Source: Mergibacter septicus
GTDB taxonomy: Bacteria > Pseudomonadota > Gammaproteobacteria > Enterobacterales > Pasteurellaceae
Direction of reading: 5' to 3'
Assembly (NCBI RefSeq): GCF_003265225.1
Contig: NZ_CP022013.1
Span: 653,001-717,000, forward strand
Length of the DNA stretch: 64,000 bases
Part shown: positions 1 to 64,000 of the stretch, one piece after another
Position numbering within the stretch: the first letter of the stretch is position 1
How the letters are laid out: every line of letters starts with the position of its first letter
Notes under the pieces: model-generated
The model's input: the letters and a program-made list of their open reading frames with translations, nothing else
Told to the model about the DNA's origin: nothing
Databases searched by the model: none
Program-made: the position numbers and the translations under genes

Positions 1-159
1 ATCAACCCCGTTTTAAAAAAACAAGGTTCAAATCGCATCATACTCAATGTGCAATCACTCGATTATCAAAACGGCACAATTGTCTTAGAACGGCTTAAGA
101 AATGGAAAAAGCGTGTAATTAAAATAAAAAAAGAGGAGAATTATAATGAACAAAGATGA
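1..159 (+). CDS. 3' end of an unidentified prophage gene
   Basis: The first reading frame is open from base 1 to a TGA at 157-159, giving 52 residues that include the stretch QGSNRIILNVQSLDYQNG and a lysine-rich end. It overlaps the start of the Mor-like gene by 14 bases, a spacing common in phage operons. In Mu the gene before mor is gp16 (gemA), but too little remains here to assign it. The reading frame is plausible rather than certain. Confidence 0.45.
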   Translation: MNPVLKKQGSNRIILNVQSLDYQNGTIVLERLKKWKKRVIKIKKEENYNEQR

Positions 160-508
160 TGTTGAATCATTTGAAGAGACAGTACCTGAAATTCTTCTTG
201 ATTTAGCAAAAGATATTGAACTTACACTCGTCAAAAAAACAGATATAAAAACAGAAAGTGCGCGTGAAATTGGTATTGAGATTGCTCAAGCAATTTCAAA
301 AAATTGGGGCGGTTCAGTGGTATATATTCCGCGGAATTTGATTTTCAGACTAAATGAACGTGATAGAAAAATTTTCAATGAGTTTAATGGTAAAAACCAC
401 AGAGAACTGGCTAAAAAATATGGTGTTTCAATGCAATGGGTATATACAATTATAAAACGTATTAATAAACAAGAAATTGCAAAACGTCAATTTAATATGT
501 TTGAATAA
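146..508 (+). CDS. Mor/C-family middle/late transcription activator
   Basis: A 120-residue protein of the Mor transcription activator family. Mu Mor and C are dimeric DNA-binding proteins that recruit RNA polymerase to middle and late promoters lacking a good -35 box. The family hallmark is visible near residues 54-65 (GGSVVYIPR), followed by a helix-turn-helix around residues 86-108 (HRELAKKYGVSMQWVYTIIK). AAGAGGAG stands upstream as ribosome binding site. It is followed by a terminator and then the lysis region, which is the place of C in Mu. It is the only such protein in view and the best candidate to act on the five TTTAAA-dyad promoters found downstream (inference). Confidence 0.88.
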   Translation: MNKDDVESFEETVPEILLDLAKDIELTLVKKTDIKTESAREIGIEIAQAISKNWGGSVVYIPRNLIFRLNERDRKIFNEFNGKNHRELAKKYGVSMQWVYTIIKRINKQEIAKRQFNMFE

Positions 509-535
509 TTGTGAATTAAGACACAAAATAAATAT

Positions 536-560
536 AAAAACGCCCTAATGGGCGTTTTTA
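536..560 (+). terminator. Intrinsic terminator after the activator gene
   Basis: ACGCCC and GGGCGT form a hairpin with a TAAT loop, flanked by AAAAA before and TTTTTA after. It ends the activator transcript 28 bases past its stop codon. Confidence 0.8.
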
Positions 561-618
561 TATGTGAAAATACTGGATTTCAGAGTAGTATATAACAATT
601 TATAACATAGGAGTTGAT

Positions 619-1041
619 ATGAAACGTTTAGGATTGATTTTATTATTATGCAGTGTACTAATTACAGGTTGTTCAGAAGAAAAAGGAAAACCAACATACA
701 AAGAAATGGAAGCAATAACGCTTGCTTTTATTAAAATCACGCCACAAAACACTGACTTTGCAGCACAATGTGATTCAAAGAAAATCGGAGAACGCTATTA
801 TGTTGCTTGTAATTTTATGGGCGTAGGTAGACGAACTAAGCTTAATATTTTCTTATACAATAACGAAAAAGATAGTACAAAACGTTTTTATGCTCTTAAT
901 GGTCCTGCTATGACTATATACGATAATTATTTAAAAAATGAAACAGTATTAGGTTCGTATAAAGATACATTTGGCTTGCCACTTGAACAAGATATTAATT
1001 TATCTACTGTGAATAAACAATTTAATCATTTAATGGAATAA
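619..1041 (+). CDS. Prophage lipoprotein, function unknown
   Basis: A 140-residue protein with a typical lipoprotein signal peptide: charged start MKRLG, hydrophobic core and lipobox LITGC with the acylated Cys at residue 18. The mature part is hydrophilic with two further cysteines (residues 51 and 64), possibly forming a disulphide in the periplasm. AGGAG precedes the ATG. It has a terminator before it and a promoter-like element after it, so it is a stand-alone unit between the activator and the lysis genes. I do not recognise the family. Lipoproteins expressed from prophages sometimes block superinfection, but nothing in the sequence proves that here. Confidence 0.7.
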   Translation: MKRLGLILLLCSVLITGCSEEKGKPTYKEMEAITLAFIKITPQNTDFAAQCDSKKIGERYYVACNFMGVGRRTKLNIFLYNNEKDSTKRFYALNGPAMTIYDNYLKNETVLGSYKDTFGLPLEQDINLSTVNKQFNHLME

Positions 1042-1073
1042 AAACTGTAAATATAGAATAGGTTAAATTATTC

Positions 1074-1117
1074 TTTAAACCACTTTAAAATCAATTTAAA
1101 GTCAATTTTATTATACT
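1074..1117 (+). promoter_or_regulatory. Candidate late promoter P1 (lysis)
   Basis: Dyad TTTAAA-CCAC-TTTAAA at 1074-1089, further phased TTTAAA at 1095 and TTTTA at 1106, and a -10-like TATACT at 1112-1117, exactly 38 bp after the dyad start. Four other prophage sites have the same geometry. No -35 box is seen, as in Mor/C-dependent promoters of Mu. Transcription would start near 1124. Confidence 0.65.
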
Positions 1118-1155
1118 CCAGTTATTAATAATCACTTGATAACTGGAGTTTTTTT
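1115..1155 (+). terminator. Terminator-like hairpin covering the lysin ribosome binding site
   Basis: Perfect 11-bp stem ACTCCAGTTAT (1115-1125) with ATAACTGGAGT (1139-1149), followed by seven T directly abutting the lysin ATG. The 3' arm contains the GGAG that must serve as the lysin ribosome binding site. Read-through RNA would fold, terminate and hide this site. RNA starting near 1124 from P1 would lack most of the 5' arm and leave it open. Confidence 0.7.
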
Positions 1156-1704
1156 ATGCGACAAATCAACAAAATTGTGATCCATTGTGCAGCAACGGCA
1201 AATGGTAAACCACTAGGTAATTCACACCAAACCGCCGCCCAAGTTATTGATAACTGGCACGCTAAACGAGGCTTCAAACGCCAAGAAAACAATCTACATT
1301 TCAATCCAAGATTGCCCCATATCGGCTACCACTTTGTAATCGACACAGACGGCTTAGTTGAAAGTGGTCGAGCAATTAATGAAATCGGAGCTCACGTCAA
1401 AGGACATAATCACAATTCAATCGGTATTTGCCTCATTGGTGGGGTTGGTGTAGGACGAGAAAAAGCCCACGGACGTTACACCGTCGAACAATGGAATAGC
1501 CTTGCAAACCTCTTAAGTAACCTTGCTGAACGTTTCCCTCACGCAGAAATTTATGGACACCGTGATTTATCCCCCGATCTAAACGATGACGGTGTAATTA
1601 CACAAAATGAATGGTTGAAAACCTGCCCAAATTTTGATGTTGCCAGTTGGCTTGACCAATATAACGGCACAGTTAACTACGACCATTTATATACAGAGGG
1701 ATAA
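1156..1704 (+). CDS. Endolysin, N-acetylmuramoyl-L-alanine amidase
   Basis: A 182-residue amidase_2 (T7 lysozyme/PGRP) type enzyme that cleaves the bond between muramic acid and the stem peptide to lyse the cell. Zinc ligands are visible: His in IHCAA (residue 10), His in YGHRDLSPD (about 136) and Cys in KTCPNF (about 156). The core GYHFVIDTDG is also present. No signal peptide is seen, so it would depend on a holin for export. It heads the lysis cassette. Its start is unusual: the only Shine-Dalgarno (GGAG) lies in the arm of a hairpin ending in seven T. Confidence 0.92.
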   Translation: MRQINKIVIHCAATANGKPLGNSHQTAAQVIDNWHAKRGFKRQENNLHFNPRLPHIGYHFVIDTDGLVESGRAINEIGAHVKGHNHNSIGICLIGGVGVGREKAHGRYTVEQWNSLANLLSNLAERFPHAEIYGHRDLSPDLNDDGVITQNEWLKTCPNFDVASWLDQYNGTVNYDHLYTEG

Positions 1705-1706
1705 AT

Positions 1707-1817
1707 ATGAAATATTTTTTTGCTTCAGTTTGCATTGCAGCAGCAGCCTATTTATTAGCAGTAGGAAATAGCTATTGGGGATGGTTTTTATTTATGGGTT
1801 TTTTAGCTGTTTTCTAA
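1707..1817 (+). CDS. Small membrane protein, 36 residues
   Basis: Short ORF starting 3 bases after the lysin stop with AGAGGG before the ATG. It encodes MKYFFASVCIAAAAYLLAVG and a second hydrophobic segment ending in FLAVF, so nearly the whole chain can sit in the membrane. A role in lysis (holin or antiholin) is possible from position and topology only. Another small membrane ORF of the same size class lies after the large terminase gene. Confidence 0.5.
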   Translation: MKYFFASVCIAAAAYLLAVGNSYWGWFLFMGFLAVF

Positions 1818-1835
1818 TACCTGAAAGGAGAAAAC

Positions 1836-2069
1836 ATGAAATTTACTGAATTAATTACAAACGATAGCGGCAGACTTAGCACTACTGCATTTATTCAGTT
1901 TTTTGGTGCTGTATTAATGGCAGGAATATTACTTTATTCCGTCTATTTAGATCGAGCTAATGTCAGTGAAATGTTTACCACCTTTGCATTATTTTGTGGA
2001 GGAGGTGTGGCAACAAAAGGCTTTGCTAATGCAATTAACCGTAAACGACAACAAGGAGAAAGTGAATGA
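1836..2069 (+). CDS. DUF2644-type membrane protein, holin candidate
   Basis: A 77-residue protein with two hydrophobic segments (about residues 18-36 and 45-62) and a basic tail. It resembles the DUF2644 proteins found in Mu-like prophages of Pasteurellaceae beside lysins. GAAAGGAG gives a strong ribosome binding site. Its stop overlaps the start of the spanin gene by four bases. A holin role is inferred from size, two membrane segments and position between lysin and spanins. Confidence 0.7.
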   Translation: MKFTELITNDSGRLSTTAFIQFFGAVLMAGILLYSVYLDRANVSEMFTTFALFCGGGVATKGFANAINRKRQQGESE

Positions 2070-2317
2070 TCGGATTAGCTTATTCATGGGGAGCAATTGG
2101 GATTGTAATACTTACAGGCTATTTTTATTTACGCTGTCAAAGTAAAAAAATTGCAGAACAAAAACAACAAATAGAACGTATCAAAGTTGAAGCGAAAGCC
2201 ATTGCAGAGGAAATGGAAAATGCAGAAAAACGTAAGCAAATTGAGCAAGCTAATCAGCGCCTTAATGATGATTCTATTGATAAGCAGTTGCAGTCAAAAA
2301 GTTACTTCCGTGACTAA
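2066..2317 (+). CDS. Rz-like inner-membrane spanin
   Basis: An 83-residue protein with one N-terminal membrane segment (about residues 5-23) followed by a charged helical region rich in Lys, Gln and Glu that should form a coiled coil in the periplasm. This is the usual build of i-spanins, which with an outer-membrane partner disrupt the outer membrane at the end of lysis. The partner gene is nested inside it in another frame. AAGGAG lies before the ATG. Confidence 0.75.
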   Translation: MIGLAYSWGAIGIVILTGYFYLRCQSKKIAEQKQQIERIKVEAKAIAEEMENAEKRKQIEQANQRLNDDSIDKQLQSKSYFRD

Positions 2318-2438
2318 AATCACAGGTTGTCGTGCTTTTGGGCTGATTTATCCGAGCTCAAAAGATACGGTAGAAACCAAACGGCAGGTGCTTAACCATA
2401 ATTTAACTTATGAAAAAGTGTGTCAGGTAGAAAAATAA
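2220..2438 (+). CDS. Rz1-like outer-membrane spanin lipoprotein, nested
   Basis: An overlapping gene in the +1 frame relative to the i-spanin. I choose ATG 2220 (72 residues), preceded by AGAGGAAATGGAA; an upstream ATG at 2187 is in frame. The protein has a hydrophobic stretch ending in the lipobox LISSC, then a short mature domain with several cysteines. The nested Rz/Rz1 layout is well known in phages and supports both assignments. Confidence 0.72.
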   Translation: MQKNVSKLSKLISALMMILLISSCSQKVTSVTKITGCRAFGLIYPSSKDTVETKRQVLNHNLTYEKVCQVEK

Positions 2439-2644
2439 TGGATTTGGCAGATATTACCCAACAACGTGATGAACAAGCCTACCAACGGTTTTTAGCTCGC
2501 CATAAACCGATACAGGTAGATATTGATACCATAACTGAGCGCTTTTGTGTCGATTGTGGTGAGCTTATTCCAGTAAAAAGAGTGAAAGCCGTACCGCACT
2601 GTTGTCGTTGCATATATTGCCAAGAAAAGGTGGAACGAAAATGA
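2438..2644 (+). CDS. TraR/DksA-type zinc finger protein
   Basis: A 68-residue protein with the C4 finger CVDCG...CCRCIYCQ of the TraR/DksA family, whose members bind the secondary channel of RNA polymerase. Only the short C-terminal-like form is present, as in Mu gp and P2 orf82-like proteins. The ATG at 2438 overlaps the spanin stop (TAATG) and fits the family start MDLADI. Its role in this phage is not known; small TraR-like proteins may tune host transcription during growth. Confidence 0.82.
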   Translation: MDLADITQQRDEQAYQRFLARHKPIQVDIDTITERFCVDCGELIPVKRVKAVPHCCRCIYCQEKVERK

Positions 2645-2970
2645 TAGAAGTTTTAGAAATTATTAAACAACACTGGGGCATTATTTTAACTATCGCAGGG
2701 CTATTAGCATCTTTATTTTGGCTAAAAATGGATAGTCGTTATGTCAAAAAAAGTGATTTTAATAAATTGAGTGGTGAGTTATCTGGGACAGTACAGAAAG
2801 TCAGTGAAATTGAAAATGAAATATTACACTTACCGAGTTCAAAAGATGTAACCGATTTACGTCTAGCCGTTGTTGAAATGAAAGGCGAAACAAAAGCCTT
2901 GAGAACTGAAGTAATGGGTTTAACTCATCAAGTACGTTTATTAATTGAAAAGGAAGTAAGCAAACAATGA
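2641..2970 (+). CDS. Mu gp25-like protein (DUF2730)
   Basis: A 109-residue protein with one N-terminal membrane segment (about residues 12-28) and a long helical, coiled-coil-prone remainder. Length and order match the DUF2730 proteins of Mu-like phages, found just before the gp26 and terminase genes. ATG 2641 is chosen because it overlaps the previous stop (ATGA) and AGGTGG lies upstream. Function is unknown. Confidence 0.7.
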   Translation: MIEVLEIIKQHWGIILTIAGLLASLFWLKMDSRYVKKSDFNKLSGELSGTVQKVSEIENEILHLPSSKDVTDLRLAVVEMKGETKALRTEVMGLTHQVRLLIEKEVSKQ

Positions 2971-3263
2971 AAACAAAAGATATTTTTACTCAAGATCAGC
3001 GTCTAGTCATTTTACGCTCATTAGTTGATGCGGGTTATGACGCTAATGAGTCAATCTTAGATGACTGTTTAGCTCTCTATGGACATAACATCAGCCGTGA
3101 TTTAGTGCGTAATCACCTAAATTGGCTAGAAGAAAACGGGCTTGTTCATATTGAACGCTTACAAGGTGGTTTTATGGTCGCAACTATTACTCAACGTGGA
3201 TTTGATGTTGCAAATGGTGAGGCATTTATAGATGGTGTAAAACGTCCTCGCCCAAAAATTTAA
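2967..3263 (+). CDS. Mu gp26-like protein with winged-helix fold
   Basis: A 98-residue protein resembling the gp26 proteins of FluMu/SuMu-type phages, often annotated as ArsR-like. The segment NISRDLVRNHLNWLEENGLVHI reads as a helix-turn-helix with recognition helix and wing. Its ATG overlaps the previous stop by four bases. It precedes the terminase genes; whether it regulates or takes part in packaging is not known. Confidence 0.68.
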   Translation: MKTKDIFTQDQRLVILRSLVDAGYDANESILDDCLALYGHNISRDLVRNHLNWLEENGLVHIERLQGGFMVATITQRGFDVANGEAFIDGVKRPRPKI

Positions 3264-3297
3264 ACGTTTTTTAAACGAAATTTAAGGAGCGTTTAAA
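3259..3297 (+). repeat. Phased TTTAAA array, 4 units at 11 bp
   Basis: TTTAAA or TTTAAG at 3259, 3270, 3281 and 3292, each exactly 11 bp apart, filling the gap before the small terminase gene. The gene's ribosome binding site (AAGGAG) and part of its ATG lie inside the array. Two units are followed by CG (TTTAAACG). Confidence 0.8.
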
Positions 3298-3866
3298 TGA
3301 CCGAAAAAATCAAAAGAGGGCGAGCATCAAAAGTAGATTTATTGCCAGTGAATATCAAAACGCAATTAGCAATGATGTTGCGTGACAAACAGTTTTCACA
3401 AGCAGAAATCTTGGAAGAAATTAATGAGTTAATCCGTGATTGTGGCTTGCCCGAAAGTGCATTATTAAGCAAAACAGGGCTGAATCGTTATGCAACCAGA
3501 ATGGAAAAAATGGGGGCGAAAATCCGTCAATCCCGTGAAATAGCAGAAATTTGGACGAAGCAATTTGGTGAGGCCCCACAGTCAGACATTGGCAAAATGC
3601 TGATGGAAATTGTGAAAAACATTGCATTTGAAACCTCACTGGGAATGAGTGAAGACGGCACGGCTGATCCAAAATCTATTGCCTTACTTTCTGCCGCTGT
3701 ACAACGCTTAGAACAAGCAGAAAGTTTGAGTTTTAAACGTGAACAGGCTATCCGACAAGAAACAATTAAGCGTGCAGCGGAAGCGGTAGAAGAAGCAGCA
3801 AAAGAAACAGGGGCAAGTATAGAAGACGTGACAAAAATGGTGAAAGCAGTCTATGGTATCGAATAA
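3297..3866 (+). CDS. Small terminase subunit, Mu gp27-like (DUF3486)
   Basis: A 189-residue protein of the DUF3486 family, the DNA-recognition subunit of Mu-type headful packaging. The N-terminus begins with a basic stretch (KIKRGRASKVDLLP) and a predicted HTH region, and the C-terminal half is helical and Glu/Ala rich, suited to ring assembly. It overlaps the large terminase gene by 14 bases, typical of the pair. It is preceded by a phased TTTAAA array that carries its ribosome binding site. Confidence 0.85.
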   Translation: MTEKIKRGRASKVDLLPVNIKTQLAMMLRDKQFSQAEILEEINELIRDCGLPESALLSKTGLNRYATRMEKMGAKIRQSREIAEIWTKQFGEAPQSDIGKMLMEIVKNIAFETSLGMSEDGTADPKSIALLSAAVQRLEQAESLSFKREQAIRQETIKRAAEAVEEAAKETGASIEDVTKMVKAVYGIE

Positions 3867-5160
3867 CACTGTTCTCTGCGACTATCAGAAAAAATGGCTA
3901 CAAGATAACAGCCGTTTCAAAGTGGCAATGTTTGCTAGACAAACAGGTAAAACTTTTACTACTACCCTTGAAATCGTACTAGATTGTTTAAAAGCCGAAG
4001 CTCGTGGCGAGAAAACTCGCTGGGTTATTCTATCTCGAGGAGAACGTCAAGCCAAAGAAGCGATTAACGAAGGGGTAAAAGTCCATCTTAAAGCTATGGG
4101 GATTGTTTGTAAAATTATGGAAGTCCCCTTTAGTCCAACTATCAATGCCTTAGAAGTCATCTTCCCTAATGACTCTAAAATCACCGCATTACCTGCAAAC
4201 CCCGATACCGCAAGGGGATTTTCTGCCAATGTCTTTTTAGATGAATTTGCCTTTCACCAAGATAGCCGAGAAATCTGGAAAGCCCTATTTCCTGTTATTT
4301 CAGCAGGCTGGAAATTACGGGTGGTGAGCACCCCAAATGGTAAGGGCAATAAGTTTTACGAATTGATGACCGACTTGGGAAACACAGAATGGTCACGCCA
4401 TCAAACAGATATTTATCAAGCAGTCGCTGATGGCTTGCCACGTGATATTGAACAGCTTCGCAAGGGCTTGAATGATGAAGATGCTTGGGCACAAGAATTT
4501 GAACTTAAGTGGTTAGACGAAGCCAGTAGCTGGCTCTCTTATGACTTAATTGACAGCGTGGAGCATCCACAAGCAGGAAAACCCGAAAATTATACAGGCA
4601 ATCCTTGCTTTGTAGGAATGGATATCGCTGTAAGGACCAATTTAACCGTGATTTGGGTACTGGAATTAGTGGGTGATGTGTATTGGACACGTGAATTTAC
4701 CACCTTAAAACGCACTAAGCTACGTCATCAATTAGAAGAGTTAAACCGTGTGATGTGCCAATACAATGTGATTGCTTGCAATCTCGACCAAACAGGAATG
4801 GGTGAAAAGATGGTAGAAGATGCCCAATATCAACACGGCAAGCAACGCGTACAAGGGGTGTTATTTAATGTGGCAACCAAACTCAATATGGCAACCATTG
4901 GTAAAAAAGTCTTTGAAGATAAGCAAATCCGTATCCCACAGGGCGATAGCGATTTGCGTGCTGATTTGCATAAGCTCAAAAAAATTACAGGCTCAACAGG
5001 ACAACCGCGCTTTGTGGCTGAAAATGATAGTCAAGGACACGCTGACCGTACGTGGGCGTGTTTTTTAGCCTTGCTTGCGGCTAAAGATGCCGTATTAACG
5101 CCAGTGAAAGCCCATAGCCGAAGACCAAGAACCAGTCGAAAACTCACACAAGGGTATTAA
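3853..5160 (+). CDS. Large terminase subunit, Mu gp28-like
   Basis: A 435-residue packaging motor. Walker A reads FARQTGKT (about residues 28-35), Walker B VFLDEFAF (about 126-133), and a coupling Ser-Thr-Pro follows (VVSTPNGKGN). The C-terminal RNase H-like nuclease shows FVGMDIAVRTN and NLDQTGMG with acidic residues suited for metal binding. It is somewhat shorter than Mu gp28 but both domains look complete. Confidence 0.92.
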   Translation: MVSNNTVLCDYQKKWLQDNSRFKVAMFARQTGKTFTTTLEIVLDCLKAEARGEKTRWVILSRGERQAKEAINEGVKVHLKAMGIVCKIMEVPFSPTINALEVIFPNDSKITALPANPDTARGFSANVFLDEFAFHQDSREIWKALFPVISAGWKLRVVSTPNGKGNKFYELMTDLGNTEWSRHQTDIYQAVADGLPRDIEQLRKGLNDEDAWAQEFELKWLDEASSWLSYDLIDSVEHPQAGKPENYTGNPCFVGMDIAVRTNLTVIWVLELVGDVYWTREFTTLKRTKLRHQLEELNRVMCQYNVIACNLDQTGMGEKMVEDAQYQHGKQRVQGVLFNVATKLNMATIGKKVFEDKQIRIPQGDSDLRADLHKLKKITGSTGQPRFVAENDSQGHADRTWACFLALLAAKDAVLTPVKAHSRRPRTSRKLTQGY

Positions 5161-5273
5161 TGATGATTGCATTTATCACTTTAGTTAGTGCAGCTACGGT
5201 ATTAAATATCTATGACAAACCGTATTGGTGGGTATTTTTATTGCTTGCCACCTTTGTGCATTATGAAAAATAA
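5160..5273 (+). CDS. Small membrane protein, 37 residues
   Basis: Short ORF whose ATG overlaps the terminase stop (TAATG). It encodes two hydrophobic segments separated by NIYDKPYWW, ending HYEK. The region is too tightly packed to be a regulatory gap, and AAGGAAAG for the portal gene follows the stop at once. It resembles the 36-residue ORF after the lysin in size and topology but not clearly in sequence. Function unknown. Confidence 0.5.
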   Translation: MMIAFITLVSAATVLNIYDKPYWWVFLLLATFVHYEK

Positions 5274-5282
5274 GGAAAGCCG

Positions 5283-6740
5283 ATGACACCAAAAAAACAA
5301 GATTTAGTGCGTGAAATTGCCACACGTGCCAGCGCTGTAGATTATTGGGCATTTATGCACTATTTACCCAATCCAGACCCTGTGTTGAAGAAAATGGGCA
5401 AAGATATTGCAGCATACCGTGAAATTTTATCCGATAGCCACGTAGGTGGGTGTGTACGCCGACGTAAAGCTGCAATCAAAGGGCTGGAATGGCGACTTAC
5501 GCCAACAGGTAATAAAAAAGTAGATGAAATTTTGACTACGCTATTTGAACGCTTACCCCTTAATAGCATTATTAACCAAATTTTAGACGCTACACTGTTT
5601 GGTTATCAAGTGTTGGAGGTGATGTGGGCGGAAGAAAATGGCTTGCTATTGCCTACGGAAATAGTCGGCAAGCCGCAAGAATGGTTCATGTTTAGTGAAG
5701 AAAATAAACTTTTACTTCGCAATAAAAAAGAACACGATGGCAAGCCTGCACCTGAAATGAAGTTTTTACTGGCTACGCAACAGGCAGATTATATCAACCC
5801 TTATGGGCGTGCAGATTTGGCACTATGCTTTTGGGCAGCAACTTTTAAAAAAGGTGGATTAAAATTTTGGCTTCAGTTTGTCGAAAAATATGGTACACCT
5901 TGGCTCATTGGTAAACACCCAAGGCAAACCCAACCACACGAAATTGAAGACTTGCTAGATAGCATGGAAAAAATGCTGGGAACTGCGGTTGCGGCTATCC
6001 CGAATGATAGTACCGTTGAGCTAGTAGAAAGCAGCAGCAAAGGTGGCTCATCACAAGTCTTTGATGATTTTCTACGTTATTGTAAATCTGAAATTGCGAT
6101 TGCTATTTTGGGACAAAACCAAACTACTGAAGCGGAAGCCAATCGTGCGAGTGCGACAGCAGGTCTTGAAGTGGCAAAAGCTATTCGGGATGAAGATGCC
6201 GCGATTGTCAAAGACTGTTTTAACCAACTTTTAAACTGGGTTTGCAAACTCAATTTTAATTTAGAAAAATACCCCACTTTTGAACTCTTTGAGCAAGAAA
6301 GTATTGATAAATTGCAAGCCGAACGTGATCAGTTACTCGCTAATATAGGGGTGCAATTTACCGAGCAATATTTAGTCCGTACTTATGGATTTGAGCAAGG
6401 TGATATTACGTTAGTTTCAAAACCAAATGAGGAACAAAAATCTACCGAATTTAATGAGTCTATGTCATCAATCCCTCGTAATATCGCTGATAGTATTGTT
6501 GAGCAACTAGAAATTGAAGCAGAAAGTCATGTGGATAATTGGTTACAGGCAATACAAGATAGACTGGCATCAGCTGAAAGCCTTGAGGATTTTCGCACTC
6601 AATTAGACAGCCTTATCCCAGAACTTGATTTTAGCGAATACGCCCAAGTAATGGCGTGGGCATCGACCAGTGCGGAGCTTGCTGGACGCTTTAGCGTTGC
6701 TCAAGAAAATCAGCAAAAAATTAACAAAAAGGAACGCTAA
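5283..6740 (+). CDS. Portal protein, Mu gp29-like (DUF935)
   Basis: A 485-residue protein of the DUF935 family, the portal ring at the head vertex through which DNA is packaged. It fits the family in length, in order between terminase and gp30, and in segments such as GYQVLEVMW and the conserved region around ILGQNQTTEAEANRASA. The last 90 residues are acidic and helical. Its stop is followed directly by the gp30 start. Confidence 0.88.
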   Translation: MTPKKQDLVREIATRASAVDYWAFMHYLPNPDPVLKKMGKDIAAYREILSDSHVGGCVRRRKAAIKGLEWRLTPTGNKKVDEILTTLFERLPLNSIINQILDATLFGYQVLEVMWAEENGLLLPTEIVGKPQEWFMFSEENKLLLRNKKEHDGKPAPEMKFLLATQQADYINPYGRADLALCFWAATFKKGGLKFWLQFVEKYGTPWLIGKHPRQTQPHEIEDLLDSMEKMLGTAVAAIPNDSTVELVESSSKGGSSQVFDDFLRYCKSEIAIAILGQNQTTEAEANRASATAGLEVAKAIRDEDAAIVKDCFNQLLNWVCKLNFNLEKYPTFELFEQESIDKLQAERDQLLANIGVQFTEQYLVRTYGFEQGDITLVSKPNEEQKSTEFNESMSSIPRNIADSIVEQLEIEAESHVDNWLQAIQDRLASAESLEDFRTQLDSLIPELDFSEYAQVMAWASTSAELAGRFSVAQENQQKINKKER

Positions 6741-8024
6741 ATGGCAATAGAAAACGGTTTCACCTTTAAAGAGCAAGTGCGCTATTTTGAGAAAAAGCTC
6801 AATTTGCCCACCGACAGCTATTTAGATGTATTAGGCGAAGAACACGACTATTTTTTTATGGTCGCAGGGGCAAATCGTAATGAATTAGTTAATGCTTTTC
6901 GTCAAGCTGTAGATGAAGCGATCACTAACGGTGAAACGCTACAAAGCTTTCGCAAACGCTTTGATAAAATTGTCGATAAAACAGGTTGGCAGTATAAAGG
7001 TGGACGTAACTGGCGCACACGGATTATTTACGACACCAATGTGTATGGCGCTTATAACCGTGGACGGTTAAAACAGCATTTAGATTTAGCCGATGTGATG
7101 CCTTATTGGGAATACATTCATAATGATAACAGCCACCCACGACCTCATCATGTAAAACTGCACGGTACTATCCGCCCTGCAAACGATCCTTTCTGGCGTT
7201 ATTACTATCCAATCAAGGCGTATGGTTGTCATTGTACAGTAATCGCCCACGATAAAGATGATTTAGTGGAAATGGATAAGCACGTTTCACCACCTGTTGA
7301 AATTGAATTTGAAGATAAATTGGTTGGTGTGAGAAGTGGTAATCCAAGAACCATTAATCTCCCCAAAGGCTATGATGCAGGTTTTTCCCCACATAATTTT
7401 GACAACCTCACTGCAAGCAGAAATCAATCTGTGGATGCGGTGCTAATGCAAAAATTAAGTCAGTCTGAGCCACGCTTTGCGAGCCGTTTGATTAATGATG
7501 TGATTCGCCAACGCCCACAAGCAATCGCAATGTTAAACACCGCAATGACAGAGATGGTTGAAAGCGTTGCGAAAGAGAAACTCGCACGCGGTCAAATGAA
7601 GTATGTAGGTGTGCTGCATGATGATGTCTTGACTAAGTTAGATGGACTAGACAAAGCCCCGCAAAGTGCCGTGATTGCCGTGCGTGATCAAGATGTGTTA
7701 CACGCCTTACGAGAAAGCAAGCAAGCTAAAGGCATTAATCTGCCGATTGAGTTTTGGAAACAGTTACCTGAAAAATTGCGTAATCCTAAAGCGATTTTAC
7801 TCGAAAGCCAACAAAAACAGCCAACGTTAGTGTTTGTGTATGATACAGAACAAGGCAAGGTAGCGATCAAAATGGATTATGAGATACAAAAGCAAGATCC
7901 TCTAACGCAGAAAAAACAACGGGTCAAAGTAAATATGGTAAGAACGGCAAGCACAATAAAAAGCGATGTTGAATGGAATGATTTTAAGAAAAGCTATGAC
8001 TTATTATGGGGGAATTTAGATTAG
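6741..8024 (+). CDS. MuF/gp30 head morphogenesis protein with nuclease-like C-terminal domain
   Basis: A 427-residue two-domain protein. Residues 1 to about 200 are the Mu F (SPP1 gp7-like) minor head domain, with WRTRIIYDTNVYGAYNRGR and the Cys-His cluster YGCHCTV typical of the family. Residues from about 285 (KYVGVLHDDVLTKLDG) to the end look like the phage Barnase-EndoU-ColicinE5/D-RelE-like nuclease (PBECR) modules found behind MuF domains. From knowledge of that family, the tail may act as a toxin delivered with the DNA; that is inference here. No obvious immunity gene follows; the next bases are a structured RNA pair. Confidence 0.85.
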   Translation: MAIENGFTFKEQVRYFEKKLNLPTDSYLDVLGEEHDYFFMVAGANRNELVNAFRQAVDEAITNGETLQSFRKRFDKIVDKTGWQYKGGRNWRTRIIYDTNVYGAYNRGRLKQHLDLADVMPYWEYIHNDNSHPRPHHVKLHGTIRPANDPFWRYYYPIKAYGCHCTVIAHDKDDLVEMDKHVSPPVEIEFEDKLVGVRSGNPRTINLPKGYDAGFSPHNFDNLTASRNQSVDAVLMQKLSQSEPRFASRLINDVIRQRPQAIAMLNTAMTEMVESVAKEKLARGQMKYVGVLHDDVLTKLDGLDKAPQSAVIAVRDQDVLHALRESKQAKGINLPIEFWKQLPEKLRNPKAILLESQQKQPTLVFVYDTEQGKVAIKMDYEIQKQDPLTQKKQRVKVNMVRTASTIKSDVEWNDFKKSYDLLWGNLD

Positions 8025-8025
8025 T

Positions 8026-8105
8026 GCGGTGGTTTGCCTGATTCGAACAGGATAATGACGGATGAAACATTGCCGCCAACCTTTCCAGTAGGAAACCCCC
8101 ACCGC
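8026..8105 (-). ncRNA. Structured RNA unit 1, tRNA-like/C4-like
   Basis: Outer stem GCGGTGG (8026-8032) with CCACCGC (8099-8105). On the minus strand it encloses TTTCC-TACT-GGAAA, a CGG...CCG hairpin, and CCTG-TTCGAAT-CAGG, whose 7-base loop equals a tRNA T-loop. The minus strand read in frame gives ERLAAMFHPSLSCSNQAN, which I recall from leader regions of P4 ash/Icd-type genes controlled by C4/P4-CI antisense RNAs. Strand and class are therefore tentative; a normal tRNA is excluded by the D-arm and anticodon arm. Confidence 0.5.
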
Positions 8106-8106
8106 C

Positions 8107-8177
8107 GCTTGGTTTGCCTGATTCAAACAGGATAATACGGGCAGAACCGCAACCTTTCCAGTAGGAAACCTCCAAGC
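8107..8177 (-). ncRNA. Structured RNA unit 2, tandem copy
   Basis: Second copy, one base after unit 1. The outer stem is GCTTGG (8107-8112) with CCAAGC (8172-8177): the sequence differs from unit 1 but pairing is kept. The T-loop-like hairpin (CCTG-TTTGAAT-CAGG) and the TTTCC-TACT-GGAAA hairpin are almost unchanged, while the middle hairpin is shorter (CGG-6 nt-CCG). Compensatory change between adjacent copies is good evidence that the RNA fold is selected. Confidence 0.5.
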
Positions 8178-8222
8178 TCAAATACTATAAGCTAAACCCT
8201 TTTTTTACGCAATAGGTCGCCA

Positions 8223-8684
8223 ATGATTAAAATTCAGCTTAAAAACGAACTTGCCAGCAAGCAAATCGCCCAAATTGCCACTCAGTTACAAAAGCCTCGC
8301 CAGCTCTATGGCGTGTTGGGCGAAACGTTGAAAAAAATTCACCAAGAACGCTTTAAACAAGAAGTTGATCCAGAGGGAAAAAAATGGCAAGCCCTTTCCC
8401 CGCAAACCAAAGCCCAAAAAGCTAAACGTCGAAAAAGTACAAAAATTTTACGTCAAGACGGTTATTTAAGTGATAAACTTGCTTACAATTATGATGAACA
8501 TAGCGTGGAGTTTGGTAGCGATGCCAAATATGCTCGTCTTCATCAATTTGGCGGTAAGACGGGGAAAGGGAAAAAAGTTACTATTCCACAACGTCGTTGG
8601 TTAGGTGTCAGTCAACAAGATAAACAAATATTGCTGAGAAAAGCTACTGCACTTTTACAACGTCAAATTGAGCAAGTGTTATAG
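8223..8684 (+). CDS. Virion morphogenesis protein, Mu gpG-like (gp31)
   Basis: A 153-residue protein of the phage virion morphogenesis family (Mu G, P2 S-like tail completion). Family features include RFKQEVDPEGKKWQALSPQT near residues 40-60 and YARLHQFGG near residue 100. It follows gp30 and ends the first late segment: a terminator lies just after its stop. Confidence 0.82.
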   Translation: MIKIQLKNELASKQIAQIATQLQKPRQLYGVLGETLKKIHQERFKQEVDPEGKKWQALSPQTKAQKAKRRKSTKILRQDGYLSDKLAYNYDEHSVEFGSDAKYARLHQFGGKTGKGKKVTIPQRRWLGVSQQDKQILLRKATALLQRQIEQVL

Positions 8685-8691
8685 GATTTAA

Positions 8692-8727
8692 AATAACGCC
8701 ATAATCACTCGCTGTGGCGTTTTTATT
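8692..8727 (+). terminator. Intrinsic terminator after gpG
   Basis: AACGCCA (8695-8701) pairs with TGGCGTT (8715-8721), followed by a T-rich run. It separates the packaging segment from the protease/capsid segment. Confidence 0.75.
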
Positions 8728-8758
8728 TTTAAGTAGGGTGATTCATTATCTAAAAAAA

Positions 8759-8872
8759 TTTAAACGCTATTAAACGCATTTAAACGTCTTTTAAACGATT
8801 TGTAAAATAACATATCGACCAAATTTTAAAAATCCCCCAAAAAATCTTTAAACCACTTTAAAATCTTTTTTA
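8759..8872 (+). repeat. Long phased TTTAAA array before the head protease
   Basis: TTTAAA or ATTAAA at 8759, 8769, 8779 and 8790, three of them followed by CG, then TTTAAA at 8825, 8847 and 8857 and TTTTA at 8868. The distances are 10, 10, 11, 35, 22, 10 and 11 bp; several are whole turns of the helix. The last part forms promoter P2. Confidence 0.75.
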
Positions 8873-8890
8873 TTTCTCTTTCGGTAATCT
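8847..8890 (+). promoter_or_regulatory. Candidate late promoter P2 (head protease)
   Basis: Dyad TTTAAA-CCAC-TTTAAA at 8847-8862 and -10-like TAATCT at 8885-8890, exactly 38 bp from the dyad start. Position before gene I equals that of PI in Mu. Confidence 0.65.
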
Positions 8891-8920
8891 ATCAGTGTTT
8901 TAGCAATCAAGGACACTGAT

Positions 8921-10027
8921 ATGACCGTTATTGATATTTTTCGTGCAGGGCGTCGCCATGATGCCAATGGTAACTTAGTAGAGATTACTACTGCGTCGTT
9001 GCAGCAGGCAATTGATGCCTATGATCCACAATTTCACGAGTCCCCCGTGGTGATCGGACACCCTAAAGACAATCACCCTGCTTATGCGTGGGTGAAAGGC
9101 TTACAGCTTAACGGGGATACGTTACAAGCAGAACTTACTCAGATTGATCCTGACTTTGCCGAAATGGTACAGAACGGACGATTTAAAAAGGTGTCCGCGT
9201 CCTTTTATTTACCTGATAGTCCCAATAACCCCGTCGCAGGCAAGTTGTATTTACGCCACGTAGGTTTTCTTGGTGCTGTGCCACCTGCGGTAAAAGGTTT
9301 GCGTAATCCTGAATTTAGCGAAGAAGAACAAGGCATCGTTGAGTTTAGCGATTGGGCACAATCAAGCCTTTGGCGGCGACTAAGGGATTGGGTGATTGGT
9401 AAGTATGGACAGGATGAGGCGGATAAAGCCCTGCCTGATTATTTAGTGAGTTCGGTGCAAGAAGAAAGTATCCGTGGGGAATATCGCCATACTGATGCCC
9501 TTGTCCCTGACTTTAACGAAAACAATGCACAATCAGAAGGAGACCCCACAATGAGTGCAGAAGAAAAAGCTGAGCTTGACCGCCTACGTCAAGAAAATGA
9601 GCAACTAAAAGCGATACAAGCCAAAGTGGAAGCAGAAAAAGCCGAAGCAGAGCTTAACTCAGCCAAAGCCGAGAATGCGAGCTTTGCGGAAGCCTTAATT
9701 TCGGAAGGCAAACTTGCCCCGAAAAATAAAGACAAGGTGGTGTCAATGCTCAATGCAATGACAGTACAAGCAAAAGGTGGTGTTGTGGAATTTGAAGAAG
9801 GTGAAAGCCTTGTTCAGCAATTTAAAACCTACCTTAAAGAGCAGCCGAAAGTGGTGGAATTTGAGGAGGTAGCAACCAAAGACAAAGCTGTACCGCCTGC
9901 TGATGAAACAGTGGACTATGCTGAAGGTACAAGCCCAGCCAGCATTGATGCGGATAAACGCATTCGCGCCTATATGGGTGAGCACAATGTGGATTACACC
10001 ACCGCATTTAATGCGTTATTTAACTAA
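8921..10027 (+). CDS. Head maturation protease with C-terminal scaffold, Mu gpI-like (gp32)
   Basis: A 368-residue protein. The N-terminal part (to about residue 150) matches Mu-type prohead protease, with VVIGHPKDNHPAYAWVKGL and FKKVSASFYLP; the His and Ser in these segments are the likely catalytic residues. The C-terminal part from about 210 is a Glu/Ala/Lys-rich coiled coil acting as scaffold. An internal in-frame start makes the scaffold alone. It starts the capsid segment after a terminator and promoter P2. Confidence 0.85.
   Translation: MTVIDIFRAGRRHDANGNLVEITTASLQQAIDAYDPQFHESPVVIGHPKDNHPAYAWVKGLQLNGDTLQAELTQIDPDFAEMVQNGRFKKVSASFYLPDSPNNPVAGKLYLRHVGFLGAVPPAVKGLRNPEFSEEEQGIVEFSDWAQSSLWRRLRDWVIGKYGQDEADKALPDYLVSSVQEESIRGEYRHTDALVPDFNENNAQSEGDPTMSAEEKAELDRLRQENEQLKAIQAKVEAEKAEAELNSAKAENASFAEALISEGKLAPKNKDKVVSMLNAMTVQAKGGVVEFEEGESLVQQFKTYLKEQPKVVEFEEVATKDKAVPPADETVDYAEGTSPASIDADKRIRAYMGEHNVDYTTAFNALFN
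9551..10027 (+). CDS. Internal scaffold protein, Mu gpZ-like
   Basis: In-frame ATG inside the protease gene, preceded by AGAAGGAGACCCCACA, a far better ribosome binding site than chance would give mid-gene. It yields 158 residues starting MSAEEKAELDRLRQENEQLK, a coiled coil. In Mu the scaffold Z is made the same way from the end of gene I. Confidence 0.72.
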   Translation: MSAEEKAELDRLRQENEQLKAIQAKVEAEKAEAELNSAKAENASFAEALISEGKLAPKNKDKVVSMLNAMTVQAKGGVVEFEEGESLVQQFKTYLKEQPKVVEFEEVATKDKAVPPADETVDYAEGTSPASIDADKRIRAYMGEHNVDYTTAFNALFN

Positions 10028-10050
10028 TTAACCAACAAGGAGCAATTTTT

Positions 10051-10974
10051 ATGGCACTGGATTTATCAAAATTACGCGTACAAGACCCTGTACTCACCAA
10101 TTTGGCTTATGGCTATCACAACAATGAACTGATTGGCGATACCTTAATGCCTATTGTCGAAATTGACAAAGAAGCGGCAAAAATCCCGACCTTTGGGCGT
10201 TTAGCCTTCCGTATTCCAACAACAACCCGTAACCTACGAGGTGCATCAAATCGCTTAGAGCCTGAAGATTTAGGTGCAATTGATGTCGCATTAGAAGAAC
10301 ATGATGCGGAATATGCTATTGATTATCGTGAAAGCAATGAGGCAAGTTTCCCACTGCGTCAATATGCTTTAAGCGTTATCCAAGATGTGATTGCTTTAGA
10401 TCGTGAAAAACAAATCGCTACCCTTGCGCAAAACGAGGCGAGCTATGAAAGCACCAATAAAGTGGCATTATCTGGCACGAGTCAATTTAGTCACAAAGAC
10501 TCCGACCCGTTTGTTGTCTTTGATGCTGCAAAACGTGCGATTAAACGCACCATTGGGCATAAAGCCAATGTGTGCGTGATTGCAGGCGACGTATGGGAAG
10601 TGCTGAAATCGCACCCGAAAGTGATTGAAAAAATTAAGTATGTACAAAAAGGCGTAATCACCCCTGAAATTTTTGCAGGCTTAATTGATATTGATACGGT
10701 GAAAATTGGTGAAGCCGTTTATGAAGAAAGTAGCCAATTAAAAGATATCTGGACAAAAACAGTCGTGCTGGCTTATGTACCGAAAACGGCCGATAAGAAA
10801 GGCACGGTGTATCAGCCAAGTTTTGGTTATACCGTCCGCCGCCGCAAAGGCTTGTTTGTGGACACCTACCAAGAAAGCGGTGGCAAGTTAGAGGTGGTGC
10901 GTTGTACCGATATTTATAAACCGCATTTAGTGGGCAAACCTGCGGGTTATTTAGTCAAAGACTGTATCGCTTAA
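10051..10974 (+). CDS. Major capsid protein
   Basis: A 307-residue protein directly after the protease/scaffold gene with a strong ribosome binding site (AAGGAGC). This is the fixed place of the major head subunit in Mu-like phages. Segments such as TLMPIVEIDKEAAKIPTFGR and VFDAAKRAIKR fit the HK97-fold capsid proteins of BcepMu/B3-like relatives rather than Mu gpT. The ordered, cysteine-poor sequence ends GYLVKDCIA. Confidence 0.82.
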   Translation: MALDLSKLRVQDPVLTNLAYGYHNNELIGDTLMPIVEIDKEAAKIPTFGRLAFRIPTTTRNLRGASNRLEPEDLGAIDVALEEHDAEYAIDYRESNEASFPLRQYALSVIQDVIALDREKQIATLAQNEASYESTNKVALSGTSQFSHKDSDPFVVFDAAKRAIKRTIGHKANVCVIAGDVWEVLKSHPKVIEKIKYVQKGVITPEIFAGLIDIDTVKIGEAVYEESSQLKDIWTKTVVLAYVPKTADKKGTVYQPSFGYTVRRRKGLFVDTYQESGGKLEVVRCTDIYKPHLVGKPAGYLVKDCIA

Positions 10975-10977
10975 CCC

Positions 10978-11005
10978 TTTAAACCGCATTTAAACTGAAT
11001 TTAAG
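10978..11005 (+). repeat. Phased TTTAAA array, 3 units at 11 bp
   Basis: TTTAAA at 10978 and 10989 and TTTAAG at 11000, exactly 11 bp apart, in the gap after the capsid gene. The last unit leads into AAGTGCGGT (11003-11011), identical to the Haemophilus-type DNA uptake core. Confidence 0.75.
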
Positions 11006-11038
11006 TGCGGTTGAAAATATCAATTTTGGGAGAATGCT

Positions 11039-11311
11039 ATGAACGAAAAATTACTCTATGCCGTGATTGGGGTTGCTATTTTGCATAACGGTAAACGTTA
11101 TGAAGTGGGCGACACCCTTGAACTCACGCAAGAAGAAGCAGAAAACATCGCCTTGTATGTGGAATTAACAGAAAGTGCGAAAGAAAAGCTAGCACAGCAA
11201 CAACGTCAAGCAGAAGAGGAAAAACGCCAAGCGGAAGAGGCTCAGCGTAAGAAGGAGGAAAAACAACGCAAGTCCAATACAGATAAAAATACCGATGAAA
11301 CAACCGCATAG
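11039..11311 (+). CDS. Mu gp35-like small head-region protein
   Basis: A 90-residue protein with a short folded N-terminus (LHNGKRYEVGDTLELTQEEAENI) and a highly charged Glu/Gln/Lys/Arg tail that should form a single helix. It stands between capsid and gp36, as gp35 does in Mu-like genomes. Function is not known. GGGAGAATGCT precedes the ATG. Confidence 0.6.
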   Translation: MNEKLLYAVIGVAILHNGKRYEVGDTLELTQEEAENIALYVELTESAKEKLAQQQRQAEEEKRQAEEAQRKKEEKQRKSNTDKNTDETTA

Positions 11312-11319
11312 GAGCAGTG

Positions 11320-11751
11320 ATGTATATCCAAACAACTGATCTGTTAGAGCTAATGAGTGAGCGAAGCCTGATTGATTTATCTAATGACAGTAGCCGTCCC
11401 ACGGAAATGAACACCAACGTATTAGAAAAAGCTTGCTTACACGCCTGTGAAATAGTTGATGGGTATTTACGCTCTCGCTACTTGTTGCCATTAGAACAGG
11501 TGCCGACTTTAGTACGTAACATCTGTTTACAATTGGCACGCTATTGGCTCTATTCACGTCGCCCAGACGGTAAAGCCTTTCCCGAGCAGGTCAAAGACAG
11601 TTATACGCAGGCACTGAAAGATTTAGAGCGTATTCAGTCGGGCAAGTTACATCTTGGTCTGACAGAAATTACGATCGGCGACGATAGCGTGCCTACTGCA
11701 CCACGTTTTGTCGCACGTGCACCCGAAAAAGTGGATTTATCAGGGTATTAA
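11320..11751 (+). CDS. Mu gp36-like protein (DUF1320)
   Basis: A 143-residue protein of the DUF1320 family, a head-tail connector component in Mu-like phages. Segments LEKACLHACEIVDGYLRSRY and LARYWLYSRR are typical. ATG 11320 is preferred to GTG 11317 because GGAG lies at proper distance from it. Confidence 0.8.
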   Translation: MYIQTTDLLELMSERSLIDLSNDSSRPTEMNTNVLEKACLHACEIVDGYLRSRYLLPLEQVPTLVRNICLQLARYWLYSRRPDGKAFPEQVKDSYTQALKDLERIQSGKLHLGLTEITIGDDSVPTAPRFVARAPEKVDLSGY

Positions 11752-11752
11752 T

Positions 11753-12178
11753 ATGTCTGCCACGTTGCCTATTTTAACGAGTATCCAACAACGCTTACTC
11801 AAACAGCTCGATCGCTTTACTGTGGAATTATTTCCTGATGATTTAGCCAATTATTATGTCAGAGATGAATACGGCACGATTTTAGTGCAATACGCTGGCT
11901 CAAAATTTGAATTGCAAGGCAGTACCGACCTTATTCATCAACGTCGTTATGTCAATATTGCATTGACAGTGATCGCACGTAGTCAACACGATGACAGTGG
12001 CGCATTAGAGGTGCTAGATAAGGTTCGTTTAGCAATAGTGGGATTTCGACCAACTAATTGCGAACCATGCACGCTAATTAGCGAACAATTTGGGGGTGAA
12101 GACGAAGGGCTTTGGCAGTATCAGATCATCGTACAAACTAGCACGTGGCAAGTAGAGCAACGTGAACACAAGATTTAA
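11753..12178 (+). CDS. Mu gp37-like protein (DUF1834)
   Basis: A 141-residue protein of the DUF1834 family, a neck or tail-terminator component next to gp36. The start MSATLPILTSIQQRLLKQL fits the family and lies one base after the previous stop. The body contains a QRRYVNIALTVIARS beta-rich core. Confidence 0.75.
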   Translation: MSATLPILTSIQQRLLKQLDRFTVELFPDDLANYYVRDEYGTILVQYAGSKFELQGSTDLIHQRRYVNIALTVIARSQHDDSGALEVLDKVRLAIVGFRPTNCEPCTLISEQFGGEDEGLWQYQIIVQTSTWQVEQREHKI

Positions 12179-12232
12179 CGAAATTAAACACCGCACTGCT
12201 TACAGTGTGTGGGAACATAGAGGAGAAAGAAA

Positions 12233-13618
12233 ATGGCTTTTCACCACGGAACAGAAACAAAACGTGTAACAGGTGGATCCGTCCCTGTACAAACTGTTGA
12301 TGGTGCAATTATTGGTATCGTTGGCACCGCACCAATTGGGGTAGTTAATGACCTTACACTTTGTCAGACTAAAAAAGATTTTGCCCGTTTCGGTACAATT
12401 ACAGGTAAAGGTTTTACTCTACCTGATGCCTTTGATATTTTGAGTCGCTATGCCAGTGGGCAAGTGTATGTCGTCAATGTATTAGATCCAACACGACACC
12501 AAACACAAGTGAATGATGAGACTTTGACACCAGATCCTAACACGCTAATTACTAATACTGCACATCCCGCTTTATTAACGCTTACCGTTAAAGCAGATAG
12601 TACGCCTTTGACAGAAGGTACAGATTACATTGTAGATATGCAAACAGGTGAAATCCGTCTAAAAGCGAGTCAGTCAAATTTAACGGCAACTTATACCTAT
12701 GCTGACCCAACGAAAGTAACGGAAGCAGAAATTAAAGGTGGTGTAGAAAGTAGCACAGGCACACGTAAAGGTTTTGAGTTATTGCGAGATGGCTTTAATA
12801 AATTTGGTGCTGATGCCAAAATCCTCATTTGCCCCGAATACGACAAAACCGCTAGCGGTGCAGCAGCGTTACAAGTTCTTGCAGAACAATTAAAAGCCGT
12901 GGCATACGTTCAACTTCCTCAAGGCACCAGCTTGTCTAAAGCGATTGAAGGACGAGGGCCACTTGGCACAATCAATGCGAAAGCCAGTTCCGAACGAGTT
13001 CGCCACTTCTATCCTTATACACAGGGTATGAGCAATGGACTAGAAAGTCTTGCCACTCACGCCGCAGGGCTTCGAATGAAAACCGATGTAGAACAAGGTT
13101 ACTGGTTCTCAACTTCCAACCGAGAATTACTCGGAGTAATCGGTATGGAAATACCACTTACAGCGAGAATTGATGATATTCAATCCGAAACTAACCGCCT
13201 CAATGCCGTAGGCATCACCACCATTTTCAACAGTTTTGGTACAGGGTTTAGACTCTGGGGTAACCGATCAAGTTGCTATCCAACTGTTACCCACATCATC
13301 AACTTTGAAACCGCCCTACGCACAGGGGATTTAATTGATGAATCCATTCGTCGTACTGAATTACAGTTTATAGACCGCCCAATTGATGATGCACTCATCG
13401 ACAGCTTACTTGAAACTATCGACACCTACCTACGTTCTTTGAAAAGCATAGTCGGCTACAACGTAAACTTCGATTACGACTACGATCTAGTAGATGCATT
13501 CAGTAAAGGACAAGTCCCAATTGTCTATGATTATACGCCTAAAATACCTGCAGAAAGGATAACGAATACCAGCATAATGACCCGTAAATACCTAATAAAT
13601 TTAGTGTCAAAAGGATAA
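12233..13618 (+). CDS. Contractile tail sheath protein, P2 FI-like
   Basis: A 461-residue sheath subunit. Family marks include AIIGIVGTAPIG near the N-terminus, a central GFELLRDGFNKFG region, and the C-terminal core with TARIDDIQSETNRLNAVGIT and GFRLWGNRS. Sheath contraction drives the tube through the host envelope. GAGGAGAAAG precedes the ATG, and the tube gene follows after nine bases. Confidence 0.92.
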   Translation: MAFHHGTETKRVTGGSVPVQTVDGAIIGIVGTAPIGVVNDLTLCQTKKDFARFGTITGKGFTLPDAFDILSRYASGQVYVVNVLDPTRHQTQVNDETLTPDPNTLITNTAHPALLTLTVKADSTPLTEGTDYIVDMQTGEIRLKASQSNLTATYTYADPTKVTEAEIKGGVESSTGTRKGFELLRDGFNKFGADAKILICPEYDKTASGAAALQVLAEQLKAVAYVQLPQGTSLSKAIEGRGPLGTINAKASSERVRHFYPYTQGMSNGLESLATHAAGLRMKTDVEQGYWFSTSNRELLGVIGMEIPLTARIDDIQSETNRLNAVGITTIFNSFGTGFRLWGNRSSCYPTVTHIINFETALRTGDLIDESIRRTELQFIDRPIDDALIDSLLETIDTYLRSLKSIVGYNVNFDYDYDLVDAFSKGQVPIVYDYTPKIPAERITNTSIMTRKYLINLVSKG

Positions 13619-13627
13619 GGAGAAAAA

Positions 13628-14143
13628 ATGAGTATCGCAATCAATCAAATTGTCAATGCTAACGTTTACTTAAATGGTAATTCATTATTAGGCAAAGCCA
13701 AAGAAGTTAAACTTCCTGATATTGAGTTTGAGCAAATTGAGCACAAAAGCTTAGGGTTAATCGGCACAATTAAACTGCCAGCAGGATTAAATGCACTTCA
13801 GGCAGAAATCACTTGGCAAAGCTTTTATCCTGATATACGTCGCCAGAATTATAATCCAATGAAAAACCAACAATTAATGATTCGCTCTAATCTACAAGCC
13901 TTTAATTCTCAAGGCTTAATTGATGAGCAATCAATGGTAACCATTATGAATGTTCAGTTTTCTAAAACCACTGGCGGTTCTATAAAACCGAAAGAAGCAA
14001 CAGAACACCAAGATACTTGTGAAGTCTATTCAATTAAACAAAGTGTCGGCGGTAAAGAAATCTTATTCTATGATGCCTTTGCCAATATCTTACGGATTGA
14101 TGGCAAAGATGTTTTACAAAAATACCGCACTAACATTGGGTAG
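13628..14143 (+). CDS. Major tail tube protein, P2 FII-like
   Basis: A 171-residue tube subunit with the family pattern NVYLNGNSLLGKAKEVKLPD at the start and AEITWQSFYPDIRR in the middle. It follows the sheath gene after AAGGAG. With it ends the second late segment; promoter P3 follows. Confidence 0.9.
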   Translation: MSIAINQIVNANVYLNGNSLLGKAKEVKLPDIEFEQIEHKSLGLIGTIKLPAGLNALQAEITWQSFYPDIRRQNYNPMKNQQLMIRSNLQAFNSQGLIDEQSMVTIMNVQFSKTTGGSIKPKEATEHQDTCEVYSIKQSVGGKEILFYDAFANILRIDGKDVLQKYRTNIG

Positions 14144-14149
14144 CCATTC

Positions 14150-14193
14150 TTTAAACAAGTTTAAAATCTATTTCAATTCAAATTGATTAAACT
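14150..14193 (+). promoter_or_regulatory. Candidate late promoter P3 (tail assembly)
   Basis: Dyad TTTAAA-CAAG-TTTAAA at 14150-14165 and -10-like TAAACT at 14188-14193, exactly 38 bp from the dyad start. It stands in the gap between tube and chaperone genes. Confidence 0.62.
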
Positions 14194-14237
14194 CCTAATA
14201 ACAAGGCATTAATGATGAAACTATGAAGGAATTTTTT

Positions 14238-14549
14238 ATGAATCAAGCCACGACTTTACTTAAAAATCTTCAAGCATACACAACCTACACGTTAAGTTAT
14301 CCAATTACTCAACCAGACGGCACTCAAATTAAAGAAGTTGTTTTACGACGGATTAAAGGAAGTGATCAAGCTGCTTTTGAAAGTCAACAATTTGATATGG
14401 AAAAAGACAATTACAAAATTAATAGATTTTTCATTGTCCGTCTCTCAAATTTACTTCCAGAAGACGTTGATGAGATGGATTTAAAAGATATCTTGGGACT
14501 TGGAGAGCTTATTACTAAGTTAATTAATGAGGGAAAGTCAGACAAATAA
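14238..14549 (+). CDS. Tail assembly chaperone, P2 gpE-like
   Basis: A 103-residue protein matching P2 E/tail assembly chaperones, with YPITQPDGTQIKEVVLRRIKG and EDVDEMDLKDILGLG. ATG 14238 has AAGGA at 7 bases; an in-frame ATG at 14223 lacks one. Such chaperones hold the tape measure protein during tail assembly. The gene carries a slippery heptamer 10 bases before its stop. Confidence 0.85.
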   Translation: MNQATTLLKNLQAYTTYTLSYPITQPDGTQIKEVVLRRIKGSDQAAFESQQFDMEKDNYKINRFFIVRLSNLLPEDVDEMDLKDILGLGELITKLINEGKSDK

Positions 14550-14698
14550 GCGATCTTGATGAAGTATTTGCTGATCTCGCTTGGTGGTTTGGTTTTTCTC
14601 CAAGCGAGTTAATGGAGATGGATTTAGTCGATATTCCTAAATGGGTAAAGCAAATGCAAAGACAAATTAAAGCAGGTTATGGGCAAATTTTTCGATAA
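14238..14698 (+). CDS. Frameshifted chaperone E-E' (-1 fusion)
   Basis: At 14531-14537 the sequence is G GGA AAG in the E frame, which fits X XXY YYZ for -1 slippage. After slipping, reading goes VRQISDLDEVFADLAWWFGF and on to a stop at 14696-14698. This adds 53 residues that match P2 E' (the conserved DLAWWF...M..L and a C-terminal WVKQMQRQIKAGY). The fusion is 153 residues. P2 makes E+E' by -1 frameshifting, so this is expected, but the heptamer differs. Confidence 0.8.
14531..14537 (+). promoter_or_regulatory. Slippery heptamer GGGAAAG for -1 frameshift
   Basis: Fits X XXY YYZ with Gly-GGA slipping to GGG and Lys-AAG to AAA, which keeps both tRNA pairings acceptable. It lies 10 bases before the E stop codon. 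Confidence 0.72.
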
Positions 14699-15015
14699 AT
14701 TTTTTCACCAAGCCAAATGATACCACCGAATATAAAGGAGATACCTGTAATCAGTGGTAAATAAATAAAGCTTAATCCGAGTAAAATCAAACAGTAAAGT
14801 GCGATCAATAGACAAGCTAAGATAATGCTACTGAAAAGATTGCCTGTTAACATCGGAATAACATTTGCCCAATAAAGCCAGCTAATCCAAAGTATGCCTC
14901 CAATCAGCAAAGTTAGCAGACAAATTTTAAGGCTTTTTTCTGCTAAACCTTGCTTTTTCCAATCAGCAAATAACAGGTAAACACTCTCTATCAAATCGTA
15001 AAAGTTATTCAACAT
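14677..15015 (-). CDS. Opposite-strand membrane protein (moron) inside the tail operon
   Basis: A 112-residue protein on the minus strand between the E/E' and tape measure genes. Three hydrophobic segments are seen (about residues 31-52, 58-79 and 83-100), separated by short loops; the ends are basic. AAGGAAAAT is its ribosome binding site. Its end overlaps the end of E' by 22 bases. Opposite orientation means it can be made in the lysogen while the late operon is silent, as for superinfection-exclusion genes (inference). I do not recognise the family. Confidence 0.68.
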   Translation of the reverse strand: MLNNFYDLIESVYLLFADWKKQGLAEKSLKICLLTLLIGGILWISWLYWANVIPMLTGNLFSSIILACLLIALYCLILLGLSFIYLPLITGISFIFGGIIWLGEKIYRKICP

Positions 15016-15068
15016 TGATTTTCCTTAATAAAGAATTTTATGTCATTTTCTAACATAGGTACACGCTT

Positions 15069-17528
15069 ATGGCAAATAATTTAGCAATCGGCTTAGTAAT
15101 AGGTGCAAGTTTACAATCAGGCTTTCAAGCCGCCTTTAGTAAAACTGAAAATGCTTTAAAGCGAGTTAATCAAGCCATAGCCAAAGGTACAGAACGTCAA
15201 CAAGGGTTAAGTGCTGCATTAGTCAAGTTAAAACAACGCCAAAAAGAAGCTGTGCAAGCAGTTACACAGGCTAGAATGTCTGGCAGTAACCTTGCCAATG
15301 CCATTACTCAATATCGCCGTTTAAGCCAACAAATAAAACTTGCCGAACAAAACCAGCTTGCCTATGCCAATGCACTAAAGCGTGCTGAAGCAATACAAAG
15401 TAAATTAAATCAAGCTTTAATCAAGCAACAAGACCAACACGCCTATCGCCAAGAACTAAAAGGTAAAGCCCTTGGCACGTTAGGTTTTGCCATAAGTGCC
15501 GCTGCTCCAATTAAAGCTGCCATTGATTTTGAAAGTGCAATGGCGGATGTGAAAAAAGTGGTAGATTTTGATACGCCAGAAGGCTTTAAAAAACTGAGCA
15601 AAGAGATTTTAGAACTAACTAATACTTTGCCTATGACCGCAGAGCAACTCGCTACCATCACGGCAACAGGTGGGCAATTAGGCGTTGCTGAAAAAGATTT
15701 AAAAGCCTTCACCACAACCATTGCTAAAATGTCAGTTGCCTTTGATATGTCGGCAGATGAATCAGCTGATGCAATGGCGAAACTTGCCAACGTTTACGCC
15801 ATCCCGATTAACGAAATTGACAAACTAGGTGATGCGATAAACGAACTATCCAACAATAGCCCAGCTAAAGCGGAACAAATTGTTAAAGTACTAGGGCGAA
15901 TTGGTGGAACAGCGAAAGATTTTGGTTTAACACAAAATGCTGCTACAGCCTTATCTTCTGCTTTTATCAGTCTGGGGAAACCTGCTGAAGTCGCAGGGAC
16001 AGCCATTAATGGTATGTTGACGAAATTAGCAACCGCAGATAAAGGCGGAAAGAAATTTCAAGAAGCCTTAAGTATTATTGGGATTTCAGCCAAACAACTG
16101 AAAGCAAATATTGCTAAAGATGGCGAAAAAGCCTTGGTCGATTTTCTCAATAAAGTGGCGAAACTGCCAAAATCGCAACGCACTGGCATATTGGTTGATA
16201 TTTTCGGCTTAGAATATGCCGATGATGTCAGTTTATTAGCAGGTAACGTCAATGTACTTGAAAAACAATTAGGATTATTAAAACAAACCGATCAAAATGG
16301 GCAAGCAAGTTATCTTGGTTCAATGTCGAAAGAGTTCTCTGCTAGAGCGGCAACTACTTCTGCTCAACTTCAAACCCTCAAAAATAATGTTGTAGCATTA
16401 GCGATTACTATTGGTTCAACAGTTTTACCTGCAGTAAATCAATTCGTTAGTTACTTAAAGCCAATGGTTAAATCTATTACCAACTGGGCAGAACAACACC
16501 CAACTTTAGTTAAAGGTTTGATGGGATTTGTATCAGGACTGGTTGGCTTAAAAGTCGCAACCTTAGGGGTACAATTCTTATTTAGTGGACTGATTTCAAC
16601 TTTCAACGGCGTAAATATTGCTTTAAACAGTATTAAAGCACTGCACGTCTCCGCTCAAATCCTACAATTAAGCGGTTGTGCAGGTAGCTTAGCAAAAGCT
16701 TTTGGTGTAGTGAAAACCGCTGTTTTTGCTTTAGGTCGTGCCATGTTAGCCAATCCCATTTTATTAATTGTTACTGCCATTGCAGGTGCCGCTTATCTCA
16801 TTTATCAATATTGGGAACCGATTAAAGGCTTTTTCTCTCATCTTTGGCAAAATTTGAAAGACTTTTTCACCTCAGGCATTGGAAATATCACCCAAACTAT
16901 TCTTAATTGGTCGCCATTTGGCTTGTTTTACAAAGCCTTTAGTAAAGTATTGGGCTGGTTTGGTATTGAGTTACCAAATAATTTTAGTGAATTTGGTAAA
17001 AATATTATTGATGGTTTAGTGAATGGGATCAGTAATGCGTGGAATACAGCCAAAGAGAAAGTCAGTGAATTAGGTACAGGAGTAAAAAATTGGTTTAAAG
17101 AAAAACTGGGTATTCATAGTCCTAGCCGTGTATTTATGGGGTTTGGTCAAAATACCGTTGAAGGATTAGCAATCGGGATCACTCAAAAAACAGCGTTAGC
17201 CAATAAAGCCAGTGATAATCTTGCCCAATCAGTTACTCAATCTTCTAAAAAATTAGATATCAGCACCGAGTTTGCAAATCAAGAAAGTAATGAACAAATT
17301 AGAAGTAACTATCGTCCTCTTTCTGAGAGTGTAACCTCCCCCCTAAATTCAGCACAACAAGAACCATCAAGGGTATTTAATATTAATTTTAATCCTACTA
17401 TTAACCTTACATCTCACCAAGATAGTGCAGTTTTAAATCAGGTTAAACAAGGGTTAAATATGAGTTTAACTGAGTTTGAACGATTGTTAGAACGTGTACA
17501 AGATCAAAAACGTCGGAGAGCCTATTAA
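15069..17528 (+). CDS. Tail tape measure protein, P2 T-like
   Basis: An 819-residue protein that fixes tail length. The first 150 residues are a coiled coil (AIAKGTERQQGLSAALVKLKQ), then a TP901/P2-type core with ALADKN-like repeats (AMAKLANVYAIPINEIDKLG), two hydrophobic segments (about 475-505 and 560-580), and a C-terminus with GIHSPSRVFMGFGQNTVEGL, a motif common to many tape measures. Its stop overlaps the start of U. Confidence 0.9.
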   Translation: MANNLAIGLVIGASLQSGFQAAFSKTENALKRVNQAIAKGTERQQGLSAALVKLKQRQKEAVQAVTQARMSGSNLANAITQYRRLSQQIKLAEQNQLAYANALKRAEAIQSKLNQALIKQQDQHAYRQELKGKALGTLGFAISAAAPIKAAIDFESAMADVKKVVDFDTPEGFKKLSKEILELTNTLPMTAEQLATITATGGQLGVAEKDLKAFTTTIAKMSVAFDMSADESADAMAKLANVYAIPINEIDKLGDAINELSNNSPAKAEQIVKVLGRIGGTAKDFGLTQNAATALSSAFISLGKPAEVAGTAINGMLTKLATADKGGKKFQEALSIIGISAKQLKANIAKDGEKALVDFLNKVAKLPKSQRTGILVDIFGLEYADDVSLLAGNVNVLEKQLGLLKQTDQNGQASYLGSMSKEFSARAATTSAQLQTLKNNVVALAITIGSTVLPAVNQFVSYLKPMVKSITNWAEQHPTLVKGLMGFVSGLVGLKVATLGVQFLFSGLISTFNGVNIALNSIKALHVSAQILQLSGCAGSLAKAFGVVKTAVFALGRAMLANPILLIVTAIAGAAYLIYQYWEPIKGFFSHLWQNLKDFFTSGIGNITQTILNWSPFGLFYKAFSKVLGWFGIELPNNFSEFGKNIIDGLVNGISNAWNTAKEKVSELGTGVKNWFKEKLGIHSPSRVFMGFGQNTVEGLAIGITQKTALANKASDNLAQSVTQSSKKLDISTEFANQESNEQIRSNYRPLSESVTSPLNSAQQEPSRVFNINFNPTINLTSHQDSAVLNQVKQGLNMSLTEFERLLERVQDQKRRRAY

Positions 17529-18496
17529 TGTATCTAATGCTAGGTAAAGTTATTCTTGAACCGATTAACCTCACCGCTTTTAGTGAAACTCAAAGCGCCA
17601 ACTTTGCCGAACATCCAGTGCTAAAAGGTAGACCCTTATTGCAAGCAATGGGTTTAAATTTGGCAGAAAAAAATCTTGAAGTAAGATTACATTATCAACT
17701 TGGCAAAGTTGAACAACGTTATCAAGCATTATTATCTGCTAAAAATAGTCAACAAGCATTAGCATTCATCTTTGGTAGGGGAAAATTCATTGGTTATTTC
17801 GTTATTACTGAATTGAACTCAACCACAGTATTTACCGATCAATACGGTAATGTATTGTGTCGGGAAATATCACTCAAACTCAAAGAATATGCGGGGAAAA
17901 TTAAACCACCAAAACAAGGTGTAGCCCTTCAAAAAGGGAAGGACGATATTTTAGGTTCAATTATCCCTAAAGACGTGATCAAAACCCTGAATCAAGCTAA
18001 AGCTACTTTAAAAAAAGGCGTTGAAACTTTTCAAAAGACAATGCGAACGCTTAATGCTGTACGTAACACGGTTAGCGTTATGCAAAATTTAGTTCACGAA
18101 CCACAATTAGCGTTAGCTCAACTACCAAATGTGGTCAGTGATCTAAATTCTGCATTAGGTGGTATTGGTGAACTAGTTGGTATGCAACAGACGTTTAGCC
18201 AACTACAAGATGGATTAAGTGTAGTTGGTGAATTTACGCAAGGCGTTGCACAAACTCATCATTATTTGCAACAAACTAGCCATATTTTCCAATCTGAATT
18301 TAATCTGGAAAATCTGGAGGATTTACTTAATCTAGGTTCAAATGCCTTAGATAACACCTTAGAAACAATCAATAATCTCTCCGCTTCAGTACAAAAAATG
18401 GGGGCTTTTGTCGTATTGCGACAAGATGAAATCCTATCTAAAGAGATTGTTGAGCAATCACAACTGTATAAGCCAAAGGAAATACGCAATGGATAA
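17528..18496 (+). CDS. Tail protein, P2 gpU-like with long extension
   Basis: A 322-residue protein. The first 130 residues match P2 gpU (tail terminator or baseplate-associated), with FGRGKFIGYFVITELN. The remaining 190 residues are helical and rich in Asn, Gln and Leu, about doubling the usual length of the P2 protein. It overlaps both neighbours in the order T-U-X-D of P2. Confidence 0.78.
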   Translation: MYLMLGKVILEPINLTAFSETQSANFAEHPVLKGRPLLQAMGLNLAEKNLEVRLHYQLGKVEQRYQALLSAKNSQQALAFIFGRGKFIGYFVITELNSTTVFTDQYGNVLCREISLKLKEYAGKIKPPKQGVALQKGKDDILGSIIPKDVIKTLNQAKATLKKGVETFQKTMRTLNAVRNTVSVMQNLVHEPQLALAQLPNVVSDLNSALGGIGELVGMQQTFSQLQDGLSVVGEFTQGVAQTHHYLQQTSHIFQSEFNLENLEDLLNLGSNALDNTLETINNLSASVQKMGAFVVLRQDEILSKEIVEQSQLYKPKEIRNG

Positions 18497-18728
18497 TACT
18501 GGTAAAACAGCTTTAATTCATCAGGTTAAACAATGCGAACGCTGGGATAATCTGGCTTACCATTATTATGGTGATCCGTTGCTATATAGTCACATTATTG
18601 ATGCAAACCCTCAACTCGCTTTTTATGAAGTGTTACCTGTTGGGGTTACTGTATTTATTCCTGTTTTGACTGTAACACCTACATCTAATGATACTATGCC
18701 ACCTTGGCTAAGGGAAAATAATGAATAA
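18489..18728 (+). CDS. Tail protein, P2 gpX-like (LysM-like)
   Basis: A 79-residue protein. The core RWDNLAYHYYGDPLLYSHIIDANP reads as a LysM-like fold as in P2 X, a small baseplate hub protein. ATG 18489 is chosen because GGAAATACGCA gives a ribosome binding site and the product fits the family; longer in-frame starts run deep into U. It overlaps U and D by 8 bases each. Confidence 0.82.
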   Translation: MDNTGKTALIHQVKQCERWDNLAYHYYGDPLLYSHIIDANPQLAFYEVLPVGVTVFIPVLTVTPTSNDTMPPWLRENNE

Positions 18729-19884
18729 ATCTAATATACCAACACCTGATTTTTCGTTGTTTTATCAAAAAACGAATATTACTGCTGACCTTGAACCATA
18801 TTTACTTTCTATTAGTTATACCGATTATTTAGAAGGGCAAAGCGATGAACTGTCACTTGAATTTACCGATCCTGATGGTAAATGGATTAGAAGTTGGTTT
18901 CCAACCCAAGGTGATAAACTCAGCCTTTCATTAGGCTATAAAGGTTCGCCATTAGTCAATCTAGGGGATTTTGAGATTGATGAAATTGAGTATCTTTATC
19001 CCAGCTCACAAATTCATATTCGTGCATTAAGTACAGGAATTTCAAAAAGCTATCGTACATTAAAACCAAAAGCATATGAAAATACAACCCTAGCTCAAGT
19101 TGTTGCTACTATCGCTAAACGTATGAAGTTAAAAGTAATTGGACAGATAAAACCTATTCCAATTGTGCGCGTTACTCAGTATCAAGAGCGAGATTTAGAA
19201 TTTCTTACTCGACTGGCTAGGACCTATCATCATTCTTTTAAGATTGTGGGTGAACAGCTAGTTTTTACAGACAAAGCGACATTTATTGAACGTCAAAGTG
19301 TATTAACCTTAGAACCAGAACAGATTAAAACTATTCGCTTGCGAGATCGCATTAGAGATACGGTGAAAAAAGTCAATGTATCAGGCTTTGATAGTAATGG
19401 TAAGAAAGTATTAAAACAATCCAAAGAGGCATCAATACAACGTCAAACTATTCAACAAGCAGCTATCTCAAATGGGGATACATTGAATATTACGACTCGA
19501 GGAGAAAGCCAAGAGCAAATTAACGCAATGACTGATGCAGCATTAGCACAACAAAATGAAGATAGACAAGCAGGTACAATCACATTACTAGGTGATCCTA
19601 AATTAGTCGCAGGCAATACATTACGATTGCGTAAACTCGGTGTATTTAGTGGCAAGTATTTAATTACCTCTTCACGCCATCATTTAACCCGTTCTTCTGG
19701 TTTTACCACTGAAATTGAGGTGAGAATGCTGGAATTTATCCCCGATAATATTGTTGAGGAAAAAACATCACAACCAAAAAACGTGAAAGAAATTATTAAA
19801 CAAACACCACACCAGCCTAAAACATATCAGCAAACGATGTCTGCCTTAATTAATCTTGTTGGAGAGAAAGCGAATGCTAACTAA
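18721..19884 (+). CDS. Baseplate hub protein, P2 gpD-like
   Basis: A 387-residue protein of the late control D family, the hub ring that holds the spike (equivalent of T4 gp27). Segments include ISYTDYLEGQSDELSLEFTD, GDFEIDEIEYLYP and QYQERDLEFLTRLARTYHHSF. It overlaps X at the start and V at the end, forming a tightly coupled group. Confidence 0.88.
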   Translation: MNKSNIPTPDFSLFYQKTNITADLEPYLLSISYTDYLEGQSDELSLEFTDPDGKWIRSWFPTQGDKLSLSLGYKGSPLVNLGDFEIDEIEYLYPSSQIHIRALSTGISKSYRTLKPKAYENTTLAQVVATIAKRMKLKVIGQIKPIPIVRVTQYQERDLEFLTRLARTYHHSFKIVGEQLVFTDKATFIERQSVLTLEPEQIKTIRLRDRIRDTVKKVNVSGFDSNGKKVLKQSKEASIQRQTIQQAAISNGDTLNITTRGESQEQINAMTDAALAQQNEDRQAGTITLLGDPKLVAGNTLRLRKLGVFSGKYLITSSRHHLTRSSGFTTEIEVRMLEFIPDNIVEEKTSQPKNVKEIIKQTPHQPKTYQQTMSALINLVGEKANAN

Positions 19885-20497
19885 TTTATGTTCCCATAAT
19901 TTTTCAGCGACTTATCAAGAAGGGATTATTAGTCAAATCGATCCTAAAACACACAAAGTACGTTGTGTGTTACCTGCATTAGATAACTTAGAAACGGCGT
20001 GGCTTTCTTATCTTACTCCCAATGCAGGCGGTAATCAGTTTTATTGTCTGCCCGACGTAGGCGCATTGGTCGCAATACTCCTCGATGCACGCGGTGAGGG
20101 CGGTTGTGTGTTAGGAGCAATTTATAACCAACAAGATCCTGTGCCTGTGGCAGACAGTGAGGTGTTTATGCTCAAATTTAAAAATGGCACAATCATCTCA
20201 CACAATCGCGCAACAGGTGATGTGGTAATTGATGCGGTGGGAACGGTATTAGTCAAATCCCCTAGCCTAATCACGCTTGATTGCTCGGAGACAAAAACCA
20301 CAGGCAACTTGCTTGTAGAAGGCTCATTAACCTACATGCAAGGCATGACGGGTAACGGCGGTTCTGGTGGTACAACGGCGGTGATCAATGGCTCACTTAA
20401 AACACAAGGTGGTGATATTACAGCCGATAATATCAGTCTGAAAAAACACGTGCATACTGAGCAAGGCGACGGTAATGATACAAGTGTCGCCAAATAA
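19874..20497 (+). CDS. Baseplate spike, P2 gpV-like
   Basis: A 207-residue spike protein. The N-terminal OB-fold part has GIISQIDPKTHKVRCVLP and YCLPDVGALVAILLD; the middle is a repetitive beta region (FKNGTIISHNRATGDVVID); and the end reads KKHVHTEQGDG, where the HxH pair matches the iron-binding tip of P2 V. ATG 19874 follows GGAGAGAAAGCGA; a longer ORF start is less likely. Confidence 0.88.
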   Translation: MLTNLCSHNFSATYQEGIISQIDPKTHKVRCVLPALDNLETAWLSYLTPNAGGNQFYCLPDVGALVAILLDARGEGGCVLGAIYNQQDPVPVADSEVFMLKFKNGTIISHNRATGDVVIDAVGTVLVKSPSLITLDCSETKTTGNLLVEGSLTYMQGMTGNGGSGGTTAVINGSLKTQGGDITADNISLKKHVHTEQGDGNDTSVAK

Positions 20498-20502
20498 AAA
20501 TC

Positions 20503-20546
20503 TTTAAACTACTTTAAAATCAATTTCCTTTCTTGTCCTGTAATAT
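20503..20546 (+). promoter_or_regulatory. Candidate late promoter P4 (baseplate)
   Basis: Dyad TTTAAA-CTAC-TTTAAA at 20503-20518 and -10-like TAATAT at 20541-20546, exactly 38 bp from the dyad start, with a transcription start expected about at the W start codon. Confidence 0.6.
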
Positions 20547-20553
20547 CAGGGCT

Positions 20554-20922
20554 ATGAATACACATACTCACTTAACGACACATTGGCAACTTGCCCCGAA
20601 TAATGAAACACAATCTATTATTCAGGGTATTGAAGACATTCATCTTTGTATTGCCAACATTCTCAATACCATAAAAGGCAGTGATATTTTACGTCCTGAT
20701 TTTGGCAGTGATCATTTTCAATATCTTGACCAGCCTGAAGATATTGCTATTCCAAATATCGTCCGAGAAATTGTCTTAGCATTACAAACTTGGGAAAAAC
20801 GTATTCAGATTGAAAATATCCGTATCACAGGTACCGCTCCCCATTTTTACTTTATGCTGGAATGGGTTGTAACCGATGATGTTTCTCAACAACTATACAT
20901 TACAGAAATCAAGGCTAGTTAA
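20554..20922 (+). CDS. Baseplate wedge protein, P2 gpW-like (gp25 family)
   Basis: A 122-residue protein of the T4 gp25/P2 W family. The conserved part is IKGSDILRPDFGSDHFQYLDQP, with the usual R-P-x-F-G. ATG 20554 has only AGGG six bases before it. If P4 starts transcription near 20553, the mRNA would be leaderless or nearly so. J follows at once. Confidence 0.85.
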   Translation: MNTHTHLTTHWQLAPNNETQSIIQGIEDIHLCIANILNTIKGSDILRPDFGSDHFQYLDQPEDIAIPNIVREIVLALQTWEKRIQIENIRITGTAPHFYFMLEWVVTDDVSQQLYITEIKAS

Positions 20923-22026
20923 ATGAAACAGATTCAAGCAACTGATGTTAAAATAGTCGATGATGATCTGCAAAAAATCCTTACGGAAACTATTACAGAT
21001 TACGAAAACCGCACGGGTAAAACCCTGCAACCCGCTCATATTGAACGTTCTATTATTCAAACTTATGCCTACCGTGAATTTTTAGTACGTAAAGGTATTA
21101 ATGAAGCGTTTTTACAAACATTTCCACAATTTGCAACAGGGCTAGCATTAGATCTGTGTGGAGAGATTATTGGTTGTCATCGCCTAGAAAATCAAGCTGC
21201 TCGTTGTCTTATTCGTTTTAGTCTTAACGGTGAACATGATGATCTCACTATTGAAAAAGGGACAAAAGTTTTTGCCACTGATACTTTATACTTTTCGACC
21301 CTTACAACGGTTAAAATTGCACGCAATCAACAATATACTGATGTTGAAGCTATCGCTAATTTAACAGGAGAAATTGGTAATGATTGGCAAATTGGACAAG
21401 TAAAAAAACTTGTCAATGTTAATCCAGCTTTAACCGCGAGTAATTTAGATGTAAGTTCAGGTGGAATTATTACAGAATCTGATGATGATTATCGTAAACG
21501 TATTTTACTTGCTCCTGAAGCATTAACAACCTGTGGTTCTATCGGGGCTTATACTTATCACACCTTTAGTGTCTCTCCCTCTATTGCCGATGTCGTTATT
21601 TCAACACCAATTGCTGGTACAGTACAAATCACAGTCTTAACCAAAAATGGTTTACCTTCAGCGAGTTTATTAAAACAAATTAAACAAGCATTAAATGCTG
21701 AAAATGTTCGTCCTCTTTGCGATAACGTTGAGGTTGTTGCACCAGAAAAAATCAATTATCAAATTAACGCCCGTTTAGATTTATTTTCAGGTTTTATCGC
21801 ACAAGATGTTCTTGTTCGAGCAAATCTTGCGATTCGCCATTATCTATCTAATCGTAGTAAAAAATTGGGTATTGATATTATTCCACTTGAAATTCAAAGC
21901 ATTTTAAAAGTTGAAGGCGTCTATAACGTGCATTTAACGTCTCCTGCCTTAATTGAAGTCGCCTCAAACCGATGGGCGGAATGTAGTGAGGTTCAAATTA
22001 GTTTAGGAGAGGTAAAAAATGGCTAA
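20923..22026 (+). CDS. Baseplate protein, P2 gpJ-like
   Basis: A 367-residue protein of the baseplate J family (T4 gp6-like wedge). Visible features include ARCLIRFSLNGEHDDLTIEKGTKV-type start of the Ig-like part and TESDDDYRKRILLAPEALTTCGS, the family's conserved arginine region. Starts directly after the W stop and overlaps I by 8 bases. Confidence 0.88.
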   Translation: MKQIQATDVKIVDDDLQKILTETITDYENRTGKTLQPAHIERSIIQTYAYREFLVRKGINEAFLQTFPQFATGLALDLCGEIIGCHRLENQAARCLIRFSLNGEHDDLTIEKGTKVFATDTLYFSTLTTVKIARNQQYTDVEAIANLTGEIGNDWQIGQVKKLVNVNPALTASNLDVSSGGIITESDDDYRKRILLAPEALTTCGSIGAYTYHTFSVSPSIADVVISTPIAGTVQITVLTKNGLPSASLLKQIKQALNAENVRPLCDNVEVVAPEKINYQINARLDLFSGFIAQDVLVRANLAIRHYLSNRSKKLGIDIIPLEIQSILKVEGVYNVHLTSPALIEVASNRWAECSEVQISLGEVKNG

Positions 22027-22597
22027 ATTAGTTTATCCAAATATGATTGCCAAAGATAAAAAATTTAGTGCATTAGCCGATTTAGGTTTATCTCTGTATC
22101 AACTAAAACAACATCAACTACTGACTAATTTTATTGATTTAATGCCAACAGAATACCTCTTTTTGCTTGCTGAAAAATGGTCAGTAATAGGCGAAGATGG
22201 ATGGGATTTAGCTGAAAGTGAAACTGCAAAACGCAATTTAATCAAACAAGCCGTTGAATTACATCATTATAAAGGAACACCTTATGCTATTCGCCAAGTT
22301 ATTCGTCAATTAGGGTTTGGTGAAGTAGAAATCATTGAGGGACTAAACAATAAAAAATATAACGGGGAAATTAACTATAGTGGAATTTTTACTCATAACG
22401 CTCCAACAGCATGGGCAAGTTATGTAGTAGTGTTAAGAAAGATTATTACTCGTGATCAAGCACAACAATTGCGACAAATATTACGTTACTTTGCTCCCGC
22501 TCGTTGTCAGTTAGTCGCCCTTGATTATCGTGAAACCGCATTACGTTATAACGCTACGGCTACGTTTAATGGGGAATTTTCTTTTGGTACAGCGTGA
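22019..22597 (+). CDS. Tail protein, P2 gpI-like
   Basis: A 192-residue protein of the P2 I family, which joins fibres to the baseplate. Conserved WDLAESETAKRNLIKQAVELHHYKGTP-type segment is seen at about residues 62-88, followed by a QLGFGEVEIIEG region. Ends shortly before the fibre gene. Confidence 0.85.
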   Translation: MAKLVYPNMIAKDKKFSALADLGLSLYQLKQHQLLTNFIDLMPTEYLFLLAEKWSVIGEDGWDLAESETAKRNLIKQAVELHHYKGTPYAIRQVIRQLGFGEVEIIEGLNNKKYNGEINYSGIFTHNAPTAWASYVVVLRKIITRDQAQQLRQILRYFAPARCQLVALDYRETALRYNATATFNGEFSFGTA

Positions 22598-22636
22598 TGG
22601 CATACCTAATTTTTAATTATAGAAGGAACAGAAAAC

Positions 22637-23761
22637 ATGGCAAATCTTCAAGTTAGTCCCAGCTGGGAAACAGGTATTTATCAAATAGAAACCTCAGATC
22701 CAGTGGTTGGCGGAGAAAACGGCATTGCAAATCGACAAGCAAAACAACTTGCTGCACGTACGCTCTATCTTAAACAACAATTAGAAACACTAGCAAACAA
22801 ACGTGCTAGCACAACACAGATCGGGCAAGTACAATTAACTAATGCAACTGATTCAAACAGTGAAACACTTGCATTAACTGCCAAAGCAGGAAAAACTCTA
22901 GCTGAGCAAATTCTCCAAGTTTCACGTGCTATTCCAACTCAATACACACCCACAGCAGCTACTACAACACAAGCAGGGATAGTACAACTTTCAAATGAAA
23001 CAAACAGCAATGCTGAAAACAAAGCTCCGACGTTGAAAGCTCTAAAAAGCTTAAATACTAAAATTGAGGGCAGAATATTAGATGCTGATTCTTCCCAGAA
23101 TGTACGTCCCTATTCGATACCTGCAAACGGAAAATCCCAGTTTTATAGATCAGCCGGGTATGAAAAACCAAGCGATTTACAACAAGCACATAATTATGGG
23201 TGTGGAATTGCGATTAGAACAGGTGCAACAAATAGTGGATTTGCAGATATTTATATCCCTCACACTGCGAACGGAAATGCTGAATTTTGGGTAAGAAACG
23301 GCTATCAGGGGTTTGCACACAGCAACTGGACTGTTTTTAAGCCACTGCCACCTATAACCTCAGTAGTGAATGATAACTCTGAAAATAAAATCGCAACAGC
23401 AAGGGGCGTTAAAACAGCGTATGACAAAGCTGTTGAAGCATTAAATAAAGCAAATGAAAGCCAATTCACGCAAAATTTAGCACAAAATGGTTGGTGTCGG
23501 ATGCCTAATGGTTTGATTCTGCAATGGGGCTTTCTTTCTAAATCATCATTGAGTGGTTCTTATGCGACAGTAACTTTTCCGATTTCTTTTACAGAAATAT
23601 TTAATATTTCTTTAACTGCAGCTGCTAGGGGAGTCGATGGAGATAATAGTCATTATATTGATACTGGAGTACATAATCTTACAAATCAATCGTTTAGGGT
23701 TTTTTCATGGTGGAATGGCGGAAATTTTGATGGATTTTACTGGACAGCAATCGGGAAATAA
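22637..23761 (+). CDS. Tail fibre protein
   Basis: A 374-residue fibre. The N-terminus (WETGIYQIETSDPVVGGENG) is the part that docks to the baseplate. Repeated segments near 58-120 (TTQIGQVQLTNATDSNSETL and TTQAGIVQLSNETNSNAENK) are phage fibre repeats. The C-terminus is aromatic and Gly/Asn-rich with NGWCRMPNGLILQWG, common to many fibre tips that bind the host. The next gene encodes its assembly partner. Confidence 0.85.
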   Translation: MANLQVSPSWETGIYQIETSDPVVGGENGIANRQAKQLAARTLYLKQQLETLANKRASTTQIGQVQLTNATDSNSETLALTAKAGKTLAEQILQVSRAIPTQYTPTAATTTQAGIVQLSNETNSNAENKAPTLKALKSLNTKIEGRILDADSSQNVRPYSIPANGKSQFYRSAGYEKPSDLQQAHNYGCGIAIRTGATNSGFADIYIPHTANGNAEFWVRNGYQGFAHSNWTVFKPLPPITSVVNDNSENKIATARGVKTAYDKAVEALNKANESQFTQNLAQNGWCRMPNGLILQWGFLSKSSLSGSYATVTFPISFTEIFNISLTAAARGVDGDNSHYIDTGVHNLTNQSFRVFSWWNGGNFDGFYWTAIGK

Positions 23762-23764
23762 AAA

Positions 23765-24352
23765 ATGGATAAGAAGTACATCATTATTTTAGATAAAAAC
23801 GGAAAAAGAATAACATCGTTAGTTATTGGTATTCATGCTGATACGCTAGAAATGTTAATTGAATTTGCAAAGCAAAATTACTCGGATTTCTCTTATATAG
23901 AAGCTGATGAAACATTGCAAAATCAACTGTTAGACCCACAATCAGTTTATCAAAATGGCCAAGTTATTGTGCTTGAAGTTGATAGAGAGGCATTAAAAGC
24001 TGAACAACAAACTCAAATGTGGGAACAAATCAAACAAAAACGCTATCAAAATTGTCGATCTGGTGTCTATGTAAAAAGTGTGGATAAATGGTTTCATTCT
24101 GATGACGCAAGTCGTCAGCAGTACACCTTTATGCGCACGCTCCCAGATTTTCCACCAACACAATGGAAAACGATGGATAACAGCTTTGTCGAGATGACAA
24201 AAGATTTACTAAATGAGTTATCACTCGCAATGTTTGCACACGAGCAAGCGGATTTTGCTAATGCAGAGCGTCATCGCGCAGCAATGTTGGCGGCGGAAAA
24301 CCCGCTAGATTATGACTACAGCACAGGTTGGCAGGAGGTTTTTAATGGCTAA
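23765..24352 (+). CDS. Tail fibre assembly-type protein (DUF4376)
   Basis: A 195-residue protein ending in a DUF4376-like domain (QIKQKRYQNCRSGVYVKSVDKW and WKTMDNSFVEMT). Such proteins follow the fibre gene in Mu-like phages of Pasteurellaceae and are thought to help fibre assembly. Starts three bases after the fibre stop. Confidence 0.72.
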   Translation: MDKKYIIILDKNGKRITSLVIGIHADTLEMLIEFAKQNYSDFSYIEADETLQNQLLDPQSVYQNGQVIVLEVDREALKAEQQTQMWEQIKQKRYQNCRSGVYVKSVDKWFHSDDASRQQYTFMRTLPDFPPTQWKTMDNSFVEMTKDLLNELSLAMFAHEQADFANAERHRAAMLAAENPLDYDYSTGWQEVFNG

Positions 24353-24833
24353 TCAAGTTTATTTAGCCTTGTATAAGGGCAATCGCAGTGGTAAGGGCTT
24401 TGGAGCGCTAAAGGCTCGATTAGGCGATTGGCTGACACGCAAGCTCACCAAGGGCAAATACTCGCATTGTGAGATAGCAATCGAGACCTTTGATAAATGG
24501 GGGCAATACGATTGGCGCAAGCGTTACCAATGCTACTCTAGCTCTACCAGAGATGGTGGTGTGCGCAGCAAGGAGATTGATTTAGATAGTGGCAAATGGG
24601 ATTTAATCCCGCTCAATGGCATCACCGAGCATCAAATTAAACGCTATTTTGAGCAAACCCAAGGCAAACGCTATGACTGGCTTGGGGCGTTAGGTGTGGT
24701 GTTCTTTATCCCACAATCCCGCGACAAATTTTTTTGCAGCGAGTGGTGTGCGAATGCAATGAATGGCGGTGATGAGGGCTGGCGATTTAGCCCAAATCAT
24801 TTAGCCGCAATTTTCAAACAAGGAGCAAAATAA
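24345..24833 (+). CDS. Papain-like (permuted NlpC/P60) protein
   Basis: A 162-residue protein. KYSHCEIAIE (around residue 40) and FFCSEWCANAM (around 128) give the His and Cys expected for a circularly permuted NlpC/P60 enzyme of the YiiX/YebB type. ATG 24345 follows GGCAGGAGG, a near-ideal ribosome binding site, and overlaps the previous gene by 8 bases. Substrate is unknown; cell-wall peptide or thioester cleavage is possible. Confidence 0.7.
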   Translation: MANQVYLALYKGNRSGKGFGALKARLGDWLTRKLTKGKYSHCEIAIETFDKWGQYDWRKRYQCYSSSTRDGGVRSKEIDLDSGKWDLIPLNGITEHQIKRYFEQTQGKRYDWLGALGVVFFIPQSRDKFFCSEWCANAMNGGDEGWRFSPNHLAAIFKQGAK

Positions 24834-24834
24834 A

Positions 24835-25215
24835 ATGAATAAACTAACAAAAGACTATTTAGACAGCTTAGTCGTAAATACTCAGTATGTACATCAAGAT
24901 TTACTGACTATTTGCACCATTACCCTTAAAAATGGTTTTAAACTGGTTGGTACCAGTGCGTGTGCAGATAAGCAAAACTATGACGCCAAGATTGGTGAGC
25001 AAATTGCTTATCAAAATGCCTTTGCAAAACTCTGGGAGCTTGAGGGGTATTTACTCAAACAACGCTTGCACGAGCAATCGCAAGGCTTTGTCACATTACG
25101 CAACGGCAATCAGGCTCAAATTGTTTACACAAGCCCTTTTGGCAAATTGCTTGTGGTTGAGCAAACGGGTGATGAGTTGCCCACAGTACATTGGCATAAT
25201 TCCGATGGCAGTTAA
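24835..25215 (+). CDS. N4 Gp49/Sf6 gene 66 family protein
   Basis: A 126-residue protein. The first 85 residues match the Gp49/Sf6 66 family: LLTICTITLKNGFKLVGTSA, then NYDAKIGEQIAYQNAFAKLW and LEGYLLKQRL. Function of the family is unknown. It ends with a terminator and so closes the late operon. Confidence 0.75.
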   Translation: MNKLTKDYLDSLVVNTQYVHQDLLTICTITLKNGFKLVGTSACADKQNYDAKIGEQIAYQNAFAKLWELEGYLLKQRLHEQSQGFVTLRNGNQAQIVYTSPFGKLLVVEQTGDELPTVHWHNSDGS

Positions 25216-25237
25216 CGTCCGAAAGGGCGTTTTTTTG
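25214..25237 (+). terminator. Terminator of the late tail operon
   Basis: AACGTCC pairs with GGGCGTT around a GAAA loop, followed by seven or more T. It overlaps the stop codon of the Gp49-type gene. Confidence 0.85.
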
Positions 25238-25256
25238 TTTTTTCAGAATATAACTG

Positions 25257-25298
25257 TTGACAAAAATTAATCTGCAGGTTAAATTAAACCTCAAGGTT
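25257..25298 (+). promoter_or_regulatory. Promoter and two operators of the xre-immA unit
   Basis: -35 TTGACA (25257-25262) and -10 TAAATT (25280-25285), 17 bp apart. Two sites of the form AAYCT-NN-AGGTT lie at 25269-25280 and 25287-25298, centres 18 bp apart. One sits between the boxes and one over the start site, as expected for autorepression. Confidence 0.65.
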
Positions 25299-25331
25299 AA
25301 CTTATTGTTAGCGTACTACTAGGAGAAAAAT

Positions 25332-25688
25332 ATGAAAAAGACTAATTTTGGAGAATTTATCAGGGGGTATCGGCGCGCCAATAAGATCCTATTAAAACAA
25401 ATGGCTGACGCTTTAGGCTTTAGTTCTGCATTTTTATCATCTATTGAAAATGGAAATAAGCCAATTCCGCAAGGTATTGAGCAAAAGCTTGTAAATAGCT
25501 TCAGTTTTTCAGAACAGGATAAAGAGCGCTTATTTGAGTCAGTTGATACAACAAGAACACAAAGCACGATTACAATCCCTCAAAACTCATTAGATCAAAT
25601 GATTGTAGGAGCATTTTGTCGGAATTTTAATGAGCTTGATGATACTAAAAAACAAGAATTATTAAATTTATTAAAAGGGGTCAAATAG
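25332..25688 (+). CDS. XRE-family repressor
   Basis: A 118-residue protein. The HTH lies at about residues 20-45 (LKQMADALGFSSAFLSSIENGNKPIP), and the C-terminus is short and helical, suitable for dimer contact. GGAGAAAAAT precedes the ATG. Its promoter carries two palindromic sites likely bound by it. The next gene, an ImmA-type peptidase, overlaps its stop codon, so the pair resembles ImmR-ImmA, where the peptidase cleaves the repressor. Confidence 0.85.
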   Translation: MKKTNFGEFIRGYRRANKILLKQMADALGFSSAFLSSIENGNKPIPQGIEQKLVNSFSFSEQDKERLFESVDTTRTQSTITIPQNSLDQMIVGAFCRNFNELDDTKKQELLNLLKGVK

Positions 25689-26221
25689 TGAGTTCAATTT
25701 TTTATAACGAAGGGTTTTCAGTTAGCCCTATGTCAAAAAAACAAATAGACTCAATTACTCAAGCTATTCGTGAAATAGCTGATAAGTATGGATGGATAGA
25801 TTCTAACGGAGCCGTTGATGTTATATCTCTTTTAGAATTTGGTTACGAAAAATTTCGCGTTATACCGGATCATGAAATGACGGGAACGTTAGGACTAACA
25901 TTACCAACCGGAGAAATTCTTTTAAGGGAAAGTGTCTATAATGGAGCTTGTGATGGTAATGGGCGAGATCGCTTTACAGTTGCTCATGAATTAGCGCACG
26001 GTGTTATACATAAGGAACAGATAGGATTTGCTCGACCAGTGGATAGCAATACTAAAATTTATTGCAATGCTGAATGGCAGGCAAATGAATTTGCAGGGCG
26101 GCTTCTATTACCTGACAGTAGCATCGAGCGTTTTCACTATATGACGGTTTCTGAAATTGCTGATTTGTTTGGGGTAAGCTACGAATGCGCTCAAACAAGA
26201 ATTGCCAAATACGGAAAATAA
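25688..26221 (+). CDS. ImmA/IrrE-family metallopeptidase
   Basis: A 177-residue zinc peptidase with HELAH at about residues 101-105 (FTVAHELAHGVIH) and a downstream EWQANEFAGRLLLP glutamate region typical of COG2856. It starts with GTG overlapping the repressor stop (TAGTG). In related systems (ICEBs1 ImmA) such enzymes inactivate the adjacent repressor when the cell is stressed. The unit sits at the right end of the phage, not at the usual Mu repressor site. Confidence 0.85.
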   Translation: MSSIFYNEGFSVSPMSKKQIDSITQAIREIADKYGWIDSNGAVDVISLLEFGYEKFRVIPDHEMTGTLGLTLPTGEILLRESVYNGACDGNGRDRFTVAHELAHGVIHKEQIGFARPVDSNTKIYCNAEWQANEFAGRLLLPDSSIERFHYMTVSEIADLFGVSYECAQTRIAKYGK

Positions 26222-26294
26222 AAACCCAATCACAAAGACTGGGTTCATAAGATTTAGTAAAGTATTGCAGTACTTTATTAAACAGTAAGCAAAA

Positions 26295-26324
26295 AAATCA
26301 GTTCCACAGGGCGTTACTGATTTT
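26295..26324. terminator. Hairpin after the immA gene
   Basis: AAAATCAGT (26295-26303) pairs with ACTGATTTT (26316-26324). A-run and T-run on both sides allow termination in either direction. A second, weaker hairpin (AACCCA/TGGGTT) lies just after the stop codon near 26225-26246. Confidence 0.6.
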
Positions 26325-26327
26325 CTT

Positions 26328-26339
26328 AACCTGAAGGTG
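26328..26339. promoter_or_regulatory. Third operator-like site
   Basis: AACCT-GA-AGGTG matches the AACCT-NN-AGGTT sites of the xre promoter in 11 of 12 positions if the spacer is ignored. It lies between immA and the next small gene. Confidence 0.5.
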
Positions 26340-26426
26340 ATGCGAATTTTACTCTTTTAGTAGATTTTCGCAAGGATTAAGTTTGTAAAATGAGATATTT
26401 CTCACAAATTACAATAATAAATACGC

Positions 26427-26446
26427 CCTCCTAACAATTAAGGAGG
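26427..26446 (+). promoter_or_regulatory. Hairpin hiding a ribosome binding site
   Basis: CCTCCT (26427-26432) is the exact complement of AGGAGG (26441-26446), the ribosome binding site of the ORF at 26453; loop of eight bases. Confidence 0.55.
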
Positions 26447-26452
26447 CTTCAA

Positions 26453-26596
26453 ATGATATTTGAAACTAACCCTAATGGTGAGCAAGTGGCAGTAATTTTT
26501 ACTCCATACATCACCAAGAAAGGTAAGCGAATTTATCATCCTCACGGCGGTGTTTTCCGCATTGAGATTCCCGCAGATAAATATCGCAACCATTAA
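26453..26596 (+). CDS. Small protein, 47 residues, unknown
   Basis: Starts MIFETNPNGEQVAVIFTPYI and ends in EIPADKYRNH; soluble, beta-like, Pro/Gly/His in the middle (YHPHGGVF). AAGGAGG seven bases before the ATG is the strongest ribosome binding site in this part, but lies in a hairpin. A terminator follows the stop. I do not recognise the family. Confidence 0.6.
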   Translation: MIFETNPNGEQVAVIFTPYITKKGKRIYHPHGGVFRIEIPADKYRNH

Positions 26597-26600
26597 TTTA

Positions 26601-26625
26601 AAGGCTGTCTTATGACAGCCTTTTC
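26601..26625 (+). terminator. Terminator after the 47-residue ORF
   Basis: AAGGCTGTC pairs with GACAGCCTT around TTAT; T-run follows and leads into the dyad of P5. Confidence 0.8.
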
Positions 26626-26669
26626 TTTAAACCTATTTAATACCTCAACCCTCCATTATTTCTTAAAAT
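26626..26669 (+). promoter_or_regulatory. Candidate late promoter P5 (methylase, Pmom position)
   Basis: TTTAAA-CCTA-TTTAAT at 26626-26641 and -10-like TAAAAT at 26664-26669, again 38 bp from the dyad start. The second half-site differs in one base. It stands directly before the DNA-modification gene, as Pmom does in Mu. Confidence 0.55.
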
Positions 26670-26701
26670 TTCTTTAGGTAATATTAAAGAGGTTTAAAGA
26701 A

Positions 26702-27371
26702 ATGTCCTTATCACTCCCCATCACCAAAATTGTGATTCGTTTACGCGGAGCGACTAGCGCATATTGATGACATTAACAAGTTACGCTCCTAGCTTTACTC
26801 CGCAGTTGGTAACGCTACGCCAAAAAACAAACGAATGGCGAAGGATTACAAAGCAGAATACGTCAGAATCATTCAAGCGTTTGATGGTTACAAAGACTTG
26901 AACTGCTTGGCGAGCTGGTTGTTATTCAGCGGACAACAAGTTGCAACGCTTGAGGACTTGTTCCAGCATGATTTTTGGCATTGTATTCGCCAAACGGATC
27001 ATCCGAAAGCGGATGGCTATTTAGACGGTGTTGAGATTATGCGCGAATCGTTTCACACACTCTTGCCTAAGTTTGCAGATGACCCTAAAGCCTTATTTGT
27101 GCTAGACCCGCCTTACCTTTGCACAAGGCAAAATAGCTACAAAATGGCAAATTATTTTGACTTGATTGATTTTTTACAGCTTATTGACCTAACGCGACCG
27201 CCTTATGTGTTTTTTAGCTCGACTAAGTCAGAGTTTGTGCGATTTATTGAGTATATGGTACAGGCTAAAAAGGATAACTGGCAGGTATTTGACAGCACCG
27301 AACGGGTAACGATTAAAGCGGCGTTAAATTATCAGGTGCAATATGAAGATAATCTCGTTTATAAATTCTAA
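26702..27371 (+). pseudogene. Broken phage DNA adenine methylase
   Basis: An ATG at 26702 gives MSLSLPITKIVIRLRG and soon stops. From about 26739 another frame reads ERLAHIDDINKLRS, meets a TAG near 26790, and continues as YSAVGNATPKNKRMAKDYK into the open frame 26835-27371. That part carries the catalytic DPPY (VLDPPYLCTRQ) and ends in YEDNLVYKF. The SAM-binding motif expected near the N-terminus is missing. So a deletion or frameshift plus a nonsense codon have inactivated it. An ATG at 26835 could still give a 178-residue fragment, unlikely to be active. Confidence 0.75.
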
Positions 27372-27372
27372 A

Positions 27373-27403
27373 ACAAAGGGGCTAATACCCCTATTTTTGT
27401 TTT
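27373..27403. terminator. Convergent terminator
   Basis: GGGG-CTAATA-CCCC with ACAAA before and TATTTTTGT after. It serves both the methylase remnant and the minus-strand gene, whose stop codon lies in it. Confidence 0.7.
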
Positions 27404-27567
27404 CCTGCGTTATAGGCTGCCTTCATCATTGCTTTCATACACCATACGGGCATATCGTAAAAATCAAGGTGATCACTCATTCTGGTTTCCAGCGTATCAA
27501 TACGCCCCACATCTTTAGCAATGGTTTCTAATACGTTGTTAATAGCTTTTTCAGTTGGTTTTTTCAT
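27391..27567 (-). CDS. Small protein, 58 residues, unknown
   Basis: Minus-strand ORF starting MKKPTEKAINNVLETIAKDV and ending AAYNAGKQK, with AGGAG seven bases before the ATG. Helical, with MPVWCMKAMMKAAY near the C-terminus. It is the last gene before the right end and reads toward the phage interior. It may be a lysogen-expressed gene. No family recognised. Confidence 0.6.
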   Translation of the reverse strand: MKKPTEKAINNVLETIAKDVGRIDTLETRMSDHLDFYDMPVWCMKAMMKAAYNAGKQK

Positions 27568-27699
27568 TGTTTATTCTCCTGTTTTTGTGTTGCCGACATC
27601 ATTGCTCTGTGTGGGGGAAGAGTAAAGGGGAAATCAGTGGTAATGAGTCTGAGTGGTTAGGAATAAAACTGGGGAGGTATGGAGGTCTATTTCAGAAAG

Positions 27700-27727
27700 T
27701 TTAAAGGCGGTTTAAATGGCGTTTAAA
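27700..27727 (+). repeat. Phased TTTAAA array near the right end
   Basis: TTTAAA at 27700, 27711 and 27722, exactly 11 bp apart, about 85-110 bp inside the prophage end. Confidence 0.75.
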
Positions 27728-27740
27728 TATTATAAAAAAT

Positions 27741-27779
27741 CCACATAACGTGGGAAAATTTTTTTCTCAAGTTATGTGG
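27741..27779. repeat. 9-bp inverted repeat near the prophage end
   Basis: CCACATAAC (27741-27749) and GTTATGTGG (27771-27779) are perfect inverted copies with 21 bp between them. The right arm lies inside the inner terminal repeat, so it may belong to the transposase binding region. Confidence 0.6.
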
Positions 27780-27810
27780 ACGCGTTTCTCATTTTGCGCG
27801 GACGGCTTCA
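27763..27810. other. Prophage right terminus with two 22-bp repeats
   Basis: TTTCTCA occurs at 27763 and 27785, exactly 22 bp apart; both copies continue as NNTTNNGNGGACG. The outer copy runs to CGGCTTCA at 27810. Mu has MuA-binding end repeats of 22 bp and ends in the same CTTCA. The following ACGTT would be the 5-bp target copy. Confidence 0.7.
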
Positions 27811-27836
27811 ACGTTAGAAAAGCTCTATGCTACTTA

Positions 27837-27869
27837 AAAGCCCGATTTTTATATCGGGCTTTTATTTTT
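27837..27869. terminator. Host terminator beside the prophage end
   Basis: AAAAGCCCGAT and ATCGGGCTTTT form an 11-bp stem with a TTTTAT loop and T-rich flank. It lies 27 bp past the prophage end and probably belongs to the host gene on the other side of the prophage, or to its remnant. Confidence 0.8.
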
Positions 27870-27945
27870 GGTAAAATAAAATAAACAAAAATAATGTTTA
27901 AAATTGTTTTTTTAATAAAAAAGTTATTTATATTTTACATTTTTA

Positions 27946-27973
27946 TTGCAACTTTAAGTTTGAGTGATAGAAT
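27946..27973 (+). promoter_or_regulatory. Possible nadV promoter
   Basis: TTGCAA and TAGAAT with 16 bp between them, 59 bases before the nadV start, in AT-rich DNA. Confidence 0.35.
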
Positions 27974-28031
27974 TAGATCAACAAAACAGCGTATTTAACG
28001 CTTTATTAACAGAATAATTATAGGATAGTTT

Positions 28032-29603
28032 ATGTCTATAATCGGTTTTAATACTGTTTCTCCTTTGGGGTATAATTTAATTTTAGATGCTGATGCGTAT
28101 AAAAATGATCATGGTAGAATGTTACCAGCCAATACGCATTATATTTTTTCTACGATTTCTGCACGTAAAGCGAGTGGTTATAATTCACATATTGTTGCTT
28201 TTGGCATTCGCTATTTAATTCAAACCTATATTTCTCAACCCATTACTCAAGCTCATATTGATCAAGCGGAGTATTATATTACATTACATGGATACCAATT
28301 TGATCGCCGACGTTGGCAGTATATAGTTGATCAACATCAAGGTATTTTACCGTTACAAATTACGGCTATTGCAGAAGGAAATGTTGTACCAGTAGGTGTC
28401 CCTTTGGTAAATATAGTTAATACTGATCCAAATTGTGCTTGGCTTGTGAGTTATATTGAAACTCTTTGTTTACGTGTGATTTGGTATATGACAACTGTTG
28501 CTAGCGATAGTTTTGCTTTAAAAGTGTTATTGGAAAGTAAATTACGTCAACATAATGGTATAACTGGCAATTTTTCCGATTTATCAGCATATCATTTACA
28601 TAATTTTGGTGCGAGAAGCTGTGCAGGGCACGAAAGTGAAATAATGAGTGGTATGGCTCATGCTCTTTGCTTTAAAGGAAGTGATAGTATGACCGCTAAT
28701 TTGAGTATCGATCATTATTATTATCCTCAACATAGTGGTATTGCTTTTGTGAGTTCCGTTATTGCAAGCGAGCATTCAGTCAGTAGTGCTAATTCAAATA
28801 CTGATACTCAAGATGATTTTGGCATTGCGGTTAAAATGTTAGATTTATTAGATCAGGAAATAATGAGAAAAAAACGAGCAGGAGATGAAAGTCAAACGAT
28901 TATTTCGGTAGTGATTGATACCTATGACCCCTATCGTTTTGTTAAACAGTACATCGGAGAGCGTCTCAAATCACGAGTAGAACAATTAAAAGAGAATAAT
29001 GCTAGATTAGTATTGCGTGTCGATTCAGGCAATCCAATTGAAGAACCAATTAAAATTATTCAACTATTGATGGCACAATTTGGCTATCACACTAATGCAC
29101 AAGGGTATAAAGAATTACCACCTTATCTAGGTGTATTACAAGGTGATGGAGTAGAGGTTGAAAGTATTCAAGGTATCTTAGAACGCTTAGAAGCAGAAAA
29201 ATTATCTTTGAATAATCTTGTATTTGGTATGGGAGGAAAATTAACTCACCCAACAAAAGGAAGAGATACTTATAGTTTTGCGATGAAGTCAACAGCATTA
29301 GGCACTATCACCGAAAAAGGAGAAGTAATCTGGCAAGATTTATTCAAAAATCCTATTACAGATAGTGGGAAACGTTCTTTAAAAGGGCGTTTTACTACGA
29401 TGAAAAATCATCAAACAGGTGAAATACAGGCAATTTCTTTTAATCAAAAAGAAACGGCATTAAAACAAGGTTTTGAGGATTTAATGATCGAAGTATTTAA
29501 TGGGAAAAAACAACTTGCAGGAAAACCTGTTATTTTTACCCAAGATTTTGAAGATGTGCGATTACAGATACAAGAAAATCTGATTAAATTATTGTCGCAA
29601 TAA
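28032..29603 (+). CDS. nadV: Nicotinamide phosphoribosyltransferase
   Basis: A 523-residue enzyme that makes NMN from nicotinamide and PRPP. In Pasteurellaceae it frees the cell from the need for NAD or nicotinamide riboside (V factor). Family motifs: ILDADAYKNDH at the start, FKGSDSM (about residue 217), ASEHSVSSA with the catalytic-type His (about 248), VVIDTYDPY (297-305), LRVDSGNP (about 328), LQGDGVEVES (about 372) and FGMGGKL (about 402). GGATAGTTT precedes the ATG. It starts about 220 bp right of the prophage end and ends in a strong terminator. Whether it was acquired cannot be told from this window. Confidence 0.9.
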   Translation: MSIIGFNTVSPLGYNLILDADAYKNDHGRMLPANTHYIFSTISARKASGYNSHIVAFGIRYLIQTYISQPITQAHIDQAEYYITLHGYQFDRRRWQYIVDQHQGILPLQITAIAEGNVVPVGVPLVNIVNTDPNCAWLVSYIETLCLRVIWYMTTVASDSFALKVLLESKLRQHNGITGNFSDLSAYHLHNFGARSCAGHESEIMSGMAHALCFKGSDSMTANLSIDHYYYPQHSGIAFVSSVIASEHSVSSANSNTDTQDDFGIAVKMLDLLDQEIMRKKRAGDESQTIISVVIDTYDPYRFVKQYIGERLKSRVEQLKENNARLVLRVDSGNPIEEPIKIIQLLMAQFGYHTNAQGYKELPPYLGVLQGDGVEVESIQGILERLEAEKLSLNNLVFGMGGKLTHPTKGRDTYSFAMKSTALGTITEKGEVIWQDLFKNPITDSGKRSLKGRFTTMKNHQTGEIQAISFNQKETALKQGFEDLMIEVFNGKKQLAGKPVIFTQDFEDVRLQIQENLIKLLSQ

Positions 29604-29654
29604 TACAGAAATAATATTGAATAACAGTAAATTCTAGTTATTTAGAAAGATTGG

Positions 29655-29699
29655 CACCCTACCAGTTTATATTTTGTATTACTGATAGGGTGTTTTTTT
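29655..29699. terminator. Terminator between nadV and uspE
   Basis: CACCCTA-C-CAGT pairs with ACTG-A-TAGGGTG, followed by seven T. The uspE stop codon lies in the T-run on the other strand. Confidence 0.85.
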
Positions 29700-30630
29700 A
29701 TTCTGTTGGCATATTGGGATTAGGTTTAATCGCTAGGAGATTACAATTTAGCTGGCTAATAACATGTTCTGCTGTGTTACCTAATAGAACAGCAGATAAT
29801 CCAGTGCGACCAATGGTTCCAAGTACAACTAATTCCGCTCCAATTTTTTCAGCAACTTTAGGAATTACTTCTTCAGGTAGCCCTTCGTAAACATGAGTAT
29901 GATCTTCATCAATACAGAAGTGTTGACGTAACGCTTTCATATTAATTAGATGTTGACCTCGAATGCTGTTTCCATAATCAGGAACACTAAATTCGGGTAA
30001 GTCTAATGCAATACTAATGGGTGTTGTAGGATAGGCGGTGACTAAGTGGATATTTCCGCGATCTAAACTTTCCGCTAAACTCATACTTAACCCAACTAAT
30101 TGCTTATTGAAAGCATCATGATAGCTTTCATCATCAGCAACATTTACTGCGACTAAGATCCGTCGTTGATGTTGCCAGTCTCCGTCTTTGACCATAAAAA
30201 TAGGGCAAGGTAATTTGCGTAATAATTGCCAATCGGTTGGGGTAAAAATTAAAGAACTAAAATCTTCTTTTTGATGGGTAAATTTGACAACAAGATCGTA
30301 ATGGTGTTGTTCAATAATATCTTCTATTGCTTGAACTTCATTACTACACCAAACCACTTTTATTTTAAAATGAACATTATCTATATGATGTTGTTCTAAT
30401 ATTTCATTCACCCAAAGTTCTTTTTGGCGAATAATATTATGTTGCATTTCTTCACGCTCTTGATTTCCCGTAACACTAATTGCATAGGATAAATCATAAA
30501 CAGAAAGAAAAGCTGTAAGTGTAACAGGTTGAGAACTTTGTTGTTGCTTAATTAAAGCAATAGCTCTTTCTAGAGCGGCTTGCTTTTTGTATTCAGGATC
30601 GATAACAACTAAAATATTATTGAAGTGCAT
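29698..30630 (-). CDS. uspE: Universal stress protein E
   Basis: A 310-residue tandem Usp protein. Domain 1 begins MHFNNILVVIDPE and domain 2 near residue 155 (RRILVAVNVADDE), with the nucleotide-loop pattern GTIGRTGLSAVLLGNTAEHV near the end. In E. coli UspE responds to stress and affects motility and adhesion, and its gene likewise lies next to fnr. Transcribed away from fnr in the same direction. Confidence 0.9.
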   Translation of the reverse strand: MHFNNILVVIDPEYKKQAALERAIALIKQQQSSQPVTLTAFLSVYDLSYAISVTGNQEREEMQHNIIRQKELWVNEILEQHHIDNVHFKIKVVWCSNEVQAIEDIIEQHHYDLVVKFTHQKEDFSSLIFTPTDWQLLRKLPCPIFMVKDGDWQHQRRILVAVNVADDESYHDAFNKQLVGLSMSLAESLDRGNIHLVTAYPTTPISIALDLPEFSVPDYGNSIRGQHLINMKALRQHFCIDEDHTHVYEGLPEEVIPKVAEKIGAELVVLGTIGRTGLSAVLLGNTAEHVISQLNCNLLAIKPNPNMPTE

Positions 30631-30699
30631 AAAACCCCCTTATTGATAGTATTATTATAAGGAGGTCAATGTCGAAAGCAAGAAAAAGGATAATAAGTG

Positions 30700-31467
30700 T
30701 TAAATTATTCGTTTTCCTCGGTGGCTTGCACCAGCTAATGCAATTAAAGCAGGCATATCATTGATAGTAATATATTTTCCTTGTACGCTTAATAATCCAC
30801 TTTTTTGAAAGCGTCCAAGTAAACGGCTAATGGTTTCCACAGTTAAACCGAGATAGTTACCAATATCACTTCTTGTCATTGTTAAACGAAATTCTCTAGC
30901 TGAAAATCCCCGAGCAGAATAACGACAAGAGAGATTATGAATGAAAGCAGCCAGTTTTTCTTCGGCACTCATTTTAGAAAGGAGAAGAATCATATCTTGA
31001 TCACTGCGAATTTCACCACTCATTAAACGCATAATTTGTTGTCTAAGTTTTGACATTTTTCCAGATAGATCATCTAAAACATCAAAAGGAATTTCACATA
31101 CCATTGATGTTTCTAAAGCTTGGGCAAAACTTGGATGCTGCATATTAGTAATTGCATCAAAACCAACGAGATCACCGGGTAAATGAAAGGAAGTAATTTG
31201 TTCTTCACCATTCTCGCTAATAGTGTAACTTTTAATCGTACCAGAGCGGATTGCGTATAGAGATTTTAATTCATCACCAGCTTTAAATATAATCTGTGCC
31301 TTAGGAATAGGTTTTTTACGTTCGATGATATTATCTAGTTGATCTAATTCATGTTCATTTAGTGTGAAAGGAATACATAATTGACTTATACTACAATCTT
31401 GACAGTGAATTGCACAACCTCCGGATTGCACCCGACGACCGATTTTGCTTTCCGCTGTGGCTCTCAT
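30700..31467 (-). CDS. fnr: Oxygen-sensing transcription regulator FNR
   Basis: A 255-residue CRP-family protein. Iron-sulphur ligands are Cys22, Cys25 and Cys31 (in [16 protein letters not shown]) and the Cys in SMVCEIPF (about 124). The C-terminal HTH reads [21 protein letters not shown] with the Glu/Ser/Arg that read TTGAT half-sites. FNR turns on anaerobic respiration genes when its 4Fe-4S cluster is intact. GGAG lies before the ATG. It likely governs the next gene group in part, but no clear FNR box was seen nearby. Confidence 0.95.
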
Positions 31468-31595
31468 AAAGGACTCCGCAAATATATTATAAAGATATAA
31501 AAAAGTATGTTAGACTGCGTTAGTTTTATTTGGTTTAATCCAAAAGATCCTAGCATAAAAAGGTTAAAGGCGAAAGCAGATTTTCGGAGGGAGAA

Positions 31596-31751
31596 ATGCC
31601 AGCAGAACATTTAACGAAAAAACGGTTAATTCAACTTTTAGTTATGATGATCTTATTATTATCAGCATTTTTTTATCGCACTTTTTACCCCGTAAATCAC
31701 CATCAAGGCGTAAAAAAGATACCTGAAGTTTCAAATAGCGTGAAAAAATAA
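31596..31751 (+). CDS. Small single-pass membrane protein
   Basis: A 51-residue ORF starting MPAEHLTKKRLIQLLVMMIL, with one membrane segment (about 11-30) and a basic tail ending SNSVKK. TCGGAGGGAGAA is a strong ribosome binding site. It is divergent from fnr and closed by a terminator, which supports a real gene. No function recognised. Confidence 0.65.
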   Translation: MPAEHLTKKRLIQLLVMMILLLSAFFYRTFYPVNHHQGVKKIPEVSNSVKK

Positions 31752-31783
31752 AACTACCAGCTTGATTAGCTGGTAGTTTTATA
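31752..31783. terminator. Convergent terminator
   Basis: AAACTACCAGCT pairs with AGCTGGTAGTTT around TTGATT. It separates the small membrane gene from the ferritin genes. Confidence 0.85.
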
Positions 31784-31792
31784 ACTAAAGAG

Positions 31793-31824
31793 AGGGATAT
31801 TATAATAGGGAGGGATATTATAAT
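31793..31824. repeat. Short direct repeat at the ferritin gene end
   Basis: GGGATATTATAAT occurs twice in a row (from about 31795 and 31811). The second copy contains the stop codon region of the downstream ferritin. It looks like a small duplication. Confidence 0.55.
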
Positions 31825-32312
31825 GTTGAGATCGAACCTAGCTCTTTATCAATTAAATATAATCCTTCACCTTCTGAACCGACTAGTTTTAATTTATCTA
31901 AAATCCCACTAAATAATTTTTCTTCTTCGTGTTGTTCAGCCACATACCATTGTAGGAAGTTGAAAGCGGAGAAGTCTTTTTCTTCCCAAGTGGCACTCAC
32001 TAATTCATTGATTTTACGAGTAACTAATTTTTCATGCTCATAAGTTAAGTGTAATATTTCAGGTAATGAAGAAAAATCGTGTTTTGGCGCTTCAATCGCA
32101 TCAATAATGGCTAATGCACCAGTTTCATTTAAATAGGTGAAAAGTTTACGCATATGTTGCATTTCTTCTGCTGCATGCTCAGCCAAAAACTTTGCAGCAC
32201 CTTCAAAACCATTATGCTCACACCAAGCACTCATTTGGAGATAGACATTAGATGAATAGAATTCAAGGTTTAATTGATCATTTAACATTTTAACAATTTT
32301 TGCTGATAACAT
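31818..32312 (-). CDS. ftnB: Ferritin, second gene of the pair
   Basis: A 164-residue non-haem ferritin. Ferroxidase ligands: Glu in [12 protein letters not shown] (17), Glu and His in [10 protein letters not shown] (about 50-53), Glu in [12 protein letters not shown] (about 94), and the EQHEEEKLF cluster (about 126-132). It stores iron as a 24-mer shell and protects against radicals. About 15 bases separate it from its upstream paralogue, so they form one unit. The gene symbol follows the Haemophilus pair and is only positional. Confidence 0.88.
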
Positions 32313-32327
32313 AATGCTTTCTCCAAA

Positions 32328-32825
32328 TTATTCTTCAGGGTCTAAAGTGGCTAATTCACGGTCAATAAAATATAAAGCACGACCATCTTCACCAAGTAAA
32401 TTAAATTTTTCTAAAATAGAGCTAAACAATTTTTCTTCTTCATGTTGTTCTGCTACATACCATTGTAAGAAGTTAAAGGTTGAATGATCGTGATGCATTG
32501 CGGTTACTTCAACTAATTCATTAATTTTAGAGGTTACTAATTTTTCATGCTCAAGTGTAATTTCAAAAATTTCTTTTAAAGACACATAGTCATGTTTAGG
32601 TGCTTCAATTTTACCTAAGAGTGGTAAACTACCTGTTTCATTCACATAGGTAAATAATTTTTGCATATGCATCATTTCTTCATCTGCATGACGTAAGAGA
32701 AAAGCCGCAGCACCACTGAATCCGTGATTTTCACACCATGCACTCATTTGTAGATAAACATTAGAAGAATAAAATTCTAAATTAATTTGTTCGTTTAATT
32801 TATCAACGATAGCTTGTTTTAACAT
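32328..32825 (-). CDS. ftnA: Ferritin, first gene of the pair
   Basis: A 165-residue ferritin with the same ligand set as its neighbour ([31 protein letters not shown]). I choose the ATG giving MLKQAIVDK because GGGAGG lies just before it; an ATG 12 bases earlier overlaps that site. Two different ferritin subunits in one unit are common in Haemophilus and relatives and may form mixed shells. Confidence 0.88.
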
Positions 32826-33112
32826 TTTTCCTCCCATTTAAGGTAAGTAGAATTAAAGAGTAAGCAAACAGATGTAATACTAACCATTAAATTTTAAAAA
32901 TCAAATCTTTTTTAGAAGTATAAGTTATTAATTTATAAAGGGAATAATGAAAATAATTTTTATTTTATTAATCAAATAGAAATTATTTCCCTAATATAAA
33001 ATAAGAATAAAGATGCTATTTTTTAGACAAAAAGAAAAATATTTAAAAATTCGGCTTGACGGATCAATTCAATCTCGTTATTATTCGCCCCGCTTAAAGC
33101 CAATCTTGATGC
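32826..33112. other. Intergenic region before the tRNA gene
   Basis: Very AT-rich. It must hold the minus-strand ferritin promoter and the tRNA promoter. TTGACG (33056-33061) with TATTAT (33079-33084), 17 bp apart, is a fair tRNA promoter. No Fur-type palindrome was recognised. Confidence 0.4.
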
Positions 33113-33202
33113 GGAGGAATGGTCGAGTGGTTGAAGGCACCGGTCTTGAAAACCGGCGAGGGTTTACGCCCTCCGTGAGTTCGAATCTCACTTCCTCCGC
33201 CA
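33113..33202 (+). tRNA. tRNA-Ser (anticodon TGA)
   Basis: Cloverleaf of 90 bases from GGAGGAAT to the encoded CCA. Anticodon stem CCGGT/ACCGG with loop CTTGAAA, so anticodon TGA reading UCA. A long variable arm (GAGGG...CCCTC) marks a class II tRNA, and the T-arm reads GTGAG-TTCGAAT-CTCAC. Confidence 0.96.
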
Positions 33203-33699
33203 CTTTAATCTATTTAAAATTATAAATTCCAGCATCTCATATTTTTCGTTTTTTTACCATTTCTTTTTATCCTATAAAAATAGGATTTATTTAGAATTAC
33301 TAAATAGCACTATTTATATTATCAGATACTAAGCCAAACGTTACACTTAATCCAATAAGTGTTATTTAAATTAAGTTAATTCCGTAGTTTTAACTTTTAT
33401 CATTTTTATTTTATTGAATAGAAATTAGACATATGTTGGCTTTTTTGTTAATGTACGACAAAATTTTTTCTATCTTTATCTCAAAAAATCTAATAAAATT
33501 TCTCAAAATAGTTAATAAAATGTAAATTGACCTAATATTTTTTACATTTTATTTATAAGTTGTAAAGCTATTATTAAAGCATAAAGCAGGGTGAAATCTA
33601 TTTAAAAGCAGAGTGAATGGAACACTTATGGGGTTTCGTTTGCTAGTTTTTTTAAGTAGTTTTTACTACATTTTTTAACTTTAAAAAAAGGAACTTACC
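33203..33699 (+). other. Long AT-rich leader region of aceE
   Basis: About 500 bases without a gene. Possible boxes TTGACC (33527) and TTTATA (33552) are poorly spaced. A weak hairpin GTAGT-TTTT-ACTAC (33656-33669) followed by ATTTTTT lies 24 bases before aceE and could attenuate. AAAAAAAGGAA serves as ribosome binding site. I saw no PdhR- or FNR-type palindrome. Confidence 0.4.
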
Positions 33700-36363
33700 A
33701 TGTCAGATATGGTCAGATATGATATCGATCCACCAGAGACTAATGATTGGTTAGATGCGATTGATTCAGTTATTCGTGAAGAAGGTGTAGAAAGAGCACA
33801 ATTTATTATTGAACAATTACTTCAACGTGCTAGATCTAACAATGTTTCTCTGCCAACAGGTACGACAACAGATTACATCAATACTATTCCAGCATCAGCT
33901 GAACCAGCTTATCCAGGAAATATCGATCTTGAGCGCAGAATTCGTGCCGCAGTACGTTGGAATGCGATGATGATGGTCTTAAGAGCTTCAAAAAAAGATT
34001 TGGAATTAGGTGGTCATTTATCATCATTCCAATCTGCAGCAACTATTTATGAAGTTTGCTTTAATCATTTCTTTAAAGCACGGACTGAAAAAAATGGTGG
34101 TGATTTAGTCTTTTTCCAAGGTCATATCTCACCGGGTATCTACTCTCGTGCTTTCCTTGAAGGACGTTTAACTGAAGAGCAGTTAGATAATTTCCGTCAG
34201 GAAGTTGGCGGTAAAGGATTATCTTCTTATCCTCATCCTAAATTAATGCCTGAATTTTGGCAGTTCCCAACAGTATCAATGGGATTAGGTCCTCTAAATG
34301 CAATTTATCAAGCTCGTTTCCTAAAATACTTACATAATCGTGGCTTAAAAGATACAGCAGATCAAACCGTTTATGCTTTCTTAGGCGATGGTGAAATGGA
34401 CGAAGTTGAATCAAGAGGTGCAATTTCATTTGCTGCTCGTGAGAAGTTAGATAACTTAGTCTTTGTAATTAACTGTAACTTACAACGTTTAGATGGTCCT
34501 GTTACAGGTAATGGTAAAATTATTCAAGAACTTGAAGGCTTATTCAATGGTGCTGGTTGGGAAGTTATCAAGGTTATTTGGGGAAATCGTTGGGATAGTT
34601 TATTACAGCGAGACACTTCTGGAAAATTATTAAAATTGATGATGGAAGTGGTAGATGGTGATTACCAAACATTTAAGTCAAAAGATGGTGCTTATATCCG
34701 TGAACATTTCTTTGGACGTTATCCAGAAACTGCAGCCTTAGTTGCAGATATGACAGACGATGAGATTTGGGCATTAAATCGTGGTGGGCATGATCCAATT
34801 AAAGTCTTTGCTGCATTCAACCAAGCGAAACAAGTTAAAGATAAGCCAACTGTCTTATTAGTTAAAACAGTCAAAGGCTATGGTATGGGTGAAGCCGCAG
34901 AAGGTAAAAATATTGCTCACCAAGTTAAAAAAATGGATATGTCAGGCGTACGCCATGTACGTGATCGTTTTGCATTACCATTTACAGATGCTGAAGTTGA
35001 AAAATTACCATATATTAAATTTGAAGAAGGCTCAGAAGAGTACAATTATTTACACCAACGTCGTACTGCTTTAAATGGTTATTTACCAACACGTTTACCA
35101 CGCTTTACTCAAGCACTAGAAGTCCCATCATTAGATGAATTTTCTCAATTATTTGAAGCACAATCACGCCCAATTTCAACGACTATGGCGTTTGTCCGTT
35201 CATTAAACGTATTATTGAAAAATAAATCTGTTGGGAAACATATTGTACCAATTATTGCAGATGAAGCCCGTACTTTCGGAATGGAAGGTTTATTCCGCCA
35301 AATTGGTATTTATAATCCGCATGGTCAAAACTATGTTCCACAAGATCGTGAACAAGTTGCTTATTACCGTGAAGCAACCGATGGACAGGTTTTACAAGAA
35401 GGTATTAATGAACAAGGTGCTACTGCATCTTGGATTGCAGCTGCAACTTCTTATAGTACCAATGATGTTCCAATGATCCCATTCTTTGTTTACTACTCAA
35501 TGTTTGGTTTCCAACGTATTGGGGATTTAATGTGGTTAGCAGGTGATCAACGTGCTAGAGGCTTTATGATTGGTGGTACTTCAGGACGTACTACATTAAA
35601 TGGTGAAGGCTTACAACACGAAGATGGTCATAGTCATATTCAAGCATTAACGATTCCAAGTTGTGTTGCTTATGATCCTGCTTTTGCCTATGAAGTGGCT
35701 GTTATTATGCAAGATGGTGTTCGCCGTATGTATGGTGAAGCCCAAGAAGATATTTATTATTATATCACCACCTTAAATGAAACCTATGAACAACCAGCAA
35801 TGCCAGCTGGTGCTGAAGACGGTATCCGTAAAGGTATTTATAAATTTGAAACGGTTGAAGGTAAAGGTTCAGCGAAAGTTCAATTACTCGGTTCAGGGGC
35901 AATCTTACGTCATGTTCGTGAAGCAGCTCAGTTATTAGCAACAGATTTCGGTGTGACTTCAGATGTATATAGTGTGACTTCATTTACTGAATTAGCACGT
36001 GAAGGCTCTGCAATTGAACGTGAAAATATGTTACATCCAGAAGCAGAAGCGAAAGTACCTTATATTACTCAAGTAATGAATGATGCTCCAGCTGTTGCCG
36101 CAACGGATTATATGCGTTTATTTGCAGAACAAGTTCGTGCTTATGTTCCAGCAAGTAGTTATCGTGTATTAGGTACAGATGGTTTTGGTCGTTCTGACAG
36201 TCGTGAAAACTTACGGGAACACTTTGAAGTGAATGCACATTATGTTGTTATTGCTGCATTAACTGAATTAGTGAAAGCTGGTACTTTAGATAAGAAAGTT
36301 GTCAGTGAAGCGATTGAAAAATACGCAATTAATCCAGATAAAGTATATTCGCTATACGCATAA
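33700..36363 (+). CDS. aceE: Pyruvate dehydrogenase E1 component
   Basis: An 887-residue thiamine-diphosphate enzyme, same length as in E. coli, that decarboxylates pyruvate and acetylates the lipoyl arms of E2. The ThDP-binding motif reads GDGEMDEVES...VINCNLQRLDGPV (about residues 230-270). Conserved HISPGIYSRAFLEGR and EDGHSHIQALTIPS are seen. It is followed by aceF after 33 bases. Confidence 0.97.
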   Translation: MSDMVRYDIDPPETNDWLDAIDSVIREEGVERAQFIIEQLLQRARSNNVSLPTGTTTDYINTIPASAEPAYPGNIDLERRIRAAVRWNAMMMVLRASKKDLELGGHLSSFQSAATIYEVCFNHFFKARTEKNGGDLVFFQGHISPGIYSRAFLEGRLTEEQLDNFRQEVGGKGLSSYPHPKLMPEFWQFPTVSMGLGPLNAIYQARFLKYLHNRGLKDTADQTVYAFLGDGEMDEVESRGAISFAAREKLDNLVFVINCNLQRLDGPVTGNGKIIQELEGLFNGAGWEVIKVIWGNRWDSLLQRDTSGKLLKLMMEVVDGDYQTFKSKDGAYIREHFFGRYPETAALVADMTDDEIWALNRGGHDPIKVFAAFNQAKQVKDKPTVLLVKTVKGYGMGEAAEGKNIAHQVKKMDMSGVRHVRDRFALPFTDAEVEKLPYIKFEEGSEEYNYLHQRRTALNGYLPTRLPRFTQALEVPSLDEFSQLFEAQSRPISTTMAFVRSLNVLLKNKSVGKHIVPIIADEARTFGMEGLFRQIGIYNPHGQNYVPQDREQVAYYREATDGQVLQEGINEQGATASWIAAATSYSTNDVPMIPFFVYYSMFGFQRIGDLMWLAGDQRARGFMIGGTSGRTTLNGEGLQHEDGHSHIQALTIPSCVAYDPAFAYEVAVIMQDGVRRMYGEAQEDIYYYITTLNETYEQPAMPAGAEDGIRKGIYKFETVEGKGSAKVQLLGSGAILRHVREAAQLLATDFGVTSDVYSVTSFTELAREGSAIERENMLHPEAEAKVPYITQVMNDAPAVAATDYMRLFAEQVRAYVPASSYRVLGTDGFGRSDSRENLREHFEVNAHYVVIAALTELVKAGTLDKKVVSEAIEKYAINPDKVYSLYA

Positions 36364-36396
36364 TTGAGTCAAGCGAACAAAATAAAGGAAATAGAG

Positions 36397-38259
36397 ATGT
36401 CAAAACAAATTCAAATCCCTGATATCGGTGGTGATGAAGTTACCGTTACTGAGATTATGGTAAAAGTGGGCGATACAATCGCCCTTGATCAGAGTGTGAT
36501 TAACGTTGAAGGGGATAAAGCTTCAATGGAAGTCCCAGCACCAGAAGCTGGGGTAGTAAAAGAAATTTTAGTTAATATTGGTGATAAAGTTTCAACTGGT
36601 ACACCAATGTTAGTTTTAGAGTCGCTAGATGCTGCACCAGCACAAGTAACAGCATCAGCAGCTCCAGTTGCAACAGCAGCAGAGATTGTTGAAGTGTATG
36701 TGCCAGATATTGGTGGTGATGAAGTTAATGTCACTGAAATTATGGTGAGCATTGGCGAGCAAGTTACTGAAGAGCAATCTTTAATCACAGTTGAAGGCGA
36801 TAAAGCCTCAATGGAAGTGCCTGCACCATTTGCTGGTGTAGTTAAAGAAATTTTAATTAAGTCAGGTGATAAAGTTTCGACTGGTTCATTGATTATGAAA
36901 TTTGAAGTTGCAGGTGCGGTTTCTGCTCCGGTTGCTTCTTCTGAGACTACCACTCAAGTTCAAGCAGCATCAGCAACAACCGCAATTAAAGATGTTGCAG
37001 TACCAGATATTGGTGGTGATGAAGTTAATGTCACTGAAATTATGGTTAGCATTGGTGAGCAAGTTGCCGAAGAGCAATCTTTAATTACGGTTGAAGGCGA
37101 TAAAGCCTCAATGGAAGTTCCTGCGCCATTTTCTGGTGTAGTCAAAGAAATTTTAATTAAATCGGGTGATAAAGTTTCGACTGGCTCATTAATTATGCGT
37201 TTTGAAGTTGCAGGTGAGTCAGTGCCTGCAGCACCAGTGGCACAAGTAGCGCCAACACCAGCAGCAAATGCTGCACCGGTACAAACACCAGTTGCAGCAG
37301 CACAAGAGACTAATGATGTTGATAGTGCGGCAAGTTTTGCTCATGCAACGCCTGTTGTTCGTCGTTTAGCACGTGAGTTTGGGGTTAACCTTGATAAAGT
37401 AAAAGGAACGGGACGTAAAAATCGTATCTTAAAAGAAGACGTACAAGCTTACGTTAAAGATGCTTTAAAACGTTTAGAAAGTGGTGCAACTCAAAGTGGT
37501 AATGCAGGTGCAGGTTTAGGTTTATTACCTTGGCCGAAAGTTGATTTTAGTAAATTTGGTGAAACTGAAGAAGTCGAATTAGGTCGTATCCAAAAAATCT
37601 CTGGTGCAAATTTACACCGTAACTGGGTGATGATCCCACACGTTACACAATGGGATAAAGCGGATATTACCGAATTAGAGAAATTCCGTAAAGAGCAGAA
37701 TGTATTAGCTGAAAAACAAAAACTAGAGGTTAAAATCACGCCGTTAGTCTTTATTATGAAAGCGGTTGCAAAAGCATTAGAAGCTTATCCTCGTTTCAAC
37801 AGTTCCATTACTGAAGATGCTCAGCGTTTAATCTTGAAAAAATACATTAATATCGGTGTGGCAGTCGATACACCAAACGGTCTAGTTGTACCTGTATTTA
37901 AAGATGTAAACAAAAAAGGCATTATTGAACTGTCACGTGAATTAATGGAAGTATCGAAAAAAGCACGTGCAGGTAAATTAACGGCGTCTGATATGCAAGG
38001 TGGCTGTTTTACTATTTCTAGCCTCGGTGGTATTGGTGGAACTCACTTTACTCCAATTGTAAATGCACCTGAAGTTGCGATTTTAGGGGTTTCTAAGTCA
38101 GAAATGACACCAGTATGGAATGGTAAAGAATTTACCCCTCGCTTAATGTTACCATTATCGTTATCTTACGATCATCGTGTGATTGATGGTGCTGATGGTG
38201 CGAGATTCATTACCTTTATCAACGGTGTATTAAGCGATTTACGTCGTTTAGTTATGTAA
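36397..38259 (+). CDS. aceF: Pyruvate dehydrogenase E2, dihydrolipoyl acetyltransferase
   Basis: A 620-residue core subunit. Three lipoyl domains with lipoylated Lys at 41, 136 and 236 (each in [11 protein letters not shown]), joined by Ala/Pro/Gln-rich swinging linkers. Then an E1/E3-binding domain ([16 protein letters not shown], about 310-345) and the acyltransferase core ending in [15 protein letters not shown] with the catalytic His/Asp. ATG 36397 is preceded by AAAGGAAA; an upstream TTG start is unlikely. Lipoyl domains 2 and 3 are nearly identical in DNA at a 300-bp offset. Confidence 0.96.
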
Positions 38260-38267
38260 TCTTAAAT

Positions 38268-38340
38268 AGCAGGCTAACCTATGCAAATTTAAGCTGAGAT
38301 CTTAAACAGTATATCGCATAGTCAGCCTGCTTTTGTTTAC
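38268..38340 (+). terminator. Long hairpin after aceF
   Basis: AGCAGGCT and CTATGC pair with GCATAG and AGCCTGCT across a loop of about 30 bases, followed by TTTTG. It may reduce read-through into lpd. Confidence 0.6.
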
Positions 38341-38378
38341 AGAATATTTGCATTTGTGCAAACAACAAAGAGGTTCAT

Positions 38379-39803
38379 ATGAACAAAGAAATTAAAACAC
38401 AAGTAGTAGTATTAGGTGCAGGACCAGCAGGGTATTCTGCCGCATTCCGTTGTGCTGACTTAGGTTTAGAAACCGTACTTATTGAGCGTTTTTCGACTTT
38501 AGGTGGTGTCTGTTTAAACGTCGGTTGTATTCCATCTAAGGCATTATTGCACGTTGCAAAAGTTATTGAAGAAGCAAAAGCATTAGCAGAACACGGGGTG
38601 GTTTTTGGTGAACCTAGAACTGATGTTGATAAAATCCGTGGTTGGAAAGAAAAAGTAATTAACCAGTTGACAGGCGGTTTAGCTGGTATGGCTAAGATGC
38701 GTAAAGTTCAAGTGGTGAATGGTTATGGAAAATTCACTGGTCCAAATAGTATTGTGGTAGAGAGTGAAGAAGGCGAAACGAAAGTAACTTTTGATAATGC
38801 GATTATTGCAGCGGGTTCTCGCCCAATTCAATTACCTTTCATTCCACACGAAGATCCACGTGTTTGGGATTCCACTGATGCATTAGCATTAAAAGAAGTA
38901 CCGAAAAAACTTCTCATTATGGGTGGTGGTATCATCGGTTTAGAAATGGCGACTGTGTATAAAGCGTTAGGTTCAGAAATTGATGTCGTTGAAATGTTCG
39001 ATCAAGTGATCCCTGCTGCAGATAAAGATATTGTTAAAATTTATACAAAACGCATTGAGAAGAAATTTAATCTTTTACTTGAAACAAAAGTGACTGCAGT
39101 TGAAGCTAAAGAAGATGGCATTCACGTTTCAATGGAAGGTAAAGGTGCAAATGAAACTCGCTGTTATGATGCCGTATTAGTAGCGATTGGGCGTACACCA
39201 AACGGCAAATTAATCAATGCAGAAGCCGCAGGAATAGCAGTTGATGAGCGTGGTTTTATTCGTACCGATAAACAAATGCGAACTAATGTTCCTCATATCT
39301 TTGCAATTGGCGATATAGTAGGTCAACCAATGTTAGCCCATAAAGGCGTGCATGAAGGTCATGTTGCTGCTGAAGTGATTGCGGGTAAAAAACACTATTT
39401 TGATCCGAAAGTGATTCCATCAATTGCTTATACTGAACCAGAAGTGGCGTGGGTTGGTAAAACGGAAAAAGAGTGTAAGGCAGAAGGTATTAATTATGAA
39501 GTTGCAACCTTCCCTTGGGCGGCTTCAGGGCGAGCAATTGCATCGGATTGTTCAGATGGTATGACGAAACTCATTTTCGATAAAGATACGCATCGAGTTA
39601 TTGGTGGTGCTATTGTTGGTACGAATGGTGGTGAGTTACTAGGTGAAATCGGATTAGCGATTGAAATGGCATGTGATGCAGAAGATTTAGCCTTAACCAT
39701 TCACGCTCACCCAACTCTACATGAATCAGTAGGATTAGCGGCAGAAGTATTTGAAGGAACTGTTACTGATCTACCAAATGCGAAAGCAAAAAAGAAAAAA
39801 TAA
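38379..39803 (+). CDS. lpd: Dihydrolipoamide dehydrogenase (E3)
   Basis: A 474-residue flavoprotein that reoxidises lipoamide for pyruvate and 2-oxoglutarate dehydrogenases. FAD motif GAGPAGYSAAFRCADLG at the start, redox pair in GGVCLNVGCIPSK (Cys about 45 and 50), NAD motif GGGIIGLEMATVYKALG, and the C-terminal catalytic HAHPTLHES. AAAGAGG precedes the ATG. A long hairpin separates it from aceF; a terminator follows. Confidence 0.97.
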   Translation: MNKEIKTQVVVLGAGPAGYSAAFRCADLGLETVLIERFSTLGGVCLNVGCIPSKALLHVAKVIEEAKALAEHGVVFGEPRTDVDKIRGWKEKVINQLTGGLAGMAKMRKVQVVNGYGKFTGPNSIVVESEEGETKVTFDNAIIAAGSRPIQLPFIPHEDPRVWDSTDALALKEVPKKLLIMGGGIIGLEMATVYKALGSEIDVVEMFDQVIPAADKDIVKIYTKRIEKKFNLLLETKVTAVEAKEDGIHVSMEGKGANETRCYDAVLVAIGRTPNGKLINAEAAGIAVDERGFIRTDKQMRTNVPHIFAIGDIVGQPMLAHKGVHEGHVAAEVIAGKKHYFDPKVIPSIAYTEPEVAWVGKTEKECKAEGINYEVATFPWAASGRAIASDCSDGMTKLIFDKDTHRVIGGAIVGTNGGELLGEIGLAIEMACDAEDLALTIHAHPTLHESVGLAAEVFEGTVTDLPNAKAKKKK

Positions 39804-39830
39804 TCGCTCCTCTTTTTTCATAAAATGAAC

Positions 39831-39860
39831 AAAGACCTAGTGTAAACCTAGGTCTTTATT
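39831..39860 (+). terminator. Terminator after lpd
   Basis: AAAGACCTAG pairs with CTAGGTCTTT; ATT-rich tail. Confidence 0.8.
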
Positions 39861-39998
39861 TATATTTAAATTCGTTATTTTCTCACTTTAATTTTTTATT
39901 CTTACCTACCAGTAGGTTAAATAATACTCTATTACATTTTTTATCACTTCAGAGTACCGTTTATTATATGGATTTTTATTAGTTTGAATAGAATAACT

Positions 39999-40033
39999 TG
40001 ACATTAAGTTTTTTTGTACTAGTTTAATAGAAC
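39999..40033 (+). promoter_or_regulatory. trp promoter with TrpR-like operator
   Basis: -35 TTGACA (39999) and -10 TTTAAT (40023), 18 bp apart. GTACTAGTTTAATAGAAC (40016-40033) is close to the TrpR operator GTACTAGTTNAACTAGTAC and covers the -10 box. Related TAGTTTGAAT elements lie at 39981 and 40040. Only about 35 bases remain before trpE. Confidence 0.72.
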
Positions 40034-40068
40034 AAATAATAGTTTGAATGAGATGTTAGGAAGTGAAA

Positions 40069-41619
40069 ATGAAAAGTCCCTTTTTGCAGGTTAGTCAGCA
40101 ACCTATTGCCTACCAACCAGATACCACTAAATTATTTTCCCAGCTTTGTTATGATAGTTCAGCGGCATTGCTGTTAGATTCTGCAGAAATTGGCAGTAAA
40201 AATAGCTTAAAAAGTTTACTGTTAGTCAAGGCTGCGGTGAGAATTAGTTGTGAAGGACAGCAAGTTAGTTTTCAAGCTTTAACCGCAAATGGTAGAGCTG
40301 TACTCACCGCCCTCTATGCTGAATTAAGTCGTTTCTTTCCGTCCACTGTTTCATATGATTTTATGAATAGTGATACATTATTGTTAATTTTTAATCCGTT
40401 AAATTTAAGTTTAGATGAAGATACCAAGCTCCACGCCAAAACAGTTTTTGATGGTTTACGTTGTCTAATTAATCTGTATTCTGCGGATACAGCACAACAG
40501 ATTTTTCTAGGTGGTTTATTTGCTTATGATTTGGTAACGAATTTTATTCCGATGGAAGGAATTGAATTACAAGATGATCATTTAAATTGCCCAGATTATT
40601 GCTTTTACTTAGCAGAACAATTAATTGTGATTGATCACCAAATGCAACAAGCGAGTTTGAAAACATTTTGTTTTACTGCCACACAATTAGACAAGTTAGA
40701 ACAAGATAAACAGGCGATTATTAGTCAGTTAGCGAGTTCAGTCGATTTTCCTCTTCAATCTGCAAATACTGATGTTACAGTGAATTTATCTGATGATAGT
40801 TTTAAACAAATTGTTGAGAAATTAAAACATCATATCAACATTGGTGATGTTTTTCAGATTGTACCATCTCGCCGTTTTTCAGTGGCTTGCCCTAATTGTT
40901 TAGCAAGTTATCGTCAGTTAAAGCATAACAACCCTAGCCCATATATGTTTTTTATGCAGGATAGTGTTTTTACCCTTTTTGGAGCCTCTCCTGAAAGTGC
41001 CTTGAAATTTAATCCTGTTGATCGGCAATTAGAAATTTATCCTATTGCAGGTTCTCGTCCTCGAGGTTTTGCTGAAAATGGTGAGATAGATCCAGAATTA
41101 GATGCACGTTTAGAACTAGAGTTACGCTTAGATCACAAAGAACAGGCGGAGCATTTAATGTTAGTCGATCTTGCTCGCAATGATATTGCTAGAGTGTGTG
41201 AGAGTGGAAGCCGCAAGGTGGCTGAATTAATGCAGGTTGATCGTTATTCACATATTATGCACCTTGTTTCTCGGGTGGTAGGTAAGTTACGCCCAGAATT
41301 TGATGCCTTGCATGCTTATCAAGCTTGTATGAATATGGGAACTTTAACTGGGGCACCGAAAATTAAGGCGATGCAATTAATTTATCAAGTTGAACAACAA
41401 AAACGGCATAGCTATGGCGGTGCGGTGGGATATTTAACTTCTGATGGTAGTTTTGATACTTGTATTGTAATACGTTCTGCATTTGTGCAGGAGAATGTCG
41501 CTTATATTCAAGCGGGTTGTGGTGAAGTATTAGATTCAGATCCACAAGCAGAAGCGGATGAAACTCGTCATAAAGCTGCAGCTGTGATTAAAGCAATTAG
41601 ACAAACACACCAAATGTAA
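40069..41619 (+). CDS. trpE: Anthranilate synthase component I
   Basis: A 516-residue enzyme that makes anthranilate from chorismate. LLDSAEI (near residue 35) corresponds to the feedback site LLESAEI. The chorismate core shows DVFQIVPSRRF, PIAGSRPRG, DLARNDIARVC and GTLTGAPKIKAM. ATG 40069 fits AGGAAG; a GTG two codons earlier is possible. First gene of a complete trp operon in the order E-G-D-CF-B-A. Confidence 0.96.
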   Translation: MKSPFLQVSQQPIAYQPDTTKLFSQLCYDSSAALLLDSAEIGSKNSLKSLLLVKAAVRISCEGQQVSFQALTANGRAVLTALYAELSRFFPSTVSYDFMNSDTLLLIFNPLNLSLDEDTKLHAKTVFDGLRCLINLYSADTAQQIFLGGLFAYDLVTNFIPMEGIELQDDHLNCPDYCFYLAEQLIVIDHQMQQASLKTFCFTATQLDKLEQDKQAIISQLASSVDFPLQSANTDVTVNLSDDSFKQIVEKLKHHINIGDVFQIVPSRRFSVACPNCLASYRQLKHNNPSPYMFFMQDSVFTLFGASPESALKFNPVDRQLEIYPIAGSRPRGFAENGEIDPELDARLELELRLDHKEQAEHLMLVDLARNDIARVCESGSRKVAELMQVDRYSHIMHLVSRVVGKLRPEFDALHAYQACMNMGTLTGAPKIKAMQLIYQVEQQKRHSYGGAVGYLTSDGSFDTCIVIRSAFVQENVAYIQAGCGEVLDSDPQAEADETRHKAAAVIKAIRQTHQM

Positions 41620-41640
41620 TCAAGATAAAAGGGAAGAAAA

Positions 41641-42240
41641 ATGGCAAAGATTATATTTTTAGATAATTTTGACTCTTTTACTTATAACTTAGTCGATCAA
41701 TTTCGAGTGTTAGGTCATCAAGTAACAGTGTATCGTAATGATTGTGATCTTGAATTATTAATTCAGCAAGTATGCCAACCTGATACCTTATTAGCACTTT
41801 CACCCGGACCGGGAACTCCACAACAAGCAGGAAATATGATGGCATTAATTCAAGCAGTGAAAACACAAGTGCCTATTATTGGAATTTGTTTAGGGCATCA
41901 AGCCTTAATAGAGGCTTTTGGCGGTAAAGTAATTCATGCTGGTGAAGTGTTGCATGGTAAAGTTTCAAAAATCACACACGATCAACAAGCAATGTTTTCA
42001 GGATTAGTACAACCATTACCTGTTGCACGTTACCATTCATTAATGGGAAGTGAATTACCAGCAGAGTTAGTAGTTAATGCTGAATACAATGGTATTGTAA
42101 TGGCAATTCGTCACCAAAAATTACCGATTTGTGGTTTTCAATTCCACCCTGAATCTATTTTGACTGTTCACGGCGGAAAGTTATTACAACAAGCGATTGA
42201 ATGGTTATTACTAAAACGCAGTGAAGAATTAAAAAAGTAG
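41641..42240 (+). CDS. trpG: Anthranilate synthase component II (glutamine amidotransferase)
   Basis: A 199-residue class I amidotransferase giving ammonia to TrpE. Nucleophile Cys in GICLGHQAL (about 83) and catalytic His/Glu in QFHPESILT (about 173). Not fused to TrpD, unlike E. coli. Spacing of 21 bases from trpE with AAGGGAAG. Confidence 0.95.
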   Translation: MAKIIFLDNFDSFTYNLVDQFRVLGHQVTVYRNDCDLELLIQQVCQPDTLLALSPGPGTPQQAGNMMALIQAVKTQVPIIGICLGHQALIEAFGGKVIHAGEVLHGKVSKITHDQQAMFSGLVQPLPVARYHSLMGSELPAELVVNAEYNGIVMAIRHQKLPICGFQFHPESILTVHGGKLLQQAIEWLLLKRSEELKK

Positions 42241-42256
42241 TTTTGGTGAGGTATTT

Positions 42257-43258
42257 ATGCAAACACAAGTCTTATTAAATAAATTATTTGATCAACAGAC
42301 TTTAACTCAGAGTGAAAGTGAAGTGTTATTTAGCCGTATTGTGCAAGGTGAATTAGATCCTGTACAGCTTACTGCAGCATTAATTGCAATGAAAATGCGA
42401 GGAGAAACCATTGAAGAAATAAGTGGAGCAGTAAGTGCATTACAGCAATATGCTCAACCTTTTGCAATACCTGAATATATTTTTGCTGATATTGTTGGGA
42501 CTGGTGGTGATGGTGCTGATACGATTAACATTTCAACAGCGAGTGCGATAGTTGCTGCTACAATGGGGGCTAAAGTAGCGAAGCACGGCAATCGTAGTGT
42601 ATCAAGTAAGAGTGGTTCTAGTGATGTTCTCGCTGCATTAGGAGTAAATATTAATATGACAGCAGAAAATGCACGCCAAGCTTTAGATCAGATCGGGATC
42701 TGCTTTTTATTTGCTCAGCAATACCATCTAGGCTTTAAACACGCAATGCCAGTACGTAATACCTTGAAGACTCGAACAATTTTTAACATCTTAGGCCCTT
42801 TAATTAACCCAGCCAAACCCAAGCACCAGTTATTAGGTGTTTATACACCGCAATTATTAAAACCTTATGCCGAAACGGCATTAGCTTTAGGGCATCAACA
42901 TACTATCGTGGTTCATGGAAGTGGTTTAGATGAAGTGGCTTTACACGGTGTTACTGAAGTGGCTGAAGTAAGACAGGGCAAAATTGAATATTACCAACTG
43001 ACACCAGCAGATTTTGGATTACCATCGCATTGTTTAGAAGAATTGAAAGGTGGAGACGCTTCTGAAAATGCCCGTATGCTGTTAGATATTTTTCAAGGGA
43101 AAGGAAAAGTTGCCCATAATCATGCTGTAGCGGCAAATACAGCATTACTCTTACGTTTATTTGGGCAAGAGGATTTAAAACACAATGTTGAAAATGTATT
43201 AGCAACCTTGAATAGAGGACAAGCATTTACCTGTTTACAGCAGTTACAACGGTATTAA
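42257..43258 (+). CDS. trpD: Anthranilate phosphoribosyltransferase
   Basis: A 333-residue enzyme joining anthranilate with PRPP. Motifs GTGGDGADTINISTASA (about 76), KHGNRSVSSKSGSSDVL and GPLINPAKPKHQLLG are complete. It stands alone, without the TrpG domain found in E. coli TrpD. Confidence 0.95.
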   Translation: MQTQVLLNKLFDQQTLTQSESEVLFSRIVQGELDPVQLTAALIAMKMRGETIEEISGAVSALQQYAQPFAIPEYIFADIVGTGGDGADTINISTASAIVAATMGAKVAKHGNRSVSSKSGSSDVLAALGVNINMTAENARQALDQIGICFLFAQQYHLGFKHAMPVRNTLKTRTIFNILGPLINPAKPKHQLLGVYTPQLLKPYAETALALGHQHTIVVHGSGLDEVALHGVTEVAEVRQGKIEYYQLTPADFGLPSHCLEELKGGDASENARMLLDIFQGKGKVAHNHAVAANTALLLRLFGQEDLKHNVENVLATLNRGQAFTCLQQLQRY

Positions 43259-43271
43259 ATAGGAATGTTTT

Positions 43272-44702
43272 ATGTTAGAGATTAAAAAAAATTTGACTGG
43301 ACAAGCAACTGTTCTACAACGAATTATTCAAGATAAATTAGAATGGTTAGAAAAAAAGCAACAGCATTTACCTTTACAACATTTGCAAGCAGAAGTAACT
43401 AAAAGTGATCGTTGTTTTTATACTGCATTAACAGAGAACAGTGATAAACGTCCTGCTTTTATTTTAGAGTGTAAAAAAGCTTCGCCTTCTAAAGGGACGA
43501 TTCGTACTGATTTTGATATAGAAGCTATTGCTGAGGTGTATAAAAATTATGCAACAGTAATTTCAGTATTAACCGATGAAAAATATTTTCAGGGAAACTT
43601 TGATTTTATTCAGCAAGTGAGAAAAATTGCCCAACAACCTATTTTGTGTAAAGATTTTATTCTTTCTGAATATCAAATTTATTTGGCACGTTATTATCAA
43701 GCTGATGCCGTGTTATTAATGTTATCTGTATTAGATGATAAACATTATTTGCGTTTAGCTGAACTCGCTCATTCACTCTCTATGGGAGTTTTAACTGAAG
43801 TGTCTAACCAAGCAGAATTAGACAGAGCAATTAAATTAAATGCAAAAGTAATAGGTATTAATAACCGTAATTTACACGATTTAACGACAGATCTTACCCG
43901 AACACCACCATTAGCTAGCCAGATTCCAACAGACCGAATTATTATCAGTGAATCTGGTATTTATACTCATCAACAAGTTCGCTACTTACAACCTTATGTA
44001 CACGGTTTTTTAGTTGGAAGTAGCTTAATGGCGGAACAGGATTTAGTACTGGCGGTAAGAAAATTAATCTTTGGTGAAAATAAAGTTTGTGGTTTAACTT
44101 TACCGCAAAATGCGATTGATGCTTATCAAGTGGGAGCAGTTTATGGCGGTTTAATTTTTGCTGAAAAATCGCCACGAAAGTTAAATTTATCCCAAGCACA
44201 AGAAATTGTTGCAGCAGCACCTTTGCAGTATGTTGGAGTATTCCAGAATCAAACAGTAGATGAAATTAGCTATTTAGCTGCTCAATTACCGTTAGTTGCA
44301 GTCCAGTTACACGGAGAAGAAGATCAGGCTTTTGTTGACCGGCTACGCTTAGTTTTAAATGATGCGTGTCAAATCTGGAAAGCGGTGTCAGTTAATGTTG
44401 AAACGGTAGAAGATTTTGAAACGCTACAATGGCAATATTCGCAAGTCGATCGTTATGTCTTTGATAGCCAAGTCGGCTCAAATCAAGGTGGAACAGGACA
44501 ACAGTTTGATTGGGTAAGGCTTCCACAACAAGACAGAGCGAAAATTATGCTAGCAGGTGGCTTAAAGCTAGAAAATATTCGACAAGCAGTGGCACAAAAT
44601 TGTTTAGGTTTAGATATTAATTCAGGAGCAGAACAAGCGGTAGGTATCAAAGATCCTATTAAATTAAAGGCTATCTTTACTCAGATTTTAACGAGGCAAT
44701 AA
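43272..44702 (+). CDS. trpCF: Bifunctional indole-3-glycerol phosphate synthase / PRA isomerase
   Basis: A 476-residue fusion of two TIM barrels. The TrpC half shows ILECKKASPSKGTIR, ILCKDFILSEYQIYLAR and IISESGI; the TrpF half from about 265 has KVCGLTLPQNAIDAYQ-type start and ends with LAGGLKLENIRQAV and GLDINSGAEQ. It catalyses two successive steps, as in enteric bacteria. Confidence 0.95.
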   Translation: MLEIKKNLTGQATVLQRIIQDKLEWLEKKQQHLPLQHLQAEVTKSDRCFYTALTENSDKRPAFILECKKASPSKGTIRTDFDIEAIAEVYKNYATVISVLTDEKYFQGNFDFIQQVRKIAQQPILCKDFILSEYQIYLARYYQADAVLLMLSVLDDKHYLRLAELAHSLSMGVLTEVSNQAELDRAIKLNAKVIGINNRNLHDLTTDLTRTPPLASQIPTDRIIISESGIYTHQQVRYLQPYVHGFLVGSSLMAEQDLVLAVRKLIFGENKVCGLTLPQNAIDAYQVGAVYGGLIFAEKSPRKLNLSQAQEIVAAAPLQYVGVFQNQTVDEISYLAAQLPLVAVQLHGEEDQAFVDRLRLVLNDACQIWKAVSVNVETVEDFETLQWQYSQVDRYVFDSQVGSNQGGTGQQFDWVRLPQQDRAKIMLAGGLKLENIRQAVAQNCLGLDINSGAEQAVGIKDPIKLKAIFTQILTRQ

Positions 44703-44705
44703 GTT

Positions 44706-45902
44706 ATGACGACAACAATTCTTAATCCCTACTTTGGTGAATTTGGTGGAATGTATGTTCCTGAGATTTTAGTCCCTGTATTACAACAGTTAGAGCGAGC
44801 ATTTGTTAATGCTCAGCAAGATCCTGCATTTCATCAGCAATTCCAAACCTTATTAAAAGAGTATGCAGGGCGTCCAACTGCTTTGACGTTATGCCGTAAT
44901 TTAACTCAAGGGACAAAAACAAAGCTTTATTTAAAACGAGAAGATCTATTACACGGCGGTGCTCACAAAACAAATCAAGTGTTAGGGCAGGCGTTATTAG
45001 CACAGCGAATGGGAAAAAAGGAAATTATTGCTGAAACAGGGGCGGGGCAACATGGTGTAGCGACAGCTTTGGCTTGTGCAATGTTAGGTTTGAAATGCCG
45101 TATTTATATGGGAGCAAAAGATGTTGAACGTCAAGCACCGAATGTTTTTCGAATGCGTTTGATGGGAGCTGAAGTGATCCCTGTTAAGAAAGGTTCTTGT
45201 TCTTTGAAAGATGCTTGCTGTGAAGCGATACGAGATTGGGCGGCGAATTATGATAAAGCCCATTATTTACTTGGAACCGCAGCAGGACCACACCCATTCC
45301 CAACCATTGTTCGAGAATTTCAAAAAATGATTGGAGAAGAAACTAAACAACAGATTATGGCAAAAGAAGGGCGTTTACCCGATACAATTATTGCCTGTGT
45401 TGGTGGTGGTTCAAATGCGATAGGTATGTTTGCAGATTTTATCGATGAGAAAAGCGTTCACTTAATTGGCATAGAGCCTGCAGGAAAAGGTATAGAAACA
45501 GGGAAACACGGTGCACCATTACGCCATGGTTCTGTTGGGATTTATTTTGGAATGAAATCCCCATTAATGCAAACAAAAGATGGGCAGATTGAAGAGTCTT
45601 ATTCTATTTCAGCGGGGTTAGATTTTCCATCGGTTGGGCCACAACATGCTTATTTAAATGCAATTGGGCGAGTGGAGTATCAGTCTATTACTGATGATGA
45701 AGCCCTTGAGGCTTTTCAAGCTTTAGCCCGTAATGAAGGGATTATTCCTGCTTTAGAATCATCACATGCCTTAGCCTATGCCTTAAAATTGATTCGACAA
45801 AATCCTGATAAAGAGCAGTTGATTGTGGTTAATTTATCAGGGCGAGGAGATAAAGATATTTTTACCGTAGATAAGATTTTACAACAGAGGGAGGCAGAAT
45901 AA
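44706..45902 (+). CDS. trpB: Tryptophan synthase beta chain
   Basis: A 398-residue PLP enzyme. The Schiff-base Lys lies in [15 protein letters not shown] (about 87), the phosphate loop in [10 protein letters not shown], and [13 protein letters not shown] is intact. Four bases after trpCF; its stop overlaps the trpA start, which supports coupled synthesis of the two subunits. Confidence 0.97.
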
Positions 45903-46726
45903 TGCAACATCAGAGCATACCACGTTTTCAACAGCTATTTGAACGACTACAACAACTTAATCAAGGTGCTTTTGTCCCTTTTGTTACTTTAGGTGATCCC
46001 AATTTTGACCATTCTTTTGAGATTATTTGTACTTTAGTGGATAACGGTGCTGATGCACTGGAATTAGGGGTTCCTTTTTCAGATCCATTGCTTGATGGAC
46101 CAGTGATCCAAGCGGCAAATAATCGAGCATTACAGGCAGGTTGTAGTACAGAACAAGCCTTTCAACTACTCGCAAAAGTACGTAGCAAATACCCTGATAT
46201 TCCAATTAGCTTACTTTTATGTGCTAACCTTATTTATGCTCAAGGACTAGAACATTTTTATCAGCGTTGTCAACAAGTTGGCGTTGATGCTGTCTTGGTT
46301 GCAGATATTCCTCTTTTTGCGAGTCAAGAATATCGCCAAGCTGCTGAAAAGTATCAGATTCAACCTGTATTTATCTGCCCACCTAATGCAGATTTAGCTA
46401 CGATTAAAGCAATTGCTCAACATAGTCAAGGTTATACCTATCTTGTTTCTCGTGCTGGGGTAACCAGTGCGGAAAATCAAGTTTATGCCGCTAATTTAGC
46501 CGAATTAATAGAGCAGTTAAAACAAGCACAATCCCCACCTCTTTTACAAGGTTTCGGTATTTCTCAACCTGATCAAGTAAAAGCGGCATTAGAGAGTGGT
46601 ACTGCTGGTGCGATTTCAGGTTCAGCCGTAGTCAGAATTATTGAGCGAAATTTATCCGATCACACAAAATGTTTACACGAATTGGCTAGCTTTATACAAA
46701 CGATGAAGGCAGCAACGGTGAAATAA
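45902..46726 (+). CDS. trpA: Tryptophan synthase alpha chain
   Basis: A 274-residue TIM barrel that releases indole to TrpB. Catalytic Glu in [16 protein letters not shown] (about 52) and Asp in that same region; phosphate binding [12 protein letters not shown] and GAISGSAVV. Last gene of the operon. Confidence 0.96.
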
Positions 46727-46729
46727 AAC

Positions 46730-46763
46730 GTCCCCCTGTTAGGTTTAACAGGGGGATTTTTTT
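46730..46763 (+). terminator. Terminator of the trp operon
   Basis: TCCCCCTGTTA pairs with TAACAGGGGGA around GGTT, followed by seven T. Confidence 0.92.
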
Positions 46764-46776
46764 GTTGCGATAGTTT

Positions 46777-47544
46777 TTAATGGCGTAAGCCTTTTCCGCT
46801 AGTAATAAGATAATATGCAAAGCCGTATAAAGCTAAGATAAACAGGCTAAGGACAGCAAAAGTATAGCTAAGTGAAAGATCACTGTGTCCAAGAAAACCA
46901 AAACGGAAACCATTAATCATATAAACAATTGGGTTGAGTTTAGAGATAGTTTGCCAAAATGGTGGTAGTAAACTGATTGAGTAAAATACACCACCTAAAT
47001 AGGTTAATGGCGTGAGAATAAAGGTTGGAATAATACTGGTATCATCAAAAGAACGTGCAAAAATAGCATTAATTAAACCACCCAATGAAAAAGCTGCTGT
47101 GGTCATTAAAAGAATAAGACTAATAACAAGCCAAGAATGAATATGTAATGGGACAAAAAACAGTGATACGATGGTAACCAAAAAGCCGACTAAGATTCCT
47201 CGAGCCATACCACCTGAGATATAGCCGAGAATAATGGTATGGGCAGAAACAGGGGCAACAAGTAATTCTTCAACGTTACGAGCAAATTTAGTGCTATAAA
47301 AAGAAGAAGCCACATTACTAAAAGAATTGGTTAATGCTGACATCATAATTAGCCCCGGAACGATAAATTGCATATAACTAAACCCGCCCATAGTGCCAAT
47401 TCTTGCTCCTATAAGTTGTCCGAAAATAATAAAATAGAGTGTCATAGTGATTACTGGCGGGACTAATGTTTGTACCCAAATTCGCATAAAACGAGTAATT
47501 TCTTTCCGTAAAATAGTCTGATATGCAATCCAAGATAAAGACAT
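46777..47544 (-). CDS. yadH: ABC-2 type transporter permease, YadH-like
   Basis: A 255-residue membrane protein with six hydrophobic segments and the ABC-2 signature region LTPLTYLGGVFYSISLLPPFW. Length and sequence fit E. coli YadH (256 residues). It forms an exporter with the ATPase gene just upstream. Substrate unknown. Confidence 0.88.
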   Translation of the reverse strand: MSLSWIAYQTILRKEITRFMRIWVQTLVPPVITMTLYFIIFGQLIGARIGTMGGFSYMQFIVPGLIMMSALTNSFSNVASSFYSTKFARNVEELLVAPVSAHTIILGYISGGMARGILVGFLVTIVSLFFVPLHIHSWLVISLILLMTTAAFSLGGLINAIFARSFDDTSIIPTFILTPLTYLGGVFYSISLLPPFWQTISKLNPIVYMINGFRFGFLGHSDLSLSYTFAVLSLFILALYGFAYYLITSGKGLRH

Positions 47545-47562
47545 AGTGCTTCCTTTTATTCC

Positions 47563-48471
47563 TTATTTTTTATCATTCATTCCAACAAATAACTCTTCAA
47601 GGCGATTAGCTTTATTCCGCATACTTAATACTTCAATTTGTTGTTGTGCCAGTTGTTGAAAAAGTGCTGTTAATCCTTGTGTGCGTTTCACTTCAACTTC
47701 AATAGTATTTTCATCAACTTGTACTAACTTATATCCCTCTAATTCTTTGATGCCATTATTAGGGGCAAGATCGAGGATAAAAATCTCACTTTCTAATTTT
47801 GCTAGTAGATTTTTCATTGAGGTATCTACAACTAATTGTCCTTGTTGGATTATCCCAACATTACGACAAAGCATTTCGGCTTCTTCTAAATAGTGAGTTG
47901 TGAGAATGATGGTTGTACCTTGTTGATTCAACTCTTTTAGGAATTGCCACATACTACGGCGTAATTCAATATCAACACCTGCAGTAGGCTCATCTAAAAT
48001 AAGTAATTTAGGCTGGTGCATTAAAGCTCGAGCAATCATTAAGCGTCTTTTCATACCACCTGAAAGCGCCATAGATTTATGTTGACGTTTATCCCACAAA
48101 TCTAATTTCTTTAGCCAAAATTCGGCACGTTGCAATGCTGTATGTCGATCGACACCATAATAGCCAGCTTGGTTTAGCAAAATATCTTGCACTTTTTCAA
48201 ATTGGTTAAAGTTAAATTCCTGTGGTACCACGCCAATTTGTTTTTTTAACTCACTGAGTTGACTATCTAGGTCATAACCAAATACTTTGACATTACCACT
48301 GGTTTTATTGACTAATGAACAGATAATGCCAATAGTGGTTGATTTTCCTGCACCATTGTGTCCAAGTAGAGCGTAAAAATCACCTGCTTTTACTTTAAAA
48401 TCAATTCCTTTTAGGGCTTTAACACCATTTTTATATTCTTTAGTTAATTGACTAATTTCTAATGCATACAT
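47563..48471 (-). CDS. yadG: ABC transporter ATP-binding protein, YadG-like
   Basis: A 302-residue ATPase. Walker A LLGHNGAGKSTT (about 37), signature LSGGMKRRLMIARAL (about 140) and Walker B LLILDEPTAGVD (about 162), then the H-loop TTHYLEEAE. ATG 48471 (MYALEISQL) is chosen because GGAG lies six bases before it; an ATG 12 bases upstream contains that site. Confidence 0.9.
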   Translation of the reverse strand: MYALEISQLTKEYKNGVKALKGIDFKVKAGDFYALLGHNGAGKSTTIGIICSLVNKTSGNVKVFGYDLDSQLSELKKQIGVVPQEFNFNQFEKVQDILLNQAGYYGVDRHTALQRAEFWLKKLDLWDKRQHKSMALSGGMKRRLMIARALMHQPKLLILDEPTAGVDIELRRSMWQFLKELNQQGTTIILTTHYLEEAEMLCRNVGIIQQGQLVVDTSMKNLLAKLESEIFILDLAPNNGIKELEGYKLVQVDENTIEVEVKRTQGLTALFQQLAQQQIEVLSMRNKANRLEELFVGMNDKK

Positions 48472-48504
48472 ACTAAGCTCCATTAGTTATTCTTGAGAAT
48501 AGAG

Positions 48505-49077
48505 TTATTCATCTACTTCAAGTAATATTTTTAAATATTGAAAGAGTTCTCTAAATGCTTTTGGTGGTTTATTTTGTGCTTTTTCTTTGTGTACCATACG
48601 AATTAGATTGCGTAAGTGTTGGCGATCTAGCATCGGATAATCGGTAGAAAGTTGACTAAATACAGCTTTTGCTGATTCATTGTCAGCGACAAGTTGTTCT
48701 CTAAGTTGTTCTAATTGATGAAAGAGCACTTTTTGCTGATTATGTTTGTTTTCTATTTGTTCTAACACCGCATAAATTGGATCGGTATCACATTTTCTTA
48801 ATAATTTACCAATAAATTGTAATTGACGGCGTAAACTTTCACGTTGTAAACGGCGAGCAAGTTGAATAGCATCAAGTAATTGATCGTCTAGAGGGATTTT
48901 GGCTAATGTGGCTTCGGGTAAGGCGATAAGTTTGGCACCAAGTTGTTTGAGTTCTTCCGCATCACGTTTTAATTCACTTTTACTTACCCAAATAATTTCT
49001 TCCTCTTCTTCGGTTAACCTTCCTTTTACTTCCGCTTCAATGCTATCCCAATCGATGGTATTTTTCTTATGTCGCAT
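48505..49077 (-). CDS. darP: Ribosome biogenesis protein DarP (YjgA, DUF615)
   Basis: A 190-residue helical protein. WVSKSELKRDAEELKQLG and QLQFIGKLLR(K) are hallmarks of DUF615. In E. coli it binds late 50S precursors. Start chosen at MRHKKN, which fits the family; an ATG 15 bases upstream is in frame but has no ribosome binding site. Confidence 0.9.
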   Translation of the reverse strand: MRHKKNTIDWDSIEAEVKGRLTEEEEEIIWVSKSELKRDAEELKQLGAKLIALPEATLAKIPLDDQLLDAIQLARRLQRESLRRQLQFIGKLLRKCDTDPIYAVLEQIENKHNQQKVLFHQLEQLREQLVADNESAKAVFSQLSTDYPMLDRQHLRNLIRMVHKEKAQNKPPKAFRELFQYLKILLEVDE

Positions 49078-49196
49078 AATGTTTATTCCCATTTATGGCT
49101 GAATTAAAATGTTAAAAGCGTTTATTCTAGCGAAAAATGGAATTTTAATCAGTATCTTTTATTTGCAATTAAAAGAATAATCTTTACAATAAACCA

Positions 49197-49212
49197 CTGT
49201 TTTTTTATACAG
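49197..49212 (+). promoter_or_regulatory. LexA (SOS) box of dinB
   Basis: CTGT-N8-ACAG, the gammaproteobacterial SOS box form, 41 bases before dinB. TATAAT (49214-49219) lies just after it, so LexA would block the promoter. Confidence 0.75.
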
Positions 49213-49253
49213 TTATAATCCCTAAGATTAGGGGATAGTTAAGGGTTAAAGTA

Positions 49254-50333
49254 ATGCAAAAGATCATTCATATTGATATGGATTGTTTTTATGCGGCGAT
49301 TGAAATTCGCAATAATCCAGCTTTGCGAGGTAAGCCTGTTGCAGTTGGAGGTGATCCTCATCGAAGGGGAGTGCTAACAACTTGTAACTATGAAGCACGT
49401 CATTTTGGTTTACATAGTGCGATGCCTTCAGCACAAGCAGTTAGACGTTGCCCTAATTTAATTTTATTACCTGTTAATATGCCATTGTATCGTCAAGTAT
49501 CCGCCGAAATTCACCAAATATTTCAACGTTATACTCAATTAATTGAACCTTTATCATTAGATGAAGCTTATCTTGATGTGACAGAATGTCGAGCTTGTAA
49601 TGGATCTGCAACTTGGATAGCGAATGAAATTCGACAAGCGATTGCAACAGAATTACATTTAACCGCATCTGCTGGAATTGCACCCTTAAAATTTTTAGCC
49701 AAAATTGCTTCCGAACAGAATAAACCAAATGGTCAATTTGTGATTCCACCAGAACAAGTTGACGCATTTATTGCTACTTTACCACTGAAAAAAATACCGG
49801 GTGTTGGCAAGGTTTCCGCAGAAAAACTGGCTCAATTAGGTTTACATACTTGCGGTGATATTCGTCAATTTTCTCAACATCGTTTATTCGATCTTTTTGG
49901 TAAAGCAGGGCAGCGGATTTGGCAATTTAGTCATGGCATTGATGAACGTAAAGTTCAACCACAAAGAATTCGGAAATCTGTTGGTATTGAAATTACGTTA
50001 GAACAAGATATTGAATTACTAGAACAAGGAATAGAAATTGCTTTTCAACTTTATCCTAAATTATTACAACGTTTACGCCAGACAAAATGTCAACTTTCGG
50101 CTTTAGCGGTAAAGTTAAGTGTCAAATTAAAATTTGATGATTTTCAAACAACAACAATAGAAAAAACCTTTCAACGTTTAACAGAAGATAATGCTCCTGT
50201 GTTTGATGACTTTCAGCAATTATTAACCACAATATGGCAACGCCGACAACACAGAAAGATTCGTTTAATCGGTTTACAAATTAATTTACCCGATCCCAAT
50301 ATATTACCTGCTAATCAGCTCAGTTTATGGTAA
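49254..50333 (+). CDS. dinB: DNA polymerase IV
   Basis: A 359-residue Y-family polymerase for translesion synthesis. Catalytic acids in HIDMDCFYAAIE (about 6-8) and SLDEAYLDV (about 102-104); thumb HhH motif LKKIPGVGKVSAEKL; little-finger domain near the C-terminus. It ends with a likely clamp-binding tail (QLSLW). A LexA box covers its promoter. Confidence 0.95.
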   Translation: MQKIIHIDMDCFYAAIEIRNNPALRGKPVAVGGDPHRRGVLTTCNYEARHFGLHSAMPSAQAVRRCPNLILLPVNMPLYRQVSAEIHQIFQRYTQLIEPLSLDEAYLDVTECRACNGSATWIANEIRQAIATELHLTASAGIAPLKFLAKIASEQNKPNGQFVIPPEQVDAFIATLPLKKIPGVGKVSAEKLAQLGLHTCGDIRQFSQHRLFDLFGKAGQRIWQFSHGIDERKVQPQRIRKSVGIEITLEQDIELLEQGIEIAFQLYPKLLQRLRQTKCQLSALAVKLSVKLKFDDFQTTTIEKTFQRLTEDNAPVFDDFQQLLTTIWQRRQHRKIRLIGLQINLPDPNILPANQLSLW

Positions 50334-50494
50334 ATATTTTGTTACATTGTAACAAATAAAGATATTAATTTTTATGATAGAGATAAATCTACTTGTAAAA
50401 ATTTTTTCTCTTCTCTACACTTGAAACGCTTAATTTAACAACCATTTAACACATTGATTTTTTATCTACCCCATTGATTAAGAGGTACTATTTT

Positions 50495-51358
50495 ATGATG
50501 CGAATTTTGCTATTTCTTGTAACGAATATGGCGGTTTTATTCGTTTTCAATATCATTTTAAATTTACTTGGCATACAACCTCGTAGTGCAGAAGGATTAT
50601 TAATTTTTGCGTTACTTTTTGGTTTTGCAGGATCTTTTGTTTCACTGATTTTTTCAAAATCAATGGCACTTCGAAGTGTTGAGGGTGAAATTATTACAAC
50701 GCCTTCTAATCAAGAGGAAAAATGGCTATTAGATACTATTCAGCAACAAAGCCAAAAAGCAGGTATTCCAATGCCTGAAGTGGCTATTTATCCTTCTCAA
50801 GAAGTCAATGCCTTTGCTACAGGAGCAACCAAAAATAATTCATTAGTGGCTGTTAGTTCAGGATTGATGCAGCAAATGAGTAAAGATGAAGTTGAAGCCG
50901 TTTTAGCACACGAAATTAGCCATATAGCCAATGGTGATATGGTAACAATGACGTTATTACAGGGTGTATTAAATACCTTTGTTATTTGGTTATCCCGTTT
51001 AATTGCTACTGTTGCTTCTAGTACAAGAAATGATGACGAAGAAGAGAGCAGTAATAGTGGTATCTACTTTTTAGTTTCTCTGGTGTTAGAAATTGTATTT
51101 GGTTTCCTTGCAAGTCTAATTGCAATGTGGTTTTCTCGTTATCGTGAGTTTCGTGCTGATGCAGGATCTGCACAATTAGTCGGAAAAGAGAAAATGATCG
51201 CTGCATTACAACGTTTACAAAGTTTACACGAACCAGTTGAAAGTACAGGAACTTTAGCAGCGTTTGCGATTAATGGTAAAAGAAGTGGTAGCTTCACTGA
51301 GTTATTGATGAGCCACCCACCATTAGAAAAACGTATTCAAGCTTTGCGTGAATTATAA
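50495..51358 (+). CDS. htpX: Membrane zinc protease HtpX
   Basis: A 287-residue inner-membrane peptidase that clears misfolded membrane proteins. Zinc motif [13 protein letters not shown] (about 140), third ligand Glu in FRADAGSA. Four membrane segments: two N-terminal, two after the motif. ATG 50495 has AAGAGGT upstream. A terminator follows. Confidence 0.95.
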
Positions 51359-51373
51359 TAGTTTTTATCTTTA

Positions 51374-51404
51374 AAATTCCGTCAGTGTTTGGCGGAATTT
51401 TTTT
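51374..51404 (+). terminator. Terminator after htpX
   Basis: AATTCCG pairs with CGGAATT, loop of 11 bases, followed by seven T. Confidence 0.85.
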
Positions 51405-51459
51405 AACTAAAATAAAAGTCATCATACATAAACAATCAAATGTAGGTGATAAATTCTGA

Positions 51460-51487
51460 TTGAATTAGGTAGAAATTTAGTTATAAT
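51460..51487 (+). promoter_or_regulatory. Promoter of the thiamine transport operon
   Basis: TTGAAT and TATAAT, 16 bp apart. The start would fall near 51494, at the first bases of the riboswitch. Confidence 0.65.
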
Positions 51488-51490
51488 GCC

Positions 51491-51602
51491 CTCCGTTCTC
51501 AACGGGGTGCTTTATTTTTAATTTAATGAATAAAAATAACGCTGAGATAATACCCGTCGAACCTGATCTGATTAGTCGCAGCGAAGGGATTTGAGAGCGT
51601 TT
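51491..51602 (+). ncRNA. TPP riboswitch (THI element)
   Basis: Conserved blocks are present in order: ACGGGGTGC, GCTGAGATAATACCC, GAACCTGATCTGATTAG, and GCGAAGGGA. An AT-rich extra stem TTATTTTTA...TAAAAATAA sits in the P3 position. No terminator follows, so control is likely at translation of thiB. Confidence 0.93.
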
Positions 51603-51665
51603 TCTGCTATTCAAACTCCTTTTCAGCCACAAATATCTTTTTTATGTGATGAATAAGGACTCACT

Positions 51666-52664
51666 ATGAACAACTTATCAAAGTTTCTTTTATCTACTTT
51701 TTGTGTTGGTCTTTTTAGTATTTCAACCGTTTTTGCGGATAAGCCTAGTTTAAACGTCTATACTTATAGTTCTTTTGGCGGTAAGTCTAAATTAAAAAAG
51801 GCTTTTGAAGAGAAGTGCGGATGTGAAGTTAAATTTGAAAAATTTGATGATGCAATTTTAGTCTTTAATAAATTACGTTTAGACGGCAACAAATCCAAAG
51901 CAGATGTTTTAATCGGCTTAGATGCAAACTTAATTGATGAAGCAAAAAAATCAGGATTATTTGCAGCGAATAATCTTAATTTGAACCATTTACAGTTACC
52001 AATTAAATGGACAGATCAAACCTTCCTACCTTATGATTTTGGGGAATTTGCTTTTATTTACAACCAAGATAAATTGAAAAATCCGCCAAAAAGTTTAGCT
52101 GAATTAATTAATCGTCAAGATTTAAAAGTTATTTATCAAGATCCACGTACAAGTTCAGTTGGGCGAGGGTTATTACTATGGATGAATAGTGCATTTCCAG
52201 CAAATCAAATTGCTGATGAATGGAAAAAACTTGCTAAACATACGGTTACTGTTACGAAAGGTTGGTCGGAAGCTTATGGGGCTTTTTTAAAAGGGGAGGC
52301 TGATTTAGTCTTAAGTTATAATACCTCTCCGCTATATCATCAGTTAAACGAGAATGAGTATAAATATGTAGCCACGAAATTTAATCAAGGGGGCATTTTA
52401 CAAATTGAAGTGGCTGCAAAATTAAAACATAGCCCACATCAAAAATTAGCTGATGAATTTTTAGCTTTTCTGGTTAGTCCAGAAGCTCAGAAAATTATTG
52501 CCTTAAATAATGTGATGTTACCAGTGGTCGATGTTAAAATTGATGCAGGATATGATCAGTTAAGACAACAACAATTAAAAGCAAATGTTGTTGATACAAC
52601 TAAGATTAATCAAGCAATGATTAAAAAATGGTTGACAACGTGGCAAAATGCTTTAGTGGATTAA
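51666..52664 (+). CDS. thiB: Thiamine/TPP-binding periplasmic protein
   Basis: A 332-residue solute-binding protein with signal peptide (cleavage likely after VFA, residue 24). The start of the mature part LNVYTYSSFGGKSKLKKAFE and WSEAYGAFLKGEADLVLSYN fit ThiB. It delivers thiamine to ThiPQ; a TPP riboswitch stands before it. Confidence 0.93.
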   Translation: MNNLSKFLLSTFCVGLFSISTVFADKPSLNVYTYSSFGGKSKLKKAFEEKCGCEVKFEKFDDAILVFNKLRLDGNKSKADVLIGLDANLIDEAKKSGLFAANNLNLNHLQLPIKWTDQTFLPYDFGEFAFIYNQDKLKNPPKSLAELINRQDLKVIYQDPRTSSVGRGLLLWMNSAFPANQIADEWKKLAKHTVTVTKGWSEAYGAFLKGEADLVLSYNTSPLYHQLNENEYKYVATKFNQGGILQIEVAAKLKHSPHQKLADEFLAFLVSPEAQKIIALNNVMLPVVDVKIDAGYDQLRQQQLKANVVDTTKINQAMIKKWLTTWQNALVD

Positions 52665-52674
52665 GTCATTGTTA

Positions 52675-54306
52675 ATGTTAAAAAAATTCTATAAGAGTGT
52701 GTTATATCGCTATTCTCAAATCAAAAGTTATTTCTGGGGAATAGCGGTATTTATTTTTTTACTATTTTTTTATGCTTCAAGTCTCATCGCTCTTTGGCAA
52801 CAAAACGGAACACAGTGGGGCGAGTTATGGCAGGATCCTTATTTATGGCACGTTATCCGTTTTAGTTTTTATCAAGCGAGTTTATCCGTTGTTTTATCGC
52901 TGATTTTAGCAATACCAGTTGCAAGAGCATTATTTTATCTTGAATTTTTTGCGAAACCTTTATTATTAAAACTGTTTACCTTAACTTATGTTTTGCCATC
53001 ATTAGTGGTGATTTTTGGGATTATTGGAGTTTATGGTAATAATGGCTGGTTATCTCATTTCTTTCACTGGTTTAATCTCACTTTACCCAGTGTTTATGGC
53101 TTGAATGGGATTTTGCTTACTCATCTCTTTTTTAATATGCCGCTGGCAAGTAAAGTCTTATTACAAAGTTTACAAAGTATCCCACCACAACAACATCAGC
53201 TTGCAGCACAATTAAACATTCGAGGTTGGGCATTTTTCCGCTTAATTGAATTGCCGTATATTCGTCAACAACTTCTCCCTTTGGCTAGTCTTATTTTTTT
53301 ACTTTGTTTTACAAGTTTTACAATAGTCTTAACTTTGGGTGGTGGTCCTAAATATACAACATTAGAAGTTGCGATTTATCAGGCAATTACCTTCGATTTT
53401 GATCTTAGCAAGGCAGCCTTTTTTGCCGTGTTACAATTTATTTTTTGCTTTGGCTTATTTACTGTAACGACCTTTTTTCACCAAGCACCTCCTAGTTCAC
53501 CACATAATAGTTGGTGGATAGCACCAATCTCTCGGTTAAATAAAGTGGTTTTAAGCCTTATCCTCATATCTGCTATGCTTTTTATCATTTTACCGTTATT
53601 AAATACATTATATTCAGCCTTGAAAGTATCTGATTTTTGGGCTGTTTGGTTCAATCCAGAATTATGGCAAGCGATTGGTTTTACTATAATACTGGCTCCA
53701 ACTGCAGGTATGATCAGTGTCTTTTTCTCTTTAGGATTATTATTAACCGCACGTCAGTTACGCTGGCAAAAATATCGTTGGCTGGCAGAGAATTTTCTTA
53801 ATATTGGTACGTTAATTTTAGCTATCCCAACCTTAGTATTAGCAATTGGTTTGTATTTAAATTTACAATATTTTGATGTAGATATTATTTTGTTATTTTT
53901 GATTGTGGCAATTTGTAATGCTTTAATGGCAATGCCATTTGTGATCAGATTGCTAGCCGTTCCATTAAATAACAATATGTTACATTATCAAAATTTATGC
54001 TTGTCATTAAATATTCGTGGGTGGAAACGTTGGTTATTAGTCGAAAAGGCAACCTTATTAGCACCTTTAAAATCTGCTTTTGCTTTCGCAACAGCATTAT
54101 CTTTAGGTGATTTTACAATCATGGCATTATTAGGCTCACAAGATTTTACTTCTCTGCCTCGTTTGTTATATCAACAATTAGGGCATTATAAAACGCAAGA
54201 TGCAGCAGTAACCGCACTGATTTTATTGCTGATGTGTTGTTTTATTTTTTTATTTATTGAACGTCAAACAATGGAACAGAGAAATGCAACCGATGATTTT
54301 AGTTAA
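52675..54306 (+). CDS. thiP: Thiamine ABC transporter permease
   Basis: A 543-residue permease with about 12 membrane segments and two copies of the binding-protein-dependent transport domain. The EAA-type loops read [18 protein letters not shown] and [21 protein letters not shown] 52675 is chosen; a TTG six bases earlier is possible. Confidence 0.92.
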
Positions 54307-54949
54307 ACAGCTTGTTTTCGATTATAAAACTATGTTGATGCAGTTTGATTTTTCTGTACCAGAAGGGCAGAAAGTTGCTATTGTTGGTGCAAGTGGGGCG
54401 GGTAAAAGTACTTTACTCAATTTGATCGCTGGTTTTGAAAAGGCGACATCAGGAGAAATTTGGTTAAACGGCCAAGAGAATACTGATACCCAACCATATC
54501 AACGCCCTGTTTCAATGCTATTTCAAGAAAATAATCTTTTTCCTCATTTAAATGTATTACAAAATATTCTTTTAGGGCTTAGACCAACATTAATTCCTAC
54601 TTCTCAAGAGCTAGTAGCAGTGGAGCAAGTAGCGGAAAAAGTTGGTTTAGGGCAATATCTCACTCGTCTTCCAACAGCATTATCTGGTGGACAAAAACAG
54701 CGAGTAGCGATTGCACGTTGTTTATTGCGAGATCAACCTATTTTATTGCTAGATGAACCTTTTTCGGCGTTAGACCTTGTGTTAAGACAAGAAATGCTTG
54801 AACTGCTCGATCAACTTTGTAGCGACAAAAATCTGACTTTATTGATGGTAACTCATCAATTAAAAGAAGTAGAGTCTAGGATTAATCGTGTTATTTCAAT
54901 TGAAACTGGTCGGATCAATGCAAATTATTTGGTTAATATGAATAGCTAA
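54284..54949 (+). CDS. thiQ: Thiamine ABC transporter ATP-binding protein
   Basis: A 221-residue ATPase. Walker [12 protein letters not shown], signature [14 protein letters not shown], Walker [16 protein letters not shown] 54284 has GGAACAGA before it and overlaps thiP by 23 bases. With ThiB and ThiP it completes the importer. Confidence 0.92.
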
Positions 54950-55193
54950 AGTAGAATAGTCAACTTACTTTTTTAAAACGGCTTGACGATGTTTCTTAAC
55001 CAAAGTGAATGATAGATTTTATCATCATTTAATTAAACCAAGGTTAATTATATTTATCGTATGTGCTTAAGCTATTTTTAGCTTTGCTAATGCTAGGCTA
55101 AATTGAGTAGTTGAGTGATTTTATTACAAGATAATGTTTTATTTAAGTATTTGATTTTATTTATAATCAAATTATTTTTATCAAGGATTTACT

Positions 55194-56207
55194 ATGACAA
55201 TAACACCAATTCAACTGAGTTCTATTACCCCACATCCATCAGTGGAGTATTGGTCTGTTTGTAAGGTTGAAGCGCTCTTTGAAACTCCTTTTTTAGAGTT
55301 AGTATATCGTGCAGCCCAAGTGCATCGAGAAAATTTTAATCCTCAGGCTATCCAACTATCAACTTTAATGTCTATTAAAACAGGGGGTTGTCCTGAAGAT
55401 TGTGGTTATTGTCCTCAATCAGCTCGTTACCAAACAGGAGTACAAAATCAAAAAATCTTGGATATTGAGGAGATTGTTGAAAAAGCGAAAATTGCGAAAG
55501 CTCGTGGAGCAGGACGGTTTTGTATGGGGGCAGCTTGGCGTGGTCCAAAACCGAAAGATATTGAAAAAGTAACAGCTATTATTAAAGCCGTAAAAGAATT
55601 AGGGTTAGAAACTTGCGGAACTTTTGGTTTACTTCAAGATGGTATGGCTGAGGAGTTAAAAGAGGCTGGATTAGATTATTATAATCATAATTTGGATACT
55701 TCCCCAGAATACTACCACGAAGTTATAGGTACTCGCCGTTTTGATGATCGTATTAATACCTTAGGTAAAGTAAGACAAGCTGGCTTAAAAGTCTGTTGTG
55801 GTGGTATTGTTGGTATGAATGAAACCCGTAAAGAACGGGCAGGTTTAATTGCAAGTTTAGCAAATTTAGATCCGCAGCCAGAATCTGTTCCTATCAACCA
55901 ATTAGTGAAAGTAGAAGGGACACCACTTATGGAAGCAGAAGATCTTGATTGGACAGAGTTTGTAAGAACAATCGCTGTTGCAAGGATTACAATGCCTAAA
56001 AGCTATGTTCGTCTATCTGCAGGGCGACATGGCATGCCAGAAGCGATGCAAGCAATGTGTTTTCTTGCTGGTGCAAATTCTATCTTTTATGGCGATAAAT
56101 TATTGGTGACAGGTAATCCAGAAGAAGATACCGATCAATTATTAATGGCTAAATTAGATTTAGAACCTGAAACCGAACATAATCGTAAATTAGAAGTAGA
56201 TAATTAA
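55194..56207 (+). CDS. bioB: Biotin synthase
   Basis: A 337-residue radical SAM enzyme that inserts sulphur into dethiobiotin. SAM cluster Cys triad CPEDCGYC (about 66-73), second-cluster residues in [11 protein letters not shown] and LETCGTFG, and [12 protein letters not shown] are intact. It stands alone; no other bio genes or BirA-type operator were seen here. Confidence 0.96.
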
Positions 56208-56510
56208 AATTATTTTATTGTGATTCTTTTTTATGTAAAAAAGAATCAAAGAGTGGCGTGATGTTCTTCGCTTAATAACATGAATCCACTTTATATAGTT
56301 GAAAGGGGGGCGTTTTATTGCGATAATAACGCCCTTAATCCCGAGATAAAAGGGGAGTTTAGTTAGGGGATCTTTTCTTACTGTAAATTGAGTGGAAGGA
56401 ATAATTATTCTACTTAATTCATTTTATATGCAGTAATTTTACCGTTGATTAGAGGTATTTTTTGTAAAAGATCAATTACGTATTTTTATTAATATTAGTG
56501 TAAAAGCATA
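56208..56510. other. Intergenic region bioB-aroK with two hairpins
   Basis: GATTCTTTTTT-ATGT-AAAAAAGAATC (56222-56247) is a terminator-like stem after bioB. GGGCGTT...AACGCCC (about 56306-56334) is a second stem. No ORF with a ribosome binding site was found; the rest is AT-rich and must hold the aroK promoter. Confidence 0.5.
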
Positions 56511-57038
56511 ATGACAGAAAAAAGAAATATTTTTTTGATAGGACCGATGGGGGCAGGCAAGAGTACTATCGGACGGCAGTTAGCTCAATTACTCAATATG
56601 GACTTTGTCGATTCTGATCAGGAAATAGAGCAACGTGCTGGAGCAGACATTGGTTGGATTTTTGATGTTGAAGGTGAAGATGGCTTCCGTAAACGTGAAG
56701 AGCGGATTATTAATGAATTAAGTCAACGCCAAGGTTTAGTTCTTTCTACTGGTGGTGGTTCGATTTTATCTAAAGAAACAAGAAATCATCTTTCAGCACG
56801 TGGAATCGTTATCTATCTTGAAACAACAGTAGAAAAACAATATCAACGGACTCAGAGAGATAAAAAACGTCCTTTATTGCAAGGTGTTGAAGATCCACGC
56901 CAAGTATTAGAAGATTTAGCAAAAGTACGTAATCCTCTATATGAAGAAATTGCTGATATTACATTACAAACAGATGATCAAAGTGCAAAATTAACAGCAA
57001 GTCGTATTATTGAATTATTGCAAAATGATCAAAATTAA
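56511..57038 (+). CDS. aroK: Shikimate kinase I
   Basis: A 175-residue kinase. Walker [16 protein letters not shown]; shikimate-binding FRKREE and STGGGSIL; lid region [11 protein letters not shown]. Followed by aroB after 21 bases, the usual gammaproteobacterial order aroK-aroB-dam. Confidence 0.96.
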
Positions 57039-57059
57039 ATAATTTATAGGGGATAGTGT

Positions 57060-58151
57060 ATGGTTTGTGTCAATGTAGCCTTGCAAGAACGAGAATATCC
57101 AATTTATATTGGACGTGGTCTGTTATCACAAACTGATTATTTTCGTGGATTAAAGCAAGGCGATAAAGTAATGATTGTTTCTAATCCAACTATTGCTGAG
57201 TACTACTTACCAACACTAACCCAAACCCTCCAAAAATGTGGCTGCCAAGTTGATAATGTTCTTTTACCTGATGGTGAAAAATATAAAACATTGGACTCTT
57301 TGAATTTAATATTTACTGCTTTACTTGAAAATAAACATGGGCGTGATACCACGATTATTGCATTGGGTGGTGGTGTAATTGGAGATATTGCAGGTTATGC
57401 TGCAGCTTCTTATCAAAGAGGTGTACGCTTTATTCAAATTCCAACCAGTTTACTTGCTCAAGTAGATTCTTCGGTAGGTGGTAAGACAGCAGTCAATCAT
57501 TCTTTAGGGAAAAATATGATTGGAGCTTTTTATCAGCCTGAAATGGTAATTATTGACACAGACACTTTAACGAGTTTACCAGATAGAGAGATTAGTGCTG
57601 GTTTGGCTGAAGTCATTAAATACGGTGCGATCTTTGATGCTGAATTTTTTGCTTGGTTAGAACAACATATTGAACAAGTTATTGCGTTAGAGCAAGATGC
57701 TTTACAATATTGTATTCAACGTTGTTGTCAGTTAAAGGCTGAGGTTGTTGCCCGAGATGAAAAAGAAAAAGGTGATCGTGCATTATTAAATTTAGGTCAT
57801 ACATTCGGGCATGCGATAGAAGCCCATCTTGGTTATGGTAATTGGCTACATGGTGAAGCTGTTGCCGTAGGGATGTTAATAGCTGCAGAACAATCCTGTT
57901 TATTAGGCGATCTTAATCAGCACGATTTACAACGCTTACAACAGTTGTTAGAAAAAGCAAAATTACCTATTTATTCTCCAGAAGGAATGACAGCAGAACA
58001 GTATTTACCTTATATGATGCGAGACAAGAAAGTATTATCAGGTAAATTACGTTTGGTCTTACTCAAAGATCTTGGGCAAGCCTATGTTTCCTCAGATAAT
58101 GCTCAAGCACTAGTAATTAAAGCAATTAGTAAGCGTATTCATTTAAATTAA
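57060..58151 (+). CDS. aroB: 3-Dehydroquinate synthase
   Basis: A 363-residue NAD- and zinc-dependent enzyme. NAD loop [16 protein letters not shown] (about 100), [20 protein letters not shown], zinc ligands Glu in GLAEVIKYG and His in [14 protein letters not shown] and [10 protein letters not shown]. Complete. Confidence 0.96.
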
Positions 58152-58164
58152 TTACGTAAAAATT

Positions 58165-59028
58165 ATGTCGCCCAGATCTGTTTCAAAAAAGAGTATTAAA
58201 AAACATCGTTCTTTTCTTAAATGGGCGGGAGGAAAATTTCGTTTAATTGATGAAATCACTCGGCTACTACCGAAAAAAAAGAAAGGTTGTTTGATTGAAC
58301 CCTTCGTTGGTGCGGGTTCAGTTTTTTTGAATACTGATTTTGAACATTATATTTTAGCGGATATTAATCCTGATTTAATTAATTTATTCAATATTATTAA
58401 ACTACATAGTGAAGATTATATTGAAGAAAGCAAAAAATTATTTCAACATCCACAAGCGAATAGCCGACAATATTATTACGATCTCCGCACAGAATTTAAT
58501 AATACGGATAATCTTTTTAGAAAAGCGATAATTTTTCTTTATTTAAATCGATTTGGTTTTAATGGTTTATGCCGTTATAACAGTAATAATCAATTTAATG
58601 TTCCGTTTGGATCTTATCAACGTCATTATTTTCCCGAAAAAGAATTATATTTTTTTGCAGAAAAAGCGCAAAAAGCAGAATTTATATGTGCTTCCTTTGA
58701 AAAGACATTGGAACTAGCCGATGAACACACCGTTGTTTATTGTGATCCTCCCTATGCTCCTTTAATCCAAGATACAAATTTTACCAGTTATGCGGGTAAT
58801 GAATTTGGTTTAGAGCAACAACAACATTTAGCCGAATTAGCACGCAAAATAGCTATTCAAAATGCGAGTACGGTTTTAATTTCAAACCATGATACTCCTT
58901 TTACCCGTTCACTTTATGTTGGTGCTAAATTGCGTAAAATTAAAGTACAACGTTCTATTAGTCATAATGCAAAACAACGTGTTAAAGTAAATGAATTAAT
59001 CGCTGTTTTTAATCAGAATAAACGTTAA
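58165..59028 (+). CDS. dam: DNA adenine methylase (GATC)
   Basis: A 287-residue alpha-class methylase. SAM motif FLKWAGGKFRLI (about 18), catalytic VVYCDPPYAPL (about 191) and the target-recognition region RYNSNNQFNVPFGSY. Follows aroB by 13 bases. It directs mismatch repair and replication timing. This host copy is intact, unlike the phage methylase. Confidence 0.94.
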   Translation: MSPRSVSKKSIKKHRSFLKWAGGKFRLIDEITRLLPKKKKGCLIEPFVGAGSVFLNTDFEHYILADINPDLINLFNIIKLHSEDYIEESKKLFQHPQANSRQYYYDLRTEFNNTDNLFRKAIIFLYLNRFGFNGLCRYNSNNQFNVPFGSYQRHYFPEKELYFFAEKAQKAEFICASFEKTLELADEHTVVYCDPPYAPLIQDTNFTSYAGNEFGLEQQQHLAELARKIAIQNASTVLISNHDTPFTRSLYVGAKLRKIKVQRSISHNAKQRVKVNELIAVFNQNKR

Positions 59029-59119
59029 ATAAAACTTTTAAATAAATAATAGAAGTTATGAAATTCTTAATTAGAGAATTCAGAATATAATTTGAATAAC
59101 TTAAACTAGATCGATCGTT

Positions 59120-59431
59120 TTATGATCGAAAATTAGGATTAATTTTTATTTCTAATTTTTTTATATTAGGGGCAAGTTTCTGGAGAGCAAGAAGTAAGGT
59201 GTTTTGTTGAAATAACAGTGCTTGACGAATAACGGCATTACTTGTTTCTAAACTGGCAACATCATCTCGAATATTTGCAAGATGAACCTGATATTTATAT
59301 TCAGGTGGGATTATTTGCGATAGTTTTTGGTTTATTTCAACAATTTTTAATCCTTTCTCAAAGATATTTGCTAATGAAGAGTTATTCATAATATCTCGGA
59401 TATTTTTGATTTTCTGTGTTTTTTTAAGCAT
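59120..59431 (-). CDS. DciA-like protein (DUF721)
   Basis: A 103-residue protein with the DUF721/DciA pattern (KVHLANIRDD-type and SNAVIRQALLFQQNTLLLAL). DciA proteins load the replicative helicase in bacteria without DnaC, which fits Pasteurellaceae. Divergent from secM, as in Haemophilus. Confidence 0.75.
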   Translation of the reverse strand: MLKKTQKIKNIRDIMNNSSLANIFEKGLKIVEINQKLSQIIPPEYKYQVHLANIRDDVASLETSNAVIRQALLFQQNTLLLALQKLAPNIKKLEIKINPNFRS

Positions 59432-59593
59432 TTTATACTCTTTCTTTTTAAATTGAGAATAAATTTATCTTGCTAAGTATTAAATTTGCTAATCTAAAGC
59501 AATACCTTTGTTATTAACAATGACATTGTAGCGGATTTCTTTTATAATGCAGCAATTCTTTTTAGTATAAAGTTAGTTGTTTAGGATTCATTA

Positions 59594-59926
59594 ATGCAAC
59601 AAGTAGGATTGGGAAAACAGCAATTTTGGTCTCAACTTTTGTTGGGAATGCTCGCTATCTTTGTTTTTCCTCTGCATACCGAACATAAATTAACCGAAAC
59701 AACGGAAGTAAATTATACTTTTACGTATGAAAAACGATCTCATCGTTATAACTTACTTGCTGAAAATCTGATTATTTCAACCCAAAGATTGATCAAACAG
59801 CAAAATGCTAAATATCGTACGAGTAATTTATCATCATTAAATACCCAATATTTTCAAATTCCAATCAAAATTTATACTAAATTCATTAAACGACAATATA
59901 GTATTCGAGCAGGGCCATTTTTTTAA
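59594..59926 (+). CDS. secM: SecM-like secretion monitor with arrest peptide
   Basis: A 110-residue protein directly before secA. N-terminal signal-like segment (LLLGMLAIFVFPL, about 15-27). It ends SIRAGPFF. The E. coli arrest sequence is F-x4-WI-x4-GIRAGP; here IRAGP is kept at 104-108, WI is FI (97-98), and the Gly before Ile is Ser. From E. coli: stalling at Pro opens the secA ribosome binding site when secretion is slow. Confidence 0.82.
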   Translation: MQQVGLGKQQFWSQLLLGMLAIFVFPLHTEHKLTETTEVNYTFTYEKRSHRYNLLAENLIISTQRLIKQQNAKYRTSNLSSLNTQYFQIPIKIYTKFIKRQYSIRAGPFF

Positions 59927-60001
59927 CTTGTGTAATTATATGTTTATGAAGAAATTATCTTTATATTATTAATATTATTAACTTAACTGTAAGAAAAAAT
60001 T

Positions 60002-62692
60002 ATGCTTAGAGCCCTTATAACTAAATTATTTGGTAGTCGTAATGACCGTATTTTACGTCGTTTAAATAAACGTGTTGCCCTAATTAATAAAATTGAACCT
60101 GAATTTGTCGCATTAACTGATGATGAATTAAAAGCTAAAACAGGGGAGTTTCGTCAACGGTTACAAGATGGCGAAACATTAGATCAAATTTTACCAGAAG
60201 CCTTTGCCACTGTACGAGAAGCCAGTAAACGTGTTTTAGGTTTACGTCATTTTGATGTGCAATTAATCGGTGGTATGGTGTTGAATAATCGTTGTATTGC
60301 AGAGATGAGAACAGGGGAAGGGAAAACCTTAACAGCAACCTTACCTTGTTATCTTAATGCTTTGACTGGTAAAGGAGTTCACGTTGTTACGGTTAATGAT
60401 TATCTTGCTCGCCGTGATGCTGAAACAAATCGTCCTTTATTTGAATTTTTAGGAATGAGTGTGGCTGTTAATCTTCCGGGTATGTTACCTGAAGAAAAAC
60501 GTCAAGCTTATCAGGCGGATATTACCTATGCAACGAATAGTGAATTAGGCTTTGACTATTTAAGAGATAACTTAGCCCGTTCTCCACAAGAGCGTTATCA
60601 ACGTCCTTTACATTATGCGTTAGTAGATGAAGTTGACTCTATTTTAATTGATGAAGCAAGAACACCGTTAATTATTTCAGGTCAAGCAGAAGATAGTTCT
60701 AGTTTATATATTGCGGTTAATAAACTGATTCCTAAATTGATGAAACAGGATAAAGAGGATTCTGAAGAATATCAAGGGAAAGGGCATTATACCGTTGATT
60801 TAAAAACTAAACAGGCACATTTAACTGAACGTGGTCAACTAAAAATCGAACAATTATTAGTTGAAGCTGGCTTAATGGAAGAAGGGGAGTCTTTATATTC
60901 TCCTGCCAATATTAGTTTATTACATCATGTTTATGCTGCATTGCGAGCTCACTCTCTTTTTGAGCGTAACGTTGATTATATTATTAAAGATGGTGAAGTG
61001 GTCATTGTCGATGAACATACTGGACGAACAATGGCAGGACGTCGTTGGTCGGAAGGGTTGCATCAAGCTATTGAAGCAAAAGAAGGGGTTAAGATTCAAA
61101 GCGAAAATCAAACTGTTGCTTCTATCACCTATCAAAACTACTTCCGTTTATATGAAAAATTAGCTGGAATGACAGGAACGGCAGATACAGAAGCATTTGA
61201 ATTCCAACATATTTATGGTTTAGAAACCATTGTTATTCCAACCAATCGTCCAATGATCCGTGATGATAGAACAGATTTGATGTTCTCTGATGAAAAACAT
61301 AAATTTGATGCCATTGTAGCGGATATTAAAGATTGTATTGCTCGCCAACAACCTGTACTTGTCGGGACTGTGTCAATTGAAAAATCAGAATTACTTTCTG
61401 AAATATTAACCAAAGCAGGCATTAAGCATAATGTTTTAAATGCGAAGTTTCATGCTCAAGAGGCAGATATTGTTGCTGATGCAGGGTATCCCGGGGCTGT
61501 TACCATTGCAACTAATATGGCAGGACGTGGTACGGATATTGTTTTAGGTGGTAACTGGAAAGCTGAAGTTGCAAAATTAGATAATCCAACGGAAGAACAA
61601 ATTGCTGCAATAAAACAAGCTTGGCAACAACGTCACGATATTGTCATGCAAGCGGGTGGTTTACATATTATTGGCACTGAACGTCATGAATCTCGCCGAA
61701 TTGATAATCAGCTAAGAGGACGTTCAGGACGACAAGGGGATCCCGGTTCATCACGTTTTTACCTCTCACTTGATGATGCATTAATGCGAATTTATCTTTC
61801 TGAGAGTCGTTTAAACTTTATGAGAAAAACCTTTACTGATCCTAGTCAGGCGATGGAATCTAAGATGCTAGCTAAGGTTATTGCATCAGCTCAGGCAAAA
61901 GTTGAAGCATTTAACTTTGATGGACGGAAAAACTTATTAGAGTTTGACGATGTAGCGAATGATCAACGGCATGCAATTTATGCACAGCGGAATGAATTGC
62001 TTGAAAATGAAGATATTAAAGAAACGATTGATACTATCCGTAAAGATGTTTTCAATATGGTGATCGATCAATATATTCCACCTCAGTCTTTAGAAGAATT
62101 ATGGGATATTGAAGGATTAGAGCAACGTTTGAAACATGACTTCCATATGGAATTACCTATTGCTGATTGGTTAGAACAGGATCATAACTTGCATGAAGAA
62201 ACTTTGCGTGAACGTATTCTTGAACAAGCGGTTGAGGATTATCAGCATAAAGAAACATTAGTTGGTAGTGAAGTTATGCGTAGCTTTGAAAAAGGTGTGA
62301 TGTTGCAAACCTTAGATGATCTGTGGAAAGAACATTTATCTGCAATGGATCATTTACGTAAAGCTATTCACTTGCGAGGTTATGCACAAAAAGATCCAAA
62401 ACAAGAGTATAAAAAAGAGTCATTCCAGATGTTTACTGAAATGCTTGATGCACTGAAATTTAGTGTGATTAGTACACTTACTAAAGTGCAAGTGCGTTCT
62501 CAAGAAGAAATTGAGGAAGCCGAACAAGCAAGAATTGCAGCGGCAGAACGTAATGCCAAGCGTATGAAAAATTTAGGTGCTGAAACGTCAGATGATGAAA
62601 TAGAAGATGGTAAGCCTAAAATTGGTAGAAATGAACCTTGTCCTTGTGGTTCTGGCAAAAAATATAAACATTGTCATGGACGGATTAGCTAA
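60002..62692 (+). CDS. secA: Protein translocase ATPase SecA
   Basis: An 896-residue motor for post-translational export. Walker [12 protein letters not shown] (about 102), [13 protein letters not shown], preprotein cross-linking domain, [16 protein letters not shown] and [13 protein letters not shown], and the C-terminal zinc tail [14 protein letters not shown]. Its ribosome binding site is weak (GTAAGAAAA), which fits control by SecM. Confidence 0.97.
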
Positions 62693-62725
62693 TGTATTGG
62701 TTTAATCAAATCAAATAGAAAATAA

Positions 62726-62758
62726 ACTGGTGTTTGTTATCACAACACCAGTTTTTTT
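62726..62758 (+). terminator. Terminator after secA
   Basis: ACTGGTGTT pairs with AACACCAGT, loop of nine bases, followed by seven T. Confidence 0.9.
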
Positions 62759-62808
62759 ATCTAAAAAATTTAAATAATTTTCGTAGGCTACTTAAAAGGA
62801 TAATAACT

Positions 62809-63825
62809 ATGTATCGTTTAATTCGACAAATGCTTTTTCGAATGCAAGCAGAAAACGCACATGATTTCAGTTTAAAAGCATTGCATTATGCAGGGAAATT
62901 TCCTTTCAACCGTTGTTTACAACGTTATTATAACGCAGTTGGGCAAAAAAGAACTTGCATGGGAATCTCCTTTAAAAATCCAATTGGATTAGCCGCTGGT
63001 GCAGATAAAAATGGAGAAGCTATAGATGGATTTGCAGCATTAGGTTTTGGTTTTATTGAAGTAGGAACAGTAACACCTTTAGCACAAGATGGTAATCCTA
63101 AGCCACGTCAATTCCGTTTAATCGAAGCAGAAGGAATAATCAATCGAAATGGGTTTAATAATCATGGTATTGATTATTTAATTGAAAATATAAAAAGGGC
63201 AAAATATGATGGCGTGTTGGGAATTAATATTGGAAAAAATACTTTTACTCCCGTTGAGAAAGGAAAAGAGGATTATTTAATTTGTTTAAAGAAAGCGTAT
63301 TCTTATGCCGATTATATTACTATTAATATTTCTTCCCCTAACTCTCCCGGATTAAGAAATTTACAATATGGGGAATTATTAGATGATCTATTACTATCGG
63401 TTAAAAATAAACAAGCTGAACTGAGTCAACAATATAAAAAATATGTACCTATTGCAGTAAAAATTGCACCAGACTTAACTGAAAAAGAATTAATTGCGAT
63501 AGCGGATAGTTTAAAACGGCACAAAATAGATGGTGTAATTGCAACAAATACCACCTTAGAACGAGGAATGGTTAAAGGATTAAGCAATGCGGAACAACAA
63601 GGTGGGTTAAGTGGTAAACCATTACAAAATCTTAGCACTCAGGTAATTACTCGATTATTTGCTGAATTAAAAGGCGATATTCCAATTATTGGTAGTGGGG
63701 GCATTGATAGTGTGATAAATGCTCAGGAAAAAATCACCGCTGGTGCAGAATTATTACAACTTTATTCTGGTTTAATTTATCATGGCCCTAAATTAGTTCA
63801 GGATTTAATCAAATATATCAAATAA
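62809..63825 (+). CDS. pyrD: Dihydroorotate dehydrogenase, class 2
   Basis: A 338-residue membrane-bound flavoenzyme of pyrimidine synthesis that passes electrons to quinone. N-terminal quinone helix region [23 protein letters not shown] motif [15 protein letters not shown]; catalytic Ser in [26 protein letters not shown] 62809 with AAAAGGA is the family start; longer in-frame starts run into the terminator. Confidence 0.96.
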
Positions 63826-63932
63826 TTTTAAAAATTTGTCAAATTAGATATTATTTTTAGATAAATAGTAGATTTTTCTAATTTAAATCAGTAGGATATA
63901 GCGGGTTTAATTTAAATAATTAGGTATTTTCA

Positions 63933-64000
63933 ATGTTTTTTGATGAATTATGTAAATGGCAATATGATGCGGACAAAGATTGTCTGACGGTATTATTGTC
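63933..64000 (+). CDS. Start of an unidentified gene (partial)
   Basis: ATG 63933 opens MFFDELCKWQYDADKDCLTV and stays open to the window end (22 codons). TTAGGTATTTTCA gives a weak ribosome binding site. Too short to assign. Confidence 0.35.
   Translation, partial: MFFDELCKWQYDADKDCLTVLL

Follow-up and report, generated by a model that had tools for sequence, protein, structure and literature searches.

Predicted Mor-driven late promoters with embedded read-through silencing in a Mu-like prophage of Mergibacter septicus

The prophage in the 64,000-nucleotide stretch of Mergibacter septicus DNA analysed here (contig NZ_CP022013.1, positions 653,001 to 717,000; hereafter the window) carries four intact promoter sites, one each before the lysin, head protease, tail chaperone and baseplate W genes, in which a TTTAAA-N4-TTTAAA dyad stands at a fixed distance from a -10 hexamer (Table 1). 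We propose that these sites are late promoters of the Mu Pm type, driven by the activator Mor, and that an embedded inverted repeat silences RNA reading through from upstream, a whole account that we hold to be about 75% probable. It is built on the sites and their fixed geometry, their conservation, the covariation and predicted folding of the repeat arms and the presence of a single Mor gene, from which we infer Mor binding, start sites, silencing and termination.

Table 1 Coordinates of the promoter sites, inverted repeats and associated genes in the window
Feature	Position (strand)	Details
Mor family activator	146..508 (+)	Pfam PF08765, E 5e-38; sole Mor/C gene of the genome
P1 (lysis)	1070..1117 (+)	operator 1074-1089; -10 TATACT 1112-1117; predicted start ~1125; orthologous promoter in ~18 phages
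P1 inverted repeat	1115..1149 (+)	left arm 1115-1128; right arm 1136-1149 with Shine-Dalgarno GGAG; then T7 and lysin ATG 1156
P2 (head protease)	8843..8890 (+)	operator 8847-8862; -10 TAATCT 8885-8890; predicted start ~8898
P2 inverted repeat	8890..8921 (+)	left arm 8890-8901; right arm 8910-8921, adjoining protease ATG
P3 (tail chaperone)	14146..14193 (+)	operator 14150-14165; -10 TAAACT 14188-14193; predicted start ~14201; start codon probably 14238
P4 (baseplate W)	20499..20546 (+)	operator 20503-20518; -10 TAATAT 20541-20546; predicted start 20554 = A of W ATG
P4 inverted repeat	20535..20552 (+)	GTCCTG-TAATAT-CAGGGC, -10 box = loop; right arm ends directly before W ATG
P5 (relic lysin promoter)	26622..26669 (+)	operator 26626-26641; -10 TAAAAT 26664-26669
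Truncated lysin reading frame	26702..26767 (+)	21 codons, MSLSLPITKIVIRLRGATSAY*; then methylase fragment 26835-27371

Promoter sites in the prophage and in related phages

The original prediction had placed five dyads, each followed by a TAnnnT hexamer at 38 bp, at 1074, 8847, 14150, 20503 and 26626, and all of these coordinates were confirmed. The pattern TTTAAA-N4-TTTAAW-N22-TAnnnT has seven matches in the 1.89-Mb genome, six of them inside this prophage, one of the six being the dyad at 20503-20518 read on the opposite strand. Chance, against which a shuffling check had been suggested, does not reproduce the spacing: on the + strand of window positions 1-27400 the full pattern is found five times vs none in 1000 dinucleotide-preserving shuffles, and the dyad alone five times vs a shuffle mean of 0.09. 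The dyad motif is present as described and is longer than had been noticed, reading aaWTC-TTTAAA-SCRS-TTTAAA-AKC in full; the hexamers have the consensus TAWACT. A -35 box is indeed missing, as reported: at 16-18 bp, agreement with TTGACA averages 2.0 of 6 positions at best, below the 2.55 of shuffled DNA; an extended -10 (TGn) occurs in one of 72. The four intact promoters would be of the sigma70 type without a -35 box.

The scan of related Pasteurellaceae prophages that had been proposed (Volucribacter, Necropsobacter, Avibacterium, Gallibacterium, Pasteurella phage AFS-2018a and a dozen other family members) finds the operator, (T)CTTTAAA-N4-TTTAAAA, upstream of the same four genes, i.e., lysin, head protease, tail chaperone and baseplate W, in about 20 of them, with the extended motif and a TAWACT-like hexamer before the orthologs in nearly all relatives. 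When 62 operator sites before these orthologs were gathered irrespective of hexamer, TAnnnT lay at an offset of exactly 38 in 59 (the next commonest offset accounts for 5), as the claim of a fixed geometry implied, and the three exceptional sites keep CATAAT or GATAAT. Conservation extends to prophages with only ~46% identity in Mor and with divergent early and late genes. Still further away, the phages PhiKM, KP12 and Salmonella Infantis (from E. coli, Klebsiella and Salmonella), with Mor proteins 35-42% identical, have a related dyad at identical spacing and a looser hexamer. In a scan of viral contigs most of the matches listed could not be assigned to the four genes, and a reading of the late regions of JBD25 (Pseudomonas) did not reveal clear -10 geometry. 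A literature search, with subscription papers largely outside its reach, returned no description of these operators or repeats.

The fifth site does not bear out its proposed role as a DNA methylase promoter. From 26590 onwards the sequence resembles a lysin promoter region in L122 (89% identity over 148 bp) and the lysin promoter in L087 (78% over 152 bp), and on this ground a mom-like promoter was rejected; the site is instead a displaced lysin promoter with the first lysin codons, fused to a methylase fragment whose frame has no Pfam match. P5 is, on this resemblance, a relic lysin promoter from another Mu-like prophage.

Mor and its putative operator

The product of the gene at 146-508 matches the PF08765 profile with 129.8 bits (cut-off 24.9), and its nearest solved structures are Mu Mor (1rr7, E 5e-12) and Mu C (9l0x). 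It is the single Mor/C match in the whole genome, with no C gene found, which makes direct control of all late genes by Mor the likeliest arrangement. The late regulon that had been ascribed to this protein is supported by the association of sites with Mor and by their geometry, and is amended to a cascade without C. Mor made early would act directly on every late promoter, and the early-middle-late cascade of Mu would shrink to an early-late one, since the phage has Mor but no C.

The closest model is the Mu promoter Pm, where the Mor dyad spans -51 to -36 with its centre at -43.5 and there is neither a -35 box nor an extended -10 (PMC4390567, PMC4287176). We mapped the published primer coordinates onto the Mu sequence and so located the Pm dyad, AGTAAAGCCGGTTAAT, and, by our own reading of that sequence, a -10 TATCCT at -13 to -8, 38 bp downstream of the dyad's first base. 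The prophage promoters match this distance to the base and share with Pm the 16-bp dyad, its TAA-N6-TTA core, the lack of both a -35 box and an extended -10, and an activator of the Mor family; the dyad occupies the place of the -35 box at the Mor position, as predicted, with the spacing of Pm. The sites of Mu C have the consensus TTAT-N6-ATAA, and no site of this type was found at these promoters, whose half-sites are TTTAAA. An operator unlike that of Mu, as first described, is therefore right with respect to the C site, while the Mor site of Pm is similar (AGTAA-N6-TTAAT vs TTTAA-N6-TTAAA). On this evidence the prophage promoters are, in all likelihood, Pm-type promoters in a cascade without C. 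A Mor dimer would bind the 16-bp dyad at about -51 to -36 and recruit the host RNA polymerase as at Pm, and carrying the Pm start over gives the predicted starts of Table 1.

For baseplate W this agrees with the original prediction, in which P4 would start at or next to the W start codon. A TTG at 20533 was rejected as start codon in favour of the ATG, whose first base coincides with the predicted start. Since the distance from the first base of the hexamer to this ATG is 12 or 13 bases in every W promoter examined, a leaderless mRNA is expected for W, which would be translated in that form.

It could be argued that another protein, of the host or the phage, binds the dyad while Mor acts elsewhere. 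Across 140 family genomes, in tallies counted by hand from tables, at least two exact sites occur in 18 of the 27 genomes with a close Mor vs three of the 113 without, and the pattern has 79 matches vs six for a reversed control pattern. Eight Mor-carrying genomes have no exact match, as a different binding protein would allow, though several of the eight carry variants. This strong association and the exact Pm geometry speak for Mor, as does the way in which the operator changes with the Mor recognition helix. TTTAAA phages have in common the helix motif S/T-M/L-Q-W-V/I-Y; SuMu and Mannheimia phage 3927AP2 have another Mor, another recognition helix and the dyad TGTGGAA-N4-TTCC (core TGGAA-N4-TTCC) at nearly the same distance from the -10 (by our own reading, the SuMu dyad centre lies one base further away, like that of Mu Pmom); and a Klebsiella phage has TGAAGCCC-type dyads. 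All of these dyads precede the same kinds of gene. The half-site varies with the protein at an almost constant geometry, which favours Mor as the protein that binds the dyad and leaves a different one improbable.

Inverted repeats at the predicted starts

The original prediction had overlooked inverted repeats that span the start sites. At the lysin and chaperone promoters part of the -10 belongs to the left arm, which begins near the second to fourth base of the box and extends roughly to the predicted start; the right arm includes GGAG, mostly with T6-7 and the ATG after it. At the protease promoters the right arm mostly adjoins or overlaps the region just 5' of the ATG. At the W promoters the loop is formed by the -10 box, and the right arm reaches as far as the ATG. 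The P3 repeat, strong in relatives, is lost or weak in the window's own chaperone promoter (z +0.99), and the W promoters of two genomes (G020 and G126) lack a strong repeat. At Mu Plys no comparable repeat was seen by eye; near the start of Mu PI stands CTGCTCA/TGAGCAG.

We propose that, at most promoters, transcription would start within the left arm, whereas at W the -10 lies inside the repeat, whose end coincides with the start. RNA reading through from upstream would hold both arms, fold and hide the ribosome-binding site, and the T6-7 tract 3' of the stem at the lysin and chaperone genes may terminate transcription too. The promoter's own RNA, beginning in or just beyond the left arm, would consequently lack most of it and be free for translation. 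Most economically, the promoter is predicted to insulate its module from upstream transcription.

Predicted folding is consistent with this. Median z values are -5.6 for lysin, -5.3 for chaperone and -2.8 for protease promoters (several of the last near zero), and the predicted probability that the Shine-Dalgarno sequence is unpaired rises from ~0.00 in read-through RNA to medians of 0.30 (lysin) and 0.52 (chaperone) in the promoter's own RNA. Pairing of the T4 gene e type is thus predicted for the lysin and chaperone groups and more weakly for protease, and is missing at the window's own chaperone promoter. Ranked among annotated gene starts, the four promoter-linked genes come at 1, 2, 5 and 6 of 43 in AFS-2018a and at 1, 3, 5 and 10 of 27 in PhiKM; stems are also present at some non-promoter starts, and in the window the gene starts 3297 and 6741 have them without an operator.

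The arm sequences covary between phages. Lysin arms pair at 4.64 of 6 positions vs 3.16 when swapped between phages (p<=1e-5), chaperone arms at 4.91 vs 3.35 (p<=5e-6) and W arms at 5.42 of 7 vs 4.35 (p<=3.5e-5), p values from permutations that treat the phages as independent, ignoring their relatedness, and so overstate the case. Arms slid along the lysin and chaperone sequences pair at 1.4 to 2.6 positions, below the phages' own arms. Within stems, a hand tally gives nine G-U and two A-C combinations, the pattern expected for sense RNA.

Of the alternatives that bear on the repeats, the one that survives best, although we think it unlikely, accepts the Mor regulon and takes the repeats merely as terminators of the upstream unit that overlap the next promoter, so that hiding of the ribosome-binding site would have no role of its own. 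It accords with the T7 after the P1 stem, the T6-7 after the stems of most lysin and chaperone relatives and the listing of the P1 repeat as terminator-like; the stems are AT-rich, not G+C-rich. It accounts poorly for the protease and W repeats, which have no T tract yet pair just before the AUG, and for the covarying W arms.

Considerably less probable is a 5'-terminal hairpin that stabilises the late mRNA, with transcription beginning before the left arm is reached. Such 5' stem-loops are known stabilisers of mRNA, and this was our first idea; it was dropped because, by the Pm geometry, transcription should begin within the left arm, and because this arm shares bases with the conserved -10, with no other conserved -10 upstream and, at W, the -10 itself as loop. 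Least probable of all is an action in the DNA, as a repressor site or a cruciform helping melting, which the enclosed -10 at W might suggest; a common repressor was discarded since the arms differ between promoters of one phage, and G-U is tolerated more than A-C.

Comparison with known systems

Against these alternatives, a Mor-driven promoter that also insulates its module remains the preferred reading, and each half of it has a precedent. In contrast with Mu, where a single Pm stands before C, the prophage repeats the promoter before its late modules, with the half-site TTTAA in place of AGTAA/ATTAA. The Mu late promoters (Plys, PI, PP and Pmom, served by C) resemble those of the prophage in standing before lysis and the protease gene I, in the family of their activator and in a -10 without a good -35, and differ in their separate activator C and its TTAT-N6-ATAA site, which at Pmom lies one bp further from the -10 (read from sequence), as well as in their location, Mu having promoters at P and mom and the prophage at tail chaperone and W.

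SuMu and 3927AP2 are nearer in organisation: they too have Mor without C, and lys lies directly 3' of mor. Promoters stand before lys, I and gp46, their -10 boxes at almost the position seen here; the lys hairpin carries T7, and gp46 (W-like) starts at hexamer +12. They differ in their operator and Mor helix as described above, in a Mu-type tail and in their repeats, which are seen at lys only, the I and gp46 promoters of SuMu having no clear one. A 2015 study described SuMu-like and Mannheimia phages with mor beside lys and no C, noted that their late activator was unknown and called for experiments to find proteins of C-like function (PMC4553209); direct action of Mor is a possible answer to this stated gap. 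The Pasteurellaceae phages would also gain a predicted late regulon with starts precise to about one base, and several activator-operator pairs in one layout offer a natural series for reading the rules of Mor/C recognition. We consider it probable, if somewhat less so than the account of this prophage, that most late promoters of Mu-like phages with a single activator also serve as insulators, with each module answering only to its own Mor promoter and W always leaderless, a design that outlasts the divergence of operator and activator.

For the silencing, the precedents are the T4 genes e, soc, 49 and I-TevI, in which long read-through RNA hides the ribosome-binding site and RNA from the late promoter begins inside the structure and is translated (PMC3014915), both of which are predicted here. 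At gene e, late transcripts from which the 5' portion of the structure is missing are translated well, while the complete structure lowers lysozyme synthesis ~100-fold (PMC3014915). Unlike in T4, the layout here recurs at most late promoters of a phage, before lysis and structural genes, the promoter would be a Mor-activated sigma70 promoter in place of one served by gp55/gp33/gp45, and two promoters have terminator-like tracts. On this view, the trick by which T4 controls lysozyme and a few other genes would be a general design of late modules in another phage group; what would be new is a Pm-type Mor regulon serving late genes, joined at most promoters to promoter-embedded silencing of the T4 gene e type.

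Remnant of a second prophage and hairpins away from the late promoters

The window carries, beyond the late promoters themselves, a remnant and several repeats whose coordinates are collected in the table. The fused lysin and methylase remnant is the scar left by a second Mu-like prophage, and a lysin promoter region closely related to the one it retains is found in another sequence (L122). The stem before the small terminase gene is not accompanied by a Mor operator.

Features of the window outside the late promoters
Positions	Feature	Strand	Location
532-563	intrinsic-terminator-like hairpin, nearly symmetric	- (as listed)	directly 3' of mor
3260-3297	strong 17-position stem		immediately upstream of small terminase start
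8749-8800	TTTAAACG array, units spaced by ~10 bp		between gene G and protease
26590-27371	lysin promoter and 21-codon lysin stub fused to methylase fragment

A repeat array at the place of the Mu gyrase site

The TTTAAACG array is also present in Necropsobacter, Gallibacterium, Avibacterium, Pasteurella phage AFS-2018a and a further Pasteurellaceae relative (G020). The central strong gyrase site of Mu occupies the same place and requires its right arm, which contains repeat motifs; the array is a candidate equivalent of this site.

Promoters and repeats in related phages

Among the matches listed, three IMG/VR contigs (L184, L204 and L207) have a promoter of the same type ahead of an additional gene, outside the four known promoter-linked genes, whose product starts MSLIHLIVID or MALTHLIVID.

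Klebsiella phage ST405-OXA48phi1.1 has a different operator, CCACTGAAGCCCNTCAA, ahead of lys, I and gp46 (upstream of 1348, 10115 and 21801, respectively); at its gene I, a repeat ACGCCG/CGGCGT lies around a -10-like TATATT and ends just upstream of the ATG. In Mu, an inverted repeat CTGCTCA/TGAGCAG surrounds the likely start at PI, upstream of gene I at 9557, and may be a vestige of the design seen in the prophage promoter repeats.

Follow-up and report, generated by a model that had tools for sequence, protein, structure and literature searches.

Two tandem RNA units lie on the minus strand between the gp30 and gpG-like head genes of a Mergibacter septicus prophage, and each folds as a tRNA-shaped cloverleaf. 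The explanation that we favor, with a probability of roughly 0.6, is that they form a small-RNA gene whose tRNA-like product would act as a mimic during lysogeny or early infection and would be titrated late by the head mRNA of the phage itself. The RNA belongs to the core of a whole phage group, runs antisense within a structural operon, and has the shape of a tRNA without a usable anticodon.

The RNA locus

The window, i.e., the whole 64,000-nucleotide stretch that was analyzed, contains the following features in the region of interest. Bit scores refer to R1, a covariance model of this RNA.

6741..8024, plus strand: gp30, a Mu F-like head morphogenesis gene (Pfam Phage_Mu_F, E 7e-16), whose 3' end adjoins the RNA gene
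8026..8105 (80 nt), minus strand: unit 1, tRNA-like RNA with an intact core (R1, 88.5 bits; fold; covariation)
8099..8105, minus strand: unit 1 outer (acceptor-like) stem, 5' arm GCGGTGG, pairing with 8026-8032; all 7 of its 7 pairs covary across the family
8082..8095, minus strand: unit 1 D-arm-like hairpin TTTCC-TACT-GGAAA, near-invariant
8057..8077, minus strand: unit 1 variable hairpin in the anticodon-arm position, whose base pairs covary
8037..8051, minus strand: unit 1 T-arm CCTG-TTCGAAT-CAGG with a canonical T-loop (sequence; fold)
8026..8032, minus strand: unit 1 outer stem, 3' arm CCACCGC, pairing with 8099-8105
8107..8177 (71 nt), minus strand: unit 2, the promoter-proximal copy, with T-loop TTTGAAT (R1, 73.5 bits; fold)
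within 8107..8177, minus strand: unit 2 outer stem GCTTGG/CCAAGC, 6 bp (fold)
8184..8189, minus strand: -10 hexamer TATAGT of the minus-strand promoter, at the same position in nearly all homologues
8207..8212, minus strand: -35 hexamer TTGCGT, 17-nt spacer; weak in the window, TTGATT in most homologues
8223..8684, plus strand: gpG-like gene for virion morphogenesis, located farther down the late operon (Pfam Phage_tail_S, E 3e-33)

The pair starts 1 nt past the gp30 stop codon and ends 45 nt before the gpG-like gene. In a family search of the 1.89-Mb M. septicus genome, these two units were the sole full copies of the RNA. Elsewhere in the window, outside the prophage head region, a TPP riboswitch exceeds the Rfam threshold (51493-51607).

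The initial annotation of this DNA had described a tandem pair of 80- and 71-base units with these outer stems, and both are present and fold on the minus strand as it had proposed. Minus-strand folding likewise bore out its inner hairpins (TTTCC-TACT-GGAAA, a CGG/CCG hairpin, and a 4-bp hairpin with the loop TTCGAAT or TTTGAAT), and the tRNA T-loop that it had seen on that strand is there, as TTCGAAT in unit 1 and TTTGAAT in unit 2. Its remark that the position inside a head operon is odd also holds; the units sit between Mu F (gp30) and G. What it missed is the minus-strand promoter, the tRNA-like cloverleaf and the core status of the RNA in the phage group.

Covariation supports the structure

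Because the fold z-scores of the two window units taken singly are modest (-1.06 to -1.92), these units are statistically weak on their own, and homologues are needed to settle the structure. Over 35 diverse copies, pairing in the proposed structure extends to 96.7% of 696 cells; all seven pairs of the outer stem, and three of the four at the base of the variable hairpin, are altered on both sides. The initial annotation had named covariation in homologues as one test of its case, and had proposed outer stems that change in sequence while still pairing, and this is what the 35 copies contain. Doubly changed cells number 95, against 23.8 in shuffles (0 of 500 reached the observed value), and sliding the 3' partner by 1-3 columns lowers pairing to 33-45%.

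The register of the fold is constant, mostly with 3 nt from the outer stem to the first hairpin and 4 nt from the T-arm to the outer stem. Among 75 copies there are 39 different versions of the variable hairpin, 12-27 nt in length, and these occur in combination with differing outer stems.

The RNA is probably read from the minus strand

Both strands of this element fold almost alike, such that the choice of strand depends on promoters, terminators and counts of G-U pairs. A sigma-70-type promoter that reads leftwards, most often TTGATT-17-TATAGT, explains why the stretch separating the RNA from the next gene is conserved. Among the 72 copies without a preceding unit, the -10 box is TATAGT, TATATT, TATGAT or TATACT in 61, the -35 box is TTGATT or TTGATA in 54, and the spacer measures 17 nt in 56. 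The -10 box ends 4-11 nt upstream of the outer stem, and the promoter score is at least 9/12 in 58 of these 72 copies, as compared with 7% of shuffles. Both boxes are kept even in relatives whose intervening sequence is unrelated (e.g., TTGCCT-17-TATAGT). The promoter in the window (TTGCGT-17-TATAGT, 8212-8184) is weak, and its score of 8/12 accounts for its absence from the list produced by a generic scan.

The two other indicators point in the same direction. Read on the minus strand, the varying helices hold 13 cells with G-U pairs and 5 with A-C mismatches; since an RNA from the plus strand would predict the reverse ratio, these counts favor the minus strand. Intrinsic terminators occur in two copies: in Cardiobacterium hominis (L135), a hairpin and seven T directly follow the RNA, and the terminator GGCGACTTTGTCGCCTTTTTTT follows the copy in a Necropsobacter P4-like element (L128). 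A simple search found no terminator within 300 nt after the gp30-linked copies of Pasteurellaceae, so that the 3' end in these copies must arise by processing or by some other route. Judged from these sequence signals, it is very probable that the RNA is encoded by a free-standing small-RNA gene on the minus strand, directed against the head operon.

Resemblance to tRNA

The helices of the minus-strand RNA are arranged as in tRNA (RF00005), with the 7-bp outer stem corresponding to the acceptor stem, TTTCC..GGAAA to the D-arm, the variable hairpin to the anticodon arm, and the T-arm coming last, after ATTAT as a 5-nt variable loop. An acceptor-like stem encloses D-, anticodon- and T-like arms in this four-helix cloverleaf, and both the outer stem and the third helix covary. 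A canonical T-arm (i.e., a TTCGAnT loop with a G-C closing pair) is present in unit 1 and in the alignment; unit 2 has TTTGAAT.

Unlike tRNA, the family lacks a canonical anticodon arm: none of the 39 distinct variable hairpins has the 5-bp stem and 7-nt loop of a decoding arm. It further differs from tRNA in having a D-hairpin loop of 4 nt, without the GG of the D-loop, and 3-4 additional nucleotides ahead of the 3' arm of the acceptor stem, and the window units score below tRNA thresholds. Over the window, ARAGORN and Rfam identified no tRNA at the units and only a tRNA-Ser at 33113, and neither program called a tRNA in copies of the main family. Conversely, the ordinary tRNA genes in L269 are not matched by R1, and ARAGORN detected no tRNA gene near the Cardiobacterium copies.

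Several F/G junctions hold versions that are closer to tRNA. In L267 (genome G094) and L289, a tRNA-like version occupies the junction on the same strand, with an R1 score of 42 bits and, in L267, the same TTGATT-17-TATAGT promoter as in the main family. ARAGORN classifies it as a tRNA with the anticodon TTA (L267:5992-6063 and L289:3766-3837, minus strand), and its Rfam tRNA score of 26.3 bits is slightly under threshold. An anticodon TTA would read the stop codon UAA, and this RNA may be a suppressor-like tRNA or a non-functional tRNA mimic. At the F/G junction of L364 (genome G612), the Rfam tRNA model scores 36.1 bits, which is over threshold; L304 and L352 (R1, 55.9 and 29.8 bits) have D-loop- and T-loop-like features that make them intermediates. 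D-loop-like insertions are found at the position of the D-arm-like hairpin in L267/L289 and in L352.

These comparisons make a tRNA-derived fold probable, and they strongly support descent of the RNA from a tRNA or tRNA-like gene maintained at the F/G junction. The RNA of the main family is best called tRNA-derived or tRNA-like, and not a true tRNA.

Distribution among phages and prophages

At first count, the distinct copies numbered 74 and came from Pasteurellaceae, Neisseria, Cardiobacterium and Pelistega. BLAST of the unit pair matched 23 of 140 Pasteurellaceae genomes, with copies in most of the 23, and R1 likewise recovered the family in 23 of the 140. Applied to 398 genomes sampled over the phylum, R1 returned only the M. 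septicus genome itself and one match at chance level; weak R1 matches in L112, L177 and G024 were also taken as chance. Scans with exact patterns brought in viral contigs, Neisseria dentiae, N. bergeri, C. hominis, C. valvarum and a Pelistega metagenome-assembled genome.

Exact patterns were the route to most copies, which inflates the identity of the core within those patterns; this bias was avoided by two scans keyed on other parts of the RNA and by a third based on the gp30 protein alone. The T-arm is conserved in copies retrieved through other parts of the RNA. When loci were gathered by the gp30 protein only, the RNA was directly 3' of gp30 at 42 of 43 loci, and the contig of the 43rd stops inside gp30. 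Even in Neisseria phages whose gp30 is only 29-35% identical, the RNA is kept at the same place. Together, the 42 gp30 loci and the distant Neisseria phages establish the RNA as a core feature of the phage group and not an occasional passenger. Its orientation relative to the operon is identical in all gp30-linked copies. The genes between the RNA and gpG, considered as a hint of what the RNA does, have no common theme and encode small phage proteins, e.g., of the gp49/Sf6 gene 66 family. Among the plasmids and the majority of deposited phages that were searched, Pasteurella phage AFS-2018a was the sole carrier, and E. coli genomes, queried with the L352 junction only, contained no copy.

Some copies reside elsewhere. 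In the Pelistega genome (L117:201-379), two copies and a type I restriction gene, hsdR, run toward each other at the 3' end of the gene, and these copies do not follow a head gene. In Necropsobacter massiliensis (L128 / L269, genome G099), a copy lies in an integrative element adjoining tRNA-Ala, which contains an integrase, an ash gene accompanied by a genuine C4 RNA, an isrK-like RNA and a D5-type primase, followed by the tRNA-like RNA with its terminator, and then genes for a Mor activator and for gpI- and T-like Mu head proteins. This element is possibly a P4-like satellite that has acquired Mu-like functions.

The F/G junction in more distant Mu-like phages

Farther from this group, Mu-like phages have F and G genes that either adjoin without a gap (L305-L312, L314 and Pseudomonas JBD67) or are separated by about 90-130 nt. 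The best minus-strand promoter outscores the best plus-strand promoter in 22 of 27 distinct gaps. Scores above the 95% shuffle level occur eight times on the minus strand and never on the plus strand, and terminators three times and never, respectively. The T-loop string GGTTCGA is on the minus strand of 5 of 26 distinct distant junctions, versus 0.19 expected, and is absent from the plus strand; the folding bias toward the minus strand is slight (mean z of -1.4 versus -1.0). In Pseudomonas phage B3 (L380:1471-1594), the 123-nt F/G gap has a promoter-like box, GTTATAGT, and its minus strand folds strongly. The gaps in L337 and L348 resemble it, and it is suggestive that the three represent a second family of RNAs at this site. 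Based on such sequence features, the evidence is also suggestive of the F/G junction being a general slot for antisense RNAs, occupied by differing RNAs. Since the slot is also present in phage B3, which grows on PAO1, the question is open to laboratory testing.

Proposed function and alternative explanations

The mechanism that we propose begins at the sigma-70-type promoter separating the RNA from gpG, where host RNA polymerase can initiate leftward transcription. The transcript would begin at the outer stem and, in the window, include unit 2 first and then unit 1. Each unit folds as a tRNA-like cloverleaf with a hypervariable hairpin in place of the anticodon arm. The RNA, active during lysogeny or early infection, would be a tRNA mimic that binds a cellular tRNA-handling protein, most likely a nuclease or other defense factor, and this binding would protect the prophage or the infecting phage. 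Because the late operon is transcribed through the RNA gene from the opposite side, its mRNA holds an exact complement of the RNA; as the late head mRNA crosses the gene, the RNA would be titrated and switched off.

D- and T-arms that barely vary, together with a third arm that is hypervariable, fit an RNA whose tRNA-like surface is recognized by a protein, and the lack of a pairing target in 12 phage genomes, where complementarity was no better than in shuffled controls, also favors a protein partner. That the RNA acts as a protein decoy is nevertheless a tentative proposal, in which the partner is conjectural. More speculative is the extended version, in which the F/G junction would be a dedicated antisense slot where phages of Pasteurellaceae, Neisseriaceae and Cardiobacteriaceae maintain a tRNA mimic, hypervariable in its anticodon arm, that blocks tRNA-targeting defenses until late mRNA turns it off.

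An alternative is that the RNA regulates in trans by pairing with a phage or host mRNA, as do C4 and DicF, with the variable hairpin serving as the seed. Its own promoter and its location in prophages suit such a role, and the moaD-moaE junction of the same genome (C1:738989-739014, L002) matches 25 of 26 nt of unit 1 (E 2e-5) across the Shine-Dalgarno sequence (ribosome-binding site) and the start codon. This match is confined to the M. septicus genome: the moaE starts of the relatives that were examined do not have it, although several of these carry unit 1. A target retained along with a conserved core would itself need to be conserved, and we rejected moaE as a conserved antisense target. 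Moreover, the sequence of the variable hairpin shifts while its pairing persists, as in a structural arm, and complementarity to the phage genomes is at shuffle level, making regulation in trans unlikely.

Alternatively, an antisense promoter might silence leaky transcription of the head genes during lysogeny, by interference or pairing, with the structured RNA merely stabilizing the transcript. This explanation would account for gp30-linked copies always opposing the late operon at the F/G border, and for other RNAs with minus-strand promoters at this border in distant Mu-like phages. It leaves unexplained, however, the near-invariance of the D- and T-arms across four bacterial families, the copies situated off the head operon (in the P4-like element and beside hsdR), and the terminator immediately 3' of the RNA, and we regard silencing in cis as quite unlikely.

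An element of the late mRNA itself, i.e., a processing signal, attenuator or stability element between F and G on the plus strand, could be reconciled with the uniform orientation of gp30-linked copies and with the folding of the plus strand, but the minus-strand promoter, the terminators, the G-U asymmetry and the free-standing copies render it improbable. Finally, a working tRNA, perhaps a suppressor of stop codons as the ARAGORN calls in L267 and L289 might imply, is highly improbable given that window units and main family receive no tRNA call, that no variable hairpin has the form of a decoding arm, and that an additional CAAA separates the T-arm from the acceptor stem.

Comparison with known RNAs

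The tRNA mimic that we propose shares several properties with the C4 antisense RNAs of P1, P4 and their relatives (RF01695): both are structured, prophage-encoded, about 80 nt in length and common in Pasteurellaceae. The initial annotation had invoked the C4/P4-CI/ash systems when interpreting the units, an assignment that fails. Neither unit reaches 45 bits to the RF01695 covariance model, the level required of a C4 RNA, and the C4 search that it had recommended was empty over the window with the E cutoff relaxed to 5. Genuine C4 RNAs of Pasteurellaceae, detected in 43 of 61 genomes at about 45-72 bits, differ from the family in both sequence and architecture. A C4 arrangement with a complementary ash or antirepressor target just downstream was not found: long stretches complementary to the RNA were no commoner in the 12 phage genomes than in shuffles, and the neighbors are the F and G head genes. 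C4 RNAs are very common in Pasteurellaceae, with 34 matches in one genome (G087). The peptide ERLAAMFHPSLSCSNQAN, which had been read from the minus strand, is present, and it is merely the RNA gene itself read through. The string 'SCSNQA' is the translated T-arm and recurs in open frames over other copies, and the protein that the initial annotation had in view is probably a mis-annotated open frame over such an RNA element.

No family in Rfam 15 matches the RNA (a match to M23, at 15.6 bits against a threshold of 41.2, is chance), and the open-access literature searched contained neither the core sequence nor a description of such an RNA. As far as Rfam 15 and this literature extend, the RNA is undescribed.

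Phages are known to deploy RNA decoys, including small RNA anti-CRISPRs and tRNAs that counter tRNA-cutting defenses. The family resembles these in being a small phage RNA, in the position of an accessory gene, that is proposed to act against a host protein, and differs from RNA anti-CRISPRs in having no likeness to CRISPR repeats by eye. It is a specific starting point for studying how a phage RNA may interact with a host protein and, if the extended version above is true, would represent a new class of RNA-based anti-defense element that is silenced by the phage's own late mRNA. The put RNA of HK022, whose two hairpins modify RNA polymerase on the early operons, is also a structured phage RNA that starts at a promoter; in contrast to put, the RNA described here is a cloverleaf, is followed by a terminator in two hosts, and is aimed against late genes.
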